DNA of 64,000 nucleotides, taken from positions 9,176,001 to 9,240,000 of the forward strand of contig CM073193.1 of the NCBI GenBank assembly GCA_037042915.1. The letters run 5' to 3'. The position numbers and the translations under genes were made by a program. The first letter of the stretch is position 1. Each line of letters starts with the position of its first letter. Below the pieces are notes generated by a model that searched no databases, was not told the DNA's origin, and saw only the letters and a program-made list of their open reading frames with translations. Shown in pieces: positions 1 to 64,000 of this stretch. The stretch comes from Auricularia sp. M13 (Eukaryota; Basidiomycota; Agaricomycetes; Auriculariales; Auriculariaceae).

Positions 1-52
1 GTACGAATCTATTAAGCAGATAAGACTTCTCACACCCTGTACAGCGGCCGAC

Positions 53-391
53 TCACTTCCTGACTGCTTTTTGCGCGAGTGGTTCATTGCGGACACTGAC
101 GTATCTCCCATCGGAGGCTCGCAGCGCAAGAACCAATATATCTCCTGACCACCGCAGTCGTGTGAGGCGGTGGATAAGCCTGTTGTGGGGAGAAGCCGGC
201 CGTCTGGTGAAAAAAATGGCAAATTTGGCAGTGTATCCATGTCGTGTAACATATACATGACACTCGTAATAGAGATTGCCAGGACCAGACCCGATGAACT
301 CGTTCGCAGCAGCGAAGGTGCCATTCGTGAGAATGTGAACGCGGTCGACAGTCGGTCGCGTGCTGGAATATAAGACACCAATGGCAGTCAT
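53..391 (-). CDS. Hypothetical protein, about 112 aa
   Basis: A single open frame starts with ATG at 391 and stops at 53. The composition is protein-like (mixed hydrophobic and basic, no long low-complexity run), with no motif I recognise. No signal peptide or membrane segment is obvious. It lies at the window edge, so a longer gene with exons to the left cannot be excluded. The opposite strand also has a short open frame over 170-373 that looks like a shadow. The function is unknown and the gene call itself is tentative. Confidence 0.35.
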   Translation of the reverse strand: MTAIGVLYSSTRPTVDRVHILTNGTFAAANEFIGSGPGNLYYECHVYVTRHGYTAKFAIFFTRRPASPHNRLIHRLTRLRWSGDILVLALRASDGRYVSVRNEPLAQKAVRK

Positions 392-736
392 CGAGCTAGA
401 CCGCTACGTAGAGCCGCGAGGACAGTGATCAGCTCCATCATTCGTTGGCTTGACTTAAATCATATCAGAGTTCGCACAATGGTCGAACGGTTACAATGCA
501 GCCAAGGGTGTTGGAAAGACCTTCCTTATTGAGTCAGTTCGTGCACCTCCGGCGGTACATCGGGCTCGCCGTCCGGCGGTGATAGCCCGGCGACCCACCC
601 ATCCACCCCCGCCATTGTCGTAAACAGTACTATAAGCATCAACCAGTCCTCGTTACACCTGCGGCGTAATGATTCATCGTGCACATTCTCCCTTGTTTGT
701 CTCAACGCTCCTGTTGACACGGACTCTCATTGATGA
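392..736. other. Intergenic, possible small exon
   Basis: No firm gene. On the minus strand a 64-codon frame (720-526) contains one hydrophobic stretch of about 18 residues and could be an exon of a membrane protein, but I found no convincing start or splice partner. It would also supply the upstream region of the plus-strand gene starting at 737. Confidence 0.3.
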
Positions 737-1397
737 ATGCACAGTGAAAACCACGATCATAGCATAGAGGAGCGTCGGGCTCCTTCTCCGGACATAGCTG
801 TTACACCAACACCATCGATGCAAGAGCTCCTGGACGAAATCTTTGGTTGGCCAACGGAGGAAACCAACACGCCCTCACAGTTGCCCAGTTCTTGCTCCTC
901 TCCGTCCCTCTCGCCATGCGATCCAGCAGACAGTGTCAAGCGTACACAGCAGGAGCTCACTAAGGCGGCAGACGTCCTCCTTCAAGACGAGCGCCAAAGG
1001 GATGAGGTACGCCCTAGCCTCTGTTAGTGGCATGTACATTTGACGCTACTTGCATTGGAAGGCAACTCTTGTATCCGAATTTAAAACTAGCGATGCTGCG
1101 ATTATAGCGACCAACGACGCTCAACTACCCCATGGTCAGAACCTTGCAGTGCTCCCGTGGGTCTCGGACGAGATACACAGCGCGGGGCGCGATCATGCTC
1201 GAAATGTGAGTATATTTTTCAACCAAGCTGTCCCGCTCATAGCTTGAAAGGCACCTGGGGTGGATCCAAATGGCAGATGCAATTATCGCGAGCGGCGGGA
1301 CTTTCCTGGCGGCTGCTGTGTAGTCTTTGAGACAGTGATCGACGGGAAAATCGTTTGCGTTGTTACCAAGAATTCGACTGGAATGATATGGAACTAG
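737..1397 (+). CDS. Hypothetical protein, 186 aa, three exons
   Basis: Exons 737-1006, 1062-1205 and 1251-1397 join in frame (all phase 0) through introns of 55 and 45 nt with GTACGC and GTGAGT donors and AAG acceptors, giving 186 aa ending in TAG at 1395-1397. The N-terminal ~90 residues are acidic and Ser/Pro-rich. The C-terminal exon is compact and contains a Cys pair (GGCCVVFE) in a beta-like stretch. I do not recognise the family. That three exons all keep frame is the main evidence that this is real. ATG at 733 in another frame was rejected because it does not run into the exon. Confidence 0.65.
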
Positions 1398-1507
1398 GAA
1401 CTATAGGTTTGTAGGTAAAAACAGGAGAGAACCAGGATAATGTCTGCTGACAATAGCGTATCTCAATTCTCGCACGAACCACTAGCCTGCCCACAGCTCA
1501 AGGTACC

Positions 1508-2161
1508 CTAACGATCCTGACAATCCCTGCTCATAGAGCTGTAACGAATGCTGCACAGGACCAAAGCTGCCTGAATCTCCTGGTCGCTGAAACAAGCGCG
1601 CGGATCAGAGCCCGCATCGCAGTAGCCGCAGTCTGCACCACCATCGCCCTCTTCCTCCACATCGCTCTCGACGGCGAACTCCGTAGCGGATGAATCGGTC
1701 GTCCGCGCCGGGGGGTAGATAGCAGAAGGAAGCTGAACACATTGCAGAGCGTGCGCAGTACTGATTGGCGTCGGAGCGACGTACTGGTACCGCGAGTGAA
1801 TGTCGGGGCAGACGCCATGGTTCAAGTTGAGATTCGCCATGAACGGCGTGAGAGACACTTGCGGTGACCCTGTCGTTTCAGGAAAATGGCGAACAGGCAA
1901 GTGATTGTATCCAGAGCCATACGAGAGAGGATAGATGTACCACGTCGTGGGTGGCTCCAAACGATCGAGACCAGACGGTGTGTTTGACTGCGGTCGCAAG
2001 TGGGGAGGAGGGTCACGGTAAGGTGCGGGAGGTGCTGGATGTGGAGGTGGTTGACGGGAAGTGTGTGTATCGAAACCTATTGGAGACGTAGGCGCCAAGA
2101 GAGAGCGCGCATTATGGTACGGCCGAAACGACGTTTGTGGGGATATGCGGTCTGCGCTCAT
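1508..2161 (-). CDS. Hypothetical Pro-rich protein, 217 aa
   Basis: An open frame runs from ATG at 2161 to 1508. The N-terminal 80 residues are rich in Pro, Ser and Arg, the middle is rich in Tyr and Pro, and an acidic patch (DVEEEGD) is followed by a Cys-containing segment (CGYCDAG). There are no domains I can name. The frame could be the last exon of a longer gene. The region upstream on this strand (2188-2484) has another open frame without clear splice links. The function is unknown. Confidence 0.45.
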   Translation of the reverse strand: MSADRISPQTSFRPYHNARSLLAPTSPIGFDTHTSRQPPPHPAPPAPYRDPPPHLRPQSNTPSGLDRLEPPTTWYIYPLSYGSGYNHLPVRHFPETTGSPQVSLTPFMANLNLNHGVCPDIHSRYQYVAPTPISTAHALQCVQLPSAIYPPARTTDSSATEFAVESDVEEEGDGGADCGYCDAGSDPRACFSDQEIQAALVLCSIRYSSMSRDCQDR

Positions 2162-3529
2162 CGGGGAGGATGACGAAAGATGCTGGACTAGACTTCAGAT
2201 GCGAGTCTAGAAACCAAGACGAATATACATACTGCTGGGGCATCCGCGGTGGGCACAAAGTAAACTGAGGACGTATTTGATCGTTTCATGTTACGGCGCC
2301 TGGTTATCAGATGGCCGACTTTAAGCAGTCGTCTGTGACGGAGTATCCCCGTAAATAGCCGCAGCTGCAGCGGAATCTTGGACGCAACCAGACGGAAAAC
2401 GCGACCAACGCCAGAAATTACCTGTTCACCGCCAATGTCAAGTAGTGATATTGTAATTAGAAAGAGACTTCTCTCCGGTGTCACATAACGGCCACGGCCA
2501 CGACCATGTTAGTTCGCCACGGCTACGTCCCGTAGCAATATCTCGGAGCCTCGACGGTACGGCCCCGGACCCGTAAAATACGGGTATTACGGCACGGCCG
2601 TAATTGCGCTTGTCCGCGCCGTAGCGGTTCCGGCGACTCGCAGCCTGGGCAGGCCATGGTACGGTACCCTACGGAGGTGTTGGGCCCAGGGAAGAGGGGT
2701 CGCCTCTGTGTCTGGTGGGCAAGTTGGACTTGAGCAGGAGAGAGCAACGTCGGAGTTCAACGTACTCGTACGCGTGTTCTCCTGCGTTCACCTGATCCTA
2801 AAAATTTCTCGCGTCACGTGTCGTCTTTGCGACGTTGGCGCGATCGTCAGATTAGCGTCGCGTAATTACAACCCGCTACACGAATCGCGTCCCTTTTCCC
2901 GCTGCGCGCTCTCCTTCGCGTTGCTCGGTCGGGATGTACCCAGATGATTTCTGTTGCTGCCGCTCCCATCTTCATCCTTCCTGTGCCCTCCGCGCCGTCG
3001 GGCTGTCTGCACCCCTGCGCGCGCGACCGTGCCTGCGCCTACCGTTCCCGGTGACGTTCCTCGGTTTCAGCTCATGCATGAGGCTCGACCGCTTCTAGCG
3101 TGGTCAGCACGCCGCTGCCGGGCGTTGTCACTCTCCATTTCTATTGCGACGTTTCCGGCGTAAGTATTCCCCACTGTCGTAATCTCAGGTGCAGACGCCT
3201 CTTTTGCAGACACGTGCCGCGCTACTTTGAGCTGTAGGGAACGGCAGCGTCGAGATCGCGCACACGACGCGGTACTGGCACAAGACCGGCACGTCCGAGA
3301 ATCCGCCAGCTTGGATATCGCCCACGCTGCTGCCATTGCGCCTGCTCGCGCGCAGGATCACCCGCCCCTCGATCAGCCATCGCATTCGCACGCGCGTCAT
3401 GTAGACGTCGACGTCGAACGACCCGAATGCCATCCTCCCGCCCGACGTGCCCCTCACGCCTCTGGAGGAGCGCAAGTTCAACCGCGTACGCTCGGGCCGC
3501 GCAGATAAGAGTAACTACTAATCATTTGA
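2162..3529. other. Region without a supported gene
   Basis: Around 2490-2680 the sequence repeats short CGGCCACGG / TACGGC motifs. The plus-strand frame around 3250-3510 reads like protein in places but is broken by stops. I see no intact gene here. Confidence 0.4.
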
Positions 3530-3990
3530 ATTGCAGATGGCGACGACGCTGGAGCAGTTCCACGCGTACTTCCGAGCAGACTGTACCTGAAGACCCGACT
3601 TGACTTCAATTGTGAACCTGCCTACCAACTTCAAGTCAACTATATCTATGAGGTAAGTCATAGAATTACTGGCGGTACAGTAAACAGGGTACTTAGGCGA
3701 CATTACTTTGGCAGATGGCAGACGGGTCGTTCAACGAGCGCGGGATGTCGCTCCCGATGTTCCTGATGCAGATAAACAACTTCAAGCGTCGTACGTCCCA
3801 TTTTACGTCTCATATATCCTATTCAGCTCGGCCGCAGACCTCGAGGGGCACCACAACATCGTATGCCCGCGGGCTGGAGGCGCCTCATCTGGAGTTCCTG
3901 ACGGACGTCGAGCGGGCGCGTATCCGCGAGGAGCCGGAGACGATAGGGCTCACGCACGAGAGCACGTGGGGTAGCCTGCGTGAGACTGCG
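3530..3990 (+). pseudogene. Hemerythrin-like domain relic
   Basis: After a 3' splice-like AG at 3536, the plus strand reads MATTLEQFHAYFR. A second segment (about 3598-3651) reads EPAYQLQVNYIYE and joins across a GTAAGT...GCAG intron (3652-3714) to ADGSFNERGMSL (from 3715), followed further on by LEGHHNIV. In order, these match the helix signatures of fungal hemerythrin HHE-type proteins (phenylalanine/His-rich helix, ADGS loop, GHH-I-E metal-binding helix). Stops and frame changes separate the parts, and the expected Glu after the HH pair is absent, so I read this as a decayed copy. Family assignment is from the pattern only. Confidence 0.4.
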
Positions 3991-5798
3991 CCCGCCTGCT
4001 GGCCGCGGCCAATGCGAAGCGCTACCCTGTCTTCCCCGAGGCCGCCCGTCATGCGCGCCGACCCACGTACGCGGTGTTTGGATGCGGGACACGGAAGACG
4101 GTCTCCAACGCGACCTTTTAGCATACCTTCGAGGCATACAACGGCGTGTGGCGTCTGGATACGCTTCCGCGGACCTGCGCGGCGCACAGCCTCGACGGCG
4201 ACCGGTCCGTCGTGTTCGACCGCCCGTTCGCCGCGCCTGAGCCCGGCGCGCTGAAGAGCGACCACTACCGCACGCGCGATCACTGCGCCTACGAGCGTCG
4301 GGACTCCCAGCCTGAAGAAGAAGGGGAAAGGCAAGATGGAGGTGGACTTGCTTTTGAAGGTGTTGGACAAGGAGAAGGACAGAGAGTCGCGTTGCATCAT
4401 CCCCGTATGGAGGAAGATCTCGGTTGCTGGTGGGAACGGGGCCCGAGTCGTTGGCGCTGGAGGGATATTAGGAGCGATGCTGGGAACCGAGTGTCACAGG
4501 TGAGTGATTTATTATGTCGCCTGGTTGTTCATCGGGGCAGCCATGTCCGTCTTTGGACTCGGAGTTCCCTCTATTTGTCTTTGTTCGTGTGCTGATTCAA
4601 GCTAGAGATGCACACGATACTCGCTGACATACGGGAGCCCGCGGCCGAAACGCATACCGCCGCTTGGCACACGCCTGCGCTCGCCGACGCCCTCGTCCTC
4701 CGAGTCTGAATCGGAGGTCGAAGAGGCATATCGCCACCGCCACCGCCACCGCCGCCAAAGGGCAAGACACGCCCGGCGCCATCGGCAACACCGACGTCGA
4801 CTCCACAGCCGCCCGTGAAGAAGCAGTGCGACGAGCGGATGCTGGCGCGCATCAATGCGCGAGGACATGGAGCGCACTGAGCAGGAGCAGGTGGCCATGC
4901 CGCGCACGACGAAGCGCTAAAGCGAGGCCATACGTGAGGAGGAGGAGCGCTATTGAGCTGCGAACAGTGCGAGACGGGAGGAAGGATGGACCTGCCCACG
5001 GAGGCCGCCACCGCGGCTCGCGGCCGTGCCGATGCCGACGTTCTGGGCGCACAAACAGTCTGCTCCACCGGCGACGGCGTTGGAGTTCGCCACACGGATT
5101 ATCCGGCATGTTTGCTGGGCTTTACAGTAGGCGGTAGAGTCGATTACGTGGTGCTTTGCCGGCGTCGTGCCTCGTCGCAAGGTGCAATGAACTCTTTTCA
5201 CTTCAAACTTCGGCTAATGCAGATTTTTATTCACATGATGAATACAATGACTTTTCAGCTCAGCAGCAGGCACGTGTCCTTTCCTGCTTGTTTCTCTCCA
5301 ACACATTCCCCACTCCCGTTCTCTTGGTCTTCTCGCCCAGCCCCACCCCCGGCTCCTCGCTGCGGTGTCTGCAGCACCGTGTGTCAATCGCGCACGGCGT
5401 CGCACGCCACGTTCGGCAGCAGCCTGCGTGCAGAGCGGTTGTCGCGGCCAGGAATCGGACCCGTCTCCACCAGCTACACGCGGGGGAAGACGAGCGCGTC
5501 AACGACTCGCCGCGGGGTAGCGACCGTCTCGATGCCGTCTACCGCACACCACAGCCGGAGTTTGCGTTCGACGTGAACATGAGACACACAGATCCTCCAC
5601 CTGTGCGATCTCCATCTCCATGTCCGTCGCCGCCACCCCTTCCTCCCACCGCGCCGCCAAGTCCACGTCGAACGACTGTGGAGACTGTATTGGACGAGAA
5701 GGAGCGCTTGCCGCTTCGTCATAAGAGCAGCGTCCCTCTCTCGTTTACTCTCGAATTCATGCCTGTCTCTCGTCAGAAGGCAGGCTATGCGTGACGCG
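3991..5798. other. GC-rich stretch of gene relics
   Basis: Several frames are open but change every 100-200 bp, with CCACCG/CCGCCA triplet runs near 4734-4757. The plus-strand frame ending at 5794 has a Pro-rich tail (5590-5680) that could be a terminal exon. No continuous gene can be supported. Confidence 0.35.
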
Positions 5799-8700
5799 TC
5801 AGCGACTGACCCGGTTTAGGGGCCACACAAGCAGTCGGTTTGCTCCGAGACCTCTCATGCCGACGTCTCTGCCGCTGCACGATGCGAAGTGGTGAAGCAC
5901 GTTGTCCATTCTCTCCAAGATAATCCCGGGGAACAGAGCGTCGATGCATACGAATGCACCGAAACAAGGCGGAAGCCTAGCAAACGCCGCTTGTTCCTCG
6001 TCGTCGGCCCGAATATATCTACGAAGAACAACAAACGTCTCGCTAACCCGGCGGTCGTCAATCCGCCTCTCGTGGATGAGAATATTGATGATCTGTCCCG
6101 GTAGGAGCTTTCCGTCAGCACGATGGAATATCACGTTGCTATTGTCCCAAGAGGTGTGAGCAACGGAAAACGTGACACCTCGGTGTGTTATCGACTTGAG
6201 AGCAAGAGCCTTCTCCGAAATAGTGTGCTTATAACCCTCCCGCGAGAGAAGCGCCTGCAGCTGCGTATACTCGTCCGTGAACATCTTCCGTGCCTTCTTA
6301 TGGATGAAAACGGGGCACGAGGACGACTGCCTCCCTGAACTCTCCGTGTTCTCGCCCGTAAGCAACGTGCCCCTGCTTGGGACCTCAATTGATTTGAGGA
6401 TTCCAGCCAATGTCTGCTTTATCACCGGCGCAACATTCTGTGGGCTGTTCCGGGCGAGCAAGCGAATTCGCATGTCTCTGTATGACTGATATAACATTGT
6501 GGTTTCCATTTGAGCTGTCAGGAAAAGGTCAGCACCTATCCATGCTGCTAAAAATATCTGACCAAGATGGTTATTTGTGTTTACTTTCTGCAGGAGACCG
6601 ATCTTCCGCTCAACAGGAAATGCCCACCACCCGCGCATGGGACCAAAGCCTGGGAAAAGTTCTCCATGGTGTAACGAAGCGTGGTGGTTCGGAAGCAGTG
6701 AGTAACCCCTACTGATCATGCCTTGCAGATACCGACGGATATAACGCATATATTGTTCTTTGCTATCCTCAGACGTCGTTTCTTTCGTTGCGATGTTAAC
6801 AGCGGAGACCAGGTCGAGGAACCAGTCCAGTTCGGACTGCATGGAGGTACCTGTCCACATGAGGACGAGTGCTATCGGAAATTGAACAGTAGCAGCCGTC
6901 CGCCATTCATCTGCCTTTGGCGTTCCATGGCTAGGGCTGCCGAAGTCTCTGGCCACTCGACCAAGCCAAGAAGGGGTAGAGATCTTATCAGTGATCTGGC
7001 GGAGCGTTGTCAAGTCCTTGGCGCTCATGAGACTCGTCTGTGATTGAGCCGGAGCTTCCGGCATACGAGCAGGAGCAGGATTGGATTGCCGCGTCGGCGG
7101 TACCGGTGTTACTTCGTCTCCCACAACATCGCTGGCCCCTACCTGTAGTGTAACCGCAGCTGTATGCTGAGTCGAGTCTGGGGTGGGGTGTGGTTCCGGA
7201 GCACTCGGCGTCGAGCTGTTTGTAGCTCCGAGCTGATTTACTGGTCGCGCACTTCCTGCACGAGCCGGAAGAGTTCCCTACGTCGAGGTTTGTGCTTTAC
7301 AATCATAATTTGGATAGTATCGAAAGAAAACTGCTTACATTTTGTAAGGCTGCGATATAGTCTTTCTTTTGCATTGAGGCAGAAGACGTCATAGCTATTC
7401 CTCGCGTTCTGCATAGCTGACCCAATACGGCGATGGTAAATCGTGCAAGCTTTCTGAAGCGATCAGCATCCTGACTCTTCGAGAGCAAAGTCTCGGCTTC
7501 AGTACAAGAAAGTGCACGTAAGCGATTGAGATGAACTTGAAGGTAGTAGGCATACCGCTTCTTATGTCCTTAGCTAGATTTCCTATCGTCGATGATACTG
7601 TAGCCGGCGTACGGACGCGCACCACTCTCTGTTTAGGTCCCCGAGGAATAGTCGCTTTCTTTGATGCCTCCTTGATACCCCAGATCTTACGCACGTGATG
7701 TCGAATGAGTCCAAGAAATAGGTTGTGCATGCCGTCAACAACAAAGTATCGGGTGGGATCCCAGTAGGGCAAGCGCAGAAGCTCGGACCACGAAATACCA
7801 TGTTCCTTCTTTAGTTTTTGACGTGCTTCGACTGAGGGGGTGTTCTTCCAATCTTCAGCTCGTTGCTTCCACTCGGACCATGATCGACGGGCAAAATTAT
7901 CTTCGTGGATACCAACGGTGCTGAAATCCTCTTTCAGACATTTGCAAAAGGGACAGGCACGATTGGCCTTTGGCCCCATGAAACCGAGGACCTTGCGACC
8001 GGCTTGCATGTCACATACGACTGGTATCACTGCGGCGCGGACAAGACGGCCCGTTGGACTGAGCAGCGTCCGACCCACGTGAGTTCCCCTTTCCCAAAGT
8101 ACGATGAGCTCGTCCACCAGCGGCACTAGGTAGGGCTGCACATTACTCTCCGTCGGTCCTGGCAATATGCCGACAACATGCATATTCTCCGAAGCCGTCC
8201 GTATTTCCGGTGGCAAGTTGAGACAGATTAAAGATATTATGCCAAGGCTCATAGAGCTACGCCGCGTGGCCCGTCGAGGATGGAACCAGTCAATACATAG
8301 AGTAAAGACCAGGTTGAGATTGGGCAGCTGGGCGCGAAGGAACAGAGTTTTTCCATCGGGGCCGAGCAGGGTCTTCAGGGCTTTGCCTTGACAGATGTCG
8401 GTCAGAACAGCGTTGGCATCGGAAGAGCCGGATGTGGCCATCGTCTGCGCTGCCTTCACGAGGAATGTTTCTATCCTGGAGTCGGAGAGGTAATTTTGGA
8501 TGAAATCTGTGAGGCTTGCATAGGCGAACGGCTTGATTGGGACATGGACATTGGTCTTTATCTTGCCTGCGACAGATTAGAAGTCACTTCACCTCACACT
8601 CAATCGCTCACCCGGGCCTTGATGAGTTTTTTCCACCACAATCTTTTCTCCGCAAGGTACCATGGCTCCTTTCTCAGGGAGGCGGTTAGAGCAATGTGTG

Positions 8701-9476
8701 GCATATACGACCCCGTACACCGTGGGAATTGGTGCCTCTAGATGCCCGCAGGCAGGACAAGCCGCATATACGACGAAAGTGGGTGCAATGTCAACCTTAT
8801 CCAGTAGCGTCGCAGGATCACGAGGAAGCTCATCGATGATGCGAGCGATCTCTGGTGACAAAGGGTTTGCTACATTAGCGATGTCCCCCAAGAGGATGTG
8901 CAGAAACGCAAGGATGAACGACAGTTCGCGGTTGGACATATCGAATATACTCTGTAATGCCCATAGGAAGAGAGCGATTGCCGTTATCATCGGTATGCGC
9001 CATTGCAAACAGGGATGTTGTACGCTTTCATGAATTGCATCGGCTTGCGCCTCTTTCCCTCGCACCCTGCGCACCGCAGACTCCCATACAAGGCGACGTC
9101 GATGCAAGAATGCATTTTCGGTTTTGATCATGGAAAGAACGCGCTCGCAAACGGTAAGCTCTTCAGCACTGAACTTGTCACAGGATCTGCTCGAGATCTC
9201 AAGATATACCGCTTGCAACCAGCGCTGATCGTCATCATGTGCAAACGGCATATTCCCGGCCACGCCGACGTCGAATTGTTTTGTAGACGCTTGCGACCGC
9301 CATACCGCTATTCTTTCGATTAGTTCCGCATGAATGGCAGCGAGGTCAAAGGGTGGCTCCGTATCTCCGGCAGTCGACTTAGAGGCGGGGGCAGATCTCG
9401 CCTAGATTCAAGTTTAGAGGGTAGGTCGGTGACAATGCTCCGTGAAAGAACATACCTGGGACGACGACGATGACAT
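5799..9476 (-). CDS. Tnp2-family (CACTA/EnSpm-type) DNA transposase, ~1136 aa
   Basis: Exons 9476-9456, 9401-8612, 8566-7556, 7496-7339, 7277-6563 and 6514-5799 join in frame through introns of 45-61 nt and give about 1136 aa without a break. The middle exon carries the Tnp2 core, including CDMQAGRKVLGF, a C-x2-C pair in CPFCK, and a DGMHNLFLG motif. The fifth exon has PNHHASLHHG, typical of the C-terminal Tnp2 region in basidiomycetes. The protein would cut and paste CACTA-type elements in the nucleus. The start was chosen because the first exon (MSSSSSQ) splices in frame and lies behind a TATA box. I could not find terminal CACTA repeats, so whether the element itself is whole is unknown. 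Confidence 0.88.
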
Positions 9477-9507
9477 GACGCTAATCACTCAAAAAATGAG
9501 CAAGGCC

Positions 9508-9515
9508 ATTATATA
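9508..9515 (-). promoter_or_regulatory. TATA box of the transposase gene
   Basis: On the minus strand TATATAAT lies about 32-39 bp upstream of the transposase ATG (9476). Spacing and sequence fit a core promoter with a short 5' leader. Confidence 0.5.
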
Positions 9516-9638
9516 GGCAGTAGCACAGCATTCGGCTGGATGCCCGTTCCATTATGAACTGATTCTCCATTGTGAGTCATGGTTCCGGGCAGGTCCTTCG
9601 GGCAAGTCTTTGCCCGCATTGTCCATTATCAACTCACA

Positions 9639-9644
9639 TATAAA
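9639..9644 (+). promoter_or_regulatory. TATA box of the 88-aa gene
   Basis: TATAAA lies 46-51 bp upstream of the ATG at 9690, in a position suited to a core promoter. It sits head-to-head with the transposase promoter about 125 bp away. Confidence 0.45.
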
Positions 9645-9689
9645 GGTCATGTACTTGCTGCCGTCCCAGCTAAGGACGTCTCATTGAAC

Positions 9690-10009
9690 ATGCCGCATTC
9701 CTCCGTGCCCACGACATCGCCAATAACGCTGAGCTCCGAGGCCGATGATTTTTTGACGCAGCTCGCAGAGGAACGCAGCGCAGCCAGCGTAAGTGTAGCC
9801 TCGACAATTGCCCAATCTAATCGACGGAAATGATACGGCAGGAGGTACGCAGCGGCGAACAATGCGGCGAACAATGCCCAGTTGGGGGCGCGAAGATGAA
9901 CGAGAGCCTGGCAGCTGGAAAAGCGCTGCTGGAAGTGGTGAGCCATGCCATTGCAGGTGCAGAGTGCAGTACTGATGATGATAGGACGACGGTCGTCCTA
10001 GGATCGTGA
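9690..10009 (+). CDS. Hypothetical protein, 88 aa, two exons
   Basis: Exon 9690-9788 joins exon 9842-10009 through a 53-nt intron (GTAAGT donor, CTAAT branch, CAG acceptor), giving 88 aa. The N-terminus is Ser/Thr-rich. The second half repeats GEQC and is helix-prone and acidic at the end. I do not recognise it. Divergent placement from the transposase gene suggests it may be part of the same mobile element (many CACTA elements carry accessory genes), but this is inference. Confidence 0.5.
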
Positions 10010-10484
10010 ATCTTATTATCGGCTCAGTGACAGTCGAATCGATGATAATCGAGCAACGCGGTTAATGAGAGAAACGGAATGGGATGGGCCATGAGGAAAG
10101 ACCAGGAGCTTCATGATTCTCAAGCCTGTCTGTTTCAAAGTTGTAGTATCGAAGTGTGAAATGTCGTGCGGTGCAAATATACAGAAGCGTGAAAAAAGAT
10201 GACGCTCTTCTGAAAAGATGCAGGCATACCATGGTGCGCCGGTGAGTCACGGTCATATAGCGTGCGATAGCGATGAATGCTCGGCTGTCAGCAATGGGCT
10301 GGTCGTGGCATCGACAAAACGCCGGTGTTGGGGATAAGAAGATACATACGCGAATAAGCAGCAAGAGAATGTAGCATTGCTCAGGAAAAGTGATTGAGAC
10401 CCACCGAGGCACGCCTTGAACGTCCTTGAAGATGTACAATGATGGGTCCGTGGTACCGCTAGATCCACTGCGTTAGGCGTCGAC
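10010..10484. other. No supported gene
   Basis: Open frames on the minus strand (10062-10468) have intron-like composition and no start or splice support. I see nothing else. Confidence 0.4.
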
Positions 10485-11767
10485 GGATACCGCAGAGCTA
10501 TAAGGGATGCACGTACCCGGTAGGATATGAGATTGGTGGTCGGCGTCGGTGGCGAGGAGTAAACGAGATGATGGCGCTGAAGTCCTGGTCCATGCCCCGC
10601 AGAGCTAGGTAGTTGCGCGTATCCGGGTGGCTCAGTAGAAAGAAGCTGTGGCTGGAGATCAGGACCGGACGCTCAAACCGCTGCGTCGGGAGTTGGCGTA
10701 CAGAGCAATAATGGATACACGTACCCTGATAGATAGTCGGCGTCGGTGGCGAGGAGCAAGCGAGATGATGGCGCTGGAGTCCTGGTCCACGCCCCGCAGA
10801 GCTAACTAGTTGTGCGTATCTGGGTGGTGTAGAGCGTGATCAACGGTGAAGCTGTGGCTGGAGATCAGGACCGGACGCTCAAGCCGCTGCGTCGGGCGTC
10901 GGTGGACGCAGAGCTATAAAAGATACACATACCCGGGGGGCCATGAAATTGTCAATTGGCGTCGGCGGCGAGGAGTAAACGAGATGATGGCGCTGAAGTC
11001 CTGTCCAGCATCAGGCATCAACGGAAAATGCAGGGTTGGGAAGAATTCGCGTACCAGGACGTCGCTGAGTCAGGCGCAGACGTGTAGTTATATTGGGACG
11101 GGAAGGCTGGGCTGCGCGACATAGGCAACGACGATATTGTTCTCGGTGTGCCAGGCGGGCTGATAATGTAGAGCTGGACGAATATTTTGCGTGCCCCGGC
11201 CATCGTGGCCGCGCGGTCAACGTCCGGGGCGAGACCGGGGCGGCGATGAGGACCGATGACGCTCAGGCCGGTTCGCTATATCAGGCGTCGGCGGATATCG
11301 CAGAGCCAGAAAACGTTCACCTACCGGGCGGGTTTAGAAGCGGCGAGGCCGGACCAGGCGATTATGACCTACGACGCTCAAGGCCTGTTCGCTGTGTCAG
11401 GCGTCGGCAGACAACGCAGAGCTCGAAAAACTCACGTACCCCGGACAGTCGTGGAACGCGCAGTCGGCGCCAGCGGCGAGGCCTGGACGGCGCCGACAAT
11501 GCTAAGCACTGCGTGGCACGGGCGCCGCATGGTCGTACTCGACTGTGACCGGGCGGATGGCGGGCGGATGATGCTAGGCATGGCCCGACAATCGAACGGT
11601 ACTGTATTGCGGATATTGAGGCGGACAACACGGCATTCGGACTTCGGGCTAGGCCGGACTGACAACAACGGCTCTCGACGAATTGCTAGTGTTTTCCTAC
11701 TAGAGTATGATTACATCGGGTAGCCCATTTCTCGCGAATAATCCTTTGCACCACAACATTGCCCGCG
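10485..11767. repeat. Repeat family A, locally tandem
   Basis: A unit of roughly 200 bp recurs imperfectly: the phrase GATGATGGCGCTG occurs near 10570, 10764 and 10984, each preceded by a GCGTCGG...GCAGAGCTATAA-like segment. Further diverged units (GCGTCGGCGGATATCGCAG, GCGTCGGCAGACAACGCAG) lie at 11280-11440. The distal part (10816-11767) is the left arm of the outer inverted repeat. Several frames are open but none looks like a conserved protein. Confidence 0.7.
10816..11767 (+). repeat. Outer inverted repeat, left arm
   Basis: This segment matches, nearly base for base, the reverse complement of 63049-64000 (positions pair as x to 74816 minus x). The right border is sharp: beyond 11767 the two sides differ. 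The left limit is set only by the window end on the partner side. The segment includes, in reverse, the last 68 bp of the WD40/membrane gene at the other arm. Confidence 0.85.
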
Positions 11768-12270
11768 TAAATCTCGCGCCTGCTCACGACGAGTCACGAC
11801 GGCGCTGCATACGCAAGGCGAGCCGGGCTCACCCGAGCACGCCCACACGCTGACGCCTTCCCGCCTGCTCCTCTACATCTTCTTCATGACACTTCCGGTG
11901 GCGCGGATTCTGTGCACGCCTGCCGGCGCCCTTCATCTTGCTCTTATTATTCTTCTCGCTCTCCGTCGACGTAGGAAATTGATCATGCCCTCGATGCGCT
12001 CCGACTATCCTCACGTGGACGCGGGCACGCTAATCACCCTCCAATACCTCGTCTACCTCCGGCGAGGCGCGGCCTTCTGCCAGCACAGCGCGCTGAACAA
12101 CCGCAGCACATTCCCGCCGTCGCCGATGCCCAGTCAGCGTTCTGACTCTCGCCCAGCCTTACCGCTGATAGAATGACACGGGCAGCTCGTCCAGTTCTGT
12201 CTCGTACGTCTACGATGGAGGCAGCGCTTGTATGCGTTTAAGTGCGCAAACTTGCTCCCTACACATCAGT
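11768..12270. other. No supported gene
   Basis: I see no protein-like frame with splice support and no repeat structure. Confidence 0.4.
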
Positions 12271-12642
12271 TCACTCGCGGCGGCCCCTGCATGGACGGTG
12301 CTCTGGTTCAAGGCTTGTGGACTTCCCCTGCAGCAGCGCGTTCACGTGCAGACGCAGTTCGTCACATACTGCAAACGCGATCGGAGCCGCAAGACCTCGC
12401 GACGAAGCGCAACACTCCAACATGCTGCGGCTGTCGCGCGTGCCGCTAAACCCGGCGCCGTACTCGGCAATACTTTTGAAATCACGACGGATGGCCGTCA
12501 GGTCGAGATTATGGTCTAGCTCATGAGAAAATTGTGCGTGACTTGCGGACCATTTGACACAAGTGCAACTTGAAGTGTATTTGATCATCTTGTTCTTTTG
12601 TAGATATGCGTGTTCCTGTACGAATTCCTTCCCTGATCTCAC
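12271..12642 (-). CDS. Possible exon of unknown gene
   Basis: The minus strand is open for 123 codons. The central part (from ELDHNLDL to HVNALLQ) reads like folded protein, while the first 35 codons look like intron sequence. The neighbouring exons are not evident, so this is at best a fragment. I do not recognise the family. Confidence 0.28.
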   Translation of the reverse strand: MRSGKEFVQEHAYLQKNKMIKYTSSCTCVKWSASHAQFSHELDHNLDLTAIRRDFKSIAEYGAGFSGTRDSRSMLECCASSRGLAAPIAFAVCDELRLHVNALLQGKSTSLEPEHRPCRGRRE

Positions 12643-12899
12643 CAGTATCTCATTCCACGTTGTTCCTCCTGCGCCCTTTGAAGACCCTCCCAGGCCCCTC
12701 CCAATTCACGTACTCCCGGGAATCTAGAGCCGCTGGATAGAACGGGACGCCCCATGTACCATCCCCATGCCATGTCTCTCTCATAATTCCATGCTGGATC
12801 GTTGAATCTTGAATGCTGCAGTCTAATTCTGGATGGCCCTGCAGAATGGTCTGCGAAGTGTGTGAAGCTTGTGTCGTGTGGCCGACTAGAACGCCTGAG
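12643..12899. other. Short gap
   Basis: I see no gene or repeat. It would hold the 3' end region of the minus-strand gene that follows. Confidence 0.3.
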
Positions 12900-13871
12900 C
12901 TAGGATTTTAGCATGAATGAGCACTCCTTGTTGTGCACACACCCTGAGTAGTCTTCTCGCACAGCGGATGAGCCTTGGGTCCAATTGTTTGACCAAAAGC
13001 TCCCTGGTTCTCGCGCATATGATTGCGGAACGGGCTCGTTGGCTGTGCCATTAGCTTGCCCTCTCGCACGATATTGGCCATGAGCTTGCCCTCTCGTGCG
13101 ATGTTGGCCATCAGCTTGCCCTCTCGCATGATGTCCGCCGGATGGTCGCTCTTCATGACGCCGAGAATATCCGCTGTGGTCAGACATTCTCGTAGACCGA
13201 GGGCTCCTAGGTTCTTGCGCATGTGATTGTGGAACGGGCTCTGTCTCGTTCGCAGGGCCGGCTTGCCCTCTCGCATGATGCTCAAATGATTCTTCATGAC
13301 GCCGAGAATATCCGCTGTGGTCAGACATCCTCGTAGACCGAGAGCTCCTTGGTTCCCGCGCATGTGATTGTGGAACGGGCTCCGTCTCGTTCGCCGGGCC
13401 TTCAGCTTGCCCACTCGCGCGACGTTGGCCATCAGCTTGCCCTCTCGCGTGATGCCTGAACTGCTCTTCGCAACGCTGAGAATATGCGTTCTGCTCAGAT
13501 ATCCTCGTACTGTTCGGGTCTTCCCCATGCCGAGGTGCAGGGCTCCCTTCCGTCTCCTCTTCCATGGGCTGGGAGAAAGCTCCTTGAAAAGAGCCAGGCC
13601 TCTGCCGTTGGTAATTTGCCTCATCACCTTGACGTCGACCGGGGCGAAACGGCGGGGGAAACAGCTCCGAGTCACTGCTTGCGGGAGAATGGATGGCGTT
13701 TGAGCCTCGGTAGCGTTGGTTCGCCTCAATCACGGCTTGATGAAGTGCATGACTGTGAACCGGCCTGGTGTCATAATCCGCGGTTCGTTTCAATCGCTTT
13801 GACTTCCGCGACGCTCTGCGAGCCAAGTAGTAATATTTTTCCTGGACCAATGCATACTCGTCACGATTCAA
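12900..13871 (-). CDS. Hypothetical repeat-containing hydrophilic protein, 323 aa
   Basis: An uninterrupted frame runs from ATG at 13871 to 12900. Residues 1-60 are basic. From about residue 115 the protein has imperfect tandem repeats containing RMSDHSGYSRRHEE, HHARGQADGQ and ETEPVPQSH, rich in Arg, Gln, His and Ser and probably disordered. The DNA shows the same repeats with a period near 120 bp. There is no catalytic motif. Repeat-driven length change is likely. The function is unknown. Confidence 0.55.
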   Translation of the reverse strand: MNRDEYALVQEKYYYLARRASRKSKRLKRTADYDTRPVHSHALHQAVIEANQRYRGSNAIHSPASSDSELFPPPFRPGRRQGDEANYQRQRPGSFQGAFSQPMEEETEGSPAPRHGEDPNSTRISEQNAYSQRCEEQFRHHARGQADGQRRASGQAEGPANETEPVPQSHAREPRSSRSTRMSDHSGYSRRHEESFEHHARGQAGPANETEPVPQSHAQEPRSPRSTRMSDHSGYSRRHEERPSGGHHARGQADGQHRTRGQAHGQYRARGQANGTANEPVPQSYAREPGSFWSNNWTQGSSAVREDYSGCVHNKECSFMLKS

Positions 13872-14582
13872 GGGCTAGGCGTGAATAAGTAGCGGCGAAG
13901 TGAGTAAAGGCTGTACGCACCGGCAGCCCTGCTTTCTTTCGTCTCGCCCTCAATGATGCAAATGACCGCCGAACACCAGCGGTTTCGTTCACTGCCTGAT
14001 CCTAAATATGGGCATCAGGGAATACACCAGCGATGAGGTCTATACCTCTTCTTCTATGGCCGGTTCAAGACGGTCCGATGGCATATAAGGGGGGGACTTC
14101 GTCAATCGTCAGTTGGTCAGCATGAAGTTCACTGTTAACATACGTCCTGGGCGAAGTCGGGCGCGTGCGTGGATGTGAACTGTAACAATTGAGCTGAGCC
14201 TCGCACTTCAAAGTCTTAACTGACATCTTCGATACTTGCACACAAGGAAACGACATCGGAATCGGAATCCGTGCTTCCGTCCTGATTCGATGGCAGTGAG
14301 CCATATAGATGATATTCCAAGTCGGTACGATTAACGAGCGGGGAGACTCACGGTGGTCTTGTAATCTCCATCGCTATCGGAGTGATATGAACCTGGTATA
14401 TTTCTATGGAATTGCGAGTCGATTTCTCCTGTCCGAAGGTGTTAGCGAGATAGCATGAATGGCGTTGACCTGACCTAGGTCACGTGCCAACCGCTTTCGA
14501 GCCACTGCATCAGAGTCACCCGCGCTAGACATGAGGTGAAGATAATCCCATTCCTGGTTAAGCAGATCAACGGCGTTTTATA
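13872..14582. other. No supported gene
   Basis: A short minus-strand frame (14304-14065) has no splice or start support. Part of 14475-14535 may be the penultimate exon of the fragment at 14583, but the joint is uncertain. Confidence 0.35.
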
Positions 14583-14775
14583 GGATGACGCTCCGGTGAA
14601 GGCCGAGAATGGGATGACCATTGACCTTCTGAAAACGGATTTGAGCCGGGACATCCCCAAAGGTGCATCCGGCTTATCCCTCTCGTCGACAAAAATACTC
14701 GAGAAGCATTTGCTGCCCAACGCACAGCTGGCGAGACAACAGCAGGAACGGCTGGATGCGCGGATAAGGGAATAA
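14583..14775 (+). CDS. Terminal exon of an unknown gene
   Basis: After an acceptor-like TTTATAG, the plus strand reads 63 codons of helix-prone, charged protein (for example KAENGMTIDLLKTD and LARQQQERLDARIRE) to TAA at 14773-14775. It ends 87 bp before the inner inverted repeat begins. The upstream exon could end near 14535 with GTGAAG, but the frame is not certain. The gene may have been truncated by the repeat insertion. Confidence 0.35.
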
Positions 14776-15568
14776 ATGCCGCGGCCTGTGGCCGGTGATC
14801 TGTTTGTAGACGTGGATAGTCGAGAAGAACGGTGGGTGCGGACGAGACGAGGGAGGCCAGGGGAGGCCGCGCCCGGGCAACGCCCAAGCGCGAGGAGAGG
14901 GAGGCGCCGGCGGCGGTGGGGTTGGGAAGGAGGAGCGCGCCGTGCCCGGGCAGGAGCCCGAGCGTGAGGAGGGGAATGCACAACGGCGCCGGCGCCTTCC
15001 GCGAGCACGACGCCGTGCGGGAAAACAGAACAGGTAGAAGGTTGAGGGGGCGTGGAAACACCGCCTAGATGAAAATACTGTGCGTACCTTGGGTGTTCTC
15101 TGTGCAAAGAGCATGTCTGGTGAAGGTTTCACTGAGTGTGGTCTGTAGATGGCTTGTGGAAACGGCCGGCGCCGTCGAACGAAGAGTTTCGATTAAATTA
15201 ACCCAAATCCCCGACAAGAGCATCTAGGTCAACGCCGGCGTAGCGAGCAGGGCTGTGAGAAGGAGCGGGCGCCGGGGGGGCAGAGCCTGAGCGCGAGAAG
15301 AGTAAGCACGTCGACGCCGGCTCCATCTGCGAGCACGGAGTCATGCTCGCAGCGTCGAGGACAGTGGTCGCCTCCTGCGCTGCAAATGCGTCCGCTGCGA
15401 GTCCGGGCGTGAAGAGTGGGTCAGGCTGAGCGACCGTCTGAAGAGATCGCGGGCAGCGGCTAGTTTCTTGACGAATCCAACGGCATCGTCGCGCCAGCAT
15501 CCGCAACCGCGAGTTCGCCATACCGTGCGCGACCGACTACACCGAAGCCCGATACACCCGCTGCCGCC

Positions 15569-16068
15569 CATGGATCCGGATACCGCCGCACTCGACGAGA
15601 CTGCGCCAAGCGCGGTTGCACCAGTCACCGGTGTAGCTGACGCTCAGAACCAACACCCCAACAGCGCGCGTGGTCCAGAAATGGGCTCCAGTTCCGTAGC
15701 CCCGCCAAAGAGCCTTATTACAGACAGCCCAAGACGCGAAGTTATAGCCCGCTCATGGTTCAAGGCGAGTTTTTCGCGCTTCCCTCTGCTCGCATGTGAC
15801 GGTTACTCGATAGCACACCTGGTTCCGCATCTACGCGAAGCTTTGTCGGTACTTCGACGCTTTCATCCGCTTCCTGGGCAAGATTCCGCTCATCCGCGAG
15901 CTCCTCGGCGCCGTATTACTTTACCTCGCTGGCGAAGTGGGAAACTTGATAGACTCGGCCGGCGAGCGAGTCATCATCACGGTATTCGCGGGGTTCCCCA
16001 TGGTGGTGATATTCTTGAAGATTGTGAATGCGGTCAACACGGCCCATGGAGCCCCAGAGTCGGCGTAG
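15569..16068 (+). CDS. Small membrane protein, left copy
   Basis: ATG at 15569 opens a Ser/Pro-rich N-terminal exon (MDPDTAALDETAP). A second exon beginning after TAG at 15815-15817 reads TWFRIYAKLCRYFDAF, then a hydrophobic C-terminus (ELLGAVLLYLAGEVGNLI, then VFAGFPMVVIFLKIVNAV) ending in TAG at 16066-16068. This predicts one or two membrane segments. The donor joining the exons is not clear; one phase-0 candidate is GTTATA near 15741. An identical copy is in the other arm. I do not recognise the family. Confidence 0.45.
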
Positions 16069-16242
16069 ATGTAGAATGTTTATCTGTTGATCAATCTATT
16101 CCGATCGTTGTATCATCACTCAAAGGAATTCCTATTATGCCACACAGAAAAGAATCACAGCTATGCAAGGTGTCAGTACGAGATGTAACGTTTGCAGCCT
16201 GATGAAAGCTTACCGCGGGAACGGGCAGCTCAATCAATTGTT

Positions 16243-16563
16243 TCATGACCTAGCGATAGGAAATCCGTAGTCGTCTGCGCTGGTAGAAATCGTGCCGCGT
16301 TCACCCAGCGCCGCAACGAGCGTGACCAACATCTGCGCCAGGAGCTCCTCCACCGACACCATTCGGGCAGTAGGCAGAACGAGCAGGTGGTGGTGCAGCG
16401 TGAGGAGCGCGGTGGGCGAGTGGCGCGCGACCGACTTCATGGTTCCCAGGAAGGCGCTGGCGAGACAGAAGTTATTCGGGTCCAGCGTCGCCGGGTGCAG
16501 GTGCAGGTGCTCGAGCATGCCGTAGAGGTGCGCCAAGGAGAGAGCCGACGCCGCCGTCTTCAC
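16243..16563 (-). CDS. Small helical protein exon, left copy
   Basis: The minus-strand frame (106 codons) is strongly helix-forming (for example LAHLYGMLEHLHLHP and SVEELLAQMLVTLVAAL) and reads like a HEAT-type or other alpha-solenoid piece. It appears to continue upstream through an open frame into the array region. No donor or acceptor is certain. The same frame is identical in the other arm. The function is unknown. Confidence 0.4.
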   Translation of the reverse strand: MKTAASALSLAHLYGMLEHLHLHPATLDPNNFCLASAFLGTMKSVARHSPTALLTLHHHLLVLPTARMVSVEELLAQMLVTLVAALGERGTISTSADDYGFPIARS

Positions 16564-16719
16564 GGTTGCCGTCTGAGTTGAGCTGGGCGGTGTGGCGGCC
16601 GATAAGACTTGAACACTGCATAGATAATGAGCACGCTGTGCATAGGGGCATTTTGGAGGGCTCGAGCGCGCAAATTGCAGCGCTAGTTGCTACGCTCGAC
16701 TTGCTGCACAGCTGAGCCG

Positions 16720-18620
16720 TCCGCCCTATCACCAACGTCTGGTGTGGGTCTCGCGCTTCGCTCGAGAGCAAGCCCCGCATATCTAGCCGCCGCCGCCTGA
16801 CGATTGAAGATGCCAACTCGCCGCAAAGCTGGCGCGTACACCCGATCGCCGACGTCCGGCGTGGGCCCCGCGGTTCGCTCTGCAGCAAGCGGGCCTCTCA
16901 CGGTTCCCCCAGCCCTCGCGCGCAAAAGAAATGGCGACATTATATACTCACAATCTCCGTCTGAGCCGAACTTGGTGGCGGGAGGCGCTGGAAAGATTTT
17001 GGCACTGCGAAGGTGGTCAGCTTTGAAGCCAATAAATCGTAGAGGCCGGGGCGAGGACGGGGCCTGAAGCGACGCGCGGCTGGCTGCAGAGCTCGTTGGT
17101 ACACCCGATCGCCAACATCTGGCGTGGGCCCCTCGTCAAGCACAGCAGCGTGCAGCCATGACATCTGCCGTCATGCGCAGAGATAGTCCAGCGCTCGCTA
17201 TCAAGCTGCTGGCACGTACACCCGATCGCCGACGTCCGGCGTGGGCCCCGCGGTTCGCTCTGTAGCAAGCGGGCCTCTCACGGTTCCCCCAGCCCTCGCG
17301 GGCAAAAGAAATGGCAATATTATATACTCACAATCTCCGTCTGAGCCGAACTTGGTGGCGGGAGGCACTGGGAAGATTTTGGCACTGCGAAGGTGGTCAG
17401 CTTTGAAGCCAATAAATCGTAGAGGCCGGGGCGAGGACGGGGCCTGAAGCGACGCGCGGCTGGCTGCAGAGCTCGTTGGTACACCCGATCGCCGACGTCT
17501 GGCGTGGGCCCCTCGTCAAGCACAGCAGCGTGCAGCCATGACATCTGCCGTCATGCGCAGAGATAGTCCAGCGCTCGCTATCAAGCTGCTGGCACGTATA
17601 CCCGATCGCCAACGTCCGGCGTGGGCGCCGCGCTTCGCTCGAGAGCAAGCCCCGCATATCTAGCCGCCGCCGCCTGACGATTGAAGATGCCAACTCGCCG
17701 CAAAGCTGGCGCGTACACCCGATCGCCGACGTCCGGCGTGGGCCCCGCGGTTCGCTCTGTAGCAAGCGGGCCTCTCACGGTTCCCCCAGCCCTCGCGGGC
17801 AAAAGAAATGGCAATATTATATACTCACAATCTCCGTCTGAGCCGAACTTGGTGGCGGGAGGCACTGGGAAGATTTTGGCACTGCGAAGGTGGTCAGCTT
17901 TGAAGCCAATAAATCGTAGAGGCCGGGGCGAGGACGGGGCCTGAAGCGACGCGCGGCTGGCTGCAGAGCTCGTTGGTACACCCGATCGCCGACGTCCGGC
18001 GTGGGCCCCTCGTCAAGCACAGCAGCGTGCAGCCATGACATCTGCCGTCATGCGCAGAGATAGTCCAGCGCTCGCTATCAAGCTGCTGGCACGTATACCC
18101 GATCGCCAACGTCCGGCGTGGGCGCCGCGCTTCGCTCGAGAGCAAGCCCCGCATATCTAGCCGCCGCCGCCTGACGATTGAAGATGCCAACTCGCCGCAA
18201 AGCTGGCGCGTACACCCGATCGCCGACGTCCGGCGTGGGCCCCGCGGTTCGCTCTGCAGCAAGCGGGCCTCTCACGGTTCCCCCAGCCCTCGCGCGCAAA
18301 AGAAATGGCAATATGATATACTCACAATCTCCGTCTGAGCCGAACTTGGTGGCGGGAGGCACTGGGAAGATTTTGGCACTGCGAAGGTGGTCAGCTTTGA
18401 AGCCAATAAATCGTAGAGGCCGGGGCGAGGACGGGGCCTGAAGCGACGCGCGGCTGGCTGCAGAGCTCGTTGGTACACCCGATCGCCAACGTCTGGCGTG
18501 GGCCCCTCGTCAAGCACAGCAGCGTGCAGCCATGACATCTGCCGTCATGCGCAGAGATAGTCCAGCGCTCGCTATCAAGCTGGCGCGTATACCCGATCGC
18601 CAACGTCCGGCGTGGGCGCC
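16720..18620 (+). repeat. Tandem array of 380-497 bp modules, four copies
   Basis: The phrase ACTCACAATCTCCGTCTG recurs near 16946, 17326, 17823 and 18320 (spacing 380, 497, 497). Inside the modules a short core, CCCGATCGCC then AACGTCYGGCGTGGG, occurs at 16841, 17104, 17221, 17484, 17601, 17718, 17981, 18098, 18215, 18478 and 18592, plus a degenerate copy near 16724. On the minus strand each ACTCAC is a perfect GTGAGT splice donor, and the core translates in one frame as PTPDVGDRV. No whole gene can be assembled from it. Confidence 0.85.
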
Positions 18621-19109
18621 GCGCTTCGCTCGACCGCGAGTGACATTCTTCGTGCGAGACAGGGGTGTATGATGTCCAAGGAAGAAGAAAACTCACAATC
18701 TAGCTGCATGTCGAAATGACCGGCCTGCGAGCGCGCTCTTGCCCGACCTCTGCGCGTGCGAGTATTTGAACATGTTGCCTGCGCTGCAGATGCCCGCACA
18801 CCTAGCGTCTAGGGTGACGTCGCAGAGCAGGCCACAGGTTGTCGTGTACGTGGATTGGCATTCGACGCCGTTGGTGGTGGCTGGTAAGATTTCGGCGAAA
18901 GCCGGATCTGCCAAGAGGCGGACTTAGACGAATCCGAGTCCCGTCCCGAAATGCTGTACGCGCTTCATGATCACGCACACAAAGGTCCGCAAGGTCAGTC
19001 CCCGCCATCACGTGATGCAGCAAGGTGGCTCGCAAATCCCGACAATGGCACGATGGTACAATGGCACAAAGAATTGCCTTTTTGGACTTCATGACTGCAG
19101 ATGCTCGCA

Positions 19110-19117
19110 TATATAAA
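19110..19117 (+). promoter_or_regulatory. TATA box of the 247-aa gene
   Basis: TATATAAA lies 21-28 bp upstream of the ATG at 19138. It is a good TATA consensus with the short leader seen for other genes here. Confidence 0.5.
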
Positions 19118-19137
19118 GGCTGCCATAGGATAGTGTG

Positions 19138-20029
19138 ATGGCCGACACAATGCCACCTACCTCTGCGGAACATCACTTGCGATTGCCAGTATCGCCCGGA
19201 TTTTGTGGGGTCACCGTGGAGCGTTCTCCATCTCTCAGCCACTCACTGTTTACTGAACCGACTACTGTGAGCTCTCATTCTGTGAGACGCGTTGGCTCTC
19301 ACACTCTCGTATAGACACAACCAAACGAGTCCACGTCCGATGATGATTTGATGTCTACCGATGAAAGCGAGGTCAACAAGGAGGATATCACGATCCGCAT
19401 GACTGGACCGTGGTCCCACGAGGCATTCGGGCACAAAATAGTCCAAGAACTCAACGCATTCGGCAGAGACCATGCTCTCGCAACTATGCTAAACACGTTC
19501 CCGAGGCTGGATTTTGACAACGCGCTCCTGTGGCTGGAATATATCAAGACCACTCATGACCGTGGTTGTTCGTTCAATAGCGCCGTGATGGATAGCTTTC
19601 GTACCGTGCCATGGACGCAGCTTTTGGTCAGTGACGGTAACAAAAGCTGCGTTGCTGTAAGTATCCATCCTTTCTGTTATTCCCAGGACTGACCGGGTTT
19701 ATAGATGGAGCTAGGACGATTGCTGACAGCCATAAAGAATAGAAGAGGAAGCACGCGCGACGAAACAAGCTCTGCGGCCCCATCTCGCACATATACCGCG
19801 ACTCCGTTACCCCCACAGATGAAACAGCCAGCCCCGCGCAGTAATGGTGGCCGCACAGAAGCCCTTGTTGGTTCCGGGACGTCTTCCAGGGTGAGTCATA
19901 TATGCGGGTTGACGGAGCACCCGCCCAAATTGCATCAAGCAGGGAAAGATTCCACGCGGAAACATTGTCAACGCGATCTTGGGAGCTACCACGATCAAAT
20001 CTATGAGAATTGAGCAGCGATTGGGATGA
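19138..20029 (+). CDS. Hypothetical protein, 247 aa, four exons
   Basis: Exons 19138-19266, 19315-19656, 19705-19890 and 19943-20029 are all phase 0 and join through introns of 48, 48 and 52 nt with GTGAGC, GTAAGT and GTGAGT donors. The result is 247 aa ending at TGA 20027-20029. The N-terminus is Ser/Thr/Asp-rich. Residues ~60-150 form the ordered part (for example TGPWSHEAFGHKIVQEL and FDNALLWLEYIKTTHD). The C-terminus ends in a short conserved-looking GKIPRGNIVNAILG segment. I do not recognise the family. The clean splicing and TATA box make it a convincing gene. It starts 190 bp beyond the repeat arm. Confidence 0.72.
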
Positions 20030-20224
20030 GCAGTCTGCTTTTCTTGTTCCGATTTAGCGGTGACCCGTGTAGGACCTGACCAGCATGTATATTCCCGTTT
20101 TTCCTCAGTGCCCATAATTCTGAATCGAGGCGTTTGCATAGTTACGTGTGAGATATTGAAGAGTTGATGCTGCCGCCACCGAAGGTAGCTCCAAAATCCA
20201 TGCGCCGCTGATCAGCTTGTAGTC

Positions 20225-21090
20225 GGCGCTACGCGCCACGTGCTGGTTGGCAAATTTGTCCTGCTCGGCCTGGAACTCGAGAAATTCTTCGCTGTTGATG
20301 ACCGTGCCACCGCCACCAGCACCGCAGCCTGCAGCCGCACCTCCATTCGAGAGCGACATGCCAGCGTGCTTGGCATATGCCGCTGCGACGGAGTCGGGCC
20401 TTCGCCTCTGCCTCCGAACCGAGAGGGTTCCATCGTTGCGCAGTAGAGCAGGGCGGCGTCACTACGCAGCGAACCGAGACCACAACTCTTCGAAAGATTG
20501 GCCTTGACGGCCAACATACTGAAACCGCCGGGCATCTTGCCGCCGACGACGCGCGAGACGAGCCCTGCAGAAAACTTGCCGAGGGTACCGGCGTGGTCAA
20601 CGTTAAGAGCGGATGCCAGCTCGTCGAGTGGGAGTTCCTCGGCCTTCTCAGGCGCAGTGGCAAATTGGAGCTGAAGGACAACCAGAATTTCATTCTGCAG
20701 GGTCCTTGATAGCTTTCGATCTATTTCTGAGCGATGATGACGCGAAGAATGTCCAAGGCTTTGATCGGCTCGTCGGGAATAGAAGCGGCGGCGGCAGCAG
20801 CAGGTGCGCTGGCGGCATGTTCGTCTGCGGCGTCGGAAAAAGCTTCGTCCTCGAACTGATAGTAGATCTCATTTGCGTTCTTCGCATGACAGAGAATAAC
20901 GCGAGTGCGGCCGATGGAGTTGTCCTGGGTCTCGTACTTCGCCTTGAGCGTTCGTGTAGCCATACCCGTGAGCGTGGGACCTGGCCCGATCTCGATGAGA
21001 CGCTCGAACTTGTACTGAGTGAACGAGCGGTCTTGGTCTCAATCCAACGGACGGGCGACGCAAATTGATACTGTAGATTTGTGAGCAATG
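20225..21090 (-). pseudogene. FAS2: Fatty acid synthase alpha subunit N-terminal fragment (decayed)
   Basis: Read on the minus strand in shifting frames, this gives YQFASPVRWIETK, FERLIEIGPGPTLTGMA, RTLKAKYETQDNSIGRTR, ILCHAKNANEIYYQFEDE, an Ala-rich linker, IPDEPIKALDILRVIIAQK, LQNEIL, KMPGGFSMLAVKANL and INSEEFLEFQAEQDKFA. In order these match the N-terminal malonyl/palmitoyl-transferase tail and acyl-carrier region of fungal type I FAS alpha. A frameshift lies near 21030, a stop follows IIAQK near 20720, and further frame changes follow. Between IIAQK and LQNEIL the segment holding the phosphopantetheine serine (GGKS in yeast) is missing. Similarity ends near 20225, so only a few hundred of about 1,900 residues remain. 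Confidence 0.85.
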
Positions 21091-22567
21091 ACGGCCAAGC
21101 TGTATGATGATGTAATTCACGTTCGGCGCTGCCAGGCTCACAAAAAAAAGATACTCACGACCTGTGTATTGGCTGCAGCGGCTCATGCTTCCCATTCACG
21201 GCGCCTCGCCGTCCAACCCCAACCTCGCCGAAGACCTTGTCACCGCCGAAACCCAGCTAGTGACCGCCGAACGGCCGGTGACTGCTCCTCCACAGCGCAG
21301 AGCGACCGTTACAGAGCAACTCGCCCCCGCCGTGCTGCGCTCTGCGGCCCTGGACCTACGTGCAGAGCCCGCTCAACATCAGCCGCGCGTTCCTGCAGTG
21401 AGCGCCCCGCCCGCCCCAGCCCAGCTCGCCGCCGCGGCGCCGCCACAGCCGCAGCCCATCACGCTGCTGCCGGTAACGAGCAACGTGCCACGGTCACTGA
21501 CACCATGGCCGCTGAGATACGCCCTGCCACCGCTGAGCAGCGCGGTGCGTCCGGCAGAACCTCTCTCGCTGCCGCTGTTGAACGCGTGTGGACTGATAAA
21601 CAGAATGCCGCGTCGGACGCGCCTTCCTCCCACTACCCATGACTGCGACTGAGCGCGCCGTCGCAGTCGTAGCTCGCATCGCTGCCTGCACCGCAGCGAC
21701 TGCTGATCGTGCCGGCCCCGCAGAAGCTCGCGCCGCAGTGTGTATTACCGCTTCCGCGCAGCTCGCCATCGCTGGCGAAGCTCGTGATGCTGCCCGGGTT
21801 GGCGCCGCCACGCAGCGCGACGCCGCTACCAAACCCCTTGTTGCTGGTCGCGCTATTGCCCCCGACTACCGCGTTGTGGCTTGTGAATTACGGGCGGCAG
21901 CTACGCGGAGTCGCTCTAAAAGCGATATGCTCGTTGAAAGCCGCCTCGTCGCCGCCGATGAATGCCCAGCTGCCGCTGCCGAGGAACGTCTCGTCCGCGG
22001 TGTTACCGCTAAACAACCCGCCCATGCCGCCGTACCATTCGCCGTCGTAGCTTATCAACATCCTGCTGCCGGCGTCGCCTCCACTGAAGGCCACGCACAA
22101 GTCCGCGAGGTACGTGCATCGCAAAGGTGCTGACCTATTCCTCTCGCGCGTTACAAGCCCCGCCACTGTAGTGAGCTCTTCATTATTTTCTTGAAGTCTG
22201 CCGTGCCTTGCCCAACGTCGGAATGCCAGTCCCAAAACATATTCAGTTGTTATCCTTCAGTCGACCTCGGAGAAATGGAGCGCAGACTTCCTTTAGCAAG
22301 TTTACAGGCTACTGTTCCTGCAAGAGATCACTATACGACACCGTAAGCATCATGAATTTCGAAACGCGCATGCACACCCTGAGGCTCGACCCTGTGCGGC
22401 GCTGTCGGTCATTTGACCGTTTTGCCGTCCCATGTTGCTGTTCATTAGAAATTTCTATCGTCGTCACATGCCGCAGTGTTCCAACCAACGTGATGCCTTA
22501 CAAGACGCTAATTCACGCGCAATACATGCCAACGACCGGGTACATTCACGCAACGGAATGCAGCCCG
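21091..22567. other. Gly/Ser-rich relic region
   Basis: On the minus strand, successive frames give Gly/Ser-rich stretches (around 22100-21890 SYDGEWYGGMGGLFSG, around 21890-21650 NAVVGGNSATSNKGFGSG, then 21633-21379). This looks like one ancient coding sequence broken by frameshifts, or a low-complexity tract. Plus-strand frames here are Ala/Arg/Pro-rich shadows. 22140-22567 has nothing I can support. Confidence 0.35.
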
Positions 22568-25500
22568 TCATTGACCCGCACTGCCCTGAAACCAGTGTCC
22601 TGCAGGTGGTCCCTGTAGAACCCGCTCGATTCCCCGAGGGAACCCCGTCATGGTAATCGCCCGTACGACTTCCTCTCCCTTCACTGCAATGCTCAATGAG
22701 CCTCGCACGGTGTCAAAGTAAATCATCTCGAATAAGACATTGCCTTCGATAGTATCTCCATTGTCAGATAATTTCTCCCAACTACGTCTCGATTTCTGCT
22801 CGGCACGTCGTCAAACAATGCTTTGTCCTAGCGACGAGAAAGACTTACCATCCATCGAATTGCTTCACGCCGCGCGAACCGCTCCTCGGTCACCCGGCCG
22901 ACGAGATTGAGCTGTTCCCTTTTTCCCACTCAGTTTATCCAAACTGTCGTTGCTCGCGTACCAAATCACCTTGCGCTGCTGCGTGTATACCCCACCCTCA
23001 CTGTCACTATGTACTAGCAATACAGTTCCAGTCATCGAATCATACATTCATAAGAATTATTCTTACGAGTTTTCTACAGCGAAGGGCGGCTGTGGTCTCC
23101 TGCAGGGCAACGGCGCCATGCGTCCGCGGTGGTCATAATAGCTTTGCTGGTAGCAAACCCAGGCGCTTCGTTCAAGCTCGCGAAACTCGTCAGATTCGAG
23201 CGTGGGCGCGTCGTTGTCGGGCCCCCAGTGTTCTTTCCAGGGCCCGAGCATTTCGCTCGCCCGAGGCCAATACCTCATGAGCTCTGCGAAGGACCGCAGG
23301 GCGAGCAACCGCTCTCGCGCATTGCTCGAACACAGCCAAGCTTCGCGAGTCGGCTTGACCATCTCGATCCCGCCTGCCCAACAGTCCTTCACCAACCCAT
23401 AGTACTCCAGGTTTGACGTGGCCTGGAGCTCGGGGATGTTGCGGTACCAGCGCCGCATGCTGATGGCAAGGTCGAGCATGTCGTAGCGGAACTCAAGCTC
23501 GGCGAGCTCCCAGACGATGTAGCTCACCCAGTTGAGCGGTAGCGACGCCTCTGATTCCCACGGCGGCGGCGGCAGCTTGTGGCCGTCGAAGGTGCACTTG
23601 TCCTGCAACTTTTCGAGCAGTGGCCTCAGCGAGAGCAGCCGCTCGGCTTCAGCGACATCGACGGCCTCCTGGCCTTCCGTCATCGTCGTGTGGGCGACGT
23701 CGAGCCCTAGACGCTTGACTATCGGCCGCGACTCCCTGTTGCGCATCACGCCTTTGAGGATTTCTCGCCATTGCCTCGTTTCGAATCCCTCGTCCTCGTC
23801 GATCGGGTCGCTGGCGATCTTCGCGAGATAATACGGCCGGATTTGAAGCCACCTGAACAGGCCCAGGAAGACGTTGCGCTTGCTGGTCTTCTGCTGGTCG
23901 CAGCGGTTCGACCACGCGTTCGCAAAATAGCCAAGCGTGGGCATCTTGTGAATAGTCTTCGCGCCTTTCACAAGCTGCGGGACGGGATTCGGACAGCCCG
24001 CAAGTTGGGCTTCACGTTGTCTGCTCGTGTCGACGAACTCGGCCGCCTCCGTCCCAACCTGGAGCGTGCTCGGCCACCAGTCCGGGAGATCGTACTGCGG
24101 TAGCCAGTGCGTGGTCATTCGAATCACGATACCCTTCAGCTGCGCGCCCTCGGGCATGGAGTCTAGGGTCTTCTGCAAGAGAGCATGCCTTTGCTGATTT
24201 CGCTTTTTCCGCACAGGCGAGGGATCGTCCAGCTCAGTAGGAGGATCTTCTCTTGCTGTTAGCTTGAATCCCGAGATAGTTCTACACTTTGCATACCTTT
24301 CCGTTTTTGCGGCAAGCTGCCGAACCTCATCACACCGCTGTCCGACACTGCAGGCTGGTCCGCAAGCGCAATCGCTATCTGCGGGTGCTGCGTCTGCTCT
24401 CCGACGTTTGCCTCGCCCTTCTCGACCTCCATATCCGCGAGTGACGCTGCGTGCGGCTGTTCGAGAATCTGCTGAGCACCGCGCGCACCAGCGTCGTCTT
24501 CTTCGTAGTCGGGCAGGTCGGCGCCGTCGTCGAACACGGCGGCGTACGTTGGCTGCTGGACTCGCGGGACATCCTCTGACTGGGAGATCGACGGTGGGGA
24601 TATCGGGAATGTCGAGGAAGTCGCGCCGTTCGAATCTGGCATCTGGTCCTGTGACACAGTCGCAGGCGGAAGATTTTCCGCGGTCGTCGTCTGTGACGCG
24701 CCGTCCTGTGCTCGCAGGCAGAACATTTCCCGCTTGGACCGTCTCTGACGCGCTTTCTTGCTGCTGGGCGGAATCTTTGCTGGGGTGGGGCTCCAGCATC
24801 CAGCGCGCTGGTCGCCTTTGCTTTTGCGACTGAGCCAGCTTCCTCATGGCCTGCTCATGCAGCTGGGCTTCGTAGTCGGAATCGTCCTCCTCCGGTTCCA
24901 GACGAGCGTCGTCCGCCTTCACCCAGCCATCATCCGACGCGTCCTCCTGGCCGACGTGAGGCGACGCGCTGGCCGATGTCGAACGCGTCGGCGAGCTCGC
25001 GCCAGTGTTCTTGGGTGGCGTATCGGGTCGCCGGTCTGTGACAACCTCTGCGCCAGCCTCACTTGGAGGCTGCCATGCTTCATCCTGGAACGCAGAGTCC
25101 GGCTCGTCGACGTCAAACACAGGCGGGGAGCCATCTTCGACGCCTTGTCCTTGCTCGGCTTGAAACCTGGGTATTGTGAGCTCGTGATAATTTTCCTCGT
25201 ATAATCGCGCGTACCCTGCGTGTTCTTCCTGTTGGAAAGCCGCCATCGCCTCCTCCTGCTTCTCCTTCTCCTCCTCCTGCTGCTTCCGCGTCGCTGCTTG
25301 CGCCGCGGAATCGTGCCCTTTGCGCGGCGCATCGTCAAGGACTATCGGGTCCAACTCGGGGACTAAGCCATATGACAGAACCGGCAAGCCGTCTTCACAA
25401 GATAACCGACTTCCGTGCCGGGTCGCGTCGTACTTTTCGAGCAGCCACACGGGTATGCCGTACTGGGCCCACATTGCCGCGGCAACGCGCTCGTCGACGA

Positions 25501-26960
25501 AGATACCGCGGGAATCTCTCCGATTGAAGACTTGCGCCGTCCAGCTGACTTGCCCCATCGTCGGGTCACGTAGAAGCCGCCTGTCATACATGCTGGCGTC
25601 GCGCTTCATGTGGAGGGCCTTGATGAATTCCACGTAACCTCTGACTTCGAGGACGCCGCGCTGAAAGTCGGCTAGCGCGCAGCGCAGGAACCACTCCGTG
25701 CCGGACTCGGACAGAACGTACGCCATGGCAGCCTCGGTACGTTCCCTGTTGACGACGCCGTAGTATTTCTCCCACTGCCTCCATAAGCCTTCATACGACC
25801 TGGCCAACTGCCTCGCTTCGTCCCAGGCGTGTTGCGCGCGCTTGGCTTCCTCACGAACCGCTGCCTGTACGGTGTCGCGAAACCTCCATAGTCCCTCTGC
25901 CACCGGAACCGTGTGCCTTTCCTTGTCGAACGTCATCCAGGCAACGTCTTGATGAGGACTTTCGGCCGTCTTGAAGTACCAAGTGTCCTTTCGCTCGACG
26001 AGGTGCCTTTCGTCGGGCTTCCAGGGCGGCAGCATTGGGATGAAAGCCAGATACGGCTTCACGCGCTCCGTCGAACAGTGTTGCGGGAGCCACTGGCGCT
26101 CATGGATTCCATAGCGAGCGTCCGCCCGCATTGTTTTCTCCAGGTCGCTCGGCGGCGGCGGCGGCATAATCACGCGGTTGGAGTAGACGACCCATATCGG
26201 ATCGTCTCTGGACGGCCAGTAGTACTTGTATGGCGTCCATGTCGACGACGCGTTCTCCGGGTCCCCCCAGCTCAACGCCACTTCTGACGGCGGCGAAGGC
26301 GCCCTCGGTTTCGCTGGCGGGTTCCTCACTTTCCACAGCTCGAACGCCACACCGACGAGATGTTGCAAGGTGGAATCTCTGTGGACGGCGTCCATAGTCG
26401 GGAGCGCGCCCAGGTATTTCTTCGGCACGATCAGCTGAAAGGAGCGATCGCCAAAGACCCGTACGGCCTCCATGTATTGACGCCAAGTCATCGGCGTGCC
26501 CACGACAAAGCCACTCTTGCCGTGGCGCTTGCCACTGCTGTGAGATAGGCCCCAGGTTAGATCTATTTGACAGGTACGGTTGAGCGGCTCACTGATAGCC
26601 CCCCAGGTCTTCAACGGTTAAATCTTCCAGGCGTTTGACCGGCTCCCTACGTACATTGAGGACATTCGAATATACCTTTCCAGCAATACTTACTCTTCCG
26701 TTCCGGATTCGTCCTCACTGGCGCATCCAGGCCGCTCGCTGCGCCGATGTTAGAAGAATGAGTCATGGTGCCAGAGTCGTTGGTGTTCCTTACCCTCTAG
26801 ACCGAGGGGCGCGTTCCTGTCGCTTCCTCTCCACGAGCTCCCGCCTGTGTTCGAGCTTCTCCCTCTCCCGCTCGAGCTCCTCCCTCTGGCTTTGCTCCCT
26901 CCTCGTCCTCCACGCCTCCAGTTGCGCTTGGTTCATCCGCCGTTGTTTCAACTTTGGCAT
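22568..26960 (-). CDS. Large hypothetical protein (~1,360 aa), seven exons, two frameshifts
   Basis: Exons are 26960-26794, 26738-26694, 26646-26593, 26537-24297, 24255-23067, 23006-22849 and 22795-22568, with introns of 41-60 nt. The first exons give a charged coiled coil (EELEREREKLEHRRELVERKR). A second coiled coil lies near the middle, with Pro/Ser-rich linkers between. Two places need one extra base removed. Near 24705-24712 the long frame turns into an Arg-rich shadow while the +1 frame reads natural acidic protein and rejoins through the 41-nt intron. In an A5 run near 22937 the frame changes again. An NAGNAG acceptor lies at 26538. Both indels could be assembly error or true decay. 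I do not recognise the family. Confidence 0.7.
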
Positions 26961-27229
26961 CGCGCTTCCCGGATTTCAGTCTGTATCGGGCGGTGTAGCA
27001 TCAATGAGCATTACTGGTCTCATTCGAGAACCAGCTGCACTCACATCCGTAGTATCAGCTGATCTGGGCTGCGATGCCGCCGATCCAACTTGAGCGTTGT
27101 CTAATAAATGTCTGCGCTTTGTACTCACACTGACACGCCTTGTCTGCGGCAGGCGGTGAGTGTTTTGGTGCGCTGTGAAATATAATTAGCCTCGAAGACG
27201 ATGGCTTTGAGCGTAGGCAAGTTTCGCCT
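26961..27229. other. Upstream region of the large gene
   Basis: This should hold the promoter of the minus-strand gene starting at 26960. I see no clear TATA box. It ends where the family B array begins. Confidence 0.3.
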
Positions 27230-28700
27230 CTGCATGGACGCGCGACTAGCTATCTCCAACCGCGAGTGAGGCACTCGCCGCAGAGCAGGCCGTACACCCG
27301 ATCGCCAACGTCTGGCCTGGGCCCCGAGCTTCGCTCTGCGGCGAGTAACATCTCGACTGCGACCCAGCCATGCAAGATGACAATGAAGAAAGATGTACTC
27401 ACGTTGCTCGTGGCGGCGCGCGACGTTGACAGGGACGGCAGTGCTCTGTCGAATTTCATTAGCATCGAAGACAATGACATTGAGCCCCCAACCGCGAGTG
27501 AACCACTCACCGCAGAGCAGGCCGTACACCCGATCGCCATCGTCTGGCCTGGGCCCCGAGCTTCGCTCTGCGGCGAGTAACATCTCGTCTACGACCGAGG
27601 CATGCAGGATGGCAGTAAAGAAAAATGTACTCACGTTTCTCCTCACGGTGTTTCTCCTCGCGGTGCACGATGTCGACAGTGAGGGAAGTGCTCTGCAGAA
27701 TTTGATTAGCTTCGAAGACAATGTCGTCGAGCCCAGGCGAGAATGGTGACTGCATCGACTCTCGACTTGCTGCAGAGCTCGCTGCGCGACCTGATCGCCT
27801 ACGTCCGGCGTGGGCCTCGCAGCCGGCACTGCAGCAAGTCTCCAGTGTCATGCAGCCACAGAAACTGAGTGGCCACTGATATCGTCAACAGCGAGTGAAG
27901 CGCTCGCCGCTGAGCAAGCCGTACACCCGATCGCCAACGTCTGGCCTGGGCTCCGAGCTTCGCTCTGCGGCGAGTGACATCTCTTCTACCACCCAGGCTT
28001 GCAGGATGACAGTGAAGAAAAATACACTCACGGTTGTCGCGGTGCGCAATGTGGGCAGGCAGGGGAGTGCTCTGTCGAATGTGATTAGCCTCGAAGACAA
28101 TGGTGTAGAGTTCAGGCGAGAATGCTGTCTGCATCGACGCGCGACTTGCTGTAGAGCTGGCCGCGCGACCTAATCGCCTACGTCTGGCGTGGGCCTTGCA
28201 ACCAGCACTGCAGCAAGTCTCGAGTGTCATGCAGCCATCGAAACATTGAAAATAACTGGCGACCGATATCGTCAACAACGAGTGAAGTACTCGCCGCAGA
28301 GCAGGCCGTACACCCGATCGCCAACGTCTGGCCTGGGCCCCAAGCCTCGCTCTACGGCGAGCGACATCTCGACTGCGACGCAGGCATGCAAGATGACAGT
28401 GAAGAAGAACGTACTCACGTTTCGCGTCGCGGTGCGCAATCTGGACTGGCAGGGGAGCGCCCACGTCTGTGCGAACGAAGTTGGTGGATGTATTACCTGC
28501 GCTGCGACTACGGCCACACCTAACGTCTAGGGTGACCGACGCAGAGCAAGGCGGGGAGGGGTGGGGTTGCGGGGTGCTGATGGCGTTGGACGCCGTGAGC
28601 GCTGGTGGTCGGGAAGATATCGGCCAAAGCCGAGACTGCCCAGTCAGAGGGACTTGGGCGGATTTTCGCCCAAGTCCAGCGCCGAAATGCTTCCGGACTC
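27230..28700 (+). repeat. Diverged third copy of the inner-repeat array (family B)
   Basis: The core CCCGATCGCC...GTCTGGCCTGGG occurs at 27297, 27529, 27926 and 28313, with variants near 27790 and 28170. Each long module ends with an ACTCAC (GTGAGT on the minus strand). Beyond the array, 28510-28695 parallels 18790-18953 in order: CTAACGTCTAGGGTGAC, then GCCGTGAGCGCTGGTGGT, then AAGATATCGGC, then CGAAATGCT. It is therefore an older relative of the left arm in the same orientation. On the minus strand the peptide RPDVGDRVYGLL recurs. Confidence 0.75.
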
Positions 28701-29041
28701 ACCTCCTGGCACCGTTGACGGGGTCCTTTCATGACACCTCACTTCCCAGTGCCTATTAGACAATTTCGCTGTCAAACTGAGGTCAGAAATTGCTGACCAA
28801 GACAATACGGTGTGATTATTCTCACCCACAGCTTCGGGGCACCAGCTATCAGTTCGAATACCTCCGTGAATGAGCTGCTGCACAGATTATTGTAATTCTC
28901 TGCCCATTAAATCTGTCTTCAATTCTCTGCGGCGTCTATACCACGATACTTTACACTGTGCCCGCGGATCACGTGAGCTGTTGACGCGCCGACGCGTCCT
29001 GCGCAAATCTGCGCCTTCGCTGCTGGTTCGCCGTAAGGCTT
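28701..29041. other. No supported gene
   Basis: I see no protein-like frame or repeat. Confidence 0.4.
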
Positions 29042-29167
29042 CACATCAGCCCGCACTGCGCGTCGCCGTGCTTCCAAGGCGTCAAAACGCCTTATCCGAC
29101 ACACAAGTACAACCTACACGAAACAGATTTCGTGCAGGCGTCCCAGCGCGCGGTTCGGGCTGATGTG
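29042..29167 (+). mobile_element. 126-bp MITE-like element, copy 1
   Basis: The element begins CACATCAGCCCG and ends CGGGCTGATGTG, a perfect 12-bp terminal inverted repeat. It contains two internal hairpins (AAGGCGTCAAAACGCCTT and CACGAAACAGATTTCGTG). A second copy of equal length in opposite orientation lies at 50013-50138. I see no coding capacity and no clear target-site duplication. Non-autonomous DNA transposon is the best reading. Confidence 0.65.
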
Positions 29168-29599
29168 CCGCAGAACGTCCAGCCCTCAGCGAAGGGGCTT
29201 CTGTCACGCGCGGAAATAAAAGTGCCACGGCGTGCGGTAGACGCTGCAGCATTGGCTCGCCGGGTGTCGAAACCGGCACGCTGGTACGAGGTTGACCGTG
29301 ACAAGAACGTGTCAACTCCGCGTTTCTCGCACCAAATCGGGCGGTGATCTAATCTAGATCGCCGGATTGCTCCCGCGCCACATCCGTCGCTCCTCGCAGT
29401 GACCGCACTGCGAGCGCGTGTACAGAGCCTGAGCCCACAAAAACGCATACTCTGGGAATTTAGCTCGCAATCCAGCCTTTTGCGCGACCATCTGTGCCAA
29501 ATTCCCGTGCCCCCTGCCTGTTTCTCCTGCGTATACGCGTAATGTCGAGCCCGAGCACCCCTCTTGGTACTGCCAACCGCGTACACCCACGTTGAGTGT
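29168..29599. other. No supported gene
   Basis: A minus-strand frame over 29676-29092 runs through the MITE and is probably chance. I see nothing else. Confidence 0.35.
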
Positions 29600-29929
29600 C
29601 CCGCTAATGCACACCACTTAGCTCCGGATGACGACGTTGTCAACATTGACGTTCTGCCCTGGATGCTCTCTCCCACAGTGGCGACCGACCCGGTTTCGCT
29701 TCTCGCGACGACTGCAACGGACGATCGCTCCGCCGCCGACGCAGGAGAGTCCTCGCGCCTTGCAGACGAGGGTATCGCGTCAGACAGTTCGGAGGAAGTT
29801 CCGCTGGCTGCAAGGCTCGCAGCGTCTCGGCGGCATTCCGTCTCCTCAGAGGATATCCCGCTGTCCGTTCAAGTCGCTGAACGCCGCCGTGCTGCGCGAG
29901 AAAATGATTTCGAAGGGGTGCCCATTTAA
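29600..29929 (+). CDS. Possible exon, acidic protein
   Basis: The plus-strand frame ending in TAA at 29927-29929 reads as acidic, Ser/Ala-rich protein with a repeated motif (SSEEVPLAARLAASRR, then SSEDIPLSVQVAERRR). Composition supports coding, but I found no certain start or upstream exon. The function is unknown. Confidence 0.35.
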   Translation, partial: PANAHHLAPDDDVVNIDVLPWMLSPTVATDPVSLLATTATDDRSAADAGESSRLADEGIASDSSEEVPLAARLAASRRHSVSSEDIPLSVQVAERRRAARENDFEGVPI

Positions 29930-31247
29930 CGTGTCTAGAAAAGAGAGTAAGACGTCGCCTGTGAGATGTGCGAAGGATACACGGGATAATCGGAGTTCTT
30001 GGATTCAACTGTCCCTTTCCTACACCGCTGCAAGTTCTGAATTCCCGCCGCCTATCGACTGGCGCCGAGAGTCGCTCACGCCGCTTGCGCGTTGCTCATC
30101 CGAGAACCGCGTCCAGCTCCCCGCGCTCACCAGCCAACGCTTGGCTTTCCCGCGCTCCCACCTCGCGTTTCTCGAGCCCGGCCATCCGCGCGCACCCACC
30201 CGTTCAACCCGCGCTGGAGCCGCTGACCAAGTCCTGGTCAGCGCTCGTACTCGTGCCCGCGCGCCCAACTCGTCCCCGCGGCGCGCAGCGCGCTTGATGC
30301 GAGCACAAAAGCCGTCATGCCCTTCGCGCATCCCAAGTGACCGGCGCCCACGACGCGCCTTCGCCAGCCTCGCACGAGCGCAGTCCACGCTCCACCCTGC
30401 GCTGCCTTCCTCGTCGCGTACCTCTCGATAACCTTCCCATCCCGCTCATCGACTCCAAAAATTGCCTGGCGCGTGGAACGGCGCTAACGAGTTCGCGTTC
30501 ATCCGAAGACCCTCGGCATCGCGTCGTCCTTCTACCTCGACCGCCTCCTCAAATCGCAACGCAAACAGTGTCACAAGTCGCGCCTATCATGGGGCTATCG
30601 GTGAGTACGCGTTTTTCGGCAATTGAACCACATATCCGTTTTTTTGCTTTACTCACCGAAATCCATCTAGTCTATCTATTTCTTAATTATATTGCGCAAC
30701 CAAGGCCGCATTCGATGCGGCTTGACTCGAGCTACCGATAGGTAAGCGCCATGAAAGATATAATTAACGCGTTCGGCACTCACGATTTACTTTCTGTGTA
30801 CAGGATTCGGCCGAGCTCGCGCACATGCTATCTAAACTGCAGTGCGGCTAAAATGGACTCCAGAGCGATTATTCGATGCACCGCGTCGCATTCGAGCCAA
30901 GAGCGCCCGCCCGAGCTGCGAAACGGCCGTGATGGCTGTTATCCCCATGCGCGCGAACACATCTCGCAATCAACACACCACCACCTCAGCGCCGCTCAAC
31001 GGCCGCCTGGGGTGGATGGTGGCCTGCATATAGCACCTCCCAGCCCCGAAAATCGCTCGTCCATGACGTTCCACGAGCCCGGCGGGCCATTTTGGTCGTC
31101 TGACCCATCGCCGCCGCCAATCGACTCTACGCCCCCGCCCACGCCATAATTCGCGCAAACGACCTCATCTCCGGCATCTCCATACCTCTCCCCAACCCCT
31201 CCCGCCTGCGAAAACGGCCCATCGTTGCCGTCGACGTCGGCGACTCG
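29930..31247. other. Region upstream of the cyclin-like fragment
   Basis: Splice-like pairs exist (for example GTGAGT near 30600 with CTAG near 30669, and GTAAGC near 30741 with ACAG near 30803), but the joined frames contain stops and do not give a cyclin N-terminus. This is probably the decayed 5' part of the gene at 31248. Confidence 0.3.
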
Positions 31248-31928
31248 GTGAATACGCTCCTCGACCGTTTCGACCTCACGCTAACGACAGGCAAACTCTC
31301 TGCCTTTATGATGGCGTCCCAGATCGTCTGCGACGATACGTACCCGAACAAGTACTGGTGTCTCGTCGGCCAGGGCATGTTCTCCTTGAAGGAGATTAAC
31401 CAGATGAAGCGCGACATGTGTTCCTATCTGGAGTGGAAGCTGAATCTAGTGCCATCCGAGCTCGCGGATTTCGAGGTCAAGGTGCGACGAGATGAAAACC
31501 CGCGTCGCGTACCCGCCGTCCCTCCGATCGTCACCGTGGCTGGCTCGGCTTCTTCCTCGTCGCATTCGCACTCGCATTCGCACTCGCATTCCCAGTCGCA
31601 TTCCCATTCGCAGTCTCACGGGCACCACGGCCAGCACCACGACCAGCAGCACGGTCAGAGCTCGCTTCCATCGCCGCCGGAGTCGCCCAACACACCCGAG
31701 TCTTCGCATTCATCGACTGCCTCGCCTCAGTCTGCCATGATCGCCACCCCGCCGTCCAGCGACGACACGACCTCGATTTCCAGCTCGAACACGGCGTCGT
31801 CCATGTTCTCGTCCGCTAGCGCATCCACCGGCCCGACCTCCCTCACCTCATCGGCCAGCGGACACGGCGCACTGTGTGCCAGCAAAACCGGCGAGCCACG
31901 TTTTACATTTGCATCTCCGTCTGTGTGA
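31248..31928 (+). CDS. PHO80/Pcl-type cyclin C-terminal fragment
   Basis: The frame reads LTTGKLSAFMMASQIVCDD, TYPNKYWCLVGQGMF and EINQMKRDMCSYLEW in order, which matches the second half of the Pcl/PHO80-like cyclin box. Such cyclins bind Pho85-type kinases. A long Ser/His/Gln/Thr-rich tail follows, including SHSHSHSHSHSQSHSHSQ. The N-terminal half of the cyclin box is missing: upstream sequence gives no matching exon. Either distant exons were missed or this is a truncated copy. The tail is intact to TGA at 31926-31928. Confidence 0.6.
   Translation: MNTLLDRFDLTLTTGKLSAFMMASQIVCDDTYPNKYWCLVGQGMFSLKEINQMKRDMCSYLEWKLNLVPSELADFEVKVRRDENPRRVPAVPPIVTVAGSASSSSHSHSHSHSHSQSHSHSQSHGHHGQHHDQQHGQSSLPSPPESPNTPESSHSSTASPQSAMIATPPSSDDTTSISSSNTASSMFSSASASTGPTSLTSSASGHGALCASKTGEPRFTFASPSV
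31558..31615 (+). repeat. TCGCAT/TCGCAC microsatellite-like run
   Basis: About nine imperfect hexamers (TCGCAT, TCGCAC, TCCCAG) encode the Ser-His run of the cyclin-like protein. Length change in steps of six would keep frame. Confidence 0.6.
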
Positions 31929-33282
31929 TAGTGGCACGCTATCGCGCGACCGCGCTTCTTAGGCCTAGGTTGCTTCTGGAGGACGGGCGGCGCTCTCGTC
32001 GACGCGGCGCGACACGCGGCTTTCGGCGCGAGACCCAACTTCGGAGCTCATTATCGCAACGAGCGCGATCCACTCACCCACTCCCGACCCCGCAGTCGTT
32101 GACGCGATGGTCGAAGCGACTGACTGCGTCGCGCAGGCCTCAATTCCCGATTCCAACGGCCGTCACCCATGCGACCTATCGCTCAGCATACGCCCCTGAC
32201 GCGCTGTGCACTGGCTCGGCGCGGATTCGACGATACGGCCCTCGATGGTCGGAGGCCGGTCGGACGGTCAGTACCGCGGCGTGCGTCTGCAGGCGCAAAT
32301 TCGGTAAGCCAGACGTTCAGATAGATTGTCTGACTGATCCACTCACGTCATTTTGCGATAGATAGATTGACCGCGGCACGCCCGCAACGTTGAGTCTGTC
32401 CGCGCGCCGACCGAGGCATCGCGCCGACACTCGGCGCGCGTTCCAGCGGTCGGAGCGCACTGCCGTCGAACAGGACTCGAACATCGCGCGCTACACGGTG
32501 CCCTCGACCGTCGGACATCGCGTGCGGCCGACAGCGTCTGTAGGCTCGAATTCACGCAGCATGACATGCGCATGAACTCCTGTAATAGCTTGGGCGTAAG
32601 CGATAACGCGCGCGATGCAGCAACGGCGTGTACGTACGTATTTAGGTAGCGTGCGCAAGATAATGTATCTTGCTTTTCTCTGCATTGCGCGCTTCGGACG
32701 CAGCCATAGTTTAGTTATTCTCGAAGAGGCAACTTGCGGGATGCAGCGCGGAAGAATATTCGTGTGTGTATGCGCACGCACGTACGCCGGCGCGCATACA
32801 CACAACAGCATGAGAGGCATCCGGAGGCAAATGTCGGTCCTGCTCGTCTTCGCGCGCCCGGCCTTCTTCTCCCACCCTCACACGGCGCCGGCGCCGTTGC
32901 GCTCTTCCTTTCCGCGCCGCGCTTGGGCTCAGGCCCAAACCCGCCGCGTATTTTGTTTCCCGGACCCAGGACGGCGTCGGCGCGCCGAGCACGACTCCGT
33001 GCTCGCAGACGCCGTCCTGCTCCCTCTCCCTCGCGCCCGGGCAAGAGCCCGGGTGTGTGCTCTCCCTTCCGCACCGCCGCCGCTGACGCCGCGCGCTGAC
33101 ATCCGCCGTCGCGCTCACACAAGATAGCACGCTCCATGCTGTCTGAACAAGGACCAAATGTATCTGATCATGAATTGAAAACGCCGATTTATTACACTGC
33201 CACTGCTACTCATTTACACGCTGGCTGCTCCTTCCGCAACACCTCCGATTCCTAGAGCCTGTTAGCGTTGCGATTAACAATT
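31929..33282. other. Intergenic; contains GC-rich repeat piece
   Basis: I see no supported gene. Over 32880-33075 the sequence (GGCGCCGGCGCCGTTGCGCTC, then GCGCCCGGGCAAGAGCCCGGG) matches the GC-rich minisatellite family also found at 14860-15020 and 53500-54300. Confidence 0.5.
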
Positions 33283-36200
33283 CTAAAGACAGAAATACCG
33301 TATGCGGGATAGGTATTGCTCGAAATCCACCGCCTTCCCGCACCTGAGATCTTGGCGTTCTTGGTCAGAAAGGGTTGCAAGCCATGCAGGACTGTAAAAA
33401 TTCTCAGGCAACCCAACGACGATATCTGTGTCCACGATTTTCTTCGCTGGGTGATTTATACGTTGGCGGAATGTGTTACCAGCGCCGAGCTCATTGAAAG
33501 CATTGCATTCGTTGAGATGGACGTCCACTAGCATGTGGAAGAGCTTGGTGAGATTCGGATTGACCCAAGCCTTCGCGATGCGCCGAAAGATCTTGACGCC
33601 AGGCTGGCAATACTCCTGGTCTGTTTCATCCTCGCTGATCATCTCATCGTCTACGAGACTCATGAGCGGCCGCAGAACGGGTAAAATCTCCTCGCAGACG
33701 CGGTCACGCAAGATTTTGAGCTGGGAAAGGAATTGAGCAGGTATCTTGCGCAGTACAGTGAACTACGCACCGACGATCGCCGACTGATTTTACGATGGAA
33801 TGCTCGTTCGTTGTATGCATCGCGCTCAGAGAGTGGGAAGTATAAGTCCTGATAAAGTCGAAAGAAGTATCTGATCTTGCTGAGGAAGATAGTTCGGATG
33901 TTCTGGGTGTTCAGGTCGGCGTCGAGAAAGGCCTGCTGCTGGTACTGTAAGTCTTTGATCTTGGCGAGGAATGATGCCGCAAAAAGGGTGCCAGCCGCGA
34001 TATTCCAATGGGACTGGGTGCCATCCGATGAAGTAACCAGATCCAGCTGTAGGCGCCTCAAGGAAGGTCCTGGGCCACCGTCCAAGAAAACCGCAATGTC
34101 GTCAATCTCGGCGGGGGGGGTTGGGCGACGAATTTTGGAAGAAAAACCAAGCAAGTCTCGCATCATTTCCCTGATCTTTCGCTACGAATCATGTTCACTC
34201 CTCAGATCGCCAGGAGCAAACGCACATACGTGGAGCCGCTTTGATGGAGTGGACTTTTTCTTGCGGTTGTGGGGAAGGTTGAAATCAGCAAAGTCAGGAG
34301 GATGCGGTCGCTTGCGTCGGAGCGCTCTAGCGCGCATCTAGCTGCGTTTTAGCAAAGTACCGTGAGAGAGCGATTGTGTCCGTACTGGGCGAATGTATTC
34401 GTGGCTATCACGCTTGGCCACTGATCAGCATTACAGCACATAATGCATACGACCGAATAGACTGACGCGGGAAGAACCATGAGACGAACCGTCGGGTCGA
34501 TCGAGAGGTGGATCAGCTGGATTAGGAAGATGCGCATTGGCTTGAGCTGGACGGCGCGCATCGTGTTGATTATCAGGTTGAGACTGAGACGGGCCATTGG
34601 CTTGACCAGGAATGCCATCTCTCGTGGTACTAGTAATGCGGTCTTGAGCGGCAGTATCGTTGTGCGCCTGCGGTGGCGCAGCAGTTTGGGATATATTCCT
34701 TCTCGGTGGCCGCTGAGGCACCCGCGGGTGATAAGCAATGGGACATAGACGGCAATGGGTTCTTACTCCTGACGCATCGATACTAGTCCTGGTGCTAGCA
34801 GGGATCGAAGATACATCACTCATCGTTATGTCCTGAGCAGAGCATATAAGCTGAGATTGATGCGGCATGAAAGACCCCGCATACATCATGGCTCGCAACG
34901 CGCGGGTCTACCTCCATGTCCTCTCCAGGCGTCGGGAATCCGATGCTGGGATCTCCAGCTCTGCGTGGATCATTTTGTGGCGACCGATTCTCGAAGGGCT
35001 CTGGAGCGTGGATGTGCTGTGCGTTGCTACTTGTTAGCGAATCTCGATGATGCTCCTGAGTTGGGGCTCTGTGGGAACCAAAGGTATTGCCGTTGCGCCC
35101 TTGAGTCTGAACGGAAGATGGTATGCGGGGCGGCGGTTCCCGTTGGCCCGGGAGCGACCTTGTCCGAGACGCCTCTCCACGACGGTCATCGGATTCAACG
35201 AAGGAACCAAAAATGGGGGGCGTAGGCCGTCGTTGGCGTGAGGCGATTGATGTTGTCGAAGTGTCGCGGTAAGGCCCATGAGTTTTGACGGGAGACGGAA
35301 TGGTTGGGGGTGGCAGCTCGCTCTGGAAAGAGGGCTTTGACCTTGTCTGAGACGGCTCTCTACGGTAGTCATCGGATTGTGCGAAGAAACCAGAGATTGG
35401 AGGCGCAGGCTGTCGCTGGCGTGAGGCGATCGACGCTTTCCTCGACGTGTCGCGGTAAGGTTCATGGGTTTGGACGGGAGACGTGATGGTTGGGGGTGGA
35501 GGATCCCGTTGGAGAGAGCGCTTTGACCTTGTCTGAGACGGCTCTCTATGGCGGTCATCAGATTCAGCGAAGGAACCAGAGATTGGAGGCGTCGGGCGTC
35601 GTTGGCGTGAGGCGATCGACGTTGTCCTCGAGGTGTCGCGGTAAGGTCCACGGGCTTGGACGGGTGACGTGATGGCTGGGGGTGGAGACTCCCGTTGTAA
35701 AGAGTGGATTGACCTTGTCCGAGACGGGTCTCTACGACGGTCATCGGACTGGATGCGGGACTGAAAGGTTGACGCGGTAATTAAAGGCGTCAGGAAAATT
35801 GCAGCAGAGATAAGACTCGCCGTGCTTTGAGTCGTTTCGAAGATCATAGGGAAACTTCTTTGTTGGGAATCTCCTTCGGTATTCGGCTGGAAAGACTGAG
35901 ACACCTGACAGAATCAATATCTATCTCTTATGACACTTTCACATACTTCATCGGACGACCGGGAGTGAAGTCGCGCATGTTTCCGGTCACGCTGGCCGGG
36001 CGTGGACAATTGATCACGCTGAGAATGTCGGCTTGCGCGTTCATATGGCTGGTTAATGCTTGCTCCGCTTCGACCTCTCTGAGGTGACTGAAAAGCACTG
36101 CTCGGGATATTCTGCCTTGAGGGCACGAAACCCCGCTCTTGGCTTGGCGGGAGCGAATAACCGCTCATGCCGCTTTGCCTTCGCCGTGACAAGTCCGTGG

Positions 36201-37773
36201 CGACACCACTTTGGCTACGCTGTGGTGACTGCGAAATTGCCCGACCTTGTCTCTAAGGTTTGGATGAGTGATGGCAAGTATCGTCAACGATGAATGCGCA
36301 CCCGGTGCATACTCTCGACCTGCATGTCGGACGAATGCAATGCTTCCTCTTCATTGCTTGTTACGACAGTTGAAAGCAAACCATCCTTTGGTAGGCGTTA
36401 GGAAGTGACATTGCAACAATGGAATCACTCACCTGTAATACTGATTGAGGTGAAGAATCTCCAGCGATGGAGCTGTGCGTCTGGCGAAGAATTGCTTGGG
36501 GACCACGATGATAGGTGTGATATCCAGGAATATGTGATGTGATCGTCGATATAGGCGGAAGTACATCATTCCTACCGGTCTAGTGACCTGCTGTTAGCAG
36601 GAGCGGGGCATTTCCCTGTTGTCACGCACTGTGCTGTACTGTCCATGTCTATTGTGCTAGCATTGAGCCGACGGATTTGTGAAAACAGTAAGGCAACCTA
36701 CGAGAGCTGGTAGCGACTAGGAAGGCCGGATTGCGGCACAGGATCAATTGCTGCTGAGGTCCCTTCGTTAAGAGGATAGGCCGGATACGGCATGCCGACG
36801 TCGTCTGGTGCTGAGGACGATTCGTGAAGGGGAGCGGCCGGATACGCCAAGCGGGTGTCGTAAGGATCAACTGTTGCGGAGGACGCTTCGTCGAAGGGAG
36901 TTGGATACAGCATACCGCTCTCCTGGGGATCAACTGTTAATGGCGTCCCTTCGCCAAGAGGATCGTCCGGACACTGCATGTCGATATCGTTAGGATTGGC
37001 CGCGAGTGGACTTTCCATAGCCTTGGGATCTAGAATAGCGTCGACTTCACCGTCACTATTTACCACCGGAGTGGTTATAGTATCTGGTGTTGCACCGGAC
37101 TGGATCGACACCTCGCCGGTATAATCGACCTCACTGACTCCAAGCTGCCGAGCGTCGCCGATAAAGACTGACCCGGAGGCACCGTCCGCATGAGGCATCT
37201 CATGTAACCTTATCAGGTGGTTCGTACGAGGGGCCGAAGTCCAGTACGTACGTCAGCACTACTCGTAGCTTGCCAATCGAGCATGCTGGCCGAGTCCGAG
37301 GCCCAGATCTCGGTCAAATTTTCGCCTATGGAAGCTGGCGGACTGCCATATCTCGGCCGTTTGGGTGAACGCAACTGCTCTGCCACATCATAATCCGCCA
37401 TGGATTGCGACAGAGCGCGCTTTGGGTTAATATGGACGGGCATTATCGTGCAGGGCACTTTCGTAAACTGCAATGAAAGGTCTATGGAGAATACGATTAT
37501 ATAGCTCACCTGCGTCAATGGACAATGGGCGACCATAGTGACCTTCCGCAAAGGGATCGGCCCGGCCCCGCGCCGTAAAGCTCCCGAAATGTCGATAGCG
37601 CGCGTCCCCAACGCCGGGAAGATTTCGCAAAGGACCCGCGTCTGACCGACGGGTGGAGTCGGCGTCGACGAGGGCGGGTATGCTCCCGCGCCTTGCCCCG
37701 TTCGCTGCCGCACCTCTTCAGCCTGTAGCGTCGTGTACGGCGCCCATGGTACCCCAGCAAGTCGAATGCACAA
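33283..37773 (-). CDS. Large multi-exon hypothetical protein with internal repeats
   Basis: One gene can be threaded through about a dozen exons. Supported introns include 37509-37468, 37251-37199, 34385-34338, 34229-34182 and 33770-33721 (42-53 nt), all keeping frame; others lie near 36440, 36290, 35950, 34890 and 34770. The N-terminal part has a basic patch (PKRPRYGSPP) and Pro/Asp-rich ~25-aa repeats (36.70-36.97 kb). The middle has four ~60-aa repeats (35.0-35.8 kb). The C-terminal ~300 aa (34.34-33.28 kb) look like a folded helical domain (RKIREMMRDLLGF, RALRRKRPHPPDF, FFRLYQDLYFPLSERDAYN). I could not fix the first exon; frame support begins at 37722. The family is unknown. Confidence 0.6.
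34990..35780 (-). repeat. Four in-frame ~180-bp tandem repeats
   Basis: Inside the large gene, a unit encoding about 60 aa (SDDRRRDPSRTRS, then PPPAITSPVQ, then PYRDTSRTTSIASRQRRPTPP) recurs four times with 10-25% change per unit. It is Arg/Ser/Pro-rich and likely disordered. All copies keep frame, which suggests selection on the protein. Confidence 0.7.
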
Positions 37774-38879
37774 TCAGGATTGCCAGCGTCAGTACAACGA
37801 TAATCCGAGACTGCTAACCGGTCTGGTTTCCGTTGAAGTTCGCCACGCGCGTCGGCCAACGACAACGGCAACGCCCACGACTGCGCTCTCTCGCTCCGCA
37901 GCCCGGCTGTTTCTGACCAACGATCATTTCTCCACCATAGAACGAAGCATGAACACAAAGATCGCCACGTCGCCGGCGGGCTCGGGCTCGAACAAGGAGC
38001 TTACGAACTACGTGTGCTGCTGTTATATGCGTATAATATCCTTGTGCTCATGCTGCGCGCTTCGCTGGGCTTTGTAGCAAGGCGATATCATCGGCAGGGC
38101 GCATCGAGCCAGGTCTACCGTACGCGCTGCTCGACTATCCTGAGATTATCCGGCTGGCGAAACCGTGGCCGTCAAGCACATATCGCCGGCCAATATCCTT
38201 AAGGCCGAGCTCTCTGGAGAAATCATGGTGCGTATTGTGTTCAGGGATACCGCAATGACCGTTTGCACGCGCGCGCTACACGCACACTTGGGTGTCAGCG
38301 CAGCTACCATACACCTCGAATGTCCTTCGAACCAGTCAGAATGCGCGCCGTGTTATCTCCGTCTGCATATGCGCGACAGGCGTCAGGCTCCGACTAACCG
38401 ATCATCATCACAGCAACGCGGGGCGCAAGGTCGAGGCGGGACCGGTTCACGTCCGGTAGCGCAGGCCAGGCGAAAATTCCCACTTGCATCGACACTGGGC
38501 GGTCGCGTGCATAAACTGTAGGCGAGCCTCGAGCCGACTAGTAGTTAAACCTCGAGCTTGCCTAGATTAGTGCACTTGCTGTGCCGTCAGGACGTGGTCG
38601 AGCGGCTGAGTGAGGAGGACGTGACGCCGCCGCCGCCGCCGCCGCCGCCGGCGCATCCGGTGCCAGCACGTTCATTGTGCATCAATCTTCTGAGCTGGGC
38701 GGCGTCGGCTCACGCGGGGCATCGACACTGGGCGGTCCGTCTGCCTCACCAGCGACAACACACGCACTCGAAGCGGTCCGCGACTCATTTATTATTCCTT
38801 GGTCATCATAAACGTCCATTCATCCGACACGCGCTCTTATCTACATCATTTTACCACACTGGAGTTTCCGTTCATGCCC
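37774..38879. other. No supported gene
   Basis: Plus-strand frames at 37949-38220 contain protein-like pieces (for example VAVKHISPANILKAEL), but splice joints fail. A (CCG)n run lies at 38627-38650, and GCATCGACACTGGGCGGTC occurs twice (38489 and 38718). Confidence 0.35.
38627..38650 (+). repeat. (CCG)8-type microsatellite
   Basis: An uninterrupted CCG run lies in non-coding sequence. Confidence 0.7.
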
Positions 38880-39993
38880 TCACTGCATTGCTAACACCGC
38901 GCTATCCACAGTGTGTTCTTTCGCGACGTTCATTACCAATCCTATCCACTCGTCAGTTGATCCGGCAATGTGCACGTCGATGACATTCTTCCATACGGCC
39001 GCTGGCGCCGTTCTGTTTACAAGAATGACTCTGGGCCGTAATGGCTGCTCCGATGGTGTTTCGTGGACGGCCGATGCAAAATCCTTGACAAGGCTTTTGA
39101 TTCCGTGAGCATTGAGAGATGTGCCCATTATCAGAAGTAAGTCTGGTTTCCGAGAAAGATCCTTCGCACATTGAACACCGATGCTGTAGGCATCTGGATG
39201 CGGTTCATTGTACAGGATGATGGCCGGTCTGAGTGTACCAATGCGAATTGCGCGGGCAGAACGTGCGATGCGATCCAAACCTTTGTGATTTTTGTCAGCA
39301 GCTGCTGCATGAGAATGGCAGTAAGCTTACAACGCTGAGAACATTCTGGACAATCGGGTGCGATGCCGCCTCGGAGGATATGCACAAAATGTTGCGAAAA
39401 TTCATAGCCTGCAGAGCAGATCGTGCATCGCATATGATGGATGTCGCCATGTAACTGAACAACGCGGGAAGCTTCGACATTGAAGGCAGCAGCGGACGAC
39501 CGTGCAGAGTGCTTCACCCCAATCTCCGGATAATATCTTGGCCCACTCCAATTCTCTAAACCGTCGATGTTCTGTGTGTAGCTACTTAACGTTAGCCAAG
39601 TCTCTGAGATATAGATAAAACTAACATTCGCAAGATCTTCTTTTGGGACCGTAATGCACTCATGAAGCAATGCGTGGGTGAGGGCCTCGCTCCATCAATG
39701 AGAGTCTTAAGCTCAGCGACCAGGGTGTAGAACAGCGTGATCAGGTGTGGATCGCGAAAAACAGACACATCGAAAAGGTCTCTGCCATCCAGTGAGCGTG
39801 AAGAGTGACTCTTCACAAGATTATATATGCCGCTAGAAGAACGAAAGTCCGGAATTCCTGATGAGCACGACACGCCCGCGCCGACCACGATGACGATGCG
39901 CTTGCTCTTGAGCACTAACAGACTGAGATTTATCAAAGCCTGCATAGTGTGGGGATCGTACTCCGCGGCAGACAACTCGTATGTGATGACCAT
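38880..39993 (-). CDS. Sirtuin, NAD-dependent protein deacetylase (Hst3/Hst4-like), 339 aa
   Basis: Exons 39993-39626, 39581-39331 and 39280-38880 join exactly (introns 44 and 50 nt, CTAAC and CTGAC branch points) to 339 aa. Visible motifs are GAGVSCSSGIPDFRSS (residues 38-53, NAD binding), YTQNIDGLE (124-132), catalytic His in VVQLHGD (His167), zinc cysteines 175/178 and 200/203, RPAIILYNEPHP, and LLLIMGTSLNAHGIKSLVKDFA. The LYNEPHP and GIKSLVKD features, together with RDLFDVSVFRD, match the Hst3/Hst4 branch, which removes acetyl groups from histone H3 lysine 56 in yeast. All key residues are present, so it should be active. The upstream ATG at 39993 gives a short N-terminus typical of a compact family member. 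Confidence 0.92.
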
Positions 39994-40138
39994 TAGGGCG
40001 AGGACCGGGGGTAGGGTGGGGTGCGGCTATAAGTCTACGCCATGGGTTCCGTCTGGGGTATTGCCGACAGCAACTCACACAGCAATTCGAGCGGGCGGGT
40101 AGTCGCCGAAGTGCGACGGCACATTCGCCGACAGGGCT

Positions 40139-41519
40139 AGAGAGTTCGTCCACGCCAGACGTGCGGTAAGTCCACGGCCAGTGCCTTAGTTAGGAAGCCG
40201 GAAACATGAGGTAGCGGGCACGGAGGACGCTGTGGGGTACTCCGGAGTGAAGGGTGAAGGGGTGAGCAGTCTAGGGCGGCTAGAAGGTTGTCGATCGCGA
40301 TACACGTGTCGAGAGAAACACGTTGCTCTATGAGGTTGGAATTCGACCCCAATCGGGGCGCGGAAGGACGAGAGCACGTGATGTGACAGGTTGGTGTCAC
40401 TCCGGCGGGGAAGCGCCGATAGAAACGCTCCGCAGAACCCGATGCACCGCGGTGGCCGACAGACTCAGACTGGGCATACCCCTTATGACCCCGCCAGCAA
40501 TTTGCGACGTGGAGGACAGGATTATGCGCACATTGCGTTGAGCTGGTGCGTGTTCGGTTGCTCTGGCGGACGCTGCGTCGTTTCGCAGTTCTACCGCGCG
40601 CTGACCGAGTCTACGAACCGGCCACAGGCCACAGGCCACAGGCCACAGGCGCTGCCTTTCCAACCCAGGGTCGTCGTCCAGAACCCTCGTCGCCGTCGTC
40701 GTCATCGGCGCTTTTACGCTGCGCTGGTGCGTCCCAGGATATTCCTGTGCTACCTGCGATCGTCTGACCCAACTCGCAGACGCTGGCCGCCGCAAAAGAA
40801 GCTTATACGGCCCGACTACGACCTACAAACCTGACACAGGCCGCAACGTGAACGCGACTGCGACGCCCTCGTCGCCGTCGTCATCATCGGCGCTTTACGC
40901 TGCGCTGGTGCGTCCCAGGATATTCCTGCGCTGCCTGCGATCGTCTGACCCAACTCGCAGACGCTGGCCGCCGCAAAAGAAGCTTATACGGCCCGACTAC
41001 GACCTACAAACCTGACACAGGCCGCAACGTGAACGCGACTGCGACGCCCTCGTCGCCGTCGTCATCATCGGCGCTTTACGCTGCGCTGGTGCGTCCCAGG
41101 ATATTCCTGCGCTGCCTGCGATCGTCTGACCCAACTCGCAGACGCTGGCCGCCGCAAAAGAAGCTTATACGGCCCGACTACGACCTACAAACCTGACACA
41201 GGCCGCAACGTGAACGCGACTGCGACGCCCTCGTCGCCGTCGTCATCATCGGCGCTTTACGCTGCGCTGGTGCGTCCCAGGATATTCCTGCGCTGCCTGC
41301 GATCGTCTGACCCAACTCGCAGACGCTGGCCGCCGCAAAAGAAGCTTATACGGCCCGACTACGACCTACAAACCGTCCTCGACGCCGTCGTCGTCAGCGG
41401 CGCAATGGTGTGTCCCTGGTTGCTCCTGCGCCGCCTGCGCTTGCCTTACACAAATTATAGATGTTGTTCGCCGAGAAACGATCCCGTTGCGCGCTGCAAA
41501 CCGGCCACAGACCACTCTA
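40139..41519 (+). repeat. Direct repeat copy 1 (1.38 kb)
   Basis: The segment is nearly identical to 56892-58076 in the same orientation. Borders are abrupt: after ACCACTCTA the two flanks differ. It contains a 181-bp tandem array and a run of GGCCACAGGCCACAG. It has an extra ~14 bp near 40430 and one extra 181-bp unit compared with copy 2. Confidence 0.85.
40683..41374 (+). repeat. 181-bp tandem repeat, about four units
   Basis: Units begin at CGCCCTCGTCGCC near 40683 (diverged), 40864, 41045 and 41226, period 181 bp. Each unit contains GTGCGTCCCAGGATATTCC and GCAAAAGAAGCTTATACGG. The last unit is partial. 181 is not a multiple of three, so the array is not one protein. Confidence 0.85.
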
Positions 41520-41822
41520 TATAAAGCAAAGATTGTCTGTGACCATCTCAGCGACTGGCCGCGATCTCAATGTAACCTTGTCAACACGCCCTCCCTTGGC
41601 CGATTCTCCGCTCGTTGTGTCCTCCGACTTCCAGATGCCTTGTTACTTTATTATCTTTAACGAGTTCGGTCCATACCTCCCCATCTCATACACTCTCCCA
41701 TTCCTCACTGACCTCTCCTCATTCTACTATCACCTCTCTTCAATGGCACTCGTGTCACATGAATTGATCATCCCATTTTAGCAGGTTGTGTCCATACAGG
41801 AATGTTATGCAGTCCCATCGTC
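41520..41822. other. No gene; TATA-like site at its left end
   Basis: TATATAAA spans 41518-41525 at the border of the direct repeat. A frame with hydrophobic residues runs to 41781 but has no support. Confidence 0.35.
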
Positions 41823-42495
41823 TCACAACCTTGAGACACGCATTCTAATCTTGACGGGGCCCTCGATGATAGGCATGGGGTAGTGATCTCCTGTCATCGG
41901 TGGCTCCACTCGAGGCAGGTTCGATTCGCATCGCGCAGCGATACCGATCTCTTCACTGTGGCCCCGTCCTGAAGTTGCCACAGTTTGTTTCTGCGTCGAC
42001 GACACTTCGCTGGCGTCTGCGACTTTCTCCTGTGTAGATGGTCCCTCAGCTAATTCGCGGGGATGCTTCTGCACATACAGTGTCCTCTCGTTCAGTTGCT
42101 ACTGGCGACTCCTGCCCAAGGATCTTCCCCGAGGCCGCCGGTAGGTATAATCCCGTATGTTCATCATATATCAAATTGAGGTCCTGCGACAACGCGTCCA
42201 ATGCATCGAACTAAATTCCATGAGCCAAGAGGTAGCATGAGGCGCGCACGGCGCACATTGATCGCATTCAGGATGGCCATCGTATCCAAGTAAGAGCGGA
42301 GTGGCTACACGGGGTGAGACATCCCGAAGACTGCAGCCCTTTGAGCCACGGGATAGATGAAACGAAACATACATCTGCGTCTGGCTGGGGCTGCTGCTTG
42401 CTGCCAGCTTCTGAATCCTCAGGAGGATGCGCGGTGCTGATTGTCGAGGTCGAGTCAGGAATCGCGCGATTGATGTCTTCCGTCGTCTTCTGCAT
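41823..42495 (-). CDS. Hypothetical protein, 174 aa, four exons
   Basis: Exons 42495-42373, 42304-42257, 42210-42103 and 42068-41823 are phase 0 throughout and give 174 aa, with ordered parts LRSYLDTMAILNAIN and LSQDLNLIYDEHTGLYLPA. Introns are 68, 46 and 34 nt; the last is unusually short and may be misplaced. The start at 42495 was chosen because a TATA-like CATATACC lies ~35 bp upstream. The open frame extends to 42693, so a longer N-terminus (ATG 42636 or 42678) is possible. The function is unknown. Confidence 0.55.
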
Positions 42496-42706
42496 TATTG
42501 CGGGATGTTTTGTGCGAGACGGGTAGGTATATGTATCGCCGAAAGTACAATTGAGGTCGGGGAATTGGGATTTGCTGCTTAGCTCCGCATTTTTTTCAAG
42601 GACCGCCGAGAGAAACCACAAAGGTTCGACTCGCATTATCTTTCCCCTAGGCCTCATTCCTCCATTTCCCGCCGCCATAACACCACCCGTCAATTATTCT
42701 GTCTGA

Positions 42707-43810
42707 ATGGCGGTATGTCGTACAGCTATGGCTCATTGGCTGGACTGAGGATCAGACGTAGTATGAGTTACTGATTACGATTGAAAAGCCTCTTGGAGGT
42801 TACAACGGGCTGCGCCGCGGCCACACCATCCGCCGCGCGCTAGGATGGGATGAGAACCTATACCGCGGTGTCCAGGTCCTCCAGCCGATGACTCTTGTCG
42901 TGTTCTCACCCCCTTTAGGCCTTTCTGCGCGGCGTTGCACGCGAATATCTAGATTCGGGAGTCGTGATCGGGCTTTCCCCCGGGGTAGTGGAGAATATCT
43001 GCCAAAGGGTGTGTCCACCTGAACTCTAGGTTCGTATCTCATAGGTCATAGGCCCATGGCGCGTTCCCTGAACTGCCCTCGTATCACGAAAACTGGCATT
43101 TCAAAGCGATATTGAAGCGTTACCTACGAAACGCGGCCAGGAGGCGTCACGCGGCTTCCCGCTGCCTCTCAGTATGCAAGGTGAGATCAATTCTTAGCTA
43201 CTCCTCACTCTGACTTTCTCTGCTATACCAGATCTCTACAAGCTGCGGCTATTCGCCAGGCATCGCATTGCCAGCGGGTTCCAGCGAGATCTCCGAAGCT
43301 GGGTTGTTGGCTGATTCACGCCCAGCCGAACAAATGATAGTCGGAGGCGACGACCCGACCAACGTGCGCGATATCCCTATCTACTGGGGCAGGTCGCACG
43401 GCTATAGACTGAGAGTGCACCCCGACACCGGCAAGGAAGGCACCTACATTTCTTACCACGCTGCTCAACGTATTGGCGCAATGCTCTCATGCGTACCCTA
43501 CATCGGTTGGAAGCAAAACGTCGACGACATCAAGCCTGTCCGCTTTGACAGCGGGACCATGCGCGCATGCATCGCAAAAGCGTACTTCTCCGTCGACTTC
43601 GGTGGCATGAAGCAGGACATGATGGCATTCGTCGTTGAATCGAGTCTCTGCGGCGTGGACCTCATCGTGGGGGTGAAGTGGATTCGTAAGCACGAGGGGT
43701 ACATTGATTGGAGGAATGGTCGCTTCTACTTCCGTCACAACGAGGAGATCCATTACCTCGCCCTGCGCGATGCCGCAGATGACATGTTCTATGACCGTGT
43801 ATTCATGTAA
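42707..43810 (+). CDS. Protein with C-terminal retropepsin-like aspartyl protease domain, 305 aa
   Basis: Five exons (42707-42712, 42762-42875, 42919-43008, 43052-43180, 43232-43810) join in frame through introns of 43-51 nt. The N-terminal 110 residues (GYNGLRRGHTIRRALGWDE, EYLDSGVVIGLSPGVVENI, HENWHFKAILKRYLRN) are a helical domain I do not recognise. From about residue 170 the protein reads YRLRVHPDTGKEGTYIS, then FSVDFGGMKQDMMAFVVE, then GVDLIVGVKWIRKHEGYIDW. This matches the retropepsin (gypsy-type) pattern of D-T-G loop, flap and the h-D-x-I-x-G-x-x-W-h motif. No reverse transcriptase, integrase or LTR is nearby, so it looks like a captured or free-standing protease fold. Confidence 0.75.
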
Positions 43811-45386
43811 TATACAGTTCTTTCGAGTATTATGATATGGTGGACCAGGCCGAAGATGTGCAGGCTTCGAAGTCAGAAACTGGTCGGAGTCGGTCCGGTA
43901 GGCGCCGGCTGAGATTGAGCGCTTCTCCAACGCTGGCACTTGACACGAATCGATGTGCGGGACGAGTATGTTCCGAATTCCTACCAAGCGGGATACCAGT
44001 ATGTTGTACGATCTGGCGTGATGCCGGGCACACAGTTGAACAGCTTCCAGCATGCTTTGCAAGGGTGCAACGAGTCGACGTCCGGCAAATGTTGCTGACC
44101 GAGGGCCTGGCGGCGCCTGGTACGCATGCTTATTGTCGCACACAGAGCTTCACGCCGCTGAAGATCGCCGTCTGCTAGTGTATTTTGGAGAGCGCACGAT
44201 GCGCAGCCCGCAAAGGTGCGGACTTTTCGCGAACGACCGACTGGGCCTCACAGCTAATCGTGCTCTTTCGATGCAAGACCATACAACGCTCGTTCGCCAA
44301 TATTGAGGCTCCATGGACGGCGAACAACGGGACCCCGCCTTCACGATTTACAGCCCATTACACGCCGTTCATGGCAATACGCAGGTGGCCAGCTTCTCTT
44401 CGAGCGGTGAAGACGTCGCCGTGGACTTCAAAGCACCGTTTGCCACGATTCTCGCATACTGTGCTGTCCTGGTGCGTCTCCCTTTGTTTGTACCACTACC
44501 GCCGTGTCGATCTGCGCCGCAGGGAGATGGGCGACAGCGCTTCGTCGAGGCAGCTCGCGTTACACGCCGCTCCGCCCGTTGCTCATGTATGGGCTTCAAC
44601 GGTCCGTCGGCAGCGAGGGCGTCGCCGGCCACGTCTCCAGCGGATGGGTGGCGGCGCAGGTGTGGATGTCGCCTCAACGCCGTGCGCGCTGTCGGATGCA
44701 CCCTGCACCAGACGCCGCCCATGCCCCATCGCCGCCAATGCTACGCCGGTGCATCCTCGCTTAATTGTGCGCTCTTCGTGGTCGTCTGACGCTGCATTCA
44801 GGCGCTGCTCGCCGCGCAACGACTCGGTGAACCGCTGGCTGATGCTTTCCGCCGGGTAGTGGCCGACGTACTGCGATTACAATTGTCGGCCCTCGCCCGC
44901 TTCCCTAACGCGATTATCGCTTGGGGCGGAGGCTGCGCGTTCAGCCCTTTGCACTCCGAGCGAGTGCCGTCGTGGACCATCCATCGCCCTACCCGCGCGG
45001 CTGCATCACACGGCAGGTCCAGCGTCTTGAGTTCCGCCAGCACAGATCACTACTGCCCGTATGTTTTGCGCTGCCTTTCTGCGTCCTTGCCCACCCCTTC
45101 TGGCTCTACATTATCTTCATCCATCTCCTCACCCAAGCCGCCGGCGCTCCCGCTACTTGCGTCCTGGCCAAGAAGCTCTCTCATTACCGACCCTCGTCCG
45201 CCGGGCAAGGACCATTGTTCATACATACTTCTCCAATGGCTATTACTTCATTCTCATCGCAATGTGCTTCTGCACTCGGACATTCTGATACTTTCTGCGA
45301 ACGTCTGCCATTCAGCGCGGCCGATCCGGTACAACTCAATGATTCATCGATTCAACATGCAGGGCGAACAAGGCTACAGTTGCGTC
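43811..45386. other. Region with one possible exon
   Basis: On the plus strand 44313-44470 reads like protein (DPAFTIYSPLHAVHGNTQV, then SSSGEDVAVDFKAPFATI), followed by GTCCTGGTG...CGCAG, but downstream frames are not convincing. The 44860-45480 frames look like shadows. There is no complete gene. Confidence 0.35.
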
Positions 45387-46443
45387 CTAAAGAGTAGGCT
45401 CAACTTCAACGTAGTACCAGTACTTCGAAGACTTCTTCGGGATACCCTGGTCTTTGTCAGTCCGCAAGCTATGTAGATGCCTGAAACGAGTACGAACGAG
45501 CTTTGAGCATCCTTTGCTGCTGTGATAATCCCAACGGCCCGTCCAGGCTCCGCACGCGTCGCATTGTGACATACCGTCAACTTCACGTCTCACCCTTATT
45601 TCGTTCTCGGACGTCTGTCAGTTCCACGCCACCGCGGCCGTCAGGGTGACACTTACCGAAGTATTAATGGCTGGCTGGCTGCTGCCGCCCTGCAAGTCCT
45701 CGACCCCGACAGGATCAATGTCCATCGCGTCCGAGAATCCAGCCGTTTCTGGCATAGGCAGCGGATTCTGAGAAAGACGCAAGGTCAATGGCTGGACGAC
45801 TGTCGTCGTCGTCGGGGCTTACCGCAGTTGCGACATCGCTGGCAACATCGCTCGGAGAAACGATAGCGGCTATGGAACATGCAGACTCTTAGTGTCCATA
45901 CACGCCCCATTATTTTCTCACCTTGCTCTGCATCAGTCTCGGTAACAGCGAGGGCGTTTGTGTGCGGGGCAGCGGGACGCGAGGCTTTGCCACCGGCGAG
46001 GTCATCCGTAGCCTCCGTTTGCTGTTCAAATTGCACCGCGGCCTGCTCTTGCTCCCATCGCCTGCGCAACTCGTATTTCCAATACCCAGCTCTTGGGTCT
46101 TGGGGACGTGGTGCAGGGTCAAGTCGATGAGCTATGACTGTGCAAAGGTCGCGGATGCGCGAGTTGTCTGGCAACGTAGCCCAGAGAATCTCTGCGTTTT
46201 CCGCCAGACAATAGGCGGGGTGCACGTAGCAGTGGTTTATGAGGGCTCGAAAAACCTTGAAATATTAGTGTTGTCATCCCACTAATCTCCATTCGGGCTC
46301 ACCGTGTAACTGTTATGAGAGAGTTGCAACGGCCGGAGCGGCAGGCCGGTGAGCGAAAACACTTCGTCGCAGCACGCCTTTGCGACAAGGAGAACAGTCT
46401 CAACTAGGTAGACCGTCCATGGCGTTGTTGCGGGCGTGCTCAT
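45387..46443 (-). CDS. Hypothetical protein, 286 aa, five exons, C-terminal Cys motif
   Basis: Exons 46443-46303, 46255-45922, 45869-45823, 45767-45657 and 45614-45387 join in frame (introns 47, 52, 55 and 42 nt) to 286 aa. The N-terminal half is helical (VYLVETVLLVAKACCDEVF, then HPAYCLAENAEILWATLP and SRIRDLCTVIAHRLDP). A middle acidic linker follows. The C-terminal exon has CDACGAWTGRWDYHSSKGC, a likely small zinc-binding site (C-x2-C...H...C). I considered a BTB-associated helical region for the N-terminal half, but the resemblance is too weak to name. The splice support is strong. Confidence 0.7.
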
Positions 46444-47437
46444 GAGTCTGCACGACAGTCAGGGAAGTGAGCGGGCGAGGTCTCCGGTGAGCGGTGGGAC
46501 TGAGAACTTTTGCGACGCACAATATTGAGCAGCAATCTGTGAGAGGAGCGGGAGGAGGCAAGCCCGGAGTGAAAGGACGGGTAGGGAATCGACAGATGGG
46601 GAATCGGCGAGGAATTCAGAGCCACCGCGCGTAAAATGCGGCCGCCGGTAAGAACTTCCCTTGCCAGAGGGTAATTGAGCGCCCTTCGTTTGAAAATGAG
46701 CATGTGAGAAGGGGAATGTGCAGGAAACACGTTGCACACACGGAACTGGGGGGGAGGGGGGGGAACTCAAAATCGATGGCGACTTCTTTATGGATCACGT
46801 GGACCACGGCCTCGAGGCCGTCCCAAGCATCTCCAGCATAGAGAATCAAGATTAAAACATTTCACGCGCCACCTCAATGTCTGCAGACCAGGGCTCGAGA
46901 ACTGCTTTGTGGTCGCTCACAGCGGTGTACTCACGGATGCTCGATCATTGATGAGAGATGCTTTACGTAAATTCATTACCGTTTGCAAATTGACCGCCAA
47001 GGATGCGGATCAGGCACGTAGATGATAAGCTATCGCAACACAGATCGTCCTCACCCCGTCATCCCGTGTCGCTTCGCGGCATCTTCTGCCATGGCATGTG
47101 CTGCCCTCACGACGGATGCCTACGTAGGAACTTCTGATGCAGCCATGCAGCGTCACCCTGTATACTTGCATCGATTGCCCGACTGGTTCTGGATCTCGTA
47201 GCCCGTGACAATTCAATTGGCTATCATCGGAGCCGGCCCCCCCCCGCGCAATGCACGTCGGTTTGTGCCGACGTGGCTCTCTGAGCCTTTCCGCCGTTAT
47301 GCATTGCGACCCGGCGCCGAGGCCTCTCACGATGGCACTTTCCGCATGCCCTGCGGCACCCATAAAGCGATTGCGGAGGACTCCCGTCGCAAGTTGCAAT
47401 TTTTAACCAGCTCTCTCACTCTCACACAATATTTTCC
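46444..47437. other. No supported gene
   Basis: Minus-strand frames between 46459 and 46849 overlap the G-rich run at 46747-46763 and lack splice support. It should contain promoters for the flanking divergent genes; no clear TATA box is seen. Confidence 0.35.
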
Positions 47438-49814
47438 ATGCCAAAGGCACAGAACGCTAGGAAAGTCAAAGCAAAACCCCTGCCGGGTTGCGGCACACTC
47501 TCCGCGTGCCATGGGACTGTGACGACCTTGACGGACGACCGTGAACGTTGGGCGCGTGGGTTCGCCGCAGGATTTCGCCAAGGCATCGCAATAGTGACAG
47601 CTTATCCCACATATGTCAGTACTTCGTATGTCCCTCGATTTTGATAGGCTGAGCTGTTACTTCAGCTGGTTGATGGAAAATTTCCGTCACTGCCGCCGTT
47701 GGACAGCGTTGCGCCAGGTTCACCTCAGCAAGACGAAAACTCTTACGCATCGGATGATGACTCACATGTGTGTATTATAATTATCAGCTACGATTGAACA
47801 GTGCTGAGTGATGAATAGGTTCTTGTGCTCTCGAATTGCGCGACAGGAAGCTCCTCCGTCGGGACCACACCGTCCGATTATCATGCGTCGGGCTCGAACA
47901 GAGATGAGGCTTCCCTTGAGCCTGCTGATATTGTCGCGAACTTGATACAACCCCCTATGGCCGCCTGGGACGCTCCTGACTACATGCCTCATAATGCCGA
48001 TTGGTGCGATGCACATTTTAACCGCACGCAGCAAGCAGTGCTCTACGATCCAATGGAAAAGGTGCGCGGCACTGTTAAGACATCTCCTGCATCAAGGCAT
48101 GCTGACTGGGTCGCCTCCCCCGGCCAGAGGGCTCAACTTCAACCGTCCATGCAGATCACCGAGCAGGTTGTAGATCCCACGCACGTGAACAGCACGGAGC
48201 CGTTGCTGTCAATCGCCACTACCGCGTCGCTAGTCACGCGTGACACGGCCTGCGCAAGCACAGCAACAGCCCGTACGGACTCCGAGGAGACCAGGCATGA
48301 CAGCGATGAGGTCGCGGCGGGGTCGTGTGGCCAGGTCCAGGAGGACGAAGGCGTCGCTGCGTCGTATTGGGCAACACTGCTCGACGACGCAGAGTGGATG
48401 AACTCGATCGGCCTCGGGCCTTCCAGCGACACATGGTCGATGGCGCAGCACCTCGAGTACGTTCCCGCAGGCGCAGAAGCCTCAGGCGCTCGGGGCAACG
48501 AGCTTGGCTGGTCGAACACCCAAATGGTCGTTCCCGCAGGTGCAGAAAGTGCTAGCGCTCCGAGTTGCGAGCTTGGCTGGTCGAACGCCGCGACGATTCA
48601 GGCTCAGATGGTCGAGTACGCTCCCGCAGGCGCAGAAACCGCAGGCGCTCCGGGTTGCGAGCTTGGCTGGTTGGACGCCACGACGACTCAGGCTCAGATG
48701 GTCGAGTACGCTCCCGCGGGCAGAAACCGCAGGCGCTCCGGGTTGCGAGCTTGGCTGGTTGGACGCCGCGACGACTCAGGCTCAGATGGTCGAGTACGCT
48801 CCCGCGGGCGCAGAAACCGCAGGCGCTCCGGGTTGCGAGCTTGGCTGGTCGAACTACCAGATGGCCGTTCCCGCAGGTGCAGAAAGTACTAGCGCCCCGA
48901 GTTGCGAGCGCGGCTGGTCGAACGCCGCGACGATTCAGGCTCAGATGGTCGAGTACGCTCCCGCGGGCGCAGAAACCGCAGGCGCTCCGGGTTGCGAGCT
49001 TGGCTGGTTGGACGCCGCGACGACTCAGGCTCAGATGGTCGAGTACGCTCCCGCGGGCACAGAAACCGCAGGCGCTCGGGGCTACGAGCTTGGCTGGTCG
49101 AACTACCAGATGGCCGTTCCCGCAGGTGCAGAAAGTACTAGCGCCCCGAGTTGCGAGCGCGGCTGGTCGAACGCCGCAGCGGGTCAATCCCAGACGGTCG
49201 AGAGAGGAGGGGACGAGCCCCCGATGGAAACGACGAATGACTCGCAGGACGACTGCGACGCGGAAAACGAGTCGCAGGAGGACAGGGAAGGTGACAATGC
49301 GCAAGCCACGCCCAGAAACTACGGAATTCCTGGGGGGGAAGAACAGGCTCAGTCGCATTATGTAATAGCTTTACATCGTCTGATGCAGGTGCGCTCATAC
49401 TCACTGTTTGAAAGTTGATGCTCATGCCAACGTTCAGCTAACAAGGTTGGAGTTCCCGCATAACAACCCGTTGTACGCGTGCTGGAACCCGACAATGATC
49501 CTGCAAAGGATAATGGAGGTATGTGCGCGCAAGCATGAGTAATTGAAGCTCAACTTGCGAGGATCTTGCAGGAACTAGTGGAACAAGGTGTCAACTTTTC
49601 GCAAGTAGATAGCGTTGTTGTCGTCCCCGCAAAAATGCCCTGCTGGGTCAACGTCGACGGTGCTACAAGGGTGAGGAAACCTGGCGCATAACGATGGCTC
49701 TAGTACCTAACATCTTCACAGCTTCTGCTTGAGGGTCCGCTGGAGGTGACGGTCGGCCTTGCTGACGGAACTGTCCCGCGCTGCTTAGAAATGCTGATGT
49801 CTCTGCCTGAGTAG
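47438..49814 (+). CDS. Hypothetical protein with ~30-aa tandem repeats, six exons, one 2-bp deletion
   Basis: Exons 47438-47614, 47666-47767, 47819-49388, 49438-49518, 49572-49670 and 49722-49814, all phase 0, join through introns of 49-53 nt. Exon 3 holds repeats alternating VEYAPAGAETAG...ELGWLDAATTQAQM with VPAGAESTSAPSCE-type units (48450-49180). At about 48720 one unit lacks the GC present in every other copy (GCGGGCAGAAAC instead of GCGGGCGCAGAAAC). This throws the frame and leads to an early stop; with that pair counted the protein would be ~707 aa. The N-terminal and C-terminal exons are ordered and intact. The family is unknown. Confidence 0.68.
48450..49180 (+). repeat. Alternating ~90-bp and ~75-bp coding minisatellite
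   Basis: Units containing GTCGAGTACGCTCCCGCGG and units containing GTTCCCGCAGGTGCAGAAAG alternate and are nearly identical. This indicates recent unequal exchange or slippage. All but one unit keep a length divisible by three. Confidence 0.8.
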
Positions 49815-50012
49815 CGTGCCTGAAGACGAACCAAACGTGTAGATACATGTAGAGCACTGCGGCTTCAAATGTACAAATGTTGACACAATGTTTGCGTCGT
49901 GGGGCACCGTTTCACAAAGGTAGAAGCGCTTTACGCGCGGATGCGGTGCGCCCACCGAGTCGTCTCGCTCCGGCTTTACGTCCTACCCACCATGGGCCTG
50001 GAAGTGTTGCAG
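49815..50012. other. Short intergenic stretch
   Basis: This is the 3' region of the repeat-protein gene; nothing else is seen. Confidence 0.3.
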
Positions 50013-50138
50013 CATATCAGCCCGAACTGCGCGCTGGGACGACTGCACGAAACCTGTTTCGTGTAGGCCGTACTCGTGTGACGGAAAAGGCGTTTTGACG
50101 CCTTGGAAGCACGGCGACGCGCAGTGCGGGCTGATGTG
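50013..50138 (-). mobile_element. 126-bp MITE-like element, copy 2
   Basis: It is an inverted copy of 29042-29167: starts CATATCAGCCCG and ends CGGGCTGATGTG, with the same two internal hairpins. It lies 57 bp from the inner repeat's right arm. Confidence 0.65.
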
Positions 50139-50494
50139 AGGCCATACAGCCGGCCGACAGACGACGGCCCACTGGCAGATACCGTGACGTCGCCCGGGAC
50201 GGGACTCGGATTCGTCTAAGTCCGCCTCTTGGCAGATCCGGCTTTCGCCGAAATCTTACCAGCCACCACCAACGGCGTCGAATGCCAATCCACGTACACG
50301 ACAACCTGTGGCCTGCTCTGCGACGTCACCCTAGACGCTAGGTGTGCGGGCATCTGCAGCGCAGGCAACATGTTCAAATACTCGCACGCGCAGAGGTCGG
50401 GCAAGAGCGCGCTCGCAGGCCGGTCATTTCGACATGCAGCTAGATTGTGAGTTTTCTTCTTCCTTGGACATCATACACCCCTGTCTCGCACGAA

Positions 50495-51810
50495 GAATGT
50501 CACTCGCGGTCGAGCGAAGCGCGGCGCCCACGCCGGACGTTGGCGATCGGGTATACGCGCCAGCTTGATAGCGAGCGCTGGACTATCTCTGCGCATGACG
50601 GCAGATGTCATGGCTGCACGCTGCTGTGCTTGACGAGGGGCCCACGCCAGACGTTGGCGATCGGGTGTACCAACGAGCTCTGCAGCCAGCCGCGCGTCGC
50701 TTCAGGCCCCGTCCTCGCCCCGGCCTCTACGATTTATTGGCTTCAAAGCTGACCACCTTCGCAGTGCCAAAATCTTCCCAGTGCCTCCCGCCACCAAGTT
50801 CGGCTCAGACGGAGATTGTGAGTATATCATATTGCCATTTCTTTTGCGCGCGAGGGCTGGGGGAACCGTGAGAGGCCCGCTTGCTGCAGAGCGAACCGCG
50901 GGGCCCACGCCGGACGTCGGCGATCGGGTGTACGCGCCAGCTTTGCGGCGAGTTGGCATCTTCAATCGTCAGGCGGCGGCGGCTAGATATGCGGGGCTTG
51001 CTCTCGAGCGAGCGCGGCGCCCACGCCGGACGTTGGCGATCGGGTATACGTGCCAGCAGCTTGATAGCGAGCGCTGGACTATCTCTGCGCATGACGGCAG
51101 ATGTCATGGCTGCACGCTGCTGTGCTTGACGAGGGGCCCACGCCGGACGTCGGCGATCGGGTGTACCAACGAGCTCTGCAGCCAGCCGCGCGTCGCTTCA
51201 GGCCCCGTCCTCGCCCCGGCCTCTACGATTTATTGGCTTCAAAGCTGACCACCTTCGCAGTGCCAAAATCTTCCCAGTGCCTCCCGCCACCAAGTTCGGC
51301 TCAGACGGAGATTGTGAGTATATAATATTGCCATTTCTTTTGCCCGCGAGGGCTGGGGGAACCGTGAGAGGCCCGCTTGCTACAGAGCGAACCGCGGGGC
51401 CCACGCCGGACGTCGGCGATCGGGTGTACCAACGAGCTCTGCAGCCAGCCGCGCGTCGCTTCAGGCCCCGTCCTCGCCCCGGCCTCTACGATTTATTGGC
51501 TTCAAAGCTGACCACCTTCGCAGTGCCAAAATCTTCCCAGTGCCTCCCGCCACCAAGTTCGGCTCAGACGGAGATTGTGAGTATATAATATCGCCATTTC
51601 TTTTGCGCGCGAGGGCTGGGGGAACCGTGAGAGGCCCGCTTGCTGCAGAGCGAACCGCGGGGCCCACGCCGGACGTCGGCGATCGGGTGTACGCGCCAGC
51701 TTTGCGGCGAGTTGGCATCTTCAATCGTCAGGCGGCGGCGGCTAGATATGCGGGGCTTGCTCTCGAGCGAAGCGCGAGACCCACACCAGACGTTGGTGAT
51801 AGGGCGGACG
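50495..51810 (-). repeat. Tandem array, right arm, three long modules
   Basis: The core appears as GGCGATCGGG near 50543, 50655, 50919, 51035, 51142, 51406 and 51680, plus a degenerate copy near 51800. GATTGTGAGTATAT (splice-donor-like) occurs near 50815, 51313 and 51575. Confidence 0.8.
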
Positions 51811-51964
51811 GCTCAGCTGTGCAGCAAGTCGAGCGTAGCAACTAGCGCTGCAATTTGCGCGCTCGAGCCCTCCAAAATGCCCCTATGCACAGCGTGCTCA
51901 TTATCTATGCAGTGTTCAAGTCTTATCGGCCGCCACACCGCCCAGCTCAACTCAGACGGCAACC

Positions 51965-52285
51965 GTGAAGACGGCGGCGTCGGCTCTCTCCTTGGCGCAC
52001 CTCTACGGCATGCTCGAGCACCTGCACCTGCACCCGGCGACGCTGGACCCGAATAACTTCTGTCTCGCCAGCGCCTTCCTGGGAACCATGAAGTCGGTCG
52101 CGCGCCACTCGCCCACCGCGCTCCTCACGCTGCACCACCACCTGCTCGTTCTGCCTACTGCCCGAATGGTGTCGGTGGAGGAGCTCCTGGCGCAGATGTT
52201 GGTCACGCTCGTTGCGGCGCTGGGTGAACGCGGCACGATTTCTACCAGCGCAGACGACTACGGATTTCCTATCGCTAGGTCATGA
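51965..52285 (+). CDS. Small helical protein exon, right copy
   Basis: It is identical in translation to the copy at 16563-16243. Keeping an open frame in both arms is expected from recent duplication and is not independent evidence of function. Confidence 0.4.
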   Translation: MKTAASALSLAHLYGMLEHLHLHPATLDPNNFCLASAFLGTMKSVARHSPTALLTLHHHLLVLPTARMVSVEELLAQMLVTLVAALGERGTISTSADDYGFPIARS

Positions 52286-52459
52286 AACAATTGATTGAGC
52301 TGCCCGTTCCCGCGGTAAGCTTTCATCAGGCTGCAAACGTTACATCTCGTACTGACACCTTGCATAGCTGTGATTCTTTTCTGTGTGGCATAATAGGAAT
52401 TCCTTTGAGTGATGATACAACGATCGGAATAGATTGATCAACAGATAAACATTCTACAT

Positions 52460-52959
52460 CTACGCCGACTCTGGGGCTCCATGGGCCGTGTTGACCGCAT
52501 TCACAATCTTCAAGAATATCACCACCATGGGGAACCCCGCGAATACCGTGATGATGACTCGCTCGCCGGCCGAGTCTATCAAGTTTCCCACTTCGCCAGC
52601 GAGGTAAAGTAATACGGCGCCGAGGAGCTCGCGGATGAGCGGAATCTTGCCCAGGAAGCGGATGAAAGCGTCGAAGTACCGACAAAGCTTCGCGTAGATG
52701 CGGAACCAGGTGTGCTATCGAGTAACCGTCACATGCGAGCAGAGGGAAGCGCGAAAAACTCGCCTTGAACCATGAGCGGGCTATAACTTCGCGTCTTGGG
52801 CTGTCTGTAATAAGGCTCTTTGGCGGGGCTACGGAACTGGAGCCCATTTCTGGACCACGCGCGCTGTTGGGGTGTTGGTTCTGAGCGTCAGCTACACCGG
52901 TGACTGGTGCAACCGCGCTTGGCGCAGTCTCGTCGAGTGCGGCGGTATCCGGATCCATG
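52460..52959 (-). CDS. Small membrane protein, right copy
   Basis: It is an identical copy of the frame at 15569-16068, with the same Ser/Pro-rich start and hydrophobic C-terminus. The same unresolved exon joint applies. Confidence 0.45.
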
Positions 52960-53666
52960 GGCGGCAGCGGGTGTATCGGGCTTCGGTGTAGTCGGTCGCG
53001 CACGGTATGGCGAACTCGCGGTTGCGGATGCTGGCGCGACGATGCCGTTGGATTCGTCAAGAAACTAGCCGCTGCCCGCGATCTCTTCAGACGGTCGCTC
53101 AGCCTGACCCACTCTTCACGCCCGGACTCGCAGCGGACGCATTTGCAGCGCAGGAGGCGACCACTGTCCTCGACGCTGCGAGCATGACTCCGTGCTCGCA
53201 GATGGAGCCGGCGTCGACGTGCTTACTCTTCTCGCGCTCAGGCTCTGCCCCCCCCGGCGCCCGCTCCTTCTCACAGCCCTGCTCGCTACGCCGGCGTTGA
53301 CCTAGATGCTCTTGTCGGGGATTTGGGTTAATTTAATCGAAACTCTTCGTTCGACGGCGCCGGCCGTTTCCACAAGCCATCTACAGACCACACTCAGTGA
53401 AACCTTCACCAGACATGCTCTTTGCACAGAGAACACCCAAGGTACGCACAGTATTTTCATCTAGGCGGTGTTTCCACGCCCCCTCAACCTTCTACCTGTT
53501 CTGTTTTCCCGCACGGCGTCGTGCTCGCGGAAGGCGCCGGCGCCGTTGTGCATTCCCCTCCTCACGCTCGGGCTCCTGCCAGGGCACGGCGCGCTCCTCC
53601 TTCCCAACCCCACCGCCGCCGGCGCCTCCCTCTCCTCGCGCTTGGGCGTTGCCCGGGCGCGGCCTC

Positions 53667-54360
53667 GCTCAGCTCGTCCGCCACCACACGGCGTCGGCGT
53701 GCTCGCGGCGCCGACGCCGTCCTGCTGATTCATTTCGCGCTCGGGCTCTTGCCCGGGCGCGGTGCGCTCCTCCTTCCCATCGTTCACGGCGCGGGCGCCG
53801 TTGCCCATTCCTCTCCTCGCGCTCTGGCGGCGCAAAACCCGAGCGCGGCGCGCCCCTCCCTCCCACCCGTACGGCATCGGCGTGCTCGTGGCGTCGGCAC
53901 CGTCCTGCTGGCCCATTCTGCGCTCGTGCTTTTGCCCTGGCGCAGCGCGCTGTTCCTCCCCGTCCCGAACAGTTCCCGGCCAAAGGGGGCGTCGGTGCCA
54001 CGAACATGACTTCGTGCTCGCAGACGGCGTCGAGGCCGCTATCCTGGTTTTGCTCGCGCCCGTGCTCTTGCCCGCGCGGCGCGCTGTCCTTCTCCCACCC
54101 CCATGCGGCGTCGGCGCAGCGAGCACGACCCCGTGCTCGTCAACAGCACCGGCGCCGTCGCGCCCTCTTTCCTCGCGCTTGGGCGCTGCGCCGTCTTGCC
54201 ACATCCACGCACTGCGCCTGCGCCGTTGCGAAGACGTCCCAGCGGGGGGCAGCGCCGGCACCGCGAGACACCGACGCTGGCCTGTTCGTTCCGACCGCGC
54301 GCTCCCCGCCTTCCACCCCACGCGCTGCTCCCCCATTCCAGCTAACACCGATGCTCATAA
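53667..54360 (+). repeat. GC-rich minisatellite (family with CTCGCGCTCGGGCTCTTGCC)
   Basis: Several imperfect ~90-140 bp units contain CTTGCCCGGGCGCGG, GCGCTCCTCCTTCCC and GGCGTCGGCGTGCTCG. A single related piece lies at 14860-15020 and another at 32880-33075. The long open frames here (for example 53397-54521) are Arg/Pro/Ala-rich on both strands and reflect base composition. Confidence 0.65.
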
Positions 54361-54797
54361 GCACTGCAGAACAATGCCCCGTGCTCCATGCGCCAAATAA
54401 CTCTCAAGGTACGTGCTTGATTCATTTTCTCTCTTTTTCGACCTCAACGCTGGCGCCGCACGCACCTGCCGCACGCCAAGTCAGGCGATGCTCAAATCAC
54501 AATCACCGGACACAAGGCTGAAGAGTCTTCGCCCCCGCGCGTTCGGCGCGAACCTCAGCCTGTAGAAAAGAGTGTCCGAGCACTGCTATTGTTGCTGCGT
54601 ATCACTACCTATCCGCGTTGCCCATCACGCTAATTGAGATTACGCAGGTCGGAAGGCGCACGAACTGGCAATGCCTCCTCGTGAACACTGGGCTGTATGG
54701 AGCGATGAATTTCGGGAATGCGGGTTGAACATGCGGGGACTTTGTACGCATATGACAATACAGGGAACAACACTGGCCTATTGAAATCTAGGAACAT
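54361..54797. other. No supported gene
   Basis: I see nothing here beyond the 3' flank of the MYND gene. Confidence 0.4.
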
Positions 54798-56497
54798 TTA
54801 AATTCGCGTCTCGACGTAGCGAGCCAGTTGCTCGCGCAGGGGGCCGTCGATCGCGAGACCATCCAAGCGGCTCACAATCTCCGGCAGTAAGCTGCGGTCA
54901 CCAAAGCGCGCAGAATGAAAATCGTGCAGGAATTGCAGTTGCTCAAGCATGGCGAACATGCCTTGTTGGCCTGCGCACGAATAAGTTCAGACTGAAATTT
55001 ATGGCAAGATGACTTACTCGTGCTGGCGCCCTCTGCCGCATGTTCCCCGCGTCGGGGATCGGATGAGGGAAGGCGGTGGCCAACCAAATCATCGTAGATG
55101 GCGGCGAGTTCCTGGATGTCGAGCCCGTGCGAGCGGCACGCGGCCTCGAATTCTGGCGTCTCCGTGCTCACGGGCGCTGTAGCAAGGATAGGACCGAGCC
55201 GTTTGCAAAACACACTGTGAGGCCGAGAACCTCCGCGCCAATGCTCTAGCTGGCATTCCCTGGAGCAGTACTGAAAGACCTTGCACGAGCCGCATAGACG
55301 CAGGCGTGTGATCTCGTGGGGATGCCTCAAACAGTTCGGAGCGCTGCAGATTCTGCGTACGGCCAGCGTTTTTAGAAGTTTTTTGAAGTGACCAAAGCAT
55401 CCGCCGTATTTGAGCTGATCGTCGAACATATGATCTACAAGATGATCGGGCATGAAGACTAGCGACTGGTCTCCAAGTGACGTGTGTAGTTGTAAGCCGA
55501 AGTTTGAGAGTTGTCTCTTCACCACGGAGTCTCGACACGACCTAATAGCTGCATAAGTGGACGGAAGGACCTCCTGCTCGAAGCCAGCGAGGAGGAGGTG
55601 CCATTCAGGCCATTCGTCGATGCCGAACATAGGAAGGTACTCGAGAAGCTGGGCTACGTGAGCCATGTACTGCGCTGGATCCCGACGGTCGCCTTCTATT
55701 GCCGTATGCGGACTGCTTAGAGCATCTGCGCCGGAGGTGAGAATCGCGGAGATGGTGTTCGCAAACATGGATCGCGCGTCGTCGTCGACAAACTCGGCGT
55801 AGAATGTCGGGCGGCACCAGAGGAACACCCTAACAAAGAGGTAGACGACGGACGAATCGTCGCTGATGGCAAGCCAGTAGAGGAGGCCTCGAAAGCTTGT
55901 AGGCCCGGAGATAAGGTCCTGCGTAGCTGCAGGCCAAACAGGGTGAAACTTGAATTTCTTGGCACCGAGCAACTGGTGAGTGATCTTTGGAAAACAGGGG
56001 ACGATTATGGCGCATAAACTGGCGACGAGCCTTAGTGCGCAGTCTTCCTCGGTATAGCACGCCGCCGCTCGGCGATGAAGAGCATTCGCCTGGCCGGGGC
56101 AGCCCCGGATAATTGGGAATAGGATGCTCCCAAGTGCCGAGTTGTCGTCGTCTCCGCGCTCTGTGGTGAGGAAGGCCATGATTCGAGAAAGGAAATGGCC
56201 GTGTCCCTCACGCAGAAGCCGAAGGCTGTGATCGAGGACGCCGGGGTACAGGTGAACCTGTTCCAGCAACAGCACACAGACTGGACATATGCTCGGCCTG
56301 CGAAGATCCTGGAGACCATGTTCTAACTGAGTCACGAATTGATCCAAACCCGCAGGCGTGAGGGCGGGGAACTCGAGGAATAATGAGCACCGACATAGAG
56401 TTGATGATGGTGCAATGAGCTCACCGCGGGGAGGTTCAAGTTGGAGATCACGCTCCTGATGAGGAGTGACATGTGTAAAAGCGCGTGGAGAAGACAA
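54798..56497 (-). CDS. MYND-type zinc finger protein, ~550 aa, two exons
   Basis: Exons 56497-55018 and 54970-54798 join through a 47-nt intron and give 550 aa. Residues ~384-430 form a MYND finger: ICSAPNC, LRLCGSCKVFQYCSREC, HWRGGSRPHSVFC (C-x4-C, C-x2-C, C-x3-C, H-x4-C). MYND domains bind Pro-rich partner proteins. The preceding ~380 residues are a helical region typical of the many agaricomycete MYND proteins of unknown role. The C-terminal exon is amphipathic helix. An alternative 5' end exists: ATG at 56547 reads a hydrophobic start and can splice in phase 0 through a 53-nt GTGAGC...GAG intron into FPALTPAGLDQF. I prefer neither strongly. Confidence 0.82.
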
Positions 56498-56547
56498 GAG
56501 ACGAGGACGATGCCGATGAGACGAGCAACCTCGTACAGAAAAGCCAC

Positions 56548-56891
56548 AAAGGCTATAGCCGATATATATGTCAGTGTAAAAATCCCGAGGGAGCTATAAT
56601 GCGGTTTAAAAGATGGTTATTCGTCATGGAGAATGAGCATCTCAGTCAGGAGCGACTACGGCGAAAACTGGAAAGAAGCGGGCGTCGTGGACGATGACAC
56701 GACCGCCGGCGCGCTGTTGTCCCATCGTGCAACGTAAAATGTTCCCCATTCCCTCTGCGGTGGGTAGTCCCGGAAGGATTGTACTGGTCGTCTGGCCGTG
56801 CGCTCCACGCGGTCGTGAGAACGCAGCACGGAAAGGCGCACGCCGCCACGCGTTGTCGGACCGGCCAGCTGCAGGTCATCCCCAGAAAGCG
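56548..56891. other. No supported gene
   Basis: An AT-rich GATATATATG near 56559 could serve as a TATA element for the minus-strand MYND gene. Otherwise I see nothing. Confidence 0.3.
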
Positions 56892-58076
56892 AGAGAGTTC
56901 GTCCACGCCCGACGTGCGGTAAGTCCACGGCCAGTGCCTTAGTTAGGAAGCCGGAAACATGAGGTAGCGGGCACGGAGGACGCTGTGGGGTACTCCGGAG
57001 TGAAGGGTGAAGGGGTGAGCAGTCTAGGGCGGCTAGAAGGTTGTCGATCGCGATACACGTGTCGAGAGAAACACGTTGCTCTATGAGGTTGGAATTCGAC
57101 CCCAATCGGGGCGCGGAAGGACGAGAGCACGTGATGTGACAGGTTGGTGTCACTCCGGCGGGGAAGCGCCGATAGAGATGCAGAACCGCGGTGGCCGACA
57201 GACTCAGACTGGGCATACCCCTTATGACCCCGCCAGCAATTTGCGACGTGGAGGACAGGATTATGCGCACATTGCGTTGAGCTGGTGCGTGTTCGGTTGC
57301 TCTGGCGGACGCTGCGTCGTTTCGCAGTTCTACCGCGCGCTGACCGAGTCTACGAACCGGCCACAGGCCACAGGCCACAGGCCACAGGCGCTGCCTTTCC
57401 AACCCAGGGTCGTCGTCCAGAACCCTCGTCGCCGTCGTCGTCATCGGCGCTTTACGCTGCGCTGGTGCGTCCCAGGATATTCCTGTGCTACCTGCGATCG
57501 TCTGACCCAACTCGCAGACGCTGGCCGCCGCAAAAGAAGCTTATACGGCCCGACTACGACCTACAAACCTGACACAGGCCGCAACGTGAACGCGACTGCG
57601 ACGCCCTCGTCGCCGTCGTCATCATCGGCGCTTTACGCTGCGCTGGTGCGTCCCAGGATATTCCTGCGCTGCCTGCGATCGTCTGACCCAACTCGCAGAC
57701 GCTGGCCGCCGCAAAAGAAGCTTATACGGCCCGACTACGACCTACAAACCTGACACAGGCCGCAACGTGAACGCGACTGCGACGCCCTCGTCGCCGTCGT
57801 CATCATCGGCGCTTTACGCTGCGCTGGTGCGTCCCAGGATATTCCTGCGCTGCCTGCGATCGTCTGACCCAACTCGCAGACGCTGGCCGCCGCAAAAGAA
57901 GCTTATACGGCCCGACTACGACCTACAAACCGTCCTCGACGCCGTCGTCGTCAGCGGCGCAATGGTGTGTCCCTGGTTGCTCCTGCGCCGCCTGCGCTTG
58001 CCTTACACAAATTATAGATGTTGTTCGCCGAGAAACGATCCCGTTGCGCGCTGCAAACCGGCCACAGACCACTCTA
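56892..58076 (+). repeat. Direct repeat copy 2 (1.19 kb)
   Basis: It is nearly identical to 40139-41519 in the same orientation, with one fewer 181-bp unit (units from about 57421, 57602 and 57783) and a ~14-bp deletion near 57180. The start and end borders are the same as copy 1. Confidence 0.85.
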
Positions 58077-58242
58077 GCGCTGTCAACTCAGTCGCTGTCA
58101 GCGGCGACGGCTCGATTCCCGTTATCTTTGTTTCGTGGCATTTGTTAACATTCCGCGCAGAGCTAACATTCTCTTTTCCGTTTTCTTCCTTTGCCGGCAG
58201 TCACATCTCGGCAGTGACTGAGGACAATGCAAGATCACCCGG

Positions 58243-58250
58243 TATTTATA
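58243..58250 (+). promoter_or_regulatory. TATA-like element of the RING gene
   Basis: TATTTATA lies about 60-68 bp upstream of the ATG at 58311. Confidence 0.35.
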
Positions 58251-58310
58251 TCCGTCATGTGGCTCTCCCTCTTTCCCCGATTCAATCCCTTCCCGCTTGA
58301 CTGCTGTTCC

Positions 58311-59128
58311 ATGGAATCAATCTTGGACCAAAGCTCACTTGGGGCGGCTCAGTGGACCATCCCGGTCCCATGTCAGGTTCGCCAGATTCTCTCATGGCCT
58401 TAATTTCATGTAGCCCACGTCTTGAAGTGTGAAGGTAGCCCATCTGCGCCGCGCGAAGATCCCCGATCTCTTCACGAATTTGCGACCACTGCAGCAAACG
58501 TGAGCCTCCGCTTCCTTCGGACAAAGTTCGAGTCTCATCTGCGCTCAGGCCGCCGACGAAATGCTCATCATTGCCCAACGCCAGCGCGCTGAACTGATAC
58601 GCCTTGAGGTTGAGGATCAATCCCTGAAGGTCGAGTTATCCGAGGCGAGTGCATCATGGTATTCCTACTATGATTCTAATCTCCATATACTCTAGTTACA
58701 GAAGATTATAGACTCCATCTGTCACTGTGTGGTCTGTGGTAAACTCCTGACGAATCCGTGGACGTAAGTCATCAGGCCGTCGTAATATCGACTTCAATAC
58801 TGATGGTTTCTTGTTCTGCAAGAATGACTGACTGTGGTAATATTTCTGCCTTCCCGCGCCCAAGCCCGCTTGACGAGCGACGTCTTTAGGTTGTGTTGCA
58901 TGTGAGCATTGTATCGCCAACAAGCTTCTCAGTCCTTCCTTCACCTGCGGTATATGCAATGCCCGTGTTTGGCACTCCCCGACTCCGGCATTAGCTGTAA
59001 GAAAACTCCTGGCTGATACGCTGAAGGCCCAAGGCCGTCCGCTCCAGGAGACATACGAGCCTGATCGTCTGATGTGGCACAAAATGTTCCCGGATTGCTT
59101 TTGCACACTATCACTCGAGGTCGTCTAG
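58311..59128 (+). CDS. RING-finger-like protein with coiled coil
   Basis: Exons 58311-58371, 58414-58499 and 58549-~58650 give MESILDQSSLGAAQW and a coiled coil (MLIIAQRQRAELIRLEVED). Exons 58696-58763, 58823-58836 (14 nt) and 58890-59128 give a RING-like finger: CHCVVC, TDCGCVACEHC and FTCGIC, then a C-terminal helix (VRKLLADTLKAQGRP). The zinc ligands read C-x2-C, C-x1-C, C-x2-C, C-x2-C, so the usual RING histidine is replaced by cysteine. A RING normally recruits a ubiquitin-conjugating enzyme. The joint between exons 3 and 4 is unresolved: the frame is continuous except for an in-frame TAG at 58693-58695, so either an unusual donor is used or the gene is broken. Confidence 0.6.
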
Positions 59129-59184
59129 TTTAGCTCCGCTGTGAAATTGTAGTTTCCCGTTTCTAACAATCATCATGGGCGTAA

Positions 59185-60669
59185 TTACAGGTCTAACCAA
59201 CCCAACCAAGGTGGGAGAAAGGCAAATGGCATCATGTTCACTGGCGCGGGTGGTTGCTGTGTGCTGCGATAGAACTCCCAGCTTTTGGTTTCTATGGGTT
59301 GCTGTATGACTTCACCAAAGGCACGATCTGTGCAGGATTGCGTCAGAGAGATTCTCTGAAGAATAACTTTGAGAGATGCCGGCTGCGATATAGATAACGC
59401 GCTCTGTGCGAATCTCCTCAGTGCGTCCTCGGAGATCTCGATTTTATCATCAGGACGTTGGGGTCGGAGTGTCAGCGAGCCAAGGCGAGGACAGCACACG
59501 CTATCCCAGACCCATGCTCCTATCACAGTTTCCGTGTCTGCCCACTCTGAGCTCCGGATATCGAGAATAAGCTTCTCGAGATGTGGAAACTGGAATGACC
59601 GCCTGCACATCTCCGCGAAAAACGGGAAGAGCGACATGGAGAGCATGACTACCCTGCCAGCAGGCAGGACTTCCAAGAGGAAGCGCGTCGTCAGCATGTA
59701 GTTGTAGTCGAGACTTGAAAAATGTCGAATTAGTTTCCTGTCTTCGGTAACGACGGTCAGCACTCCAGAGTCCCAGTGAAGAGTCCCGATGCGGACGCAG
59801 AGCTTCTCGTCTGGTATAATGCGACGTAGAGTCATTAAAGACGGGAGACGGAGCGTGAAATGCAGCGTCTGGATGTTGGATACAGGCGGGAGGTGGAGCC
59901 AAGCTTCATCGTGAATCACGAGGTGCTTTAACGACCCGAAGAGCGTGGGAATGGTGTCCCGTCGTGAGATACATGCATCCAGAAAGGGATTGATTTCAAT
60001 TGTCGATAGATTGAGGTACTCGAGATACGGTAACCAGGCAAGCAAGTGGGGCATCCACGTCGGATGACCATCGCCCGCGAGTCTGAGAGCTTTGGGCACG
60101 TGCCCTAGCGGCGAGATGTTGGGAGCAAGCGAAACGTTCTCCAGGTATAGACGCTCGAGCGAGGCAAGTGCTTCGACTCCGCGAAGCGCGGGCACATCCC
60201 TCGTTTCTCCTTCGACGATAATTTGCAAGCTTCTCAGTCTCGGGGCTGTGAGCTGGAATAACGGCCAGAATAAGTGAGCCAACTCGTGGCTAACGACAAG
60301 CGCCAATTCCTCTGCGCGCGCCAGGTGCTGTTTCAGCGCGGGGAGAAGTGTGTTCGAGATCAGAGGCGAGGGCAGCGTAAATCGAAGCGATAACACGATA
60401 ACAGAATCTACGCGTCGATTTGCGTTAAGGCGGTCCAGAAAGAGACCAAGTTGACCGGGTCGTAGCTCCTCTTCCTCCTCCCAATCTGAGTGAATATTCA
60501 CTGCGAGGTGCTTCCAGAAGGTCGGATGGCACCGCGCGGCTGTTCTCCATGAACGGCATATATGCGTGCAGTTGAGGAGTGTATCCAAGTCAACGCCGTC
60601 GAAGACGTTCATCAGGATATCTGTAGCATGCATGGCGCTCGTTCGACGGGGTTGTGATCTAAAGCTCAT
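59185..60669 (-). CDS. F-box protein, 494 aa, single exon
   Basis: ATG at 60669 opens an uninterrupted frame to 59185. Residues ~15-55 form an F-box (DILMNVFDGVDLDTLLNC, then ICRSWRTAARCHPTFWKHLAV). The rest has leucine-rich-like strands (LERLYLENVSLAP, YLEYLNLSTIEINPF, LEKLILDIRSSEW) as in basidiomycete F-box/LRR proteins. It would act as substrate receptor of an SCF ubiquitin ligase through Skp1. The frame stays open 104 codons further upstream, but I chose 60669 because the F-box start and a TATA box fit it. No defects are seen. Confidence 0.85.
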   Translation of the reverse strand: MSFRSQPRRTSAMHATDILMNVFDGVDLDTLLNCTHICRSWRTAARCHPTFWKHLAVNIHSDWEEEEELRPGQLGLFLDRLNANRRVDSVIVLSLRFTLPSPLISNTLLPALKQHLARAEELALVVSHELAHLFWPLFQLTAPRLRSLQIIVEGETRDVPALRGVEALASLERLYLENVSLAPNISPLGHVPKALRLAGDGHPTWMPHLLAWLPYLEYLNLSTIEINPFLDACISRRDTIPTLFGSLKHLVIHDEAWLHLPPVSNIQTLHFTLRLPSLMTLRRIIPDEKLCVRIGTLHWDSGVLTVVTEDRKLIRHFSSLDYNYMLTTRFLLEVLPAGRVVMLSMSLFPFFAEMCRRSFQFPHLEKLILDIRSSEWADTETVIGAWVWDSVCCPRLGSLTLRPQRPDDKIEISEDALRRFAQSALSISQPASLKVILQRISLTQSCTDRAFGEVIQQPIETKSWEFYRSTQQPPAPVNMMPFAFLPPWLGWLDL

Positions 60670-60687
60670 TGTAACCGCAGACACCTG

Positions 60688-60695
60688 TATATATA
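60688..60695 (-). promoter_or_regulatory. TATA box of the F-box gene
   Basis: TATATATA on the minus strand lies 19-26 bp upstream of the ATG at 60669. Confidence 0.45.
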
Positions 60696-61079
60696 GACCG
60701 TCACTGTATTGATGCCGGTCACGGTCACGGTCGCAGGCCGTAATGGAACGTTGAGCAATGAAGAACTGTGAGAGAGCACACGCGTACCCACTTGTTGCCG
60801 TCGGCGAGGCCGAGGCCGACGACGAGGATTGGTTATGACGAACTGTGTGTGAATGCGGTCGCGGCCAATGAACGCGTACGCGGTTTCGGGCGGCCGACGA
60901 CGCTGCTGAAGAGTAAACAGATTGAGTAAACACGCCGTGGCAACACGCAGTTAGCGTCAATGGAGAGCCTCTGGTCAGCAACGGACTGTTGCAATGTTAT
61001 AGCGTACGCACGCATGGGGTTGGCGGTGAAATCGTGTCAGGCCTACAGCACAACGCACCCGGTTGAGAAACGTGCAGTT

Positions 61080-61310
61080 TTCGGTGAGCCAATACCGGTG
61101 ATGAGATCGATGAGAACCGATGACGCTCAAGTCCCAGACGCTTGCTGGACACTATGTCGGACGTCGACCGACAATGGGAAAAGATTCGCCGGGCTATGAC
61201 GCTGAAACCTTTGTCGCTGTGTCGGGCATCAACCGACAATGCAGCGCTAGAAGGAGAAAAAGGCGTACCAGACGGCCGTGGAACACATACTAGCGGCGAG
61301 GTGGTGGCTA
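61080..61310 (-). repeat. Diverged copy of repeat family A
   Basis: The order GACGCTCAA, TATGTCGGACGTCGACCGACA, CTGTGTCGGGCATCAACCGA, GGCGTACCAGACGGCCGTGG, AGCGGCGAGG parallels 11370-11485 (GACGCTCAAGG, CTGTGTCAGGCGTCGGCAGA, ACGTACCCCGGACAGTCGTGG, AGCGGCGAGG) at clearly lower identity. It is an older member in the same orientation as the left outer arm. Confidence 0.55.
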
Positions 61311-61497
61311 GCAACGGTCACGCGAGCTCACACCTATTTCCATACACAAGGCTGCTGCCACGACGAACAACTCGGGGACGGCAAGCACAAAGGCGACGAG
61401 CAGCGGCAGATTTCGGGGTCACCGGACAAATCGGCAATCAGCGGTGCAGGACCCCTTATCTTTCCTCTGCATCCATCGCCTCGGTTCTACGACGGCC

Positions 61498-63116
61498 ATG
61501 TTCCCTGTCTCGCCACAGACTTACGAGCTATGGTTTACCGCGTCCACCCATACCAAGCCCATCAGCTTCCTGTCCTTCTCGGACAGCGGTGAGCTTCTGG
61601 CTAGTGGAGGTAGGCGGTATTGGATTGCGACGTACAATTCTCAATTAGATTTGCCACGTCCAATTTCTCACAATCTAGATGACGAGGGACAAGTCGTGAT
61701 CTGGTCCCTCGGATCCGGCAGGTGCTTTCAGGAGTTGCGATGTTCTTCGGCAGCGATTTCTTGCTGTTGGGGCGGTGACAAGGAGCTCTTCATCGGGTGT
61801 GGCAATGGCGAAATCCATTTCTATGAGCATTCATCCGTTCATGTAAGCCATTGAGGCTCGTACATCACATCACTCTCTGACTGGTCGATAGAATCGATTC
61901 GAGCGTAACGCGCGATGTGCGGTCAACGAGACGAAGCACAGCGTGTCGGCATTGAGCATTCACGGCAACCGCTTAGCTGCGTGCTCGGGTACCATGGTAC
62001 ATTGTTTAGCCATCGAGCCCACAAGTAAGTAAATCCAATACCGATACGCCGCCCAGACATATGTGTGATGCAGCTCTTCGTCTCGTACGAGCGTGGCCGA
62101 TTGACAAAGTGCGGGAGATGAGGAGCGTTCATTTTGTGGATAGACAAACAATTCTGTCGGTATCTCTCAGAGAGGGTGTATGGTAAGTCGGCCATCATGA
62201 TGAATTCATCCCGCCCGACGCATCTACAGCGTCATGTTGGACGTTACGGAGCCCAACCGCCCCCTTTGGCGCCGAAAACTCCCACACCGAGTGTAAGCTT
62301 TGAGACTGACATTCAAAGAGATGGGTAACCATGATTCTAGGGGAGAGAGTGCCTTATCCCCAGACAATCGCTTCTTGGCTACTACCGACCTCGCTGGGTC
62401 AGTCGAGATATATGAGATCACACCGACCGGCCTACGTCGCTTCCGAACATTTCCTTCGCCGGTGGATATGAGCTGCAATTATCCTCTACAGGTCTGCTTT
62501 GCCGAAGGTCAATCAATCATTGTGTCTGGAAGTGGTGCGGGCGAGGTCCGCCTGTGGGATATGCAGCGGGGGAGAAAGACTGTCCTGCTGCATGGACGAC
62601 GTAAGGACATTCTTTGCGTCGCAGTGCTCGATAACTGACGAGGTCGCAGCACGTTCAAAGGCTGCCGAAGACGACTTCCAGCTGACCCAAGCTGTTGCGG
62701 TACGACGAGCACTAGACCTTAATGATTTATTGCTGAAGTAAACGTCATAGGCACATTCAACGCCAGTTTTCCATCTTCTGGCCAGCGCCTGTTCAGATAA
62801 CGCCAGGCATACCATTAAGATCTGGAGGCGCCCGAATAAGGTAGAATCGAACGCAATAGAGCGTCAGGCCGCTGACAGCGTGTCAAAGTCGTCCACAGAC
62901 ACAACGATAACTTGGGCCGGCGATCTCGAGCCGATGGTGGTTGACAATCCGGTGTACTTCCTTGGTGCCTTTATTGCATCATCGGTAATTTGGGCCACCG
63001 TTTACATGCTATATCCTGGCGTCTTTGAGGTCATAGGAGAGCGACTTGCGCGGGCAATGTTGTGGTGCAAAGGATTATTCGCGAGAAATGGGCTACCCGA
63101 TGTAATCATACTCTAG
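61498..63116 (+). CDS. WD40-repeat protein with C-terminal membrane segment
   Basis: ATG at 61498 starts MFPVSPQTYELWF. Exons end and begin at 61609/61679, 61842/61892, 62024/62074, 62182/62230, 62292/62341 and 62600, with introns mostly 47-49 nt (one 69). WD40 strands are visible: LSFSDSGELLASG, EGQVVIWSLGSGR, LFIGCGNGEIHFY, FLATTDLAGSVEIYEI, IIVSGSGAGEVRLWDM, LLASACSDNARHTIKIW. A linker and one membrane helix (VYFLGAFIASSVIWATVYML) follow. The joint between 62600 and about 62780 is not resolved. The last 22 codons lie inside the outer inverted repeat. Such proteins are probably scaffold proteins anchored to an internal membrane; the exact role is unknown. Confidence 0.78.
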
Positions 63117-64000
63117 TAGGAAAACACTAGCAATTCGTCGAGAGCCGTTGTTGTCAGTCCGGCCTAGCCCGAAGTCCGAATGCCGTGTTGTCCGCCTCAA
63201 TATCCGCAATACAGTACCGTTCGATTGTCGGGCCATGCCTAGCATCATCCGCCCGCCATCCGCCCGGTCACAGTCGAGTACGACCATGCGGCGCCCGTGC
63301 CACGCAGTGCTTAGCATTGTCGGCGCCGTCCAGGCCTCGCCGCTGGCGCCGACTGCGCGTTCCACGACTGTCCGGGGTACGTGAGTTTTTTCGAGCTCTG
63401 CGTTGTCTGCCGACGCCTGACACAGCGAACAGGCCTTGAGCGTCGTAGGTCATAATCGCCTGGTCCGGCCTCGCCGCTTCTAAACCCGCCCGGTAGGTGA
63501 ACGTTTTCTGGCTCTGCGATATCCGCCGACGCCTGATATAGCGAACCGGCCTGAGCGTCATCGGTCCTCATCGCCGCCCCGGTCTCGCCCCGGACGTTGA
63601 CCGCGCGGCCACGATGGCCGGGGCACGCAAAATATTCGTCCAGCTCTACATTATCAGCCCGCCTGGCACACCGAGAACAATATCGTCGTTGCCTATGTCG
63701 CGCAGCCCAGCCTTCCCGTCCCAATATAACTACACGTCTGCGCCTGACTCAGCGACGTCCTGGTACGCGAATTCTTCCCAACCCTGCATTTTCCGTTGAT
63801 GCCTGATGCTGGACAGGACTTCAGCGCCATCATCTCGTTTACTCCTCGCCGCCGACGCCAATTGACAATTTCATGGCCCCCGGGTATGTGTATCTTTTAT
63901 AGCTCTGCGTCCACCGACGCCCGACGCAGCGGCTTGAGCGTCCGGTCCTGATCTCCAGCCACAGCTTCACCGTTGATCACGCTCTACACCACCCAGATAC
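63049..64000 (-). repeat. Outer inverted repeat, right arm (cut by window end)
   Basis: It is the reverse complement of 10816-11767, with only minor differences. The left border falls inside the WD40 gene, 68 bp before its stop codon ends. The right limit is beyond the window. Confidence 0.85.

Follow-up and report, generated by a model that had tools for sequence, protein, structure and literature searches.

The 64,000-nucleotide stretch of Auricularia sp. M13 DNA analyzed here (the window) lies within a 124-kb mosaic of locally copied segments, C1:9,133,572-9,257,382, which was recognized by self-comparison of 264 kb of contig C1. A preliminary description of the window had reported two inverted repeat pairs in the nested order A-B...B'-A'. 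Both pairs are inverted as placed there, and the nested order is a slice of the larger patchwork. The locus is probably a cluster of local segmental duplications in which copies of either orientation continue to recombine among themselves. Ectopic gene conversion and break-induced replication are the probable shaping forces. It is a known kind of unstable region and not a new genetic system.

Composition of the mosaic

Non-tandem repeats (≥95% identity, ≥200 bp) cover 42,609/123,811 bases (34.4%) inside the mosaic and 802/140,189 bases outside it in the same 264 kb. Tandem repeats cover 8.4% of the locus versus 1.0% outside. At least eight kinds of block recur within the 124 kb (A, the B core, l1, l2, r1, C, D and E), ranging in size from 0.2 to 5.5 kb, with copies in both orientations. 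Two independent segmental duplications, one of the origins proposed in the preliminary description, are therefore too simple an account. Most block pairs are <0.4% different. Divergence among the islands is unequal, from 0 to 2.3% plus 13% in one diverged part of a MYND pair, so no single event accounts for all of them. Reconstruction of the event order was attempted by eye; neither a single mirror image nor a single tandem duplication reproduces the order in which B, C, D, E and F stand.

The A and B pairs are real and near-identical, with length and identity far beyond chance. The arms of A, found by self-comparison, are as follows (listed features are in window positions).

10468..11781 (C1:9186468-9187781), + strand: A, left arm
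63035..64000, running on to C1:9240348, - strand: A', right arm

The inverted match of 10816-11781 with 63035-64000 (99%) agrees with the earlier extent, but the block is longer, beginning at 10468 and continuing 348 bases past the window end. The full pair is C1:9186468-9187781 versus C1:9239035-9240348. Its alignment contains 10 substitutions and two 1-bp gaps in 1,313 aligned bp. All but one of the substitutions (9/10) fall within the first 23 and last 14 bp and a single one is interior; this clustering at the edges may be alignment overrun only.

The blocks other than A and B that were located in the window, together with an open frame beside D, are listed below.

23066..26617, - strand: 1184-aa open frame from an unclassified multi-copy gene family whose members are dispersed (family search of the genome)
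27168..28460, + strand: D array, with the same motif as the B arrays, upstream of the 1184-aa frame (motif search)
28461..29903, + strand: D right flank, direct copy at C1:9144765-9146203 (1 substitution/1,439 bp)
40037..41519, - strand: C copy with 181-bp tandem units and a flank (four copies in the locus; self-comparison)
43869..45874, + strand: E, direct copy at C1:9156674-9158678 (6 substitutions/2,002 bp)
46436..47374, + strand: F, diverged, direct copy at C1:9159281-9160145 (82.5% over a longer match)

Coding potential was examined with Pfam on the 120 longest window frames starting after base 5000 and, in six flank tiles, on the longest 125 among 208 frames of ≥100 aa. Matches among the 120 window frames include Fas_alpha_ACP (1.5e-30, one member), UGSC, MOZART1 and Fer2_2. 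Seven further frames in l1 had no Pfam match above the cut-off. ARAGORN found no tRNA, and no known RNA family reached Rfam gathering scores.

B cores, flanks and the shared motif

The B pair (14863-18948 versus 50195-53666) is inverted and encloses 31,246 bp, in keeping with the ~31 kb given earlier. The arms differ in length by 614 bp because their internal array is of unequal length.

14863..16496, + strand: l2, left flank of core B3 (1 substitution/1,634 bp versus l2 of B4)
16497..18948, + strand: B core B3, motif array with flanks l2 and r1 (self-comparison)
18949..20214, + strand: r1 flank of B3, common to B1 at C1:9139516-9140781 (2 substitutions/1,266 bp)
49894..50194, - strand: r2 flank of B4, common to B2 (3/301 different) and partly to B5 (0/196)
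50195..52031, - strand: B core B4, motif array with flanks l2 and r2 (self-comparison)
52032..53666, - strand: l2, outer flank of B4 (pairwise comparison with l2 of B3)

The spacers between A and B had been put at about 3.1 and 9.4 kb and called unrelated. They measure 3,081 and 9,368 bp and have no similarity at word size 7 and E 1e-3, while the A/A' control aligned at 99.1%. Since the spacers are unrelated and not mirrored, the arrangement is not a simple palindrome, as the preliminary description held. The right spacer starts with a 72% repeat of the l2 start.

Five B cores are present in the 124-kb interval, three forward on the left and two reversed on the right. Their flank combinations, B1 to B5, are l1r1, l3r2, l2r1, l2r2 and l1r2, with sharp borders as judged by eye, like the other block ends. 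All four combinations of l1 and l2 with r1 and r2 thus occur, which indicates that flanks were exchanged or copied through the cores. Differences in the shared l1 flank amount to 4/4366; those in l2, r1 and r2 are given in the list above. The shared flanks reach unequally far beyond the core borders. In the right part of the core, 816 bp are identical in 4/5 copies, and B2 has three differences. In the left part B2, B3 and B4 are the same, and three variants are common to B1 and B5.

Near-identical inverted repeats stand at the ends of two segments, B3/B4 around 31.2 kb and the l1 arms around the 124-kb locus. An inversion-prone B3-B4 segment of 31 kb is possible. After a flip the same junctions would be present, because both B arms share the outer flank l2.

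The B cores resemble motif arrays that precede members of a dispersed, unclassified family of genes, to which the 1184-aa frame belongs. Members with the upstream motif of the B and D arrays were located on six contigs. At nine family loci the array precedes the first matched codon by 0.68-0.84 kb; within the 124-kb locus there are bare cores. The family comprises at least 54 matching stretches (39/190 candidates scored). The 1184-aa protein had no Pfam match at E 1, and its single-sequence structure model was uninformative (mean pLDDT 36.8). Other contigs carry relatives of B, D, l1 and E, including weaker B relatives (72-77%) on C3 and C5, a genome-search result that is a lower bound. The interval C3:0.20-0.49 Mb contains relatives of several blocks.

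Homogenization in the C/MYND inverted pair

A further inverted pair, C/MYND, has its paralogues ~60 kb apart and includes a MYND zinc-finger open frame.

54793..55988, - strand: diverged part of the C/MYND pair, 158 substitutions versus C1:9170254-9171459 (1,206 bp)
54875..56593, - strand: MYND zinc-finger open frame (Pfam), paralogue at C1:9169649-9171451
55989..58106, - strand: homogenized part, 0 substitutions versus C1:9168139-9170253 (inverted), one 3-bp gap

The two copies run for 2,115 bp with no substitution and then accumulate 158 in 1,206 bp (13% divergence). The boundary of identity (C1:9170253/9231989) lies inside both MYND-finger frames. Within the frame, 128 synonymous sites are unchanged, after which dS is 0.325 and dN 0.078. 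A change from 0 to 13% across one boundary means that high identity here need not indicate recent origin. The preliminary description had read near-identity as recent origin or ongoing gene conversion, and this sharp homogenization tract bears it out. The B and l1 arms are likewise near-identical; the tract itself was seen in the C/MYND pair.

Origin of the mosaic

In the mechanism that we favor, a break in one copy would be repaired from another copy. Where both ends found homology, gene conversion would follow, as in C/MYND. Where homology was limited to the B core, one-sided copying could proceed 0.2-4.4 kb into the donor flank (l1, l2, r1 or r2) and would end in a homology-free join, on the model of break-induced replication with template switching. 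Inverted pairs nested like A and B would arise as a side effect, and the 31-kb segment would be expected to invert, a consequence that is unproven. As read by eye, the copies of l1, l2, r1 and r2 do run from the shared B core into unshared flank and end without homology, the pattern sought for BIR/MMBIR. Because gene conversion alone does not copy unshared flanks, a second, unobserved process is required. Against this explanation, no microhomology signature was demonstrated at the block ends, which were read by eye. The unequal divergence of the islands, the relatives of B, D, l1 and E on other contigs and the chance of a mis-assembly also weigh against it.

An assembly artefact, in which a single contig combines both nuclear haplotypes or both isomers of an invertible segment, is unlikely. 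The local duplications would then be allelic copies, and two isomers would account for the presence of all four l/r pairings on a single contig. The B1-D-E-F and B3-D-E-F islands are collinear at an offset of 55-63 kb, and the assembly ends are not demonstrated to be complete: the assembly yielded no TTAGGG-type repeat (pattern search, 0 forward and 0 reverse; the DNA-form search skips simple repeats), and no distance to the true telomere is claimed. However, no similarity was detected among the intervals separating the islands, unlike allelic divergence. Copy number exceeds two for B (five cores) and C (four), dS of 0.325 beside a difference-free stretch in C/MYND is not expected of plain alleles, and the 264 kb contain no N.

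A set of unrelated, young duplications that exchanged nothing afterwards would agree with the small differences in most blocks. We felt that this was very doubtful, as C/MYND passes from identity to 13% divergence across a sharp boundary, and the four B flank combinations require repeated use of the same borders. There is also very little likelihood that the B-core motif array is itself a recombination hotspot and the cluster a self-reshuffling cassette system. If true, hotspot cores would let different flanking sequences sit beside the same array.

It is highly improbable that B is an ordinary dispersed transposon inserted here several times in both orientations, even though B and D arrays share their motif with the upstream regions of the gene family on six contigs. 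Genome searches were run with 966 bp of the 1,314-bp A block, with l2 joined to the opening 204 bp of the B core, and with C (40136-41500); every near-identical match that they gave fell within C1:9.137-9.253 Mb. These lists are lower bounds because a 10,133-base inner spacer query missed its own locus. Scatter over hundreds of unlinked places, which the preliminary description named as counting against its own reading, was not found in them. None of 42 motif copies elsewhere was a variant ending CCGGCGTGGG without mismatch. Block ends inspected by eye showed no target-site duplication, and the unequal reach of the shared flanks argues the same way.

Regional centromeres with inverted repeats occur in fission yeast and Candida tropicalis. 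One here is extremely improbable: the motif orientation is mirror-like (34/34 matches forward left of 9.205 Mb, 17/17 reversed right of 9.226 Mb), and in Agaricus bisporus a single repeat cluster on each chromosome was read as the probable centromere (as outlined in PMC7473861), but across the locus CpG observed/expected is 1.10-1.26 with GC at 55-62%, Pfam-matching frames lie inside it, and the motif arrays do not occur once per contig. A mating-type locus was also considered and rejected; STE3 matches were on C7 and a Homeobox_KN match on C3, with none in the locus.

Polymorphic, duplication-rich chromosome ends of fungi, such as Agaricus bisporus (outlined in PMC7473861), are a near parallel, and the present locus, which stops 163 kb before the contig end, resembles them in position. 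It differs in that the near-identical copies found lie in one 124-kb locus and are not shared between ends, and the telomere is not reached. The Saccharomyces chromosome XIV flip/flop, as summarized in PMC9731477, likewise has a tens-of-kilobase segment between near-identical inverted repeats of ~4 kb, which in that system are kept alike by homogenization. That system has one repeat pair and two proven orientations, whereas the C1 locus has many blocks in several copy numbers and mosaic order and is known from one assembled orientation. In human PLP1 DUP-TRP/INV-DUP, inverted repeats are the switch points of homology-driven replicative duplication and inversion of neighboring DNA (in the outline given by PMC4352052), a role that they may share here. 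Those are disease-associated copy-number gains, unlike the 0.2-5.5 kb blocks, unequal divergence and unrelated spacers of C1. Among titles and abstract openings, no description of such a locus was found, although one may have been published.

The locus offers a base-level example, on a basidiomycete-like chromosome, that near-identical inverted repeats can reflect recent homogenization of old paralogues. It also preserves, within a small region, natural traces of flank exchange around a recurring core. It is well suited to testing how segmental duplications arise in fungi, and is a caution for the assembly of such loci.

A mosaic of repeats around the two inverted pairs

The self-comparison covered 264 kb: the window and 100 kb on each side. 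It bore out the two inverted repeat pairs, A and B, at the positions claimed in the preliminary description. Each A arm is 1,314 bp, and the right arm extends 348 bases beyond the window end. The two arms of B measure 4,086 and 3,472 bp, the difference being the length of an internal array. The two A-B spacers (3,081 and 9,368 bp) gave no similarity to each other at word size 7 and E 1e-3, while the A/A' control aligned at 99.1%. The right spacer opens with a sequence that repeats, at 72%, the start of l2, a block that flanks B cores, and holds one copy of another local repeat, C. Pair A has 10 substitutions: nine sit at its ends (first 23 bp, last 14 bp) and one in the intervening 1,277 bp; this pattern may reflect a conversion tract or alignment overrun at the edges. 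Just outside the A arm is a Tnp2-type transposase frame (7398-8576, minus strand), with long frames on both sides of it (5802-7277, 8592-9401) that are without a Pfam match.

The pairs belong to a 124-kb mosaic, C1:9,133,572-9,257,382. Non-tandem repeats of ≥95% identity and ≥200 bp cover 42,609/123,811 bases inside it versus 802/140,189 in the rest of the 264 kb. Tandem-repeat cover is 8.4% inside and 1.0% outside. The borders are the 4.4-kb arms of l1, which with the adjoining B array form the outermost high-identity inverted match (5.5 kb). An older inverted pair (72%; C1:9118505-9119818 / 9280353-9281680) brackets the whole mosaic, and more similar pieces lie near C1 9291-9302 kb.

Repeat blocks and related features of the mosaic
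B cores (motif arrays): five copies; B1, B2 and B3 forward, B4 and B5 reversed
l1, l2 and r1, r2: blocks flanking the B cores on the left and right
A: two copies, inverted
C: four copies, two forward and two reversed
D: two copies
E: two copies, direct
F: two copies, direct
C1:9,168,139-9,171,459 / 9,230,793-9,234,106: C/MYND inverted pair, with MYND-finger frames
23066-26617 (window): 1184-aa frame, member of a dispersed gene family

Relatives of the blocks in the genome

The genome comprises 52.1 Mb in 14 contigs, contig C1 having 9,420,553 bases; the window corresponds to C1:9,176,001-9,240,000. Genome-search matches are lower bounds; one search (query: spacer 29904-40036) failed to return its own source. 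Within that limit, three queries, A (966/1,314 bp), block C, and l2 joined to the initial 204 bp of the B core, had near-identical matches in this locus only. Weaker B relatives (72-77%) occur on contigs C3 and C5. For E the search gave two copies and, on C3, a piece at 68%. Relatives of a 1.9-kb part of l1 lie on several contigs; the best, on C3, has 89% identity across 1.4 kb and 91% across 129 bp. At C3:28-56 kb and C6:636-654 kb, l1-like matches run in parallel series, several with equal scores, and suggest a recent duplication between two contigs.

A 22-base motif recurs in the tandem array that makes up the B core. A degenerate pattern matched 51 times in the 264 kb, D copies included, 34/34 forward on the left and 17/17 reversed on the right. 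Genome-wide, 55 of 97 matches with ≤2 mismatches lie in this locus; the pattern read backwards matched nowhere in the genome. In 9/9 listed loci of the 1184-aa family with an N-terminal match (two on C1, three on C3, one each on C2, C8, C9 and C10), the first matched codon also has the array 0.68-0.84 kb upstream of it, with the motif on the opposite strand. Three more array spots on C3 (399, 473, 487 kb) are without a matched gene. The 1184-aa frame has no Pfam match, and a single-sequence structure model was uninformative. Its C-terminal ∼200 residues match 17 further listed loci at 30-42%, four of equal score (39/190 candidates scored), which suggests a mobile element; we left it unclassified. 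No family member was found beside a B core among the matches scored. A second, related cluster may lie at C3:0.20-0.49 Mb, where six array spots, in both orientations, occur with three family loci, the 89% l1 relative (431.8 kb) and the 68% E piece (314 kb).

The window contains Tnp2, F-box and MYND frames; STE3 receptor matches are on contig C7 and one Homeobox_KN match is on C3. Together these matches would suit a basidiomycete. In the 31-kb segment enclosed by B3 and B4, spacer 29904-40036 has a patchwork character: matches of ∼200 bp or more have 66-86% identity to places on C1, C2, C3, C4, C5, C6 and C11. Most of a Sir2-like gene (38883-40026, minus strand) lies in it, in pieces that are probably exons; this stretch has 66-74% matches on C4 and C1. 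The segment also holds a cyclin-like frame (31104-31925) below the Pfam cut-off. One piece of the window has equal scores at C1:2665756-2666451 and 2707106-2707801, 41 kb apart and in opposite orientation, perhaps another local inverted pair. By eye, the frame at 43214-43807 (plus strand), beside E, resembles a retroviral-type aspartic protease; that family is absent from the Pfam tally of the 120 longest window frames starting after base 5000.

Probable exchange of flanks at the B cores

Every B core has sharp borders. On the left, l1 adjoins B1 and B5, l2 adjoins B3 and B4, and other sequence adjoins B2; on the right, r1 adjoins B1 and B3, and r2 adjoins B2, B4 and B5. Differences between shared flanks are 4/4,366 for l1 (versus 89% identity for its best C3 relative), 1/1,634 for l2, 2/1,266 for r1, and for r2 0/196 (B4/B5) and 3/301 (B2/B4). 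The right part of the core (816 bp) is identical in B1, B3, B4 and B5, and B2 differs at 3 places. In the left part (293 bp) no difference separates B2, B3 and B4; from them B1 and B5 deviate by three common variants, to which B1 adds two and B5 four private ones. Each of the four pairings of l1 or l2 with r1 or r2 is present, so in the assembled sequence the left and right sides of the core were combined independently.

Merged haplotypes or isomers could also have put all four combinations into one contig. We consider this unlikely, because the islands are set apart by unrelated sequence, B and C are each present in more than two copies, and zero and 13% divergence meet in the MYND pair.

For independent combination within the locus, crossing over would yield new combinations but not doubled flanks, while one-sided copying from a core into the donor flank would yield both; we infer the latter. 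Block ends were checked for target duplications and microhomology by eye; no target-site duplication was seen.

Homogenisation and expected rearrangement

The C/MYND pair starts with 2,115 bp that have 0 substitutions and one 3-bp gap, followed by 158 substitutions in 1,206 bp; the boundary falls inside both MYND-finger frames. The identical part of the frames has 0 changes in 128 synonymous sites; the remainder, which as cut takes in ∼100 identical bases, has dS 0.325 and dN 0.078. The diverged part has the look of constrained old paralogues, and the identical part, at the sequence level, shows a recent transfer. Near-identity had been attributed to recent origin or ongoing gene conversion. 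The transfer agrees with conversion, but given such a boundary high identity at this locus cannot date a duplication.

Local double-strand breaks may be repaired from other copies. Two-sided homology would lead to conversion; where only the core is shared, break-induced copying followed by end joining would result. The Saccharomyces flip/flop region and DUP-TRP/INV-DUP events at human PLP1 are published analogues (PMC9731477 and PMC4352052, respectively). The locus is real, beyond chance, and more complex than first described, and is a known kind of region. From such repeats, inversion of the 31-kb or the 124-kb segment would be expected.
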